Below are positions 1-64,000 of a DNA stretch of 64,000 bases, in pieces. The DNA comes from Asterochloris sp. CNOR1 (taxonomy: Eukaryota > Chlorophyta > Trebouxiophyceae > Trebouxiales > Trebouxiaceae): positions 1,364,001 to 1,428,000 of the forward strand of contig OZ017760.1 in assembly GCA_963969365.1 (NCBI GenBank), read 5' to 3'. The notes beneath the pieces were generated by a model, which saw nothing but the letters and a program-made list of their open reading frames with translations, did no database searches and was not told where the DNA came from. Each line of letters opens with the position of its first letter. Position 1 is the first letter of the stretch. Made by a program: the position numbers and the translations under genes.

Positions 1-110
1 TCAGTTGCATTTCAGTTTAGAATGTCTAAGGCGGCCCTCTATCGTCTAGCCTTCATCAGACAGCCCCAACCACTGTCTGCAGGCCTTAGAGCTGTCTTCA
101 TGCCTGCCAG

Positions 111-1881
111 GTGCCCCTCCTCGTGGATGGGGATGCGACGCTCATAGAGTCCAATGTCGTGTCAGAGTTCTTGGACAGGAAGTTCCCTAACAAGGGCACC
201 CAGCTGTTTCCGACCGACCCTAAGGAGCTTGCGCTGGTGAGGGTCTTGCTGCTGTGTGCATGATGTGAAGCTGCCCTGGTGGGGGCCACCTGGCCCAGGA
301 TTGTGAGCTGCATCATGCTTGCAGCATACAGATACACGCTGTCAATGCCTGGTGTCAGTGCATCAATGCAACATGTGGACACTGGCTGCGACATGGTTGC
401 CAGCGCTGTGCCATGCCAGCTGTGGCCTGCCTGTGGGCTACCATGCCCATCAACTCTACCAGCCTGAAGTGCAGGCAATAAAAGCCTGTACAGGACTGTG
501 GAGCCCCCAGTCTCTGTGCACTTGTGTGAAAGGCCTCACAGGCGCCTCCTCTGGCGGGCAGCACTCAGAAACTCCCACTCAATGCAAAGTGAATAACAAG
601 CCCTGGTGCTGCTTTGTGCCTGCAGGTGCAGTGGTGGGTGACGATCTTCTCTGAGCAGTTCCAGCCCGCGCTGTTTGCAATCCTAGGCGCAGGTCAGCTG
701 GGACATGTTCAGTGCCTCTCTGGCTTCCTGGATGTGAGGAGGCAGAGTGCCCATGCACTGGGGTGTTGAGCTGTGTAAAAGTTGCCTGCAGCAGAAGCCT
801 CCTTGTTGTTCTTTACACAGAAGACCACTGTCAAGCAGTCAGCCTGCAATAAAGCCTGAGTTTGAACATGGCCTGCAGACTCCCAGGAGAAGATTCAGGA
901 GGCCAAGGACAAGATAGAGGCGGCCCTGCAGGTAATCAGGTCATGCATCAAATGCGCCGCCTGAAGTTGTCATGGAGCTTTGTTTCAAGCCACAATGTAC
1001 AAGACTGGCTGCACAGGACCGGCTGTGTAGCCCTGACCACCAGTGGCCTGCACAGCCTGCTGTGGGGCGCTGCCTTCCCAGTCACCCTTGTTTTAGTCAC
1101 CCTTGTTTTCAAACTGCATGAGCCCTGCTGCTTACCTATTGTAAGAGAGGCCTGCACAAAGCTCTTGGGACAAAACTCAGCGCTTGCTGCAGGTTTTGGA
1201 TAAGTTCATCACTCACTTTGGACAGTCCTCTGGCCCCTTTTTCTTCGGCGAGCGTTACTCCTATGTCGAGGTGGGCATGTTGTTGTCTATGAGGCAGGGT
1301 GCATGCTAGCCAGGCTGTCATGGCTGTTGTTGTCAGCCAGTCACAGCAGCACAGCCAATTTCCACAGTCGGCCTGAAGCTGTCACCAGTCTCCGGCATTT
1401 GGCAATGGCTCTTTTGCTGGCTGCCTTGAGTGAGGACTTCTGCAGTTGAGAAGTCATTGCCGAAAATGACATCAAACACATCAGACGATTCTGGGCTGCA
1501 GGTGGTCAGCACCCCCTTTCTGCAGCGTGCCGTTGTGGGGCTGCGGTACCACAGGGGCTATGACATTGAGAAGGCAATCAGCAAGCACGAGAGGCTGGCC
1601 AAGTGGCTGAAGGTGCGTGCAAAGTTACCTTGGTCTCAACTTGCAACCTGCTCCATGGTGCAGGAAAACCCTCGCTCCTCAGACAGAGCCCTTCGCTGTC
1701 CCCTCAGCATTCTTGAGCAATTGTGTTGCTCCTGTGCCTGCTAAGTCCATCTGACTCTAGTCTTGCCCTGCAGGCTTCACTGGACCGGCCAAGCCACAAG
1801 CAGACAGAGCCTTCCGCTGAGAGCATCGAAAATGGATGGGGCAAGTTTGTCAAGTTTGAGGGGAAAGTACAGGAGGAATAG
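111..1881 (+). CDS. Glutathione S-transferase (omega/lambda-like), 3' part
   Basis: Exons at 111-236, 626-692, 879-931, 1193-1270, 1502-1612 and 1774-1881 join in frame (180 codons, stop 1879-1881). The 5' exons lie left of the window. The first exon reads VPLLVDGD...LIESNVVSEFLD, the end of a GST thioredoxin fold with the ES motif that binds the gamma-glutamyl group of glutathione. The later exons form the helical C-terminal domain (FFFGERYSYVE, RAVVGLRYHRGYDI, HERLAKWLK). The fold implies glutathione conjugation or glutathione-dependent reduction in the cytosol or plastid. The omega/lambda class is inferred from the spacing of these motifs, and the N-terminal catalytic Cys or Ser is not visible. 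The next gene is convergent. GST identity is firm; subclass is tentative. Confidence 0.85.
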
Positions 1882-1926
1882 GAAGATCTTCCAGGGGCTC
1901 TTCTCTGCAGTCCGTCTTCCTGTAGA

Positions 1927-1931
1927 TGTAA
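1927..1931 (+). terminator. TGTAA poly(A) signal of the GST gene
   Basis: A TGTAA pentamer lies 46 bp after the GST stop codon. TGTAA is the usual near-upstream poly(A) element in chlorophyte algae. Position and motif fit, but no cleavage site can be seen. Confidence 0.45.
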
Positions 1932-2756
1932 ACGCTGTATCTGTCAGTCTCAAGCTGTGTAGTAAGGGTCTGTGCATGTCTGAGGACATTGCTGATGATG
2001 CACAGGCCCATGATGTGTTTTGTCACAGGAAATGAAATTATGTTACTTTCTGTGAGCAGCAATTATTGTCAGATCTAGGTGCTCAAGCCTGAGCAATTGC
2101 AAGCCATTTGCAGCAGGGCACTTTTGCGGCAAATCCATCAGGTCCTCCAAAACACCTGATGCCCAAGCATCCTGCACCTTGCAGGTATCCTTTTGCCTAG
2201 CGGAGCTGGAGGACCCTTTTTGAAAAAGGGTATCAAGCAACACCTGAAGGCCATGTGACTGCTGATGGTATATGTCTGAACTCTGCTCGACTGCTTTGGC
2301 CCCCGCCACGAATGTGCTTCTGCAGGACATGGACATCCCTGCAAGGCCATGGCATCCTCGTCCGTCATGAATGACATGCCCAGCCTTCCTGCTGCCTGCT
2401 GGCTGTGCTGTGGAGGCACGCCCCCTTTAGCACAGCGACCCCACAGTGGCTTCCCGTGCTGTGGGCATTTTACATAACCATTGGCTTGCTTTGAAACCAA
2501 GACACTGCCTCCCTGTTGCAAGTTGCCAAGTTCAAATGACATTTGTGCAGCTGTGAGAGTGCACCCTGTGTCAAATACAGGCTAAGGCGGGCTCCAGACG
2601 ATGTTATCCGCTGTTCAGAGGGCACTGGGACCCCTCTCTAGCAGCCACCTTGAGCGCCTGCCAAGAGCACCTTGCCACAGCAATCCCCCAGCATCCCCAC
2701 ACCTTGTGTGCAGCATACACGCCCGCCAGCAGGGGCCCTGTGTTGCATCTGCGTCA

Positions 2757-2831
2757 AGCCTTGGATGTCTGCCTGCCAGGTGCCTCTCTTGGTGCATGGC
2801 GAGACCACCCCTGAGTCCATTGCTGCGTCAA
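2757..2831 (+). repeat. Decayed copy of GST exon 111-236
   Basis: The segment repeats the acceptor and first part of the GST exon. TGCCTGCCAG is followed by codons for VPLLVHGE.TPESI, against VPLLVDGD.TLIES in the exon. Similarity fades after about 55 bp. No other GST exons follow in order, so this is an echo and not a second gene. Confidence 0.6.
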
Positions 2832-3070
2832 AGCATGTGAGCTCGCTTAGCGGCCGTCCGCAAGCTGGTAGGGCTGGGGAGCCAGAGGCGTCTCGTTGCG
2901 CTGCAGGTGCTCACAGCAGTTGTTGCAGGTGAGGGCAGTAGAGGCCCCTGCCAACCTCTACAGCCCCTGTGACACAGCACCTCTTCCCAGCCTCCTAGCC
3001 TAGCTGCCGGGGCCAGCCTGGTCACCCACGCGCTTCCCAGCACTCCTGCCATTGATAAATCCAGTGCAGC

Positions 3071-3340
3071 ATGTGAGCCTGTGTATGGGGCATCAAAGCA
3101 GGCTATGTCTCAATTTGGCAGGGCACCTGCTGGCACATAATTGCACCCAGAAGCAGGATCTTCCTAGCTCGTTTTAAATTGACGTGTACATCAAAGAAAG
3201 CTGATGTGAGCCTGTGGTATGGGGCATCAAAGCAGGCTATGTCTCAGTTTGGCAGGGCACCTGCTGGCACATAATTGCACCCAGAAGCAGGATAGCCTTC
3301 CTAGCTCGTTTTAAATTGACGTGTACATCAAAGAAAGCTG
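3071..3340. repeat. Recent tandem duplication, two units of 133 and 137 bp
   Basis: Unit 1 (3071-3203) and unit 2 (3204-3340) differ only by two small insertions and about one substitution. Neither unit contains a recognisable gene or mobile-element end. The near identity implies a young event. Confidence 0.95.
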
Positions 3341-5066
3341 ATGTGAATGACAGAAAGATGATTTCGGGCTGAACCCCCGTGGCGCTCTTCATCCTGTCTG
3401 CTCTCGGCTGTTGTGCCCTGCAGCCACAGGATGATGAGGGGGTCAGTCCGGGACACTCAGGGGTTTTGGGCGCCTCCGGAATGGGGTGGTGAGTGCAGCA
3501 GCTGGATCTTTTTGCTAACTGCAATTCCTGCCTACATCATACAAATTCAAGCAGTGACCTGTTCAGTTGCAGGCAGAGGCATAGCCGGCAGCTGGTGTTT
3601 GCATGGCCTCTGATGTCCGATCAGCGGCTTTGGGTGAGCAGATCAGCCTAGCAGCCTTGTGGGAAATGTCCCTGGGTCACCTCAGCTGCTGCTGACCCTG
3701 CAGGTCCTGCAATTTCATGCCCCGGCACCCCAACCAGCCAAGGCGCAGGCTGCCTTATGGTACTTTTGAATATGCTGTGCGGCTGGCTTCTGTGTGCTGT
3801 GCACTACCGCAAACAAACGATAGGAACCCAGTGTCACCGATGCAGAGTGGCTTGATGACGGTCCCAGTACACTCCAGGAAGGAAGGTGTGGCAGCCACAA
3901 GTGACTGGCCCCTTGAGCAGCTGCGCGGCAAGGGCTGACGACCCCTGTGCTGCCATATTTGCTCGTGAGGTCGCTGTGTGGTCGCTGTGTGAAGAACAAT
4001 AGGCTGAGGCACAGCACATCCCAGCGCTGTGCAGGTGGTGCAACTGAAGTCGATTGGGACCCTTTCGCATCAGGTCATCAGGGCAGCCCAACTGCGGGCA
4101 CCAGGGCCCCTCACAGGGGCCCACAAAATTATTCAGCAGCAGCCGCAGTGCTTGCTCCCCGCCGGCAGCCTCAGCACCTCTCATATGCTTGGCCAGCTGA
4201 CAATTAGGGCAGTCAGCATGAGCGAGACGCATAGTACGCCTTGCACTTCACGTCGCCCCTGTGTTTGTATCATTCACAAGAAAAAGTCCTACTGCCTCTG
4301 CACAGGAGTATACTGTCTGCGCTGCCGACGCAGGCTCTCATGTCTGTCTGTTTGTGGTGCTTGCAAAGCTTGTTGTACGCCGACTACAAATAGCTGATGA
4401 GTGATGGGCACTGATGTACTTCAGATGGACAGAGTGAAAGCCGGTCAAAGTAGACTGAAGCTATACCAGAGCAAAAGATGTACCAGAGCAACAGGGGAAT
4501 CCCCATGGGACTCAGGGGAGTATTCAATTCAGATGAAAGTGATCTGTACAAGTGGTGTCCTGCCCGCTAGCTGGATTGATGGCCTTGAGGTCAGAAGCAT
4601 GCCTGATAGGATATGTCTCTGAAGAGGCCTGGTGCGATCTACCCTAACCCTGTGCTGCCCACAGGCACTGATGCCAGTGCTCCTCTGACCACCTTCCTGC
4701 CCAATGCCTACCTGTTTCTGCTTGGGCCTGCCTGGCAGCAGGCTAGGAAGCCTGCGTGGGGCAGGCCCCTGCTTTATGAAATTTGTGGGGTGGCCAGGCG
4801 GTGACCTGCACGTCAGAGGTGACGTTCATGCGAAGGGAGCCTGAACCTGTGCAGGGCCTGCAGGGCTTGCTGGGAGGGCATCCACACAGCTGAATCTGGC
4901 TGCAGTGCGCCCATCAGCAACGGTAGCAGTACAACCCAGAACAGGGCAGGAGGGCGCGTACTGCGGGTCAGCACTCCCCTGAAGGACACTGGCTGGTCTT
5001 TCAGAGCAGCAGATGCATGGAACATGCGAGAGCAGGGGGCTCACCTGAGATATGCCGCCTGCTCCC

Positions 5067-8000
5067 TTAGTGGAGCAAAGGCGGTACAGGGGGCATGGGG
5101 TGCCTGAAAAGGGCTCTCCTCTGCCCCCCGCTCCTGCAGATGCTGCCCGCCGCCGCCCTTTGCATGCCTGCAGCACCATCACAGATCGGCATGAGCTGCA
5201 GCCAGTGTAGCAGTGGTGACTGTGCACCAGCCAGGCTGTCAATGCTCATGCAGTCATGTGTAGCCTGCAGCTTGATTCGTTCGAAGCACCGTGGTGGCCC
5301 CAGCAGCAGCAAGTCGTTGTGCCACTGGCCACATCAGTGGAGCAGTGGTTCAAGTGGGCCTGAACTCACATGCAGCTACCAACATGCTTTGCAAAGGGGA
5401 GGGGTTTCAGAGAGGTGGGCCTAAATGCAGTCAGATGCCGCACCAAAATTTGTCGCCAGCTGTGAAAGGGGCCACGCCAGCAGCAAAAGCCACTTGAGCA
5501 GGTTGTGCACTGCAGACCTGATGAAGTAGGGCGAATCAAACTGAGTGAGCACCCGCTCTGCCTCCTCAAAGTTGCTCAGAGGCACTTGGGCAACTGCAGC
5601 CTCCAGCTCGGTTACAGGGAAGGGCTTGTAGGGGTGGGCCTCCGCTGCATGAGCAGCTCTGGCATTGCTGTCGGCACTGCATCGCAGCAGCAAGGTGGCA
5701 GTTTGCGCACAGGGTCATGTGGTTTACAAGTAGCTCAGGACGCAATGGACAGATGACAGCGACCTGGCATCAAGCACAGTCAATGGGCAGCCTAGGCCTT
5801 GCCGTCAGCACCATACAAGTGATGACAGGCTGGCAGTCGACTTTACAGGAGATAGCAAGCTCAGAGCCAGGTGAGATTTTGGCCAAGCAGCAGTCAGGGC
5901 GAACCAGGGGCCACGCCCTTGAGTACTGTCTGCGGTGGTGGCCTGTTATGGCACAATGAACACTGCCCAGCCTGTTGTCCAATTGCCAGCAGAGGGCAGC
6001 TCACTCGACCTCCCCCAGACTGTCAGCAGCAGATGCGCAGGCCTGCATATTCTCATCCAGCCCCTGGACAACGACACAGACGGGCAGAAACTCACATGAC
6101 TCGCGCTCTCAGCTTCTCTGCAGCGTGGGCGCAGGCCTGAACCTTCTGCTCCTGTCTCTGGACATGCTGGAGAGCAAAGTCCTCAGAACTCCCCGACCTC
6201 GAGTCCACGCCCTGAGTTGAACCTAGGATCTTCCCTCTCAGTGCACCTCTCCCTTTGCCTGAGAGGCAGGACAAGAGCAGTCACTGCAAGGCTGTACTCA
6301 CTCTCAGGTGGTGTCCTCCTGGGACTGGCACATGCTGCCGCACAGCGTCAATAGTTACAGCAGCCAGAAATTGGGCCCACTTCCAGTCTCAGGTGCACAG
6401 ATGCTGCTGGTGAGGTGCAGGCAACACCTGCAGAGGTTCATGAAAACCCGTGTCCAGTTAGGGTGAGCTGCAGCATGTCTGCCACAGCACGTCACTGAGG
6501 CATGTCGGTGCATTGTGTGTGACCAAAAGGTTCTGCCAGAACTAGAAGTCGTCTGACAGACGCCGCTTACCTTGCTGAACGGGAGTGATGCCCGCCTGTC
6601 TCTGGGCCGTCTGCAGCTCAGTATGGGCGCTCCCCAGTGCAAGAAGGGCCACCCTGTACTCCTGCAGGGAGATAACCTGTTGTGAGCAGAAGCTCACCGG
6701 CAGCCTGAGGTGTGTTGCCCTTGCAACAAGAAGCGCTACCCTGTGTGCCTGCAGTCAGTGACCTCTAATGGGCAGAAGTCTCCCTGTCAAGGCAAAGAGC
6801 CATTGGCATCAGGACTCCTGGAGGCCCCCCTTCAGCCCTGGAGTGCAGATAGGCTCGGGTCAGCAGAGCAGCTGCAGAGATGGAGAGCTGGCAGGATGCA
6901 ACAGTATAAGTCTCCTCCTCAATAGCTGTCAGCCACACAACTCTGCTCCAAATGGACAGACACTCTTCACTCAGGGTCGGGGGACAGGTGCTGGCCCAGT
7001 CACCATGGGAGTGCAGCCTCAGAGCAACACACACGCGCAGCTGCAGACTCCCCTGCCCATGGCGTCCTCACTGGCAGGCAAGGGTTCTCGACACAGCTGC
7101 ATATGCCTCTCAGAGCAGACCTGTCCCTGCGGAACACAGGCGCTGCTGAGCCCACTTCTTAAGCTCTGTCCAGGCTTTTGCAGGTGCCTCAAAGTAGCTC
7201 CTTGCTGGAGCTAGCGTCCTTCACACCATTGCACCACCCATCAGGACAGCTGCAGAGCGCTGCATGTTGCTGTTAGGACAACTGTCCTCGGGCCGGAAAA
7301 GATGCCAATCTGCTCACCTGCTGCATGCTGCCCTGCGCAAGGCTCCTACACCAGGTGCTCAAGGTATACTCCCATCAAAGGCTGGCAACATCTGTTGGAG
7401 CTGCAGAGCGCTGCATGCAACCCTCAGAGCAACTCAGACGCTGTTGGACCCATGTGCTGCAGTTGCACCCACCTGCTGCAGTTGCGCACTGCTCTGTGCA
7501 ACCTTCTGCTGGATGCCTGGGACAACATCCTTGCCCCTTTGATGTGCAAAACCCCCTGATGAAGTTGCGACATGCTGCATGTGTGGTTGAGACGAGACCG
7601 CCTGTGAGCAACACAGGCGCCGCCCAGCCCACCTGTTGCAGCTGCGCAGCGCTCTGTGCAAAGCTCATGCACTCAGGGCACTCAGAGAAGACACCGCGGA
7701 GGGGTCCGTCGGACGACATGACTGGGCGCAGCGCTGCTGGCACATGGGCCTGCCCGCTGCGGGGGATCAGGGCCAGGGCGCAGGCAGTGGGCACCAGGGG
7801 GGCCACCAAGGCGTCTGCCTGCAGCCAGATGAACTGATATCAACACCACCTACAAAGACCGAGCTCTTTCCTGTTCTAGTTGCCTGGCAGATTCTTGAAT
7901 GGTACCAAGTGTGAACCATTGTGTTGCCAGCCAGACAGGGTGCACATGCTGGTTGGAGTGGCGGCAGATGCATTGCTACAGCAGAACTCAGGGCCATGAC

Positions 8001-11000
8001 GCACACTATGGGAGTCAACAAGGCATGGGCCTGCGTTTGGCAGGCTCCCCAAGTGCTGCTCCTATGCAAAGCTGAGGTATACATCGAAGAGTCCTGGTGG
8101 CGGCCTGGCAGGGGTGACACACTGTACAGAAACACAGCTGGCAGCTTATGCTGCTACTGCGAAGGGTGTGCAGAGTGGGGGACACCAGGAGGGGTGAGCA
8201 GGGCCTCCACCCACACCTGGCTGGCCGCCTGGGCTCATGCAGCTGCTGTTCATCTGATGTGACGCGAGCAGAAGTACAAGCATGCATTTTGCAGTGCCGC
8301 GACAAGCAAAGCAAGGCTCGGCTGACCCCCAGCTGTTGTTCTGTGGGGCCACTGCTGCCGCCACCACATAGGCTGGCCAATGGTCAATGCCAGGCGTTAC
8401 TTATACACTTGCGCAAGATATTGCCGCCATGAGCACAGCAGTGTCTGTGCTCGCCTGCAGATGCTGCTGGAGGGGACCTGTTCCCTGATGCTGTTCCAGA
8501 GAGGGGATAACAAAGCACACAACTGGCCCAGTATCACACAATTGGCCCAGCTGCACACCTGCAGCTGGTGCAACATAGCATGCAACCTGGCATCATGCTC
8601 ACGGCCCTATGCTGGTGCATGATGAGCAACAGCAGGTCATGATGCAATCTAGCATCATGCTGACCCAACACCGAACAGCACGGCTTAGCTGACCACCAGC
8701 TGCTGCTGCTGCGGGGCCACTGCAGCAGCCACCGCCTCTGCTGGGCAGGACTAAGATTGCACAACATGTGTTTGCAACCTAGCATCATGGTACTACAGCC
8801 GACAAAACTTGGCTGACCTCCAACTGCTGCTCCTTGGGGGCCAGTGCAGCAGCCACCAAGTCCGCTGCCCGTGGGCCAGAGCAGTCATAAATCCACCGGT
8901 AGTCTGCGCAGACGCCCTCAGAGTACATACGCATCATCCAGACCAGCCCCTGCAAGCCAACAAGTGCTCATTTGGGCAGATGCCTGGCAGTATAGCTCTG
9001 ACTGGCACCTCTGCTCAGCAAGTATCGTGTTACAGAAGGCCCCTTTGTGTACATACGCATCATCCACACCAGCCCCTGCAGGTAGCCAGTCTGCAAAATG
9101 GTGAAGTTCCTGGACTCTGCTGCATGCAGCCCAGCAGCGCTGCCCTGTACACCAAAGTGTCCTCTTCAAAAGGTGGTCTGCAGATATGCTGTCCCGCCGC
9201 ATGTCCACAGCTTCCCACACCAACATTGTTGGCCTGCTGCAGCTTTGAGGTGAACATGGGGCAAGCAGGCAAGGCGCTTCAGCTACCTCCTCCAAAGTGC
9301 AGGCTTGCCCTGATGAAGGGAGTGTGCATCGCTGGGTGGCCCAGCCTGTCTGCCGTCTTTCCGCAGCCTCAGTGCCAGGCAGAACCCTGCATGCTCACTC
9401 TGAGGTACAGGTGTGCGTCGCTGGGGAGCTTGGCCTGCCTGCCACCCTCCTGCACAGCCTCGTCCTCAGAGTCATCGCTGGTCTCGGAAGGGGACTCGCC
9501 TCCTGGTGTAGAGCCAGAGCTGCCTGATGGAACAGAGGCAGATCAGCTGGAGAAGAAACGGTGCCTGGGGAGGGCAACACACCTATCACAACAAACACTG
9601 TACTAGCCACGGCAAGAACAGCATTGAATGGAGTATTTTCTCCGAGCTGACAGTGACAGTGATCGCAGAGAACATGCAGCATATTAACAGGAGACAAGTC
9701 CATCAATGCCATACAGCTTGCAGCTAGCGAGGTGAGAGGTCTGTTGAATTGAGAAAGGACCAGGCCCGTCTGCTGATGGAGGAGACACACAAATACTTGA
9801 TGGCACAGGTCCAGCAAATAGGGTGTCCACCTGCTTCGAGGCTCGCTGATGAAGTGAACTCAGACAATGACACATCGTGCCGAAGTCTGATTGGAATGAT
9901 CAAGAAAGCCCTGCCTGAGGGGAAGTAACATCGCATGCCTGATGGCACAGGTCTGGTGGACAGCATTGTCTACATGATGTAGGAGGCTGCCAGTTGATGG
10001 TGGGACATTGAATCATCATACCACGCGATGAAGCGGCCAGGCCGCCAGCTGATGGTGGGCGCGGTAAGCAAGTGGTGGCACACGTGTGGTGGACAGCATT
10101 GCCTACCTGTTGAAGGAGCCTCGCTGCCAGGTGCAGGAGAGGTTTGTCGTGACCGGGCAGCCTGCCGCAGTTGGGACCGTGCCTGCTCCAGGCTCACGCC
10201 CAACAGCAGTTGGCACAGCAGCGCGGCGTTGATGGAGGGTTGGCCGTGCTCGTCGAACGCTGCCAGAGTCCTGCAGGCACAGAAGACCTTGGTGTGTTGC
10301 CATACCGATGCAAATTGGGCTGAGGGGAAGCACGCAGAGCGCCACCTTTTGGTAAGCTTGACAGAGCTGGCGCTTCCACAACCACAGAATTTGCAGCAAC
10401 AGGGTGAGCAGCTGGGCAGCTGCTGGTGAGTCTACTGAGGCAGTAAGTGCAGGGTGCTGGATACATGTCACAGCAGCCATGCTATGCATGGGTACAGCAA
10501 TAGGACTTAGTGCACTTGGCAGTCTGCCTCGAGCCTGCCCTGCATGGTGCTCCCAAGACGATGTGCCAACCAAGGTGCACACGGTGAGGCACCCATGCGG
10601 CTGTCTACACAGAACAAGCCAGCAGGCCACTGCAGGCATGATGCCGAGCAGTGCAGGGTGCAGGGCCCAGGCAACAGTCTGCAGCACACTGGTCGGCTGA
10701 CTGGGCCTGGCAGCAGTCATTGCTCAAACAACAGCTGTGCTTGGCAGCCCTGCACGCCTTCCATGGGCACACCATTGCACAAGTCTGGCCCACCCATTGA
10801 GGCTGGCTGTGCAGAGTAGGGCAGCGCTTGCAAAGCAGGCGTGCAGCAGTGTATGGCTTGCTTGGGGCTGAGGCTGCACATTTGGCAGTAGTGTCTGGCA
10901 GTGACAGACATCGGACTGGGGCTGCAGTGTCTGCTGCAATGCAGGGAGCCTGAGCTGAAGGCCACCCCCGAGCACTCACTGCTTGGCCCACTGGGGTTGG

Positions 11001-14000
11001 CTTCGCAATGTCAGATAACGCTTCCACAGCCCTGGCCTCCCTGAATTCCCTGCCAGGGACAGCCCCTTGACCCGCGGCATGTAATCATTACCACAGGCCA
11101 TGATGGCTACCAGGGTGAGGTCCGCCGCAAGACCCTGCAGGACAAGGGCCAACTCAGGAGGCCATCCTGGCAAGGCACGAAGCAGCTTGCTGTGGGGTGT
11201 CATAAGGGCCAGGTCTGCTGCCAGGCCCCTGCAGCAGTGAAGGGCACCTTGGTGAGAGACTTACAGGAGCCGGCAGCACTGCTCCCAGTGCACCTGCCCT
11301 TTGCTGCAAGGTGAGCAAAGCTTCCACCAAAACCAACATGCCTGCGCCCACCTCAGTATGCCCACTCAGCACAGTACTGACCACATCTGCTCCCTGGATG
11401 CAAGCAGTATCATTGCAAGACTTGCTCTTGTTCCAGGCCTGCACAGCTCAGCGTAAAGCATATCATGCACCTGCACGCCGTGCTCCCTCGCAGCAAAGTG
11501 GGCTTTCCAGGCATCGCCCGAGACCAGCTTGAAGGGGGTGCCCCGATGTTGGCGCCGGGCATGGGATAGCTCCATCAAGATAAAGACCCTCTGGGCCGGC
11601 GACATGAGGCTCATCAGAATGATATCGCTGTCATTCCTGCAAGATGATTTTACAGGTGAGAAGCAGGTCCAGGCAGTTGTGAGATGAGGATGAGTGACAA
11701 CAGGTGCGCCACCGTCAATGCCTCAGGGTCTGCACTGCAAATGCTGCATGAGGGTTTAGAAAGTGCAAGACGCGGGGGCTTGCATGACATGGGGTCCAGG
11801 ATGAAGCGGCTGTCGCTGCAGTCTCAAACGCAAATGCTGCATGAGGGTCCCGATTGCATGAAGCGCAACACTTGGGAGCTTGCATGCCAAGGGAGTCATC
11901 AGGACATCTGCGTGCATGCCATAGGGATCATTAGGACAATGGGGTTACCATTCATGCAGAGCCTGCAGCTCAAATGCTTTGCAGGCATTGCAGCTAGAGA
12001 TTGCTTTGGCTTTCTGGGGCATGCTGGACATTTGCAGGACCCAATGATTCTTGACAGGAGAGAAAGGCTGTTGGCTAGTGCCGCTCAGCTTCACAGGTGT
12101 GCATATGGTCCCAGCACTTGCAGCACTGTGACAACAACCTGCTGCTGTCTGGCTAAAGACGAGCAGGCCCCCCAGATCTGTAAAACTAATGCGTCTACGT
12201 GCAGCAATGGCACAGAAATGTTGCCCCCACACTGTCAGGCAGCAGAGTGGCCGTCAAACACAATCCACCCTTTGCGAGTAACAGCACCTAAGCTCACACA
12301 GTGACAAGGGAGCTGATCAGGTGTGGCATGCAAACAGATTACAGAACTGCCTCTGTGTATGCGCCAGCAAGGGCCTCAGGGGCGACGTGTCTGTCCACCA
12401 GCATAGCATACCAACAGCTGCTCCCCACTCACCCTATGATGACATGGCTGGCGCTAGGGTCTGACGCTGCTCGCTCCTTGATGCGCTCCAATATTTTTGT
12501 CTCCCCTTCGCCCTGCACCCACCGCAATGAGTTTGGAATGCAGGAGGCTGTGCAGGCCTATAGTATGCTTGCCAAAGATTTGTACATCTGCTCATGCTCT
12601 GGGGCAGCGCAGCGGCAACGGGGTATGGCATCACCACGATGCACCAGCAAAATCGCATCTCTGACACGGCACCCTCTTACTGGCTGGGAACAGCTCTCTC
12701 AGTGGGACTACCTTCGCCTGCACGCTGGCTGACAATGGCCCGAAAGTCCATCATGGCGGCCTGTAGTCTCTACCAGGACATATGAGGTACCACTGGGAGA
12801 CACTTGACACATCAGAGCATGTAATGTCACCCTCAAAGATGCCCCTAGTGCGCCGTATAGATCGCCCCTGGTGGGCCTCAGCGGCCCGCTCGTAGATCAT
12901 TTAACACGTCAGACCAGGCGAGCCTTACCTGCACATTGGTTGCCGACAGCTCAATGGTCACCCCAGGAAGCTGAGCAGCCGCCAGCAGGCATTTTGACAT
13001 GTCAAAGCAGACCAGCCTCACTTGCACGCTGGCTGACGACAGCTCAAAGGTCTCCCCAGGAAACCTGAGCAGCCGCTGGCAGATGTAGAACTCCAGGCTC
13101 TGCTGCAGCTCCAGCATGAGCGGGGTCCCAGGAGTCAGCCCCAGGGTCGACAGTCCACGACTGCCCGCGTTGGGGATCAGGTGAGACTGCCCGCTGCTGC
13201 CAGGGGTGCCCTCTGAGTCAGGCTCTGCATCAGCATCGTCGCCTGCCGCTATCCTGGCTTTGCGGGCCTCGCGCTGACGCCTCATCCTGCAGCATGAAAC
13301 AACAATGGGACATGAAGGCATGAGGACACAGAGATGTTTGGATGGGTGCAGCGTGATGTATCTACAGCTGCCGCAGAAGACCTACGCCCCCCTGGTGGTG
13401 TCCCCCCAGCACCCGGGAGTCAAGTCCCCTGTGAGTGAGACCCTGCCTGGGCATCGTGACTGGCGGCCACTCTGGCTGTGCACTGCCCTTTGTTCTGCAG
13501 GTGGTGAGGATCATCTGACTACAAGCTAGCCGGTGTGGTCTTGAGGCATTTCCAAGCAAAAGGTGAGGCCACAGCCCTGGGCCGCTGCAGGGTCTGTGCG
13601 CATGGCTGCACATGAGTCAGGTCCAGTGCGTAGACCTACAGTAGATTGAACTTCAATCCAGCATTTTAATATTCCCATCAGCAGGCAGCTCAAAGTCATC
13701 TTGCTCCTTCTGCTGGCCACATATTTACAGCGGCTTTCGTAGAGCCTGTTGATGTCTGACTCAGCAGCTTGGCAAGCACAGTGGAAGCGTCACAAGCTCT
13801 CACCAGCGCAAGTACATCGCCAGTGACACTGTGCCCCCTTGGGGCCTCTGTTCACTACAGCTGCTCGCCACTGCATCAGCAGCTTTCTCAGGAGAGCAGG
13901 GCCCCACTGACAGCACAGCCACTGAAGCATGGGGATCTTGAATCATGCATGATGGTCTTTGGGCTCACCTCTGGGTGAGCTACTTGTCAATTGGGGCAGG

Positions 14001-14787
14001 CCTGTCCAACGCATATTATGTGGTCTGGACCTGGCTTCCTGTTCTGTGCATCAAGCATCAGTGTCACCTGTCAGAGTGAGAAGCTTAGCCAGCAGGGCAG
14101 GCCTGTCCAGCCTGAGCTGTGCCTGCGGCATCTCTGAGCACACTGCAGCTGTTCACCTCTGTCAGAGCAGGCTGACCCAACACAAGGCAGCTCGGCCATT
14201 GTAGAAGGCATTATGAGACTGTGCATGACAGTTCTAAGGCCTCACCTCTGCGTAAGCAATTTAGCTAGTGGGGCAGGGCCGTCCAGCGCAAACATGACGG
14301 TCTTGCGGGCCTTGGCTAGCCTCAGCAGCTCGTCCAAGCGCTTGTACAGCAGCTTGTGCAGGTTCTCCCGGTTGGTGGCTGTAGGGGACACACCATGTGT
14401 GAATTGGAGCAGTTGGCTGACAGTGAAGGCCTTGAACTTCATAGGCTGCTCTCAGCAGCTTTGCAGGTGCAGACAGCAGTTTGTGCAAGCTGTTGTGGGT
14501 GGTGCCTCCACAGCAAACTGACAAAGGCAGTATGGTGAGGCATGCACCGCCACGAGGTGCACATTACAAGCTTCTCACCTCTGTGCATGACAGTGTGCAG
14601 AATGGACGCCATATCGATGTACTGCAGTGGAGGGTTAAAAAGCTGAGGCGAAGAGACCAAGCTGTTGCCGGCATGCAAAAGCAGCTTTCAAGCAGCTCAC
14701 CACATGATCGTACTCTCGAGACTTGACATCCAGATGTGCATACTTATGTTCCCTTGTGAACCAGCTCGAGAAGCCTTTGATGCCCAT
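5067..14787 (-). CDS. XRN-like 5'-3' exoribonuclease
   Basis: Exons in transcription order: 14787-14701, 14621-14579, 14378-14246, 13286-13022, 12512-12433, 11636-11471, 11134-10980, 10270-10107, 9523-9399, then less certain ones near 9175-9085, 8949-8857, 7818-7673, 6661-6571, 5644-5518 and 5133-5067. The first nine join in frame. The start MGIKGFSSWF matches the XRN N-terminus (MGVPKFFRWL). Conserved acidic sites follow in XRN order: YIDMASILH, FALDGPAPLAK, SASVQGEGETKILERI, IIGNDSDIILM, ACGNDYMPR, and GLVWMMRMYSEGVCADYRWIYD. These should bind two Mg2+ and degrade 5'-monophosphorylated RNA. Oddities: the family DMN reads DMA, and the family PGEGE reads QGEGE. The joints 9399/8949 and 7673/6571 are unresolved, so one small exon may be missing. 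The 3' end at 5067 is phase-consistent; an alternative runs to 4813. It shares a divergent promoter with SEC11. Confidence 0.85.
7250..7672 (-). repeat. Degenerate repeats of the splice-donor side of exon 7673-7818
   Basis: The intron just 3' of this exonuclease exon carries about four related blocks (near 7250, 7400, 7485 and 7640). Each centres on a GCGCAGCGCTCTGTGCA-like word, which also borders the exon's donor. They look like local tandem copies of the exon-intron junction that have diverged. Confidence 0.5.
8320..8860 (-). repeat. Three copies of the donor junction of exon 8857-8949
   Basis: Blocks at about 8320-8372, 8688-8736 and 8811-8860 share one pattern. On the minus strand it is GGTGGCTGCTGCA, then GGCCCC, then CAGCTG.. 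and GGTCAGC. The block nearest the exon includes its GTGGCT donor. The other two lie in the following intron. Confidence 0.7.
9047..9082 (-). repeat. Copy of the acceptor side of exon 8857-8949
   Basis: The minus strand reads CTGCAG followed by codons for GLVWMMRMY, the same as the start of the exon at 8949, displaced by 126 bp. The sequence just upstream continues as TGYLQ, so YLQGLVW is intact here, but after MYT the frame loses XRN similarity. Which copy the mRNA uses is unclear. Confidence 0.75.
10780..10835 (-). repeat. Decayed copy of the 3' end of exon 10980-11134
   Basis: The minus strand encodes CKRCPTLHSQPQWVGQ, against WKRYLTLRSQPQWAKQ in the exon. The copy sits about 200 bp downstream in the next intron and includes the stretch around the donor. 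Confidence 0.7.
12690..12985 (-). repeat. Two decayed copies of the 3' end of exon 13022-13286
   Basis: The exon ends LLRFPGETFELSSASVQ. A copy at about 12905-12980 reads LPGVTIELSATNVQ followed by GTAAGG. A shorter copy at about 12695-12735 repeats GTCAGCCAGCGTGCAGG. Both lie in the following intron, one behind the other, and include the donor position. Confidence 0.75.
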
Positions 14788-15049
14788 CTTGGCTGACACA
14801 GCTTAAGGTGAGGTGGGCATGCACGACTATGGATCTAGAGGCTATGCACTGCCACACGCCACCATAATTAGATGGCAGCCAGGCCTGAAGGCATCAGTGT
14901 GTTTCAGGTTGAGCATGCGATGGATGGCAATCGAGTGCCTTTGACCTGAGGCACCTGATCTGGGCGCTCACATCTGACAGGAGTCGCTCTGGGTTGAGCT
15001 CTGCCATTGATCTGATCCTGCTGGATAGCTTCCTGAGACCAGGGCGGGC
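14788..15049. promoter_or_regulatory. Shared divergent promoter, exoribonuclease / SEC11
   Basis: Only 262 bp separate the two opposite start codons, so both promoters and 5' UTRs must lie here unless non-coding 5' exons exist. I see no clear TATA box. Confidence 0.5.
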
Positions 15050-16391
15050 ATGGAGATCTTGACAGGTTTCATCAATGATTTCAAGAGCATGAACAAGCGC
15101 CAGGCAGTCACTCAAACCATCACTTTAGGTGCACAGGTGGACTGTGCTCCTTGAGCCATCTTTGCAGCTGTTATCGGGTCACTTGCTTGATCTCGACGTA
15201 TGCCTGCAAAGCTCATACTAACACTCTTCGATGTTTGCAGGGCAGATTGTCACCTCAGCTCTCATGATCTGGAAGATCTTGGTGCTGCTGACAGGCAGCG
15301 AATCACCTGTAAGCGTCACACTGCCTCCATAGTCTGGCACACTGCATTGCATCCCATTGCCTGCGCCCTGCAGGGCCTGCCTGGCGAATGGAAAAATTCA
15401 ACCCCCTGCAAACCCTGTCTGCAGGTGGTTGTTGTGCTGAGTGGCTCCATGGAGCCTGGCTTCTACAGAGGTGACATCCTTTTCCTGAACCTGGGGACTG
15501 CTCCCATCCGTGTCGGGGAGGTTGTGGTGTTTAACATTGACGGACGAGATGTACCCATTGTGCACAGAGTGGTGAAGGTGCACGAGCGCTTACCTGGCGG
15601 CGAGATCGACATTCTCACCAAGGTGGGCTGCTTGCTTGTTTGTCCTAGTGCACTCTGCCAGATAAGGTAGATGCTTAGAGACTGCGGACCAGGTCAGGCC
15701 GTACACTGGCATGCTGCACCTGTTGTGATTGTGTGTTTGTGAGAAGCAGGCGGCTGCAAGGCAAGAGGCCTCTTTGCATGCAAGTGCATGCCGCGAACAT
15801 TACTGCCAGAGCTACGACCAGGTCTGGCACTTGCTGGCAGGGCTCTGTATCCCCAGAGGTGTCTGCACTTGGTGCCAATGCATGTTGGTTTCTGACAACT
15901 GTAATGGAGCCTCTGCATTGGCTGTGCTCCGTTGCCATGTGCAGATGTTGCTGGAGTCACTGTTGGCCCTCCAGCAGGCTGAGCACCCTGAATTTACCTG
16001 CTGCAGGGCTGCCTGACAGGGTCTGTTTGACACCAGCTGTCTGGCAGCATGGCCAGCCAGGTGCAGCAAGTAGAGGTTCTGTGTCCTGTTTGAGCCCCAT
16101 GTCACCTCTGCAGGGCGACAACAACCATGGAGATGACCGCAGCTTGTATGCACCTGGTCAGAACTGGCTCAACCAGAAGCACATAATGGGCAGAGTAGTT
16201 GGGTGAGAGGCTGCTTGGATCAATGCCTGGTTGTACAGCTCTGCTTCAATGCCTTAACATGTGCCAACTGGTCCGCTTGCAGGTTCTTGCCTTACTTGGG
16301 CATGGTCACGATCTTCATGAATGACTATCCTTGGCTTAAATATGCACTCATAGGAACACTGGGCCTCTTTGTACTCACAAGCAAGGAATGA
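15050..16391 (+). CDS. SEC11: Signal peptidase complex catalytic subunit SEC11
   Basis: Five exons join in frame: 15050-15128, 15241-15308, 15425-15622, 16114-16202 and 16283-16391. They encode 179 residues, normal for SEC11 (about 165-185). The start reads [18 protein letters not shown]. The membrane anchor is [17 protein letters not shown] (about residues 28-45). The catalytic Ser is in VVLSGSMEP, the essential His in [11 protein letters not shown], and the Asp pair in GDNNHGDD. The C-terminus, [24 protein letters not shown], is the usual final membrane-associated helix. The enzyme removes signal peptides in the ER membrane. The gene is divergent from the exoribonuclease gene and convergent with the large gene to the right. 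The assignment is secure. Confidence 0.96.
15670..15855 (+). repeat. Intronic imperfect repeat in SEC11
   Basis: Two blocks near 15681-15730 and 15815-15850 share a GACCAGGTC..GC.C..GGCA pattern within the 491-bp third intron. They do not match a SEC11 exon clearly, so the origin is uncertain. Confidence 0.3.
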
Positions 16392-17276
16392 TGGAGTGCT
16401 TTTCTTTGTCTGCGCATGGTTGAGTGTCATTTCATGCATTTGAAGCCAGTAAATTTCAAGGTGGAGGTCATGAATTTGAGCAGTGCCAAAAGGGGTATGG
16501 CTGGACACACTCATGCTCCTGTCAAATGAGGCCATTGTTGGGCTGGCTGCACTGCAGCGCAAAGCTCCTTGCTGGACGCTTCAGCAGCAGTCAAGCAGAT
16601 GGTGATCACACAATGCATCAAAGTGAAGTTTCTCAGTCTCATGACAGATTTGCAGTAGCAATGCTGGATGGGCTGGGAGGGCAGGACAGCTTGGGGACCA
16701 TGACCACAAGACTGAGGGCCAGCAGAAGGGCTCTGGCGCATGTGCTGATGCTGAATTCAAGCGATGGGTACCCAGAGCAGCTTTTCGTGCAGGGCAGGCT
16801 GGCATGACAGAACTAGTAGTTGAGACTGTAAGAGGATATGAAGGTTCAAAACTGCTTTGATGTGGACAGGTGCCTGCCTAGGAGCCTCTGGTTAGTTGTT
16901 CTCACAGGTGCTGTGCTGCTGCCTCATGCAGATCCTTGTTTCGACACCTGAGACTGTCTGGTCACGATCAAATTTGGCCACTTGCTGCCTCTGCTCTTGG
17001 AGTCTGGCCCGCTGCCCGCCTCAAAGTCCACAAAGGCAGCGCATTGCATCTCCCCAGAGGAGGCTGCTGCTGCCAACCTACTGCCTGCCTGGTACCCACC
17101 AGAGAGGTTGCAGATGGTCTGACAAGCTGCCACAATGACACTTACTGCCTCAACTTCTTGCTGCTTAGGCCTCAAGTTGCTCTGCCACTGCTGAGGCTCC
17201 TGGACCGCCAGAGCACACCAACTCATTATCACACATGGCCTGCAAGCAGAGGATGTGCATGAGCAATGTGGCAGGC
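16392..17276. other. Convergent intergenic region, no gene seen
   Basis: The SEC11 stop and the stop of the minus-strand gene face each other here. I find only short frames without domains. A TGTAA at 16827-16831 is a weak candidate poly(A) signal for SEC11, far (436 bp) from the stop. Confidence 0.4.
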
Positions 17277-20200
17277 TCATAGCACTGCAGGCAGTCTTTC
17301 ATCACCAACAGGAAGCACCCCCACTTGTTGCACCATGTGTTGCGCCATGGCAGGCGCTACTTGGGCAGGGGCTACCGGTGACGGAGACGGTGCACGGAGC
17401 TGACCTGGCCGTCCATCTTGTTTGAGGTGCACCTGGGCTGCTCCAGAACCCCTTGACTCATTGCTGCCTGCCAAACCCTGCATTGGAGGGCCACCACCTG
17501 CTGCCTGGTGAGCACCAGCCTCAGTGGGAACAGCACCTGTGGAAAGAGCCCCCATGGGAACAGGCTGTGCCCGAGAAGGCTGGTGCTCACCAGGCAGGGC
17601 AGAGGCGTCCCCAGCAGCTGCAGCAGGCAGGGTCAGCCCAGCATTCAGGGGACTGGGACCTGCAGGTGAAGCACCCCGCAACATGGCATTGTTGGGTGAA
17701 TGACACACAAGGATGCTTGGCCTTCAGCACAAGCACGACAGAACTGACCTGCACAGAATGCTTGCGCCTCCCTGGTCTGCTTCTGGGATGCTTGCCCTGC
17801 AGTAGAGGCCGCCCTGAGGTGCGCAGGCAGCCCAGTCACCAACTTCTTTCTGCGGGTGCTCACCTTTTGCAAGTGCATAGGCACCTCAACAAAGCAAATG
17901 GGCAGGGGTGGGAGGCAGTGTCAAGCTGACTGCCATCTTGCTAACCACAAGGGCAGTGCATTTCAGCACACCACGCAGGTGTGAGCTGCATTTGCCACTC
18001 TCTGCTCACTCAGTGTGCTGAACAGCCGAGCCCCTTTCAGAGTAACCTTGTTGTTTGATGCAAACTCGCATTGCCACAGCACCTGAGTGCTTAAGAGCCG
18101 CAATGTGCTGTGCAGCCATCACTGCCTTCAGCACCATGCACGCCCATGCACAGTGCCACCTGGGGACCGACAGCATTGATCCGCAGCCCAGCAGACCGTG
18201 TGAACAGCGGTCAAGCCCTGAGTGTCGCACCTGCATTTGGCAGTGCTTCCAGACGCAGCAGTGCTCCTGAGTGCTGGTGCGCCACGATGCGCTGATGCAT
18301 TGTCACTGCCTCCAGCATCATGTGCACCCCAGAGGGCAGCTCCTCAAAAGACCTGCGCTGCAGAAGCATGGCCAGTCCGCAAGCCTGGGCCAGGGCCAGC
18401 GGGTTTGATGGAGGGCTGCCTCCATGCTCAGCTATGCGTGAGGCCTGCAGCAGGCAGAAAAGCTCAAGTCCACAGCTGCCAGGCTGAAAGCTCTGTTTGC
18501 AGGGGCACAAGATCACACCAGAAATACAGCTTTGCTGTGCACAAGCGGCAGCTAAAGCAGTCACGACATCTCTCTATAGCAAAAGCCGCCATGCAGCTAA
18601 GACGCTGCCTTGTGCGCAGCATGCAGCACTAGGTCACCAGCCACCACTGGGACATCCACAGGCATGCCAATCTGGTGTGCTGTCATCTGTGAAAAGCCGG
18701 AGGCGGCAACTCACCACCACAGACCCCTCTGGTGTGGGCAGGCCCGCCTGGGCTGTGCGCTGCAGCACTGAGCCGCCAAACCCCTTGGTGGCTGCAACTA
18801 TGACACCATGCAGGGCCGCCAGCGCTTGTACCTGCAGCAGACATGAGTGCATTTGCCTTTGCTTTGTGGCCACCATCAACGAGCTGAGCCATGCATTCAG
18901 GTCCTGCACTTAAGGTTCATGCAGGTAGCAACTACACTACATTCAGCCACAGCTACATGCAAACAGTGTAAGTACTGCCACATGGTTCCAAGATATATAG
19001 CAGTTGTGACCCGGACCCACCTGCTGCACCTCATCTGGGGTGGTGGCGTTCAGCATCACAGGGTTGGGCCAGCCCTGGGTGCAGAAGCGCTCCAGGGCTT
19101 GCATCACATGCAGCACGGAAAAGCTTGCTGCATCTGAGAGGGTTTTGAAAGAGACAGAGGCTGAACCCTGCCCAAACACTGTGCTGGCGGCAGGGGCGAT
19201 GGCGCTGAAGCTGGCTGGGATGCCCTGCCCTTGCAGCCCAGCAAGAGAGGCTGAGCCGGTGGGCAGGGGCCCCCTCTGCTGCCCTTGCAGCCCAGCAGGC
19301 AAGGCTGAGCTATTGGGCAGGGATCCGCTCTGCCGGACAGAGCTGTCCTGGTCCCCGAGGCCGCCCCCAACTGGCAAGCAGGCCAGCTCCTGTGAATCCC
19401 CTGTCGGCATTGTTCCTGGGAAAGCCAGCTGTGCAGCTGCTGACACTGCCGCAGCCTGCTGTCCCGGCCCAGCGCCCCTCTGCTGCTCTGCAGCAGCAGC
19501 CCCCTCAAGGAGTGCGGCACTGTCTCCTCTCTGTGCAGCCTCACCAGGGTCTGCTGCTAAGGCAGGGGTCTCTGCCACGCCACTACATGCCAGCGCCCCA
19601 GGCAGGGCCCTGTGAGCAGCAGCAGGCTTTGCCTGATGAGTCGAGGCCAGGGGCTGGGCCCCGGTGCTGGCATCTGTGCCAGGCTGGCCCCTTCTGCCTC
19701 CAAACTGGTACACAGGTGCTGGCTCATGCTCCTGGGTGGGCACAGCAGCTGCTGGGCCCAGCTTGAGCGTTCTGGTGGGGGAGAAGGTGAACACGGGCTC
19801 CTGTGCAGAGTGTGGGAAAGTCTCATCTGCCCGGGCAGGACCAGATGGCCAAGGCCACTCCACTGGTGACCGTGCATCTGCCTGCTTATCGCCGCCTTCT
19901 GCAGGTGGTGCAACCCTTGCCTCTCATGTATCTGTGGATGTCCATAAGATGCCCAAGGCACTGCCCACGTGTGCTCACTCATGCCTCACAGTGCTGTGCA
20001 GAGATGCAGGCGTGTCTGCACCCAGTTGTGTGAATATCCAGGGACAATAGCCTCTTAAGGGACAACTAGCAATGCCAAGGCAGACAGACAGCAAGCCAAC
20101 CTGAACTCCCACCTGCCAGTGCCGACACCACGCCTGGGCTTGCCACAAGCTCGCCCTCCTCCAAGCTGGCCTCAGGCTGGGGAACCACAGGTGTCTCCAG

Positions 20201-23200
20201 AGCTTCTGGCCGCCTGCGCGCAGGCCTGGCAGCTGCTGAGTTTGCAGGCCGGGAGCGTCCAGGGACCACAGGCGCCTTCGCTGCAGCCCTGGCTGTAGCA
20301 GAGCTGTGGGGGGCAGCAGCCAGCTCAGGAGTGGCCCTTGGTCGGGCAGCTGCCACGGCCAGGCTAGCTGCAGGCGTGCTGGCAGCTGCTGCCTGGCTGT
20401 TGCCCAAGGCACTGGCAGGTTGCGCTGGCGTGGAGGTAGCCGCCGGTTTTGCAGCAGCTGTTGGGGTAGCAGCAGCAGGGTCCTCGCCCTGCTCTGCAGG
20501 GAGCTGCTGCTGCTGCCCGTCCCCTGCAAAGCGCATCTGGCGCTTGGCCACCTTGCTGGACCACTCCGTCTCCTGTCTTGGGTTCCAGGCACTGGAGATG
20601 GGGCTGCCATTGACCTGCTCAGGCAGCCCTGCCTGCGTGGCAGCAGGTGGCGGCGGCTGCTGCTCGTCAGCATGAACATCGTTGAGCTGACTCTTGGCGA
20701 GTGCGTGCGAGCGGATGGCTCGTTGGATGTCGCCCGAGTGGCACTGCCCCTTGGTTCGCAGCTCGCTCTCTATCCGCGTCAAGCTGGCCTGGGAGTAGCG
20801 TCGGCGCTTAACTGCCCGCTCGGGCCGATGCACCTGGGGCTCAACCTCTGCCTCCTGCTTGATGATCACCGCTGGCTGTGGCAGCAGCATCGAGGATTTG
20901 GGTGGCTGCGGGCCTGGCTGGGGCCCAGCAATGACAGACGCCAGCAGAGTTGCAGGGGACTGCCACGCAGCTGCCAAGTCTGTGGGCTGCTGCTGCTGCC
21001 CTGGCAGCAATGCAGTGGCCGCAGGACCAGCTGTGCTGTCCCCCAATGTTAACGCCGCGGGCTGGCGGGCAGCATCCCCTGCAGGCTCCATTTGCTGCTG
21101 CAGGGGCTCTGAGTTGGCAGCAGCGCCAGCCGCCTCATCATGCGGCACAGCAGCAGCAGCGCCTTCCTCAGAGCCAGCCGACGGTTCACAGCTGGGCTGC
21201 TGCGGCGCTGCCTCCCCCCCGCCAGCTCTGATAAAGCTGGCAAGCTGCTGCAGCGCCTCGGGCGATGGCTTGAGGTCGTTCTTTATGCAGAAGGCAAGGT
21301 CAGCTGCCTGCCCCCAGAACCCCAGGGTGAGGTTCTGCGTCCTGGTATATTCCAGGAGGAAGCGAAACTGCATCGCGTGTTATGGTTTGCCTGAGGCAGC
21401 TTGAAATCTTTTCATTGCAGATTGGTGTCAAGGCTGTTGGCACGTAACCGCACAGTGAAAGTGTCTAAGTATGGTTTGATCAAGGCAGACATCATCAAGC
21501 CCCAGCTGCAGGTTCTCCAGAGCAGAGATCTCGATCATACAAGATCAGGCTGGTGGTCCATGCAGACTGCCAAGACAGTACAGCAACAATTCACAATGGC
21601 CATACTGGCAATATGAGAGCTATGCACTGGTGTTTGTAAGGCCCATACTGGTGAGGCAGGATGCAACGCCACAGGCGGCCAAGCACAAAGTGTCTACCTG
21701 AGCAAAGGACTAGAGCTTGACAAAAGGCTGTACATGCAGCACATACATACTGAAGCTTTGACAAATAGCAGCATCCCAAGGCAGCTTCAGATGTGCTCAC
21801 CAGGCAGCAACCATGATCAGTCTTCAGGCTGCTGTTGTTTCTTCGATGCAGCGTCACAAACGAGGCCTTGGGTGGGGGCACCCCATGAAAGCGCCGCCCC
21901 TCCACCGCACGTGCCACGTTGGCTGCCTGAGCAGTGTTGACATTGATGTTGATGGCATACAGGTTGCCTATGAGCTGCAGCTGCAGGTCAGTGACGGCAG
22001 GTGTATGGTAAGAACTGTTGAGCAAGCGCTCCATTGCAGCTTATGATGGGAATCGCATGGCAGATGCTGGGGTGGGCAGAGTACAGCTGTAAGCCATCAG
22101 CAGGCCAGTACTAAGGACTGTGGGGCAGCTTACAGGCAATGTATTGAGGAGACAGGCTGTCCAGCACCGCGTGGGTAGCAGCTGCCCTGTAGCTCAACAG
22201 CTTTGATGCTTCCATGCCAAAGGAAATGAGCAGGCTTCCAATGTGATGAAACTGGGCCATTTGAGGCTGAGCGCAACAAGAACCGGGCAAGAGGACCCAT
22301 GCCAAGATCTCACCCGCTTCCAGCTCTGCCGAATGAAAGGCCCCTTGCGAAGAGCTTTGGTCAAGTAAGAGTCATCCTTCATGGTGGTGGTGAACACAGC
22401 ATCGAAGCTGCGCAGTTCTGCCACAATGGCGCTCCGTGCAAAGTCATTGGACGGCTCAGGTGGCGCCTCGGGCGATCTGACAGCAGCAGCAGCAGGCTGC
22501 TTGACAGCAGCAGCAGTGGTAGACTGCTTGCCAGCAGCAGCCTGCTTGGTGGCAGCAGCGTCGTGGCTGGCTGGCTTGGCTGAGTGGGCCTGGCCCCTGC
22601 CATTGCTGGCTGGGGGCCGTGCAGGGCTGCCTGGGGAGGGCCTGCCCAGCTGCCCCATGTCAGCTGCAGCAGTGCCTAAGCTACGCAGGGCAGTACCATG
22701 AGAGGTGCTTGCCATGGGCGCCCCACTCCTCGCCTCCTGGCCAGACGCCTTGCGCTTCTGCCCCGCAGACTGCTGCAGGCGTGTGAGGGGCGGTGGCTGC
22801 GGCCCAGGCACTCTTGGCCGCAGAGTGGTGGGCCCGGCAGGCTTGACGGCTGCAAGCCCGTGGTGAAAGCTGAAGGCGTTTGGCTGGGGTACAGCCTGGA
22901 GCTGCTGCCCAAGGCGAAAAGGCAGTGACTGGGGCGACGCTGGCAGGCCACCATTAGAGCGCGGTGCAGTGGGCGAGCCAAACATTCTGCGTTGCTGCGG
23001 GCTTGGCACAAAGCCAGGGGCCAGCCCGGCAGACTGCTGGTGAGGCCACCCGACAGGAGGTGAGCTGTCTGGAGGGAGCTGCAGGCCCATTCTGCCAGCT
23101 GGCGAGGGGGGGTTAGGAGCAGGCTGCTGCTCAGGTGCTGTGCTGGGCGGCCTGCCAGCAGGAAGTGGCGAGCTGACCTCCGGAGCAGGTGCAGTGCTAA

Positions 23201-24580
23201 GCGATGGAGCCGCCTGTGCAGCAGGCCTCTCAGGCTGGACAGGAGCAGCAGCCTTGAGCTGCCGCTCCAGGACCCTCTGCTGGGTAGGGCCTTCTGCGAG
23301 GCAGACTGCCCCTGGCTGAGCTGCAGCAGCCGCCGCTGCACCGGGCGGCCTGCCTCCAGCAGCTGGCTTGGTAGCAGCAGGTGGATTTGCAGGCGCAGGC
23401 GCAGCTGGCTTGGCAGCAAATGGCGCCACTCCTGCTGCACCCGCAGAGCTGGTGGATGCTCTGCCCTCTCCTGAGCTGGCAGGAGCAGCAGCAGCAGCAG
23501 CCTGTGGGGCAGATGGCCCTGCTGCTACAATCTGCCCTGGAGCTGCTGCTGACGCAGGTCCATGGCTGTGCGGCCTGAAGATGGTCGCACCTGGGCGCAG
23601 TGAGGGAGTCTGGTACTGCTGCTGAGGGGCAGCCCCCGCCTCTCCACCCTGCCTTTGGGCAGCTGGGCCTCCTTTGGATGCAGGCCAGCTGGACTGCACC
23701 ACAGGCAGGGTGGGCTGCGGCGCTGCCACCTTTTGCTGCTTGGCAGGCTCTCTGTGCTCCTCAGGGAGCGCCTTGCGCTTGCGTGAATCCTCCCCTGCTG
23801 GCCTGGCCTGCCCTTGCTCTTGCAGCTGAGCGGCCTTGACGGCCGGCTTGACCCCTGTCGCCTTGGCTTGCCCCTGTCTCAGTGTTTCAGGAGCCTTCTC
23901 AACAGGCCCAGGGTGTTGCGCCTGCTGCTGCAGTGCGTTGGGGGCAGCAGCAGGCTGCTGCAGCCTGCCAAAGTCAAACGAGATGTAGTCTGCAGCAGGT
24001 GGCGTGGCGCAAGCAGCCTCCAACTGCAGCAAGGGGGCACAGCCTGCTGAAATAATTGGCCTGACCCCTATAATTATAAGCTGCACCCAGCAGCTGCCTT
24101 CTGTTGCCCTGAGACTGGTGCAAGCCACGACCCTGCTAGCAGAGCTGGTGCAAACATCTTGCACAGGAGTGGACTCAAAGCTGCTGACATGTACAGCAAC
24201 AGCATGCTGTTGCAGAGTTGATAGAACATGAATGACTGTGTTAAGAGGAGTGGCGCATGGCACCTGAAGCACTATGTCCTGGACAGTGCCCCCACTCCCT
24301 GTCCCGCCAACCCCTCCCGCCATCACCTGGGAGGCAGGCAGAGCAGTTCCTTGAGAGCTAATTGACAAGCCTCAGGCATGGCCAGGGCTGGCAAAGGCAC
24401 TACCTGACAGCCATTGTGTGCAATCCAGCGCACCATCCTGCATGTCACCTCAGCACTTGCCTGAGAGCGTCGCTCAATCTCTCCCCTGACAGCAGCCATC
24501 TCTGCCTCAAGGGCCAGCCTGCGCTGCAGCGCAGGGTCATCTGCAGCATCCCCCCCTGCTGACATGCCCAGGAACTCCAT
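17277..24580 (-). CDS. Large low-complexity nuclear-looking protein, unknown function
   Basis: Nine exons keep frame at every joint: 24580-24404, 24023-22314, 22266-22134, 21967-21801, 21367-20113, 19898-19021, 18831-18715, 18444-18231 and 17659-17277, giving 1677 residues. I do not recognise a named family. The first about 60 residues look like a coiled coil (ALEAEMAAVRGEIERRSQ). Residues about 65-590 are Ala/Pro/Gln-rich, with basic patches such as SRKRKAL. More ordered blocks are FARSAIVAELRSFDAVFTTTM, HIGSLLISFGMEASKLLSYRAAAT, LYAININVNTAQAANVAR and RFLLEYTRTQNLTLGFWGQ. A second low-complexity part holds EPQVHRPERAVKRRRYSQ and a possible sumoylation motif IKQE. This suggests a chromatin or transcription protein (inference only). 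The gene is head-to-head with the ArfGAP gene. Confidence 0.8.
18055..18160 (-). repeat. Decayed copy of exon 18231-18444 (3' half)
   Basis: The minus strand reads MVLKAVMAAQHIAALKHSGAV, against MMLEAVTMHQRIVAHQHSGAL in the exon, shifted by about 180 bp into the next intron. The copy later contains stops and has no acceptor in phase. Confidence 0.7.
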
Positions 24581-24962
24581 GCTAGAAGTGTCTGCCGCCT
24601 CAGATCGGCATTGACTGCTGATGCGGGCCTGGCGCTACAGTATGGCTCTGCAGATGGCTTTGGTGAGTTGTGACATTGGAGTTAAGAAGCAAATGAGGAG
24701 TGTCATACTACCAGCTGGACTACTAGTAACATGCAGCTTCAGGTTTCAGGGCCTTTGGGAAGAAGGCGAAATGGCAACATCTGCTCTGCCTCGCTTCTGC
24801 AATGCAAGCTGCAGAGACGTGACCAGGAAGTCAGTAATTCAATCAGCTGTAAAGCAGTGCTGCTGAGAGTGTATCAAAGCCTGGCCCTGCAATTAGAGTG
24901 TCACCCAGCAAATTCCAGGAAGCAAGCATCGCCATCTGAGGCTGCATCAAAGAGCAGGCACA
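24581..24962. promoter_or_regulatory. Shared divergent promoter, 1677-aa gene / ArfGAP gene
   Basis: This 382-bp space separates two opposite start codons. No TATA box or other element is obvious. I infer promoter function only from the arrangement. Confidence 0.45.
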
Positions 24963-36527
<11,565 letters not shown>

Positions 36528-36933
36528 GTTCTGCACAGCGGCCACTGCCATGTCAAAACATGCCCCCTTGTTGAACAGCAATGTTCCCCCTGAGATCAGT
36601 GAAAGGTGGTCTTGCCTTTGCCCGTGTCCCGTGGCGCAATTCTTTTGGGGGCCCAGTGCGGGCACCTTTGAATGTAAGACCCGCATGAGATGGCTCTGTG
36701 CCTGTGTCTTACGCTATAACGCGCTGCATTTGTAAATTTCAGAGGCATACCCCGCAGAGTCCCAATCAACTATGCATCTTGGCAAAATGCAGCGCGCGCA
36801 AAGATAATGGCAGTTAAATTTTTCAGCAGGCAAGGGCTCTTTGTGAGTTCAAGCGTCAAGTCATGATTCAGAGCGTAGCTTGCAACTTGATGTAATATAC
36901 GTTTGCTGGCCTGTCAAACATCTCAGCCCGATC
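36528..36933. other. Convergent intergenic region
   Basis: This 406-bp space lies between two facing stop codons. It has a lower-GC tract around 36780-36905 and no coding signal; it should hold both 3' UTRs. Confidence 0.5.
36731..36735 (+). terminator. TGTAA poly(A) signal candidate of the ArfGAP gene
   Basis: TGTAA occurs 204 bp after the stop codon in the 406-bp convergent intergenic space. The motif is the chlorophyte poly(A) element; use is inferred from position. Confidence 0.45.
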
Positions 36934-39112
36934 CTACATGCTGCTGCCCACAGAGGCTGCCACTAGGTGCATGGCATCAGTGCCATATTTTGCATTCGCC
37001 TCATTGACTGCCTTGCGCACCCGCTCAGAGTTGCTGAGGTTTGTCAGTGTTGATGATCTGCTGCCTGGCACCCTCACCCGCATGTTGGGAGCCTGCAGCA
37101 CAAAACAACATGCCAACATGCATGGTACAAAGGCTGCAGCTCAGCACCTGGCTCTAGCTGCCTTTGGCGTACCCAGGACGTACCCATGTGCAGACAGACG
37201 GTGATTGGCAGCAGACCTTACCTGCTTACACTCGCCCAGACACTCGCAGGGTAGGACCTCAAAAGCCTGGGAATTGGCTGATGCCGCTACCTGCTGCAGC
37301 ACCGCCTGGCTGCCAGCCTTGCAGCAGGCTTTCCCCTGGCACACCAAGATGCGCCCAGGGGCTTGCTGCTGGTGGCTGCCATCTGCAGGCAGCTCAACTG
37401 GTAAGCAGGAGGCTGATAGAAAAGTGCACTTTACGATGTCGGGTCGGGGCCAAAGTTGAAGCTTGTGCACGACATTTGCAGGCTGATCAGCAGTCCTAGG
37501 GAATGAAAGTACATGCCATGCTGTCCAGGCCAAGTGACAGCAGGCAAAGCAGCCTCTAGGACAATCGTGGATCGCATGAGGATGATGCAGGCAGCAGGAC
37601 AAGCAGCAACGGTTGTCACTGCTCACTTGGCTGCTGGACAGCGGCAGCCAGCTTGCTACATGCAAAGGCGAGTGTCCCCAGCACAAACAGTCATGCTGGC
37701 AACGAGCACTCTCACAGCTGCAACACGCAGACACTCACTTGGCTCCTGTGTGGCAGACCCCAGCTCGCTGTGTACGAATGCCACCTCCCCAGCAGTTGTG
37801 GGGATGACCATGCTGGTGAGCTGCTCCTCATAGCCGGGCTCCAGCAGTCTGCGCCGCTCCTGGGCTTTTGTAAGCGCCTTGGCCTCCACCTTGGCCGCCT
37901 TGGCCTCTGCCTTCGCAGCAGCTTTGGCCTGCAGAACAACCAGTTTCCTGAAAGCTTTGGTCTCTCTTGTGGCTGCTCTGGCCTCTGCCTTTGCAGCAGC
38001 TCTGACATACACCACATTCAGCAGGCACCAGTGGAAGGCACTGCCTTCTGCATAGGGCTGTTTTGCAGATGCTGCCCCCCTCTCATGCACAATGCCTTCA
38101 AACCCGGGTCGCAACTCATGCAGCAGCTCTGCAATGTTGCCCATGATGGCTGTAGACCTGTCAGGGTGAAAAGCGCACTGGGGTAACACTTGGGGCACAT
38201 GCAATTGCAATGAGCAAGCCGCACATCATCGGATGGTCAAGGCTGCAGCATGCACCATGCCTGCCTGCATTAGGGCAGACGGCATGGAACAGAATGCGTG
38301 TAAATTCACTCCTAGGATCTTGGACGGCGGGACGTCCAGCGCAAGTGTCCGACACGCCCACCTGCTTGCGAGCCTGTTTCTCCTCCTTCCGCCTCTGCTT
38401 CTCTGCTTCGTCCTCTGACTCACTGCTGGAGCTGCTACCTGGCAGAGCGCCAGTAAAGTCCTGCATTCATCACGGGGCCCTGTGTTGCCTGTGAATGCAG
38501 GCATGCATAAAATGCTGTGTGGCTACACTGCATCGCACAGCTCTCACAGAAGCCTGCCCCACTCACCTGCATGATCTCATTTGTTACATTGAGCTCCTGC
38601 ACTACCCGTGACAGTGGTTGTGGACCAGCGCCCTGCTCCTGCTCTGAGCTGAGGGCGTCCTGGAGATCTTGGAGCCTTGAGTGTTGCTGTTGAAGCTTGT
38701 CTTGTGCAGGGGCACCTGCTCGACACCTGGCCTGCTGTGCATGCACGTGCCTGGCTGATGTTGCCTGTGTCGAATGGGTGTATAAGGGCATCTGGCGCAG
38801 CATTGTATTCATGGTGCAGCTGCTTGTGTGAGCGAGGGCATTGAACCCTGGACTCTCAAGCAAACCGCTGGCATCTTGCAAGCAACACTCCCGAACATAG
38901 CAGCCTGAACAGGTGGGCTGCAGCAGATGCTCTGCGGCTATCATGTTCTGCCAGCAAGTATTTACTTGCTGCGACAGCAATTCAATGGCTGCTGTCCGGG
39001 CAGACGCATCCTTAGGCTGTTCGGCTACTACTCGTGGCCATCGCAATATGTGGATCGAGCACTCACATGTGAAGTCCTCTCTCCCCCAGCAATCTGAGCC
39101 ATGGCACATCAT
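36934..39112 (-). CDS. Protein with C-terminal thioredoxin-like [2Fe-2S] ferredoxin domain
   Basis: Exons that join in frame: 38987 or further upstream to 38966, 38731-38567, 38460-38362, 37928-37739, 37382-37222 and 37092-36934. The 5' end is uncertain; the open frame of the first exon reaches an ATG at 39112. The middle is a charged coiled coil (EDEAEKQRRKEEKQARKQ, then KAAAKAEAKAAKVEAK). The C-terminal domain reads GRILVCQGKACCKAG...FEVLPCECLGECKQAPNMRV. Its four spaced cysteines and MRV turn are typical of thioredoxin-fold [2Fe-2S] proteins such as the NuoE C-terminal domain and plant ferredoxin-like proteins. An electron-transfer or Fe-S role is inferred; partners are unknown. It is head-to-head with the phosphodiesterase gene. 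Confidence 0.8.
37940..38015 (-). repeat. Decayed copy of the 5' end of exon 37739-37928
   Basis: The intron upstream of the exon encodes RAAAKAEARAATRETKAFRK, against AKAAAKAEAKAAKVEAKALTK at the exon start. The spacing is about 74 bp, with the CTGCAG acceptor region lying between the two copies. Confidence 0.8.
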
Positions 39113-39236
39113 GCTTTGCAGGCCACTAGTAGATAGAGAGCGTGGTGAGGCGTTCCAAGATGAGGTGGGCCTGCAGTCAATGCCACATTAGTCGCCCCGC
39201 CTGCAGGCTGCCCCACTGTGTCTCATCTGCCTGCCA
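39113..39236. promoter_or_regulatory. Possible shared divergent promoter, [2Fe-2S] gene / phosphodiesterase gene
   Basis: About 124 bp separate the two candidate start codons. Both 5' ends are uncertain, so the true spacer may be larger. Confidence 0.3.
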
Positions 39237-42200
39237 ATGGGGCATGGCCAGCCTCATGTCGTTGCGCGTCTGACGTGCACCAGATCTGATGTGCACCTGC
39301 CAGATCATGCTGCCTGCAGGGTCGCTGCATTTGCCAGCGCACTGGCGCTGCTACTGGCAGTGGCCAATGGTCAGGCTGAGGCTCCAGCAGCCGCTCCTGA
39401 GACATCTGCGGCAGCAGGTGAGGCTGCCCAACCTGCTCAAGGCAACCGCCAGCTGCCTTAGTTCAGAGAATGCATAGGGTGCAAGCACTGATGCATGCAG
39501 TCCCTTGGACCCAAAGGCCTGCTTCTCAGTGAGCGTGCATCAGCCCACCACCTACAACGAGCCCATTCTGGCAGGCCAGGGAGCTTTGTGTCTAAGCAGC
39601 TGTTGCCTGGGTCCTCATGTGCAGTGCCTTCACATCAGTTCGGCATCATGAGTTCAATTAGATGCTCAGCAGGTCATTTTCAAGCATCTGTTGCCCACCC
39701 ACTAGGCCATCAGATCTGCACAGCCATCCTTTGGGCTGCAGTCCCACCTCTGCTGTGGTGACTGTTGCCCACCTCAGGAGGGGTTTTGCTGCCAGCCAGA
39801 CCTGTTGCGACCCCTGTCGGCCAGAGTGGGCGCCCTGGAGCCCCCACCTCATGTCTGAAGGACAGCTGGCAGCAGGCCAAGCCCTGCTGCACATGCCACA
39901 GCCCCAGATGTGTTGGCTGCACAGCCGGGCTCCCCGGCAGGACCTCAAGGCACGCTCAAGGCTGTGCATGCATTGCAGGCGCTCAAGCTGGAGTCGCAGC
40001 CCCGGCCGCCAGCCCTGTCGCAGCTGCCCCAGCAGAGCAGCCAGCAGCTACCACCACCGGCCAAGTTGTGGGGATCTCGCCTGCGTCCACGGCCCCCTCT
40101 GCCTTTGGGGGCACGCCTGCAGCCACCCCCAAGGTCCGCAATGTGCTGCTCATCAGGTGAGTTCCGAGTGTGGCTCCTGCCTGCCACTTATGGAGTGTTT
40201 CAGGGGAAATGCACCACTGCAGCTTTTTGATTGCGTCGCTGTTTCAGTAACAAACCAATGCAGTGACACAGCTAGCAGCTCACACATCTCACACCCAAAC
40301 AATATACTGCACATGACCCAGTCCCCCAGCTGCGTCTCTGGAGCAAGGAGCCATACCGTGCTGCACGTCAAGGCCTATGAGACTCCCTACACAGTGTGTC
40401 TGGCTCGCCCGGCGTTCCAGTTGAGCAGCCAGACTCTGAGATGGGTAGCAGCGGCCCAGATCTGCAGTGTATGGCTGTGACCATGCAGCGTGGATGGCCT
40501 GCACAGCCAGGACCTGAGCAATTTCATCGCCCAGAACCCCACTTCCACACTGGCCTCCCTGGCACAGAGCGGCGTCATCTACCCCAACGCCTACCTGCCA
40601 GGTCTGCAGCTTCAGTCGCTCATGCTAGCAGACTGACAGATGGGGTTGCTGCCCTCTGCAGCTTGGCCAAAGTGTGGCCGGGACGCGCATGTGTAGTGCA
40701 CAAAGGGAGCTGAACAGAACCACAGCTCTGCACACTCCTGGCCAAGCCTCTGCTTTACATGCCTATGCTGCTATGTTGGCAGGGCTGTACAATGCAACTC
40801 AGCGCCATGGTGTGACAAGCTCAATGCTTATTCGACCTGTTGCTTGCAGGTCCTTCAGACTCCTTTCCAGGCATTGTTGCCCTCACCACAGGTGGGGGCC
40901 CACCTGTCTGCTGCCAAGCTGTGCCTTTCAGGTCGCTGGTCAAGCTGTTTTGCTGGAAGAGGTTTTGCCCTGATTTGAGCCACTGTGTTTGCAGGGACCA
41001 ACGCCACAGTGTCTGGAGTTTACTGTGAGCTGCTGCACCCGCTGGTTGACGCTGGGTGGCTTCGATGCCTACAGTATTGTCCCGTGATGTGTTTGTGCAC
41101 TTGAAGCAACACTGCAATTGCCACCTGGGCATGGACTCACAATCACGCCTGTCCATTCAGATGATGACAGCTATGACAGGACACTGTACCCACCCGGTTC
41201 ATGCGCTCAGCTCCGCACAGGTGATTTCTGCCGGGGCATTTTGGCACAGTTGTTGTGGGCTTTAATGGCTGTTGTGCTGCCCAGCACAAGCTGATCAACC
41301 ACTGGCTGAGCGTTGAAGAATCGGGCTCACGTCCTGTGCATACCCTTGTGCATGCACTGTCTGCAGCGCAAAGCTGAAGTAGGCTTTGTGATGAACGGGG
41401 CCATAGTGCAGCAAACAGCAGTGTTGAGACATCCTGACCGCAGCGCTGCCCCTGCCATCACCCCACTGTCCAGCATGCTCAGCATGTTTGAGGCTGACTT
41501 CTATGTGCTGCAGGCAACCCAGAGGGCCCAGTAGGCACAGAGACAGCTTACACAGAGGCCATGGACTACAACCTGTACTCAATTGCAGGTTGGTCATTGC
41601 GACAGCAACACTGCACACGTCACCTTGGCAGTAATGGAGGCCCTGAACAAGGACACTGCTGCCTAGCACGCTGTGCAGGCACCTGAGCTGCACAGCTAAG
41701 GGTTCAGTTGTACTGATACTGCTTCTTTTGACGCCTACAGGACTTAATGGCACTGGAGTTTTCAATGGCCCCAGCACCAACGTGAGACCTGACTGCTCAG
41801 CCAAGTGTGGTTGACCCATCTCTTTGTGTTGCCTGCCTGCATGGTTGATAGACTCATCAGTAGCCTTTACTTATTCATACGGTTCTCTGGCAGCCCATAC
41901 CCGGCTACCTAGCGGCCCATCCCTGCAATGAAGGGGCCTCCCCCTCCCCACAGCCATAAGCCGGGTCTAGGCTGGGCCTCATCCATGCTGCTGCATGCTG
42001 CAGGTAACCACTTTGCAGTCAAACTACCCCTCTGGAGGGTTCAATGGCTCAGCATTGAATGAGTCTTCCATGCCCGTGGACTTCTTTTGCAACCCGGTGC
42101 ACCCTTACACATTCAACAAGGCTGAGTCCATCTTCCAGGTCAGCACAGAGCACAAGTTGCCCTGATGCCACATTTCCTCTCCATTTTGTTCTTGCAAGTA

Positions 42201-45200
42201 CATGGCATATTCCCCAGATTACACACAGATCTGGTCTATGACTGCAGGTTGCCTCGTCAGCAGGGATGACCACTGCCTGGGTGGACAAAACACCTGTCTA
42301 CGAGGCAAGCTTGTGACCCTCTCCCGTCATGGCAGAGCCCAAAGCATGCGTGAAGCTGTTGGTGTGCTGCAGCATCCTGCTGCACCTCCTCTCAACCTGG
42401 CGTAGCTTGCTGGGTTGCTGCTTACACAGGTCGTGCCTTCCTGAATGCAGATTGTCCAAGGCAGCCAGGGGAAAGGTAAGCTACAGTCTACATACTCAAG
42501 AAGGCCAACCTAGCTGGGAAGCACGCGACTTGTCTGAGCCCCCAATTTGTCGCTGGCTGAATGCCAATTTGCTGGGGCTTAGCAGTTTTGCTTTGTTTGC
42601 TGATCTCCATGGCCACTCAGTCCCTGTGCTTTCCTTCAGGCGTGACTGATCTGTACACCCCTGAGATTGCCTGCCTCTGCGGTGAGCAGCATGTTGATGC
42701 CTTGCTGTCAGGCTGCACAGCCAGAACTGCTGTGTCTAGGGCGGGTGTGCTGCTGATGCCAACAGCATCAGGAGGCTCTGGGCTGTGCCGCCTCACAGAG
42801 GTCCAGGCGCCGCTCCTTAAGTGGGCCTTGTTCCTTTCTTGTTGCCATCGCAGTCTCAGGATCTGCCTGGCGCCGGTCGCCGTGCTAGCTACACCTGCCT
42901 CAGCCTGCATTACTTACATCAAGAACCTCAAACATCAGGCAACACCTCTGCTCATTGCGTTCTGCCCCCTGCAGGCAACCCCCAAGTGCAGGGCGCCCCT
43001 GACACCTCCATTGTAGACGGCTCTGGCATCGACCTGGCCAAGAACGTGACTGCTGTGCAGCAGTATGACCAGACCCATGTTGACGCGGTGAGCAGGCTGT
43101 GCAAACCTACTGTGCGCAGGCACAGAGCTCATGGCAGGCATGCTGTGTACCAGCATCAAGGCTGGTAGCGAGCACACAACCAGGCCGGGGCAGTCGGCTG
43201 CACGCATGCTGTGCACCAGCTGCATGCTTAGGCCACACGCTGTGCGGTGACCCAGCCAAGAGGCCACTTGCCAGCTGAAGCTGAGGTTGCTCGACCTGGC
43301 TGCTCAAGTGCTGCCACAATCGTACGGCCCCATGGTGCCTGCAGTCCCCGGCTGCCTTTCTGCGCTTGTGCAGCCCTGGACCAATACGCACTTGTTGCCT
43401 GGCTGCTCGAGCAGCTCATGCAGACATCTCAGCTGCTGCAAACATTGCACAGGCTTTTCAAGCAGCACCACTGGCAGATAACACAACGACAGCCATGAAG
43501 TGGAAGGCCACACTGCCTGCAGATGTAGTTGCAGCTGCCTGGGTTTACACTCACTCTGAGCCTGACTTGCAGGTCCTGAACCAGATCAATGGCACGCGCA
43601 GCAATGGGATAGGTTCCCTGCCCTCAGTGCCCCGGTTGTTTGGCCTAGACTTCCAGGCGGTCAGCGTGGGCCAAAAGTATGCTGGTGAGCTGCGCCTGGG
43701 CTGGGATTTCTTACTTTGTTCCTGCAGGAGGCATAGTTGAAGTGAAAAGGGTATACAAGCTTGTGAAAAGCAATTGTACAAGTCAGTGCAAAGCACGTGC
43801 GCACTTGCTTGGCAACTGCGCGCCATGCCCTGCACAGCCCCTGACCCCTGTGGTGTGGTCTATTTGGGAACAGGCAGAGGGTGGCGTACTGGCTGTCAGG
43901 TTGCACATGGTGCCCTGCCTGGCTCTGCAATGGCAAGTATATACATGCATCTGGCAGGTGCAGCCAGATTGTGCTGGCAACGTGCCTGTGAAATGCTACC
44001 TTGCCATCTTGGATAGGCCCAGGGTTGCACATTCCCACACGCAACTGCAGGCACAAGCCTGACAGGAGCCAGGGCTGTGCCAGGGATGTGTACCATGTGG
44101 TGCCTCATGTCGACAGCTTTGCTTCTGCCAGAGGGCTGTGTGGGTGCCGCATCGCTCAGCCTGAAGTGCACGCTGCTCAGATTGCCCAGCGAATGTCACT
44201 CTGTACAACAAAAGGCACCCCCGCCTGCACAACAGCCACACCCAAGATTCACAGTTGCCTCCTGCGTGCAGGTTACACAAATGCCAGCGGCGGCTTCAGC
44301 TCTGGCCTGCTGACCACCCTCAACTATGTGGACAGGAGCATTGGGACCATCTACCAGGCCCTGATCAATCGCGGCCTCACCCCCAGCACGGCCATCATCA
44401 TCACAGCAAAGCATGGCCAGCAGGTGACCAGCTTTGGCAGGATGAGGCATGCCTTGCTTCCCCATCATTACTGCCTGATGCTGCCTGGCAATCAGCACCA
44501 ACCTGGTGCTGCCTGGCGCCCAGCTGCGACATCAGCGCCACCCATGACAGCAGGCAGACTGCTCTGCTTTAGAATATCACGTGCCGGAGCGGTGTGATTT
44601 TTACCAGGCTGTAAGCAGGTGGTGACCTGCTGCTAGTCCACGCACAGCTTGTGGGGTGGCTGCTGCTGATGCCACCTGTGCCTGGCTGGCAACCCTCCAG
44701 TCTGCCCAGCCCTGTGCTCTCTGTGGTTGCCTTCCTGCCTAGTTTTCACTTAACTCTGGAAATTGCAATGATCGGAGAGGTCTGGCATGCCTGAGAGAGC
44801 GCTGTGTGTGCCCTGCAGCCGATCTTCCCCAATGCCACCCTGGTCTCCCCCACACCGCTGGCAGCCGCCCTGGCCAGCGCCCACATCTCAGTTGCCCAGT
44901 TCACAACCGATGACATCGGCCTCATCTGGCTGAACCAGCAGAACCAGACCACAGCTGCCATCAACCTGCTGCGCAGCCTGGCTGCTAACACGAGCTACGG
45001 CATCCAGGCTGCAAACACAGCCGGCTACTACGGTGATCACCCTGTCAGACATTGTGAAGTGTAGCTGCCGAGTGTCTTTTAAGGAAGAAGCTGTGCTGTG
45101 CAGTTCTGAAGATGCTGCCTGAGAGCCACAGCATGTGGTGGCCCTCTGCCCAGCATCAGCATGTTGTCTAGGAAGAACATTGTCATAGCCCTGTACAGAC

Positions 45201-46027
45201 GCTATGCCACGGTCCTGCTCTCATCTGCCTGTTGCCCATGTGCATTCTTGCACAGAGCAAGATCCAACATGGATGGCTGCACGCCTGACACTGTCCTTGT
45301 GCACCCTGATGTCAGCGGTCTCCATGCAACATCCCGTATTCCCTGCAGGGCTCAACTCCAATGTGGCTGGCCGCACACCTGACATTGTTATTGTTCCCCT
45401 CCCGGGCGTCGTGTACGCCAGTCCCCAAGCCAAGGTATCTGAGCACGGAGGCCTCATGAAGGTAGGGTCTGCTTTCTGGCAGGCAGGTCACTTCTTCATT
45501 GGCCTTTGCAAGCAAGCGTTTGGCAGCCGATGTCAGTCATACACATGTTGCTCACAGCGGGCCCTGCTGGTGGCGTAGTCCCCTCTTATGCTGTTATCTT
45601 GCTTGTGGCACCCTCAGTCTGCTCACCCGTCTCTGGTCTCTGCCTGCAGCCGGACCTCAATGTTGCTCTGGCTGTGGTGCTGCCCCCTGGCTCCTCAGCA
45701 GCCGGCACCACTGTCAATGACACTGTGAACGTGCAGCAGGTGGCTGCCACTGCTCTGTCCCTGCTGGGGCTGCCCCTCTCCGGCCTGACTGCTGGAGCAG
45801 CCAACCCTCTGCCTGGGCTGGGGACCAGTCCAGCGTCTGCGGCTGCCCCCACTGCTGCCACTCTGCCCCTTGCCTCATCCACGGCATCCGGCGCAGCAGC
45901 TGCAGCAGCCCTGGCCCCTGCAGCCCCCGCTGCGGTGAGCTCAGCAGGAGCGGTGGTCGCCCCTGCCGGTGCCAATCAGGCCAATGCTGCCACCCCAGCT
46001 CAGCCTAAGCCAGAGGCTGCAGGATGA
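39237..46027 (+). CDS. Secreted alkaline-phosphatase-superfamily phosphodiesterase/nucleotide pyrophosphatase
   Basis: Eighteen exons join in frame (678 aa with this start): 39237-39417, 39979-40156, 40489-40601, 40850-40891, 40995-41024, 41161-41196, 41514-41588, 41741-41781, 42004-42138, 42248-42304, 42451-42475, 42640-42681, 42975-43087, 43573-43684, 44272-44423, 44819-45032, 45349-45461 and 45650-46027. A hydrophobic stretch (VAAFASALALLLAVANGQA) looks like a signal peptide, but the 28 residues before it suggest that the true start may lie in an unseen exon. Family motifs appear in order: NVLLISVDGLHSQDL (metal Asp), GPSDSFPGIVALTTG (nucleophile region), YDDSYDRTLYPP, NYVDRSIGTIYQAL, IITAKHGQ and SEHGG (metal His residues). 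It probably hydrolyses extracellular phosphoesters. The C-terminus is an Ala/Pro/Ser-rich tail. The intron after 42304 is GC-AG. Confidence 0.9.
45262..45312 (+). repeat. Copy of part of exon 45349-45461
   Basis: The intron reads AACATGGATGGCTGCACGCC then TGACACTGTCCTTGTGCACC, against AATGTGGCTGGCCGCACACC then TGACATTGTTATTGTTCCCC in the exon, displaced by about 92 bp. Confidence 0.7.
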
Positions 46028-47327
46028 TACCATCCCCAGCTATCTCCTTCCTATGTTTGCTGAACGTTGTGCGCATGGTCATGCTGATTGGCATGCATGC
46101 GATGTCATGATCGAAAGTAAAAGTTGCTTGCAAGTACACAGAGAGGTTTCAGTCCTCATTGTCAAGGTCGACAACTCTCAACACCATTCCTGTCGTCTCG
46201 CACCGCAGCCAAAGAGGCCTTATTGTCTGTACCCTGCTGTGCTTGCCATAGGTTTGCTGCTTGTGCACAATACGTCCTCTGTGACTCTGCATATGTCTCG
46301 CGGCCTGCTCGTAGTATCGAGCATCAAGTGACCCTCCCGTGCAGCCATGAAGTTCTCTCAAGGCAGCAGTCATGCTCTCCTCAAGTGCTGAGCCACCAGT
46401 GGGCATGAGGCACAGAGGGTGACCTGCCATGCTCACACAGGGCTGCAGGCATACACAGGCATACACATCTCATGCTGATGGTCACTTTTTGTACATGGTT
46501 GTGATGGCTCAGAGGCAACATCCCCACTGCAGTCGTGTTGCATTCCATGATGAGGGAAAGTGTGCAAAAATTGCATGATGGGCAACAGCTGTGGCAGGCA
46601 GAATAGCTACCGTCACAAGCCAACTGGGACGCCCCCGGAGGAACCACGGTCACACATCTCAAGAGCAATCCTCTGCTCATGTAGGGAGCACCATACAGCA
46701 ACGTCTGGCCATGAAGCCTATCTGCCATGTGTATGTCTGCAGTGCTCTGCGAGAGTGTCCATGGCAGCCACCTGCCCGGCCTGCAGCTTGCTATCCAGTG
46801 GCGCTGTGGTCATTGTTTGAGCAGCTGGCATTCAGGTTCCATGCTGCGCAAGCCAGGTGTGACGTCCCTGTGCCACTCTCCTGACCCACATGCTTGCCAG
46901 CATCTGACAGGCCATATGAGATCACGCTGCAAAAAGGCGGCAGCCTAGATCACCATCGCAGAGTATGAGCAGCTGTGCCTCATGAGGCCGTGCTCATTGC
47001 CAGCCTTGGCAGATCACACGGCAGGTCAAGCTCATGGTCAATGCTCGCCACAACATGGCATCTGCTCATCGTGGGCGCTCACGCAGGATCCCCTCTGAGG
47101 CTGAGAGGAGCGTGGGGGAGCGACACTTGGAAGTCGGTATGCCTCATTAGCCTTGCCAAACATTGCTGAACACTGGCTGCTACATGACTGAGTCCAAAGC
47201 CTTGACGCAGTACACACCACGCAAGAGGAGGTGGCACATAGGGGATCTGTGCTGGTAAGTGCAGGCATTGCAAGGGCGCTCTCCACGAACCGCTGGCTGT
47301 GCAAGGCTTTCCGTGCCATTCCTTCAG
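46028..47327. other. Intergenic or 5' region of the ALADIN gene, unresolved
   Basis: No gene can be assembled. The phosphodiesterase 3' UTR and the 5' exons of the ALADIN gene (about the first 30-40 residues are missing from my model) should lie here. Short minus-strand frames near 46150-46470 have no domain. Confidence 0.4.
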
Positions 47328-50300
47328 GCCTTCTACCCCAGCGTTCAGCTGCCTCCTGCGGAAGAGGAAGCCAGCAGCCCAACAACCGCAGCTCGAGAGC
47401 GTGCTGAGGAAGGTTGGCGGCCTGCCCTCTGTTGGCTGCTGGTTGCGTGAGGCTTGCAGCAACCTGCTGGCTTCCGCTGTGCGATAGTAGGTCACACAGC
47501 GTTGCTCAGCACCTGTGCTGCAGGCTGTGCATCTCTCTGAGTTGCAACACAGAGCGTCGCATTCCTTCACAATCATCGCTTGTGTTGCAGGCATTCCAGT
47601 CAGCGCCAGTTGCCCAGCGGTGCAGTCAAGAAAAGTCCTTCAATGGTTGGGGAGGCAAGTGCTGTTGCATGGAAGAGAGCAGCTTACATGCTCGTCACTT
47701 GGCTTGTTGGGTCCCACTTAGGCTTTGCCCCCCGACCAATGCAGCTTTGGCTTGGTGCGATCGTCCTGGCATGCAATCTGGCCACTACGCGCTGCATCAG
47801 CTTTGCTTTGGGACGTACTGAAGCTCCTATGTCGCCAGGCGCTGATGCTCTTCTCTGGGTGAGCCTCCCAAGGACTGTAACAAATGTCCTGGCTCACAGC
47901 CTGCCGTGCTTCTCCAGGTGAGGTGCTTGGCGACATTGCTGCTACAGGCAGATCACATTGTGTGATGGTCCCCTTGCAGAGCAGGCCCAGGAGGGGCAGT
48001 TCCTGGCATGCAGGTCCCCAGGCCAGATTCTGCAACCCACGCAGGCTCCTGCCATGGCTTGGCACCCACACAAGCAGTTACTGGCGGCAGCTGGCAGCAG
48101 CACTGCAGTCTATGTTGCCCCGCTGCCATCTCCTGTGCAAGGTGGCGGCAGCTTGAACCAGTCTACCTCGCCTGACATGTGTTTGAAACATCGCCTGCAG
48201 CAGAAGGTGGGAGCACAGAGCTGCAGGTGCACACAAATCCTTTGACCCTGGAAAGGACCTCTGCCAGAAGGGGCCTCTGCCGAACTTAGCAGTACCTTTG
48301 GTCATTGTGCTGGCAGTTGCTGCAGTGCAGCTGGGTGTGCACTGCTTGCAGCACAGGACTGCAATCATTGCTGTGCAGCAGGGACTGGTGTGGGAAATTT
48401 TTGGGTTACGATTGGCAGCATCACGGCGCTGCAGGACCCGCTGCATTTTGTCCATGCTAGCTCCCGGCTTATCTTGCAGGCCCTGCAAGTGGGTGCTCTG
48501 CCTTGGCGGCCCTTGCAGCAGCAACACAAGTGCCACCGACCAAGTTGCACAGCTGAGCCTGCAGCCTCCTCCTGCAGGTGGGCGCGGTGGCGTGGCGGCC
48601 CCACAGCGGTGAACAGCTGGCGGTGGGCACCCTGGGTGGAGTGTGCCTGTGGTCCTGGGCTGGGGCCCTGCAGGGGTGAGCCCCAGCAAGCATCACGACA
48701 CCCCAGGCTCTCTGCTCTCTGCTGCGCCACCTGCCAGGCACAACACATGAACGAGCTGGGCAGCTGCCTCGCCTTGCGGGCCCATCATGTGAGGTCCTGT
48801 CCGCGCAGTGCTTCCTGGTCTCCGGTCCTGTTGACCCCCTTGTCTCTCGCCCTGCTGCAGGCGCGGCGCACAGCAGCACAGCCTGACATTCCTGAAGGGC
48901 CTGGTGTCGGCAGGCATCACGTCGCTCAGCTGGTCGCCCAATGGGCGGCTGCTGGCTGGCGCCTCAGAGGGGTCTGCGGGCTTTCATGTCTGGGATGCAG
49001 CCTCGGGCAGGGGCACACGCATCGCAGCAGGTGGGTGGGCCGACTGCTAGGGGCTGATGCTGTCCGGGTTTGGTGTCAGGGCTGGGGCAGCTGCTGGCTG
49101 GTGCCTCATAGGGGTGGGCAGGCTTTCCAGTCTGGGCCGCAGCCTCTGGCAGGGAGACAAGCACTGCAGCAGGTGGGCACAATCAGTGAGCCAGCTGCGG
49201 CAAGCCCCTCGCCAGAGTCCTCTGCTCAGGCAACTTGCACAGTGTGTGCGTGTCTTCTTACTTGCGCTGCCTGTGCTGCATGTCAGCCTGCTGCGCTGGC
49301 CCTGTTGCCTCTTTTCAGGCTTGACCAAGTGAGAGAGCTCTTGCTGGTTTCCTTTCATCTTCCACCGCTTGCAGGTGTGAGGGCTGCCAGCTCCTTGCGA
49401 TGGGCCCCTGCCCAATCTCACTGCCCACATCAAGAGCGGCTGGTTCCCCAACTGCTCTGCTGCTGCAGGAGCAAAGCCCGTGAGCAGGTTGCGCTGGTCT
49501 CCTGATGGCGGGCGCCTGCTGGTGGCTGCCACAGACAGCAGCTTCCAGGTGCGGGCTCTGCAGGATGTTGCATCTGGCCGCCCAAAGCTTGCCCCCCATT
49601 ATTTTGAGGCGGCAGCATGCTGGGCATGGTCGCCTCTTGCAGTAGTGGGAGATAGGTGTCCAGGACCTGCCAATGTGGGTCTGTGCTTTGGCAAGTACTT
49701 GTGCAGCATCAGTATCACTTCCACAAGCCGTTTGCAATAGTCACTTCCTGCACACTGCAGGTGTGGGAGACGGGTGCCTGGGGCCACGCGACCTGGGAAA
49801 GGCCCCAGGCCAGCGCCCTGTGTGGGGCTCAGTGGGCCGCCGACGGGCGCTCCCTGCTGCTGGCCTACAGCAGCGCCCAGGTGGTGCAGCTGACGTTTGT
49901 GGACGAGGCCCCCAGCCTGGAGGGCGTGCTGGCGCCTGCGCAGCTGCCAAACTTCGATGCGTCAGGTGCACCGCAACCCCAACGTATTTTCACAAAGTCT
50001 TGCTTTGCATGATGTCCACCATGCTGGGCTGCTGCCCAGTGAATAAGACTGTAAGGGGGCACTGGTGGCCCCTGCCTCAGCTGGCATAGAGAGAAGACTG
50101 CCCGGACTGCAAGTAAGTTGCCGCATGCGGCCTGCATGCCGTGTGGGCATGCTGACGCCTGCACAGCTGCCCAATGTTGATGTGTCAGGCACAAGCACAA
50201 TGTGCAACAGGGGCCACTCAGGGCTGCTCGTACCCAGCAAAGCTGACTGGAAGTAGTACTGGTAGCTGCAGAGCGGCCCTGGCCATGTGTGGCAAGCATG

Positions 50301-51042
50301 GCAGAGGGTTGCCACCTGAGCTGCTCCAGTCCAGACAGATCCGGCTGCAAGGGCCGGGTGGACATAGACAAGGAGTCACTCCCTAGGGTTCAAATGCCTG
50401 AGTTCTGGGTGGGGTCGCATTGTCCTGCTCTTGATGTAAGCAAGGCTGGGAGACATGCAGGTGTCTGTCAAGGCGCCTTCGTCTGAGAGCCGATGGTGTG
50501 GGCTCCTGTCATTATAATGCATATCCATGCATCAGCATTCTGGGGCCTGGTGGCCCTCTACGACATGCTGCTGTGTGACTTTGCTGCAGGCGGCCTACTG
50601 ACCAACATGGCAGTGGTGAAAGCACCTGGCTAGGGTGGTAGATGCTCTTCGTCACACACCGTTCTGTGGCTGTGCTGCAGGCGGCCTGCTGACTGACATG
50701 GCCTGGGACGACAGCGGGGAGCGCTTGGCAGCGGCAGTGGGTGGAGCTTCAGAAGCCCAGGGCTTAGTGGGGCTGGCATCGACAAGTTCGGCTGCTGCAC
50801 GGCGCTTTGGCAACGTCCTCAGGGGTGACTTCCTGGGGTGGATCAGGAGCAGCCCCGATGCACAGAGAGCAGATGCTGTGCCCTCAACAGCAGACACCAC
50901 TGGCCTCATGGGCTCTGGGCAGCCAGTCGGCGTGCTGCCCACAGTCGGCCTTGCTTTCTCAGCGGCTTGCAAGTCTGGCGCCCTGCTGGCCATCAGGCAT
51001 GGCCTGCAGAACGTTGTACTATTTCCCTGCAATCAGGGGTGA
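47328..51042 (+). CDS. AAAS: Nucleoporin ALADIN (WD40), 5' end unresolved
   Basis: Firm exons: 48045-48206, 48578-48675, 48861-49030, 49469-49548, 49761-49965 and 50681-51042, all in frame. Probable earlier exons are 47328-47412 (FYPSVQLPPAEEE) and one near 47592. WD40 blades read AMAWHPHKQLLAAAGSSTAV, VGAVAWRPHSGEQLAVGTLG, ITSLSWSPNGRLLAGASEGS, VSRLRWSPDGGRLLVAATDS, VWETGAW and TDMAWDDSGERLAAAV. Landmarks shared with plant and animal ALADIN are LKHRLQQK before the second blade, LAPAQLPNFDA, GNVLRGDFLGWIRSS and the C-terminal GLAFSAACKSGALLAIRHG. ALADIN sits on the cytoplasmic ring of the nuclear pore. The gene follows the phosphodiesterase gene on the same strand and is convergent with the lipase gene. 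Confidence 0.88.
48479..48540 (+). repeat. Decayed copy of the 5' end of ALADIN exon 48578-48675
   Basis: After a CTTGCAG the intron encodes LQVGALPWRPLQQQH, against QVGAVAWRPHSGEQ at the exon, displaced by about 90 bp. Confidence 0.75.
49040..49170 (+). repeat. Decayed copy of ALADIN exon 48861-49030 (3' half)
   Basis: GGGCAGCTGCTGGCTGGTGC and later GGGCAGGCTTTCCAGTCTGG repeat the exon words for GRLLAGASEGSAGFHVWD, followed by GCAGCCTC.GGCAGGG and another GCAGCAGGTGGG donor. The copy is displaced by about 140 bp and contains a stop. Confidence 0.85.
50135..50210 (+). repeat. Decayed copy of the 3' end of ALADIN exon 49761-49965
   Basis: The intron reads GGGCATGCTGACGCCTGCAC then AGCTGCCCAATGTTGATGTG then TCAGG, against GGGCGTGCTGGCGCCTGCGC then AGCTGCCAAACTTCGATGCG then TCAGG in the exon. 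The donor position is included; displacement is about 224 bp. Confidence 0.85.
50580..50620 (+). repeat. Copy of the 5' end of ALADIN last exon
   Basis: TGCTGCAGGCGGCCTACTGA then CCAACATGGCAGTGG repeats the acceptor and start of the exon at 50681 (GGCGGCCTGCTGACTGACATGGCCTGG), displaced by 92 bp. Copy frame and acceptor are intact for about 10 codons. Confidence 0.85.
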
Positions 51043-51959
51043 ACCCAGTTGTCATGAACATTGCACCTGGTGCTTGACAACTGTGAGTATGGTACAATGT
51101 GTGACATCAGTACATCATGTCAACAATGTCCTGCAGCATGCACACAGGCCATGGGCAAGAAAGGTGGCTCATCAGCAGAAGCAGGTCGCTCAAGATTGTG
51201 TTCTGCTTGGCAGGACATTTGCTCAGTGGCCAGCTGCACTCTGAGCATCCTGCAGCTCTGGCTGCTTGACCTCATCCTCTGGGTGCTTTTGTATAACTGA
51301 ACTGCTGTCGTTGGGCTGGGCAGCAGCCAGCCCATGCTGCTGAGGTTGACAGCAACTGTCCCAGCCTATGCATGTTGGTTACATGCGACAAAGGTTCTGC
51401 TGTTGTCCTTCCCACCTATTCTGCCTGGCCATCCAGGTGCTGACCTGTCTCTTGCATGCCAGCGGACTCATGCTCACACTAAGATGATGAGACACAATGC
51501 TGGCGCTCTCAAGCTGGGCACAAGTCATGCAGCTCAATCACTCTTGCTCAATTGACAGCAATCATTGGAGGAGCTCATGCATGCTCATGAATGAATAGGA
51601 AGTCAGCAAAGGCAATAGGAGACAACATGTGTTCCGTTCATGTGGGGGTTATGAGTGGGCAATTCATCAATGCTGAACAGTTCGAAAACTTCTGGCTGCT
51701 GCAAAAATAGACGTTGCGGACATAGGAGTCAGCTGCCAGTCGGCAGCAGATCATGCAGCAAGCAAGCGGGGGCTCCCTCTGGCGTAGACTTGCAGATGGC
51801 ACAGGTGTAGTGAAGGAATTGGTGGGCTGCTTCAAGGGGGCCACTTTGTATGTGGTAGTCACATAGATATGTAAGCTATAGCTTCCTCTGGCATTGCGGC
51901 TGCCAAAGCTCAGAGGAGTGCACTAGAAGGTGCGCAATATCGCTGCCCTGCTGGTGAGG
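51043..51959. other. Convergent intergenic region
   Basis: This stretch lies between the facing stops of ALADIN and the lipase gene. No supported coding frame, RNA gene or repeat was seen. Confidence 0.5.
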
Positions 51960-54900
51960 CTAAGGCACACTGGCCCCTGCTGCTGGCCCATTAAGGTTAG
52001 CCACAGCCAGGGCCTTCTCAGAGGCAGTCCGCATGCAACCCAGGGAGCCCCGCTGCTGTGACTCCCCTACAGAGAGGGCCAGCTCCGAGGCAAGCCGCAT
52101 GGTGCCTAGGTAGCCATGCTGCTGCTCGTCCCCGGCGGCAAGGGCCTTCTCTGAGGCAGCCTGTGGCTGCTGACGGTCCCCAGCAGCAAGGGCCTGCCCG
52201 TCCGTAACACTGTCTGAGCGGGCCTGCTGCGCACTTGCCTGCTCTGCTGCTGCTGGCAGGCCGGGCTGGCTCCTGCTCTGGGGCGGTGTGCCAGCACCTG
52301 AAGTCTCAGACTGAGCCCGCCACCCGGCCGGACTGTGCTCAAGCTGCATGAGGCTGGCTGGAATGGACTGGGACCGCTGGTGCAGCTTGCGCCGCGAGGA
52401 ACTGGCCGACCACCAGCGCTTGAGGCTGCGCCCACCAGAGGCTTCAGCTGTGCCATCTGCTTGCAGCGCAGCTGCGGGGGCCAGGTTGAGGGACTGCTGG
52501 CCGAGGGAGAGCGGCTTGCGCCTAGTCTGCTCCTGCAGAAGAAATGGGTGGCCGGCATGAATGGCTGCAGCAACTCTGTACCAAGGTGAGTTTTGGCATC
52601 ACCAGACACTGTGCTGAGAGGCACACAGGCTTCCAGTGCGCCCAGCAGATCAACTTGTGCTCTCGCACGGGTAGCAAATGGAGGCACAATCGGCTCGCAA
52701 GAAGTTGTGGCAGCCAACTGGGCCCCTGCCTCCCTACCACACACTCACAGCAGCCTGCTCTGGCATGGACTGCCCAGAATTTTCCTGCGACTCCGAAAGC
52801 ATCTTGGCCTCCTGCAGCACCTCTTACTAACCCAGCAGGCACATGTGCACTGACAGCCTGCCAGGGCGACATCAGCCCAAGGCAGATATCCATGGCCAGC
52901 GCACAGCCGAAAGCTTGTGGCTCCTGCACTCCTTTATGTCAGCTCAAACCCCACCTGCCAGCCTGAGATAGTCATGGCCTACTGCAGCAGCCCCAGCCTG
53001 CCCTGCAACGTGCAAGCTGCCCATGCAGCCATGTTGCACTGCCGGGTTGCCAGGCAACACACCACCTTCACCAACCCACAGGCTGCGCCTACCTGCTGGC
53101 CTGGAGTGAAAGTGGCCACCTGCAGGAGCCCCTGCCCGTCCATGACACACTCAAACAGTCTGCTATGGCCATCACAGCCCAATACCTCTGCCAGCCAATG
53201 ACATACTGGCCTCCTGCGGCAGTGCCAGTCTAGCGTGACAGCAAAGATACAGATCCACCCCCCCCACCCCCCGGGAATCAGTGAAGAACACACCTGCCAG
53301 CCTGGGAAGCTCATGGCCTCCTGCAGCAGCCCTCGCCTCCCCAGCTGCGCAAGGTAGTCTGGGAAAGAGATATCCTTCAGGCTGCCAGCAGTAGACACGC
53401 TGCTGGCACTGGACAGCATTGACGCCCTGGACTCGAGCTGGGTCTCAGCGCCAGCTGGAGCTGTGTACTGCAGCGCGCTGCTGCTGCTGCCCCCCTGGCT
53501 GTCTAGGGCAGGATTGTGACGAGAGTCGTCCAGGGCCTCTGCAGGGGACAGGCTGTGTTGCTCAGGCCGCATTGCCCATGAAAGTGTTGATGTCCAAAAG
53601 GTGTGAGGGCAGGCACTTTTGCTGAGGCATATGATACGCAAGTGGTGCATTGCACAGCTGGGCTGTGACGTGGCTCAAGCCAGAAATGGTGCTGTCACGT
53701 GCCTAACAGAGAGAACCATCAGGCTTTGCAGCTTTTGCACAGCTGTGGCTGTGACCTTGCCTGGCAAATCTTGGAGGAGATGCTGCCGTGCACACAGCTG
53801 TGAGCTGCTGACATGGTACTACGCTAGGATCTGATGCTGCTCCCATCGACACAGCAACTAGCAGCTCTCACCAGTCTGCTCTTCAGAGCCCTCAGGCGGC
53901 TGCTGCTGGGGGGACTGCACGCTGCCCGCGAGACCCAACTGGTCCCTTTGGCTGATGTGGCGCATCCACTTCTCGTGGCTGACCCCGTTGCCCTGCCCCG
54001 GGCGCACCAGCCGGCACACCCCGTCTGTGCACACAACGGTGGGCTCCGCCCCAGACCTCCAGAGCAGCCCCTTGGCCTACAGCAGGTGCAGGGGGGGGCT
54101 CAGACCTGGGCTACACAGCCTTGAACTCTCCCCTTTGGCATGGAGGCAGGGGTACGGCCACAAGGTCAGCAGAGGAGCCTGCGGTGATTGTCTTCTGCGC
54201 CTCTTGCAGCACCCTGCTCTCCGCCACCCCAGGGCTCTTTCAAGTCCTTGACCTTCTTGCTGTCCAGGCTCACCCTCAGCAAAGCAGAATCAGGGCGATT
54301 GCAAACGCTACCTGGGCTCCTCAATGAGTATCTGCCTTGTGGCGGAGGTGCACAAGGTCCTGCAACAGTGAAACAAATGGATTCTGTGCAGGTGTGGGCT
54401 CACCCCCTGCTTGCCCTTCTGGGCAAGCCCTCCCAGCTTGAGTGCGACTGTCCCGCCATATCTCCCCAGGCGGTCCAGTTGCTCCACTTCAAGGCCAGCA
54501 TGCTTCAGCACTCCACGGATGTCATCACTCGCCAGCAGACTCAGCACGCCCTGCAGGCCAAAGGGAAATGCATTGGTTCACACAGCAAGCAGCAATCTCC
54601 AGCACGCCATCAATCCCAAGACATGCCACCAGGTGCAGCGTGTCCTGCAGCCATCTCCAGAAGGTATGTAGATTCGTACAGAGGACATGCCAGCATGCTT
54701 CAGCAGTCTAGGGGGTCTCGAAGTCTCCAGCAGATGCAGCACCCCTCGCAGATGGAGGGAAGATGATGCAGCAGCCGATTAATGCTGCAAACGAAGAGGT
54801 GCAGAGCAAACTGCTGGTGTCAATCTTGCTGCTGCCGGCCTGACAGCAGGGCATTGCGGGCTTAAGTGCTTGATGGCTGTGGTCGTTGCTGCTGAAACAT

Positions 54901-57900
54901 GGGGGCATACTGCTCTACATGCACCTGGTGTGCAGCACATGGCACTGACGCCTACAGCCAAGGCTCTGCAGACAAGAGGCAGCAAGATGAATCAGCCTAC
55001 CTCATGGCCGCCTTTGAAGCCCTTGGCTCCAAACTGCGCCAGGCAGACAGCTGCCAGAGAGGTGCGGTAAGAAACAAGCAGGTGCTGATTGATGCTGCCA
55101 CCTGCAGGCAGGGATGACTAGTGCTCAGCAGCACCAGGACAACACCTGCACAACAGCTGCACAGCAGCTGCAGCCGTCTCTGGTGAGACAATTCTCAACC
55201 TGCTGCCACACCTGCTTGGCTGTTTGCCAACAACATTGTGGACCCTATCGGAAGAGTGTTGGTGCATCAGGTTGTGCAGAACCCCTAACATAACCAACAG
55301 CAGACACAACAGGCTGGGTCAACTCACACACCCGCTGCATGCAATGCACAGCAGTGCATATAAGGCTGCCTTTGGACTTGACAACTTGGTGGAGGAGCAG
55401 GGGAGCAGCAAGAGCCAGACCAGGCATGCACCATGAAGTGCCCACAGTCCTTCAAGCGCCGCACCTATGCCTGCCCGCTGAGTCGAGATCTCCATGAAGG
55501 AGGGCCTGACCAGCATGTCCCCCCGAGCATTGATGATGACACGGTGCCCTGGGCGCTTGAACAGCACCACAAACTTGCCAGCACGGGCCACCATGTCCTG
55601 CAGGTGCAATGCAGACGAGCTCAGACAGCGCCAGGGCTCAAGAGCAGGCAACTGCCCCATGCTGTGAAGAAGCAGAGGCGTCAAAGTGGCCAATTGATCT
55701 TGCAGTTGCACAGACAACCCCGGCAAGGGAGGAGATGCTGCTGAGGAGAGGGGCATGAATCAAGCAGCAGGCTACAATGTGTACAATCCCTGCCTGGAAT
55801 GCTATGCCTCATACTCAAGCGACCAAGCCCACCTGATTATTGATCATGTGCCAGGTGTCAGGCACGTGCTGCATGTAGATTCTGGCAAAAGCATGATTGC
55901 CAGTTCTGGGGGCCCCTGCAGCAGCCAACCTGTCTGAACATTGCAGTTCACACTATGAGTGTGTGCAGCATGACAAGCAATACAGAAGCCAGTCAAAGCA
56001 GGAAAACACCTTGCAGCACAAAAGGCCTTGCAGGATTCACATGGGCGTGCAGGTGACTGCCACAAGCAGGTGGACTGCATAACAGAACATATCAGAGCAA
56101 ACAGGCCAGCCTCAAACTCACCAAAGGTGTAGCATGCAATGTCGAGCCTGCTGAGATTGCACGCCCGTGCAATGTCAAATGCGGCCAGTGTGGCGAGAGC
56201 ACCACCCAGTGAATGCCCTGCATGACAACAGGATGCAATCTTGCAAGCTCATCCCCACAGCAGTGCTCATGGGCAGTGTTGCTTGAGGATCAAGACCATA
56301 CACTGCACTGCACTCCAGTGTACAGGTGGCAGCCCAACTGCAGGCATGAGCATTACTTGGTTAGGTTGCTGCATATGCATGGCGCTGAGGTGGCCAGTCC
56401 TGCATGCCCAAGCCACCTCAGCGCCATGCATATGCAGCAACCACCACTATGCATTTGCCCGCAGCGTGAGCCCCTGAAGTACGGATGACCGCCGCCCCAT
56501 GCTGGCTGATCAACCGCTCCCAACATACAAAGATTGCACACACCAGCACACCCTGCCACAGCGCTCCTCACCTGTGACCAGCACCTTGACATTGGCCTGA
56601 TCCACATCAGCGCTCTCAATGACCTCCTTCACTCGGTCCACCACCCGCTCCTTGAGCCCGTTGGCCAGCCAGCTCTGCAGAAAGCCACCATGCAGACTGA
56701 GCTGCGTTCAAGCAGGCACATGCAGGCAGTGGCATGTCAGCATTGGTCCAAGACAGTTCAAGAAGCAAGGATGTGATGGCCAGCACAGATGCAAGCTGGG
56801 CAGACAGGCCGCTGCGCTGACGCCATGCGTGCTGTTGTGCCTTCGAAGGCAGTCATGTATGATGAATGATGCCTTTCTCAAGTGCTGCTGTCTCATTGCA
56901 CTCGTTGTTGCTGGGGATCCCCCATGACTGCCACAACATGCCTGCAGGAGGCTGCTTTGCAGAGAGCTGTCCCAGGATTACAGGGAACCCTGCCTCAATC
57001 CTCTGCCCCTGCCCTTGTCAGATGCGAGAATGCCACTGTGTCATCATGAGCTTGCCTGGAGAAAGCCATTGTGCACTGCAGGGCGGCCGCCAGGCAGCCA
57101 GCTAAAGGCGCTGGAGGCCGCCTCAAAGGCCCACGGGATTGCGTCCTTTGGGGGGTAGCGCCGCATCCAGACCTGCAGGAGAGTCGAGCACGCTTCTGCG
57201 GCAGGGGTGGCAATGAGCCTGGTCTGAGCAGCAGGTTGAGTGAGCAGCCATGTGCCTCAGCATTGACAGCAGCAGCAGCAGCACACATGCAGCAGATGGG
57301 TTGCTGCAGATGGCTGCCGCATCAGGCATCCCCGGGGTGCAGCTCCAGCTCTGGGCATCTATGGGCCGTACAGCTGGGCAGTCAATAGTTGCCCGGTTGT
57401 GCCCCCTGCTGCTGGTGCAGTGCTTGCCTGAATGTCCGCCAACGCGTTGACCAGGCTGGCAGTGCCGCGGAAGCTGAGCACTATGGTGTTCCGATTCCAG
57501 GCAATCAGCACCTGCACAGTGTTGGAAGGGCTCTGCACAGTGTTGGAAGTGCAGCCTGAGAGGTTCCCTGCTGACCATCTCAGCAGTGGGTGCGCGAGGA
57601 GACCTCCAGCAGCTGGAGGTCTGATACTGGCTGGGCCAGCTACAAGGCTGTCCAGAGGGCATGGGGCAGGAACCCTGGACACATCTACCACAGTACTCAA
57701 AATAAGCGAAGCTGTCTCCTCCAGCATGCAGCACGCTCTTTGTAGCATGCATGGCCACTGGCCAGAAGTCGACAAGTCAGTGACAAGGCTGTTGAGAAGG
57801 CATCAAGCAGCATCCTTGCACAGTCAAACACTCAAACGCTCAAGTCAAGCTTTGTTGTCTCGGCATGCCGCCTGCTTTCGGACATGGCCCCTGGCACCAG

Positions 57901-60900
57901 GACTTGGCCTAGTCAGTCACAGGGCTGTCGAGGGGCCTGGGGGCTGATACACACGGACAGTGAGACCTCACAAAGCCCTACTCAAGGTATGCCGTCCCAG
58001 CATGCAGGATGGCTGTTGGCTTCAGCTGACCTTGGTGTTTTCTGCCTTCTCCAGCATGACCTCACAATGTTCCAGCTGGTACAGCTTCAAAGCAGTGTCC
58101 ACACTGAAGCGTGCGCTGCGGCCCTGCAGCAGAGGCACCGTACGTGAGCTGTCCACAGCTCAGCGGCCTAGCTGGTCCGAGCACAGCTGCACAAGTGGCA
58201 GTGGCGGACCGCCAACAGTAGAAGTCGCAGTGTCCAGTTGCTGAGAGCTATCTGCAGCTGGTCTGCCAGTCAGCTAAGCAGTCACGATGCCTGAGAGCAC
58301 AGAGCTGCCCCTGACCTAGCATCAAGCAAGAACAAGCAGAGAGCTGCAGCCCTGCTGCAGAGTTGAAGCTCACCTGCTCATAGTCATAGACCAAATGCGA
58401 CCAGAAAAACAGCTTGACTGCATGGCAGCGAGGTATTGAGTAGGGAAGCTGAGAATTCATTCCCACTTTCAGCAGCCAGAAACAACATTGCATCCCCAAC
58501 AAGGCAGAGTCCATCATGGCATAACAGCTTAGCTCCTTGACGCACCTGCTGTCTCAAAGCAGAACATTGGCTCCCTCTGCAGGGCAGCATTGCCTGCCAC
58601 ACTGCAATTACGAAGAGAAATCAACGTTGCAGGCCAGAGCAATGCGGGTCACAGCCTTCATGCACACTGGTGGCACTGCACGTCATTGCTGCATGCCAAT
58701 GCACAGAGAAGGGTGGACAGGGCCACTTTTGATGATGCAGGCACAACCGTTTTTCAGGAGATGCTCACCCGCCCATGGCTCCACGAACCTCCAGCTTCTT
58801 TGCCTTTTCTTTCTCAGTCCAGCAGAACTCTTGAAGCCAGACCTGCGGGAAGCAAGCAGCTGTAGAAGTCAAGCCTGGTGGCCACAAGCGCCAGGCCTGG
58901 CAGGGCAGCCTATGTGATCAAGCATGACGGCAAGCAGGACCTAGCCTCCATGCATAGCTCCAGGACCTCTGAGACCTGAGCAGCTAGGGGCTAATGCAGC
59001 AGCAGGCGTGCATATTTGACTAGCATGCAGGCATCAAGGCTGAGCAATACTTGCGCCTAGCATGCAGCACACATCTCAGCTGCACCAGGCCCCGCACCAT
59101 GCAGGTGACGGTTACCTGTAACAGGTTGTCAAACACATGTGGCAACTTGGGCATGAAGTAGTACATTCCGCTGATGGCAATGGCAGTCTCCAAGACCTGC
59201 AGGATGGAAGTCACAGCTTGCCAGATAATTGCAGACAGGAAGTCAGCTGTCAAATCATGCTGCCAGCACAGCAAAGTCAGAAGCTGCTGTGCTATATGCG
59301 TGTGCCTCATTCCAGGTGCACGGTAAGCCTCAGGTGACAGCAGCAACTAGGGCAGAGCAGGCCTCACCAGTGCAGGTGTGAAACCTAGCCAGCTCTCCAC
59401 AAAGCTGGAGCAGGAGTTCAGCTTGATGAAGTAACCACAGACGAATGATAGCAAATAAACAAAGACGCCTGGAGATGTCGCAGGAACACCTTGGCAGCTG
59501 GCAGACATGGACAGAAGTGTGCCACGGCAGTGCAACAGTGCACAGGCAATGGGAGAGGGCGGCAACAGTCGACCTACCCCAGAGCCGCCGCCGCTTCTGC
59601 AGGCACAGGCAGCACCCGGTCAGTGCAGCCCAGGAGTTGACCAAGGCATGAAAGCTGTCTGCATGAGGGAGCATTGCACTGCACAAGCATTCAGCAGTGA
59701 GTTGCGCAGGCAGGGTTGCGCCAGCAGGCCTCACAGATGCTTGCTGGCAGCATAAATTTGATGGCAAGGCGAGCAGAGGCCTTGGGAAACCCCAGGATCT
59801 CACCATGAAGTTGATGTGCATGTGCCCCATTTTATGCTCGCTGTACAGCTTCTGCTTCAGACTCCGCTGAGCCCCCCACACATAAAACATCCACCAGGCC
59901 AGGTAGAATATGAGGGAGGCCATGGCCAACGTGATCTGCAGGAGCAGTGATGGAAATCTGGTGAGACCCACAAAGAGAGACACCTCCACCTGCAAGCATG
60001 GATGATGCCATTACTTCCTGCTTAACTAAGAAGGGGCTCGAGGAGTGCCATGGCTTGCATGGTCTGCAAGCTGCTTGGGTTGGGGCACACAACACATCAC
60101 GCGGAAAAAATGAGGTGACGCCCGCAGCTGAAGTCTGCTCCCACTTCAACCCTGAGATGACCCGGAACTGATTTGACAGGCTCCTGCCTGCTGCAGGATT
60201 TGCCTATCACAGGCCACCAGCAACAGCATCAAAGGGACCCATGTTCACCTGCAGCACTGCAGGCTTGACAGGGACCTCACCAGAGACAGCGTGACAGGGT
60301 CCTGCTTGCAGCTGGGGTCCCCCTCCCCGGGACACGCAGTGCCTGGAGGGTGGGGGTCGACCTGCCGCCTGCCTGGGGTTTCCACCTTGCCAAATCCGCC
60401 TGCAGGGCAGCACGCCGTTCACAGTGCCGTGCAGGGTGCTCAGCCTGCTGCACATGATCAAAAACCTTTTTGTCATATCTCTGCCTGTTAGGCAGTCACA
60501 ACCACGGGAGGGGCATTACAGTTGGGTGAAGCCCCCAAGGAGCATCACCAACAGTGACCACACTGGATTGCTGCAGCCTTTGGTGGCTGCAGGCAACAGT
60601 TCAAGTGGTTGGCTCTACAGCACCCCCATGGTCATGCCTGCACCCCCATGACCATGCCTATTGCACAAGCCCCTCCAGAGGCAACACACCAGCAAAAGCC
60701 TCCTCACATGTCAGGCACACCTTAGCAGGAGCCTCTGCACCTCACCTGTGCTGATCCAGATGTTGATGAAAAGGTTGTTGGTCTCAAAGAACAGGAAAAC
60801 CACCAGCTTGGGCCAATGGCTGTGGAAGGAACGATCCATAATCAGAGCGTCCTTGCGCTTCCCTGCAGACACCATCAGGCTGCTGGCGCAAAGTGGCTAA

Positions 60901-63900
60901 CCTTCTCCCTGCACACACCAGAAATGGACCTGCCCCAACCAATTTAGCACCTCCTGGGCGTTTGTGGATGAGGCTGTCTTCCAGATAGTGTGCAGGTGCT
61001 GAGGCAGGTGTAGATTAGCAACAGGAATGGCATTGAGGGTGCTGACCTGTGTAGCTCTTCCAGGGGGATGAATTGTGGGCTTCGATGATCATGATGGTGA
61101 AGATGCTGTACCAGCAGCTCCAGCCGATAAAGGTACACCAGGTGGTCAGGTGCGAAAAGTGCTGGCATGGGCTGTGCACCAGCATGGCGTTGGGTATGAT
61201 CCAGACCGTGACATTCACCAGCTGCAGAGACGGGGGCGGGCGCATGCAGTCAGTGCGGGCTTGAGACTGCTGTGCTGACGCTTTGCAGCAGGTGGGGCAC
61301 ACAGAGCAGTGCTGGCTTCCAGTTGTGACGAGCCCAAGGCACGGGGGCATACAGCCCATCTGTGGGAATTCGGGGATAGACAGCATCCAGCGTGATTCAG
61401 ATGCAGCAGGCACGGCTGAAGCACAGAGGCATTTGGTCTTCTGTTGTGCCTATGTTACATTCCAGCTTGGCTTTGCATGTCAGCGTATTAGGACCAGGCC
61501 ACAGTTGCGAAAGGTGCCCACAGCAACATGCGGACAGTGAGTGCAGCGCAGCAAGGTCTCACCTGCAGGAAGAGCTCTGCAAAGTGGATCCTCACGGCCA
61601 CTAGCCGCCTGTGGGACCTGCATGCAGCAAGGGAGTGAGGTCAGCAAGGGCTCCACCCACTGCCAGCGCAGCGGTGAGATGAGCACTGACATCAGTTGCA
61701 CACATGGCTACATGCAAGTAACACCTGTGCACGACCTAATGCAAATGCAGCTGCAATTGATGAGTGCGTAGTGCTGTAGCGCGCTCTGCAAAACAAGTTC
61801 TGTGCAGTAGCAGCTGCACTGGCTGCATGTCTGTGCAACACCACCGAGACACATCACATCTAGAGGCCCCTGCCTCACCAGCGCTTGCCGGCCCTTTTGA
61901 CCCAGTACCATCTATGGATGGCCACCCCCGTGCAGGCGGCCAGGGCTGCCCAGCAAAACACCCCCAGCCCTGTGTTCCAGCCAACTGGCACTCGGCTTTG
62001 GAGGAACCATTGGTCGTCCTGCAGTGAGCAAGAAGCTGCCTGACCAGGGCGCTGCCTCTGCATCGTCATGTGCCTGGCAATGAGCATGAATGCAGGGTGC
62101 TGTGCATGACCCCCATGAAGGCTGCTACCTGCTGCTGAAGTGCCAGGACAAGCTGCCTGCACAGGACGCTGATGGAGAACCACCAGCAAGAGAGTGAGAA
62201 GCAAGCTGCCATCCAGGCTCCAGTCAGGCAGGCAAGACTGGCGCATATGAGGACGGCCAGCGCAGAGAGGCGGAGCCCAGCATGAGCATCATCCAGGCTC
62301 TGTGTGCAGCTGGCCTTGCCTGCACCGTCTCACTCACATCACACAAGCCATGAACTGCTGCTTGCTCTGGACAGCAGATTGCAGGTGTGCCCTGTGCACA
62401 CAAGTCACAACCTCACTGACACCACACAAGGCATGAGCTGCTGCTTGCTGTGGACAGCAGACAGCAGGTGCAGCATGCAGCACTGAAAGCAAACCTTGGT
62501 GAGCTTGAAGCCCAAGGTCCAGGCCAGGACAGCCAACGCCACCACATTAGTGATCCTCACACAGATTATGGTAGCCTGCAGAACACGGCAGTAGTCAGCA
62601 TGGGCAACCCTTGCTCTTGTCACAGTGTGCATTGCTGACGTGCTGGTTCCATGACAAATAGAACTTGGAAGATGTTTTGACTGGTTTCAGAAGTACCTCC
62701 AAAACGCAACAGCCTTAGCAGCAGGATTTAGTACTGAGGCAGCAGCGGCTCACCTTTGCTTGCCGCTCCCGCACAAACTCTGCTCTGAGTACGACATCCT
62801 GCACAATGGGGGCAGCTGTTTCACACACAAGGCAAAACTGAGAAGCGTGTACTAGAATACTCCACTGTCAGCGGCCTCCTACGTAAGACAGACCTGCGCC
62901 CCAGCAGCTGGCACAGGGCCACCCATTGAGGGGCGCAATGATATGCAGCAGCTGACAATGGTCCAGGCTGTACAGACGCTTAAGGATACAAGCACAGCCA
63001 GACCGGCCCACCTGCACAGGATCGTAGTGCCCTGTTCTGGTGAAGCCTGGTTGCTTCTGCTCCCCGCCTGCTGCTGAGGCACAGCTGTCCGTCCTTTGGT
63101 GCCCATCGATCTGGGCGGTGTGGTGATGATGGGGGTGGTGCGGAGTGTACCCTCCATCATCAAAAGCATACTCAGCATCGGCGTCGCCGCTGCTGCTGTC
63201 GGGATCGCCTGACTGTGACTGCAGGGGAAGTCAGGCGAGAAGGTCAGATACAACATTGTGTGGAGCCAGGCGCAGCAGCACGGGTGAGTCGCCCTCAGAA
63301 CGATACACAAGCAGACCCTCAGCCCAGGGTTGGATCAGCCCAGCCACTGTGGTGCCATCTGACAGAGGCCATCTGTCAGAGGTCGCTGCGAAGGGAAAGC
63401 ATGCGTTGCATCACGACGTCATTGCTTTTGGTGCAGCAGATGCCTGCACTTGCATGCCCTGTGCAATGTTGAGTTCCCCACTGCTCAAGGTGCGCAAATG
63501 GCCTGACAACTGGTCTCAAAGCCCAAGTGCTAAGCCCTGCTCCATGGTGAGCCTTGCAGGCTGTCTTTGGAGCCCAAATGGTACCATGGCACGCCTGCCA
63601 GATATCACAACCAGAGTGACCCTATGTCCCCTCAGCATGTCATGCTGCTGCTCCTCAGTGCCAAAGCAGCTCTGTTCGGCACACGCCATACCTTACAACG
63701 CCCATGTGTGCATAGCTTTGGTGAGCGCTCTAGTTGCTCAGGGCAAGACATCAAGCCTGGCGACCAGGTCACACTCTGCCACTGTGGCCCAGTGGCAAGG
63801 CCTTAACCTGCTGCTACTCCCTGACAAGTCAGGCAGAGGTGGTCTACTGGCTGCATAGCACTGCCAGGTCTGGCCCTTCTCTAGTGATCAGCGAATTATC

Positions 63901-63977
63901 CAGCTGCTGCCCATGGTCCCTGCCGCGCTGCTGGGTGAAAGTCTTACCTCCAAGTAGACACAGCAGGCCTGCTGCAT
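51960..63977 (-). CDS. Polytopic membrane protein fused to a class-3 lipase
   Basis: 28 exons keep frame throughout (1153 aa): 63977-63948, 63218-63012, 62798-62754, 62575-62495, 62018-61879, 61617-61563, 61221-61047, 60862-60746, 60399-60281, 59935-59804, 59596-59578, 59468-59368, 59196-59116, 58842-58769, 58576-58546, 58448-58374, 58123-58031, 57511-57428, 57172-57056, 56674-56572, 56217-56122, 55915-55833, 55597-55465, 55101-55001, 54550-54404, 54076-53872, 53538-53294 and 52532-51960. Residues about 100-435 hold seven or eight hydrophobic helices (NVVALAVLAWTLGF, LVVFLFFETNNLFINIW, MASLIFYLAWWMFYVW). The lipase part (about 490-760) shows NTIVLSFRGTASLVNALADIQ, GHSLGGALATLAAFDIA with the nucleophile Ser, TFGAPRTGNHAFAR and INNQDMV. 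It probably hydrolyses acylglycerols or phospholipids at a membrane. The Ser/Gln-rich tail looks disordered. The first exon could continue beyond the window. Confidence 0.92.
52940..53140 (-). repeat. Two decayed copies of the 3' end and donor of lipase exon 53294-53538
   Basis: The exon ends EAMSFPGWQ before GTGTG. On the plus strand CACCTGCCAGCCTGGGAAGC recurs as CACCTGCCAGCCTGAGATAG near 52950. A shorter block, CTGGCCTGGAGTGAAAGTGG, lies near 53097 and is followed by CCACCTGCAGGAGCCCCTGCC. Both lie in the following intron, about 345 and 200 bp away. Confidence 0.75.
54660..54770 (-). repeat. Decayed copy of the 5' part of lipase exon 54404-54550
   Basis: In the intron upstream, the minus strand reads ..GGGTGCTGCATCTGCTGG.. 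then ..GTGAAGCATGCTGGC-like sequence. It parallels GGCGTGCTGAGTCTGCTGGC and GTGCTGAAGCATGCTGGCC of the exon, displaced by about 200 bp. Confidence 0.7.
56364..56442. repeat. Perfect 31-bp inverted repeat with 17-nt loop
   Basis: The left arm (56364-56394) and right arm (56412-56442) are exact reverse complements, 31 of 31, around a 17-nt spacer. The element sits inside the lipase intron 56218-56571, so the pre-mRNA would fold into a strong hairpin. No flanking direct repeat or transposase is evident. Confidence 0.95.
59578..59596 (-). other. 19-nt micro-exon of the lipase gene
   Basis: Between a TGCAG acceptor and a GTAGGT donor lie 19 bases encoding KRRRLW plus one base. Including it is the only way I found to join the exons ending at 59804 and starting at 59468 in frame. 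It places a basic cluster between two membrane helices. Confidence 0.7.
62334..62470. repeat. Intronic duplication of about 55 bp in the lipase gene
   Basis: Blocks at 62334-62388 and 62414-62470 are about 85 percent identical (ACACAAG.CATGA.CTGCTGCTTGCT.TGGACAGCAGA). Neither matches an exon, so this is an intron-only duplication. Confidence 0.85.
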
Positions 63978-64000
63978 CTGATGCCAAGGCGCCAAACTGT

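Follow-up and report, generated by a model that had tools for sequence, protein, structure and literature searches.

Local direct repeats, including decayed copies of exon ends, in a 64-kb region of the Asterochloris sp. CNOR1 genome

Work on tandem genomic duplication and on duplication within genes (Rogers 1989; Gao and Lynch 2009; Hellsten 2011; as discussed in PMC4974935 and PMC3443670) has described short tandem copies inside genes that carry splice signals with them. In the available excerpts of these two papers, a new intron is born from an exonic AGGT, and PMC4974935 adds, for the same potato gene, an intronic 83-bp tandem duplication without effect on gene structure. Duplications of this type are also seen in the 64,000-nucleotide stretch of Asterochloris sp. 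CNOR1 DNA analysed here (the window), but the copied junctions and the introns that receive them were already there, and the copies then decay, in 16–18 introns or flanks. Tandem exon duplication and mutually exclusive exons (PMC9013439, PMC12343006) likewise, as described in the excerpts, place an exon copy beside its source exon. Exonize (PMC12343006), according to the part of that paper available, sorts matches into classes that include partial, inter-boundary and intronic ones, with significantly more genes in these than with full-exon duplications, for which it gives ~4–7% of vertebrate genes and fewer in lower eukaryotes. Compared with those full exons, the copies in the window cover only parts of exons, most are anchored at a junction and most are broken; since the stated Exonize figures cover full exons, the density of the copies cannot be ranked against its intronic class. 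Introner elements, as presented in the excerpt of PMC9860276, also generate intron sequence in bulk over many genes, but they copy between genes, whereas similarity in the window is local and distant sequence shows no surplus of matches. Among the matches listed in a literature search, whose coverage leaves out most subscription papers, none describes algal introns in which decayed copies of exon junctions are pervasive.

A strict gapped self-comparison of the window for copies 20–1000 bp apart revealed 49 direct-repeat pairs at a score of ≥90, 34 at ≥110 and 18 at ≥140. The corresponding means were 0.5, 0 and 0 in 12 block-wise dinucleotide shuffles and 0.2, 0 and 0 in nine far-shift controls, and the same sequence was not found in introns of unrelated genes within the window. 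These counts, together with the per-exon test given below, place the similarity of exons to their own flanks far above chance and in part bear out an earlier note, made from the sequence alone, in which introns were said to contain partial copies of the neighbouring exon. Under looser scoring, 48 direct pairs and one inverted pair reached ≥130; at ≥145, 34 real pairs compared with 1–10 in each of ten block shuffles, and the pair counts relied on were therefore taken from the stricter scan. Self-blastn was unsuitable, nearly all matches <125 bp apart being missed. The 48 pairs ≤600 bp apart had a median spacing of 141.5 bp (quartiles 94–248), in line with the 75–225 bp proposed in the note. The closest pair was 97% identical and the most diverged lay at the detection limit of the strict scan; most pairs had diverged by 15–30%. 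The repeats are thus direct, local and above chance, as expected of local tandem duplication. The same scan of bacterial DNA gave, at ≥90, six pairs in L001 (20.9 kb), all from one repeat-rich locus with scores up to 459, six in L002 (20.9 kb) and five in L003 (7.2 kb), those in L002 and L003 being short with scores ≤136; L004 (3.4 kb), which looked eukaryotic, was left out of this comparison. Searches of the window for Rfam families and for tRNAs gave no match, and no algal relative usable for comparison was found among viral contigs searched with four queries or genome contigs searched with a tubulin query.

Low complexity, local composition or assembly error would offer a simpler account, given that the sequence is CAG/CTG-rich, that block shuffles did yield pairs under looser scoring and that pairs of 96–97% identity could be assembly duplicates. 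However, the strict scan separates the real pairs clearly from the shuffles, and the divergence of most pairs is not producible by assembly error. This account is very improbable and has already been largely refuted.

Half of the pairs ≤600 bp apart (24/48) touched an exon, against 13.3 expected (p 0.002), and an exon boundary was spanned by 17/48 (9.4 expected); the other 24 touched no annotated exon. The exon list used for this count had five first-pass exons removed and three refined ones added, part of the exon ends having been adjusted after the echoes (the local exon copies) had been seen. The unrefined first-pass list gave 21/48 (p 0.01), and keeping one pair per 600 bp gave 13/31 versus 8.7 expected (p 0.05). 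A self-trained splice-model gene prediction was dropped as over-fitted (741 exons in the window). In a per-exon test, each exon ±15 bp was compared with its own 500-bp flanks, the null coming from comparison of that exon with distant regions; at p ≤0.01, local copies were detected for 16/51 exons and, by the same test, for 19/102 random noncoding segments. Echoes were present for 12 of the 27 exons judged well supported, which include two SEC11-like exons and one at 59.8 kb, identified by eye, and the exon 8818–8949 with a weak XRN_M match (0.012). The noncoding share had been overlooked in the first reading; with half of the pairs off annotated exons, exon echoes seem to be the conspicuous portion of a general tendency to local duplication.

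The echoes are also less widespread than the note had it, which placed them in nearly every gene. Exon-touching pairs ≤600 bp apart occurred in only 6/12 gene models (XRN, ACAP-like, 37.8 kb, phosphodiesterase, Aladin and 52–55 kb), and none was found in the 1.5–3 kb, SEC11-like, 18.7 kb, 19–24.6 kb, lipase and 58–62 kb models; one pair at 822 bp spacing touches an exon of the 19–24.6 kb model. The note counted at least 18 introns and a hand tally here gave 16–18 introns or flanks; the pairs at 37.8 kb and 52.0 kb, with spacings divisible by three in repetitive, coding-like sequence, could reflect ordinary repeats within proteins. No pair with both copies wholly within exons was seen, where only 0.5–0.6 would be expected.

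With the exon under selection and the copy decaying, an exon echo would remain recognisable for somewhat more time than a noncoding pair. In a neutral simulation, the rates of which are guesses, the predicted exon share was 24–26%, so that slower decay may account for only part of the exon bias, and the surplus leaves room for duplication targeted to exon–intron junctions. Targeting of this kind, for example by co-transcriptional R-loops, by microhomology between splice-site motifs (CTGCAG or GGTGAG, for instance) or because copies are kept as spare or decoy sites for splicing, would agree with the exon-touching excess, with the gap between simulated and observed shares and with the nominally higher share of exons than of noncoding segments in the per-exon test. 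It is unlikely, however, as half of the pairs lie away from annotated exons, the excess is smaller with exons fixed beforehand or pairs thinned, the simulation rates were guessed and some exon ends were refined after the echoes were known.

Four young complete tandem pairs (>80% identity, alignment over the whole unit), at 3071, 29385, 34660 and 19225, showed breakpoint overlaps of 6, 4, 6 and 1 bp, respectively. Short identity at both breakpoints, indicative of microhomology, was thus found, in four cases only; the 12900/12993 pair (80%, 90/93 bp aligned) has no breakpoint overlap. The pattern is probably best explained by local duplication that recurs and is primed by microhomology, copies of junctions being tolerated through splicing. 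Short duplications would recur in the region, mostly at spacings of 50–300 bp, with microhomology of a few bases as the probable primer in replication or repair and with coding and noncoding sequence alike as targets. When a unit across an exon–intron junction is copied, the gene would keep using the exon-proximal copy and the remainder would become intron; such copies would be tolerated because the exon-proximal copy is still usable and the remainder is discarded by splicing. Splicing would ignore the copies, duplications within exons would be purged, introns would lengthen with time and the old pairs would have arisen, as the young ones did, by plain tandem duplication. The slippage or microhomology-mediated tandem duplication with decay proposed in the note is supported in its general form by repeats that are direct, local and of mixed ages, by overlaps of 4–6 bp in three of the four young pairs and by one-sided codon constraint (see below); its specificity for exon junctions is not, given the pairs off annotated exons.

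Table 1. Source exons, their echoes and other local duplications in the window (coordinates of the window).
Feature	Coordinates	Strand	Remarks
Copies around exon 8818–8949	8310..9080	-	8310 ~ 8677, 8312 ~ 8803, 8643 ~ 8773, 8915–8954 ~ 9041–9080
Second echo of XRN exon B end (74%)	12706..12748	-	GC at donor GT position
Copy of XRN exon B end (80%)	12900..12988	-	strict scan
XRN exon B	13020..13284	-	end repeated in frame 93 bp downstream; candidate donors GTGCAA|GTGAGG and GTGCAG|GTAAGG
Two echoes of XRN exon A end	13946..14109	-	GT donor after each
XRN exon A	14245..14378	-	end uncertain by one base
Short echo of BAR exon 25737–25855 end	25992..26017	+	92% over 26 bp
End of BAR exon 26395–26574, copied with donor	26519..26574	+	Pfam BAR_3 1.1e-18 for joined protein
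Echo of BAR exon 26395–26574 end	26639..26710	+	donor CTG|GTGAGG retained; in-frame stop
Echo of BAR exon 27057–27191 end	27236..27293	+	strict scan, codon alignment
Acceptor-side echoes of PH exon 29222–29409	28993..29176	+	spacing ~104
PH exon end and donor, 29-bp tandem duplication	29385..29445	+	97%; 4-bp overlap CTGC
ArfGAP exon, ACAP-like gene	31701..31985	+	Pfam ArfGap 5.6e-20 for joined protein; source of two downstream echoes
ArfGAP exon-end echo 1 (70%)	32045..32134	+	donor GT gone; catalytic arginine gone (read from translation)
ArfGAP exon-end echo 2	32173..32282	+	GT retained, weak
Acceptor-side echo of ankyrin exon 35267–35408	35160..35246	+	77%; ungapped, open frame, strong acceptor
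Acceptor-side echo of phosphodiesterase exon	45263..45305	+	exon start 45347 placed by eye
Copied part of Aladin exon 48861–49030	48943..49030	+	Aladin PDB match 5.7e-29 for joined protein
Aladin exon 48861–49030 end echo	49085..49177	+	83% over 93 bp ungapped; donor CAG|GTGGGC retained; in-frame stop
Aladin exon 49761–49965 end echo	50138..50189	+	79% core; 50024–50193 with 69% in exon columns; donor GT gone
Acceptor-side echo of Aladin exon 50681–50877	50574..50611	+	acceptor retained
Echo of predicted exon 54488–54550	54689..54751	-	source exon without homology support
Young duplication, unit ~133 bp	3071..3346		outside annotated exons; ATGTGA at 3071, 3204, 3341
21-bp tandem duplication	34660..34707		6-bp overlap
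83-bp tandem duplication	62329..62496		88% over 59 bp; outside annotated exons

The end of the ArfGAP exon (31908–31985) forms pairs at d = 137 and 270 with copies from 32045 and 32196 (Table 1). Around exon 8818–8949, the 8915–8954 ~ 9041–9080 pair is 90% identical and includes the acceptor, as read by eye. The piece from 45347 alone gave no phosphodiesterase match.

For a codon test 18 alignments were set up, 15 of them with exon columns (two XRN rows were frameless and one BAR row covered flank only). Exon–echo mismatches fell at 82/341, 72/344 and 125/348 of codon positions 1, 2 and 3 (24, 21 and 36%), a pooled third-position excess of ~1.6-fold. In 11/15 echo alignments there was a stop or a gap whose length is not a multiple of three, some such gaps lying in the intron part (hand tally), in agreement with the description of the copies as diverged and mostly frame-broken. 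Codon-position bias and broken frames, as judged from these alignments, are what a constrained exon with a freely decaying copy should show.

Four of the 15 alignments, including that of the ankyrin echo at 35160, are unbroken. Instead of whole-exon copies with the frame kept, the copies are partial and mostly broken, this ankyrin echo being among the unbroken exceptions; XRN exon B is copied in frame. XRN exon B with either end matches Pfam XRN_N at 3.9e-19 or 1.5e-19 (69.5 and 70.8 bits), and the fragment has no PDB match. The two in-frame ends, alike in score, the ungapped and open ankyrin echo with its strong acceptor, the unbroken alignments and the strong splice sites kept in several echoes could point to functional alternative exons, mutually exclusive or with alternative donors. 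Such a function is nevertheless quite improbable, as most alignments carry a stop or frame-shifting gap, the third-position excess is only as large as under one-sided constraint, the echoes are partial exons and both ArfGAP echoes, as read from their translations, lack what is presumably the catalytic arginine motif.

Scored against noncoding GT or AG sites, the splice sites of five echoes on the donor side and two on the acceptor side lay beyond the 90th percentile; in this scoring the minus-strand exon ends and the 45347 end were off by 1–2 bases, those junctions being read from the sequence, and one donor-side row had no covered junction. With such strong sites, annotation pipelines may call echoes as exons. 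The first gene model called 32081–32101, within ArfGAP echo 1, as an exon.

In ten units, the exon part was identical at 542/733 positions and the intron part at 259/428, with a null of 0.56–0.61. The intron part fell below the null in the Aladin 48.9-kb (0.47), BAR 27.1-kb (0.52), Aladin 49.8-kb (0.54) and XRN exon A (0.57) units, the exon parts of which are 66–82% identical. Since intron-part similarity barely exceeds the null, plain tandem copying is not established for the older units, and displaced copying with a spacer would fit the four below-null units equally well.

The origin of intron sequence is largely unknown. Were junctions duplication hot spots in this lineage, which is unlikely, each event would supply a spare donor or acceptor, introns would grow by accretion and constantly renewed decoy sites would be a source of further splice forms, XRN exon B being an example. 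If 12/27 well-supported exons truly carry copies of their own ends, then intron lengthening, the decay of spare sites and the choice of the spliceosome between near-identical sites would become directly measurable.

The window has a GC content of 57.8%, is eukaryotic and contains many introns. Grouping of our own gene models, later refined, gave 12 genes, and those that could be named are listed below. CpG is depleted window-wide (observed/expected 0.36, and 0.34 outside exons) and TpG is in excess (1.71), as in a heavily cytosine-methylated genome. A stop-to-stop frame of 725 codons on the minus strand (22194–24371) is rich in Ala, Gln and Pro, and its gene model has no Pfam match.

Named genes of the window, with the matches that identify them
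Gene	Position	Strand	Identification
ACAP-like BAR-PH-ArfGAP-ankyrin gene	25.0–36.5 kb		Pfam ArfGap 5.6e-20, BAR_3 1.1e-18
Aladin	48.8–51 kb		match to solved Aladin chain, 5.7e-29
XRN	8–15 kb	minus	Pfam XRN_N 3.9e-19
Class 3 lipase gene			match 5.2e-12
Type I phosphodiesterase gene			match 9.3e-6
SEC11-like gene			by eye

The exon echoes of the window, i.e. diverged partial copies of exon edges in neighbouring introns, are real. A strict gapped self-scan for direct pairs spaced 20–1000 bp apart revealed 49, 34 and 18 pairs at scores of at least 90, 110 and 140, respectively, as compared with means of 0.5, 0 and 0 in 12 shuffles that kept dinucleotides per 150-bp block, and of 0.2, 0 and 0 in nine far-shift controls. 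Similarity of exons to their own flanks, as described in the earlier note, far exceeds chance. With equal scoring and threshold, a local scan gave one inverted pair, a hairpin, against 48 direct pairs. In a test of each exon against its 500-bp flanks, 16 of 51 have a copy there at p≤0.01, and at least one pair occurs at 12 of the 27 exons that we judged well supported. Bacterial control DNA was not fully clean, giving 6, 6 and 5 pairs of at least 90 at three loci; the six of the first all lie within one repeat-rich locus, and the others are short, with scores of at most 136.

The hairpin (56364–56442), the sole local inverted pair at a score of at least 130, has 31 nt of perfect repeat and a 17-nt loop and is intronic in the lipase gene model. 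A register of ~195 bp over some 900 bp at 10429–11487 (56% identity) is perhaps an ancient tandem array; it is absent from the strict pairs of at least 90, and weak long alignments may also arise from composition alone. The three bacterial loci, from MAGs labelled Polyangia and Myxococcales, carry tubulin homologues (L001 10001–10948, L002 10001–10942, L003 2439–3377) with 50–52% identity to the eukaryotic-type beta-tubulin query. A fourth locus, L004, labelled Gammaproteobacteria, has an 87% tubulin match over a longer span and looks like eukaryotic contamination.

Roughly half of the duplication pattern extends beyond exons. Of the pairs spaced at most 600 bp apart, which number 48, 24 touch exons where circular shifts predict 13.3 (p 0.002), and 17 cross an exon boundary where 9.4 are predicted (p 0.0045). 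With exons fixed before inspection of the echoes, the counts are 21 (p 0.01) and 16 (p 0.02), and thinning to one pair per 600 bp leaves 13 of 31 touching exons (8.7 expected, p 0.05). A local copy is present in 19/102 random noncoding segments, and the event at 3071–3346, among the youngest, lies outside annotated exons. The pairs are concentrated in three genes, namely XRN, the ACAP-like gene and Aladin; in six of the 12 gene models, no exon is touched by a pair spaced at most 600 bp apart. The hand tally of 16–18 introns or flanks with echoes is close to the at least 18 introns claimed previously, but these belong to six of 12 models rather than to eight of nine genes; the cases at 37.8 kb and 52.0 kb within this tally may instead be protein repeats. 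When copies were simulated as arising anywhere, with exons constrained, exon-touching pairs made up 24–26% of those detected, as compared with 50% (refined exons) or 44% (first-pass exons) in the window. Because this simulation is crude, duplication may have a modest preference for exon junctions, which we put forward as a novel case.

Echoes that copy the donor side are found downstream of the exon and include part of the exon end, some with the donor and some without it; those that copy the acceptor side are found upstream. The ArfGAP, PH and ankyrin (35267) exons of the ACAP-like gene, the exon at 8818, and XRN exons A (14245–14378) and B (13020–13284) have at least two echoes each. By our reading, the donor GT is kept in 8 of the 11 donor-side echoes with a placeable junction, a twelfth being left out since its junction is not covered. 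Donors are strong in five echoes (26639, 49085, two of XRN exon A and one of exon B). Of six acceptor-side echoes scored, those at 35160 and 50574 match real acceptors in strength, one has a weak AG, one has lost the AG, and two were misplaced by the scoring script.

Breakpoints were read from the four pairs with >80% identity whose alignment spans the entire unit. The copies overlap by 6 bp (ATGTGA) at 3071, 4 bp (CTGC) at 29385, 6 bp at 34660 and 1 bp at 19225, which is the signature of a duplication formed between short direct repeats. By our own estimate, an overlap of at least four bases is expected by chance at ~2% of breakpoints. A fifth pair, of 93 bp in XRN (80% identity), has no overlap. 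Across ten units that include exon sequence, identity is 74% (542/733) in the exon part and 61% (259/428) in the intron part, for which the nulls are 0.56–0.61; in four units the intron part is under its null. An exon frozen while the intron drifted freely would leave low intron identity in copied units. With intron identity so low, however, plain tandem copying stays putative for the older units; the tandem, microhomology-mediated origin proposed earlier agrees with the overlaps.

The echoes seem mostly unused. Across 15 echo alignments, mismatches at codon positions 1, 2 and 3 number 82/341, 72/344 and 125/348; protein constraint on both copies is expected to give a far larger third-position excess. 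Of the 15 alignments, 11 contain a stop or a frame-shifting gap and four contain neither. XRN exon B and the ankyrin echo at 35160 seem to be exceptions. The end of exon B recurs in frame 93 bp downstream (12900–13085, minus strand), with an open frame through both copies and both donors, the second donor being good as well, and a similar Pfam score with either end, making this region a candidate alternative 5′ splice site.

Earlier work (PMC4974935, PMC3443670, PMC9013439 and PMC12343006) has established tandem duplication within genes, tandem duplication of exons and the gain of introns through tandem duplication. The last of these papers gives full-exon duplications in about 4–7% of vertebrate genes, partial and intronic matches in more genes, and generally fewer such events in lower eukaryotes; the decayed junction copies of the window are another class than full-exon duplications. 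A literature search covering few subscription papers found no published report of decayed junction copies at such density. The classes of tandem duplication are thus known, and the density of decayed junction copies, as seen in one window, would be the new part.
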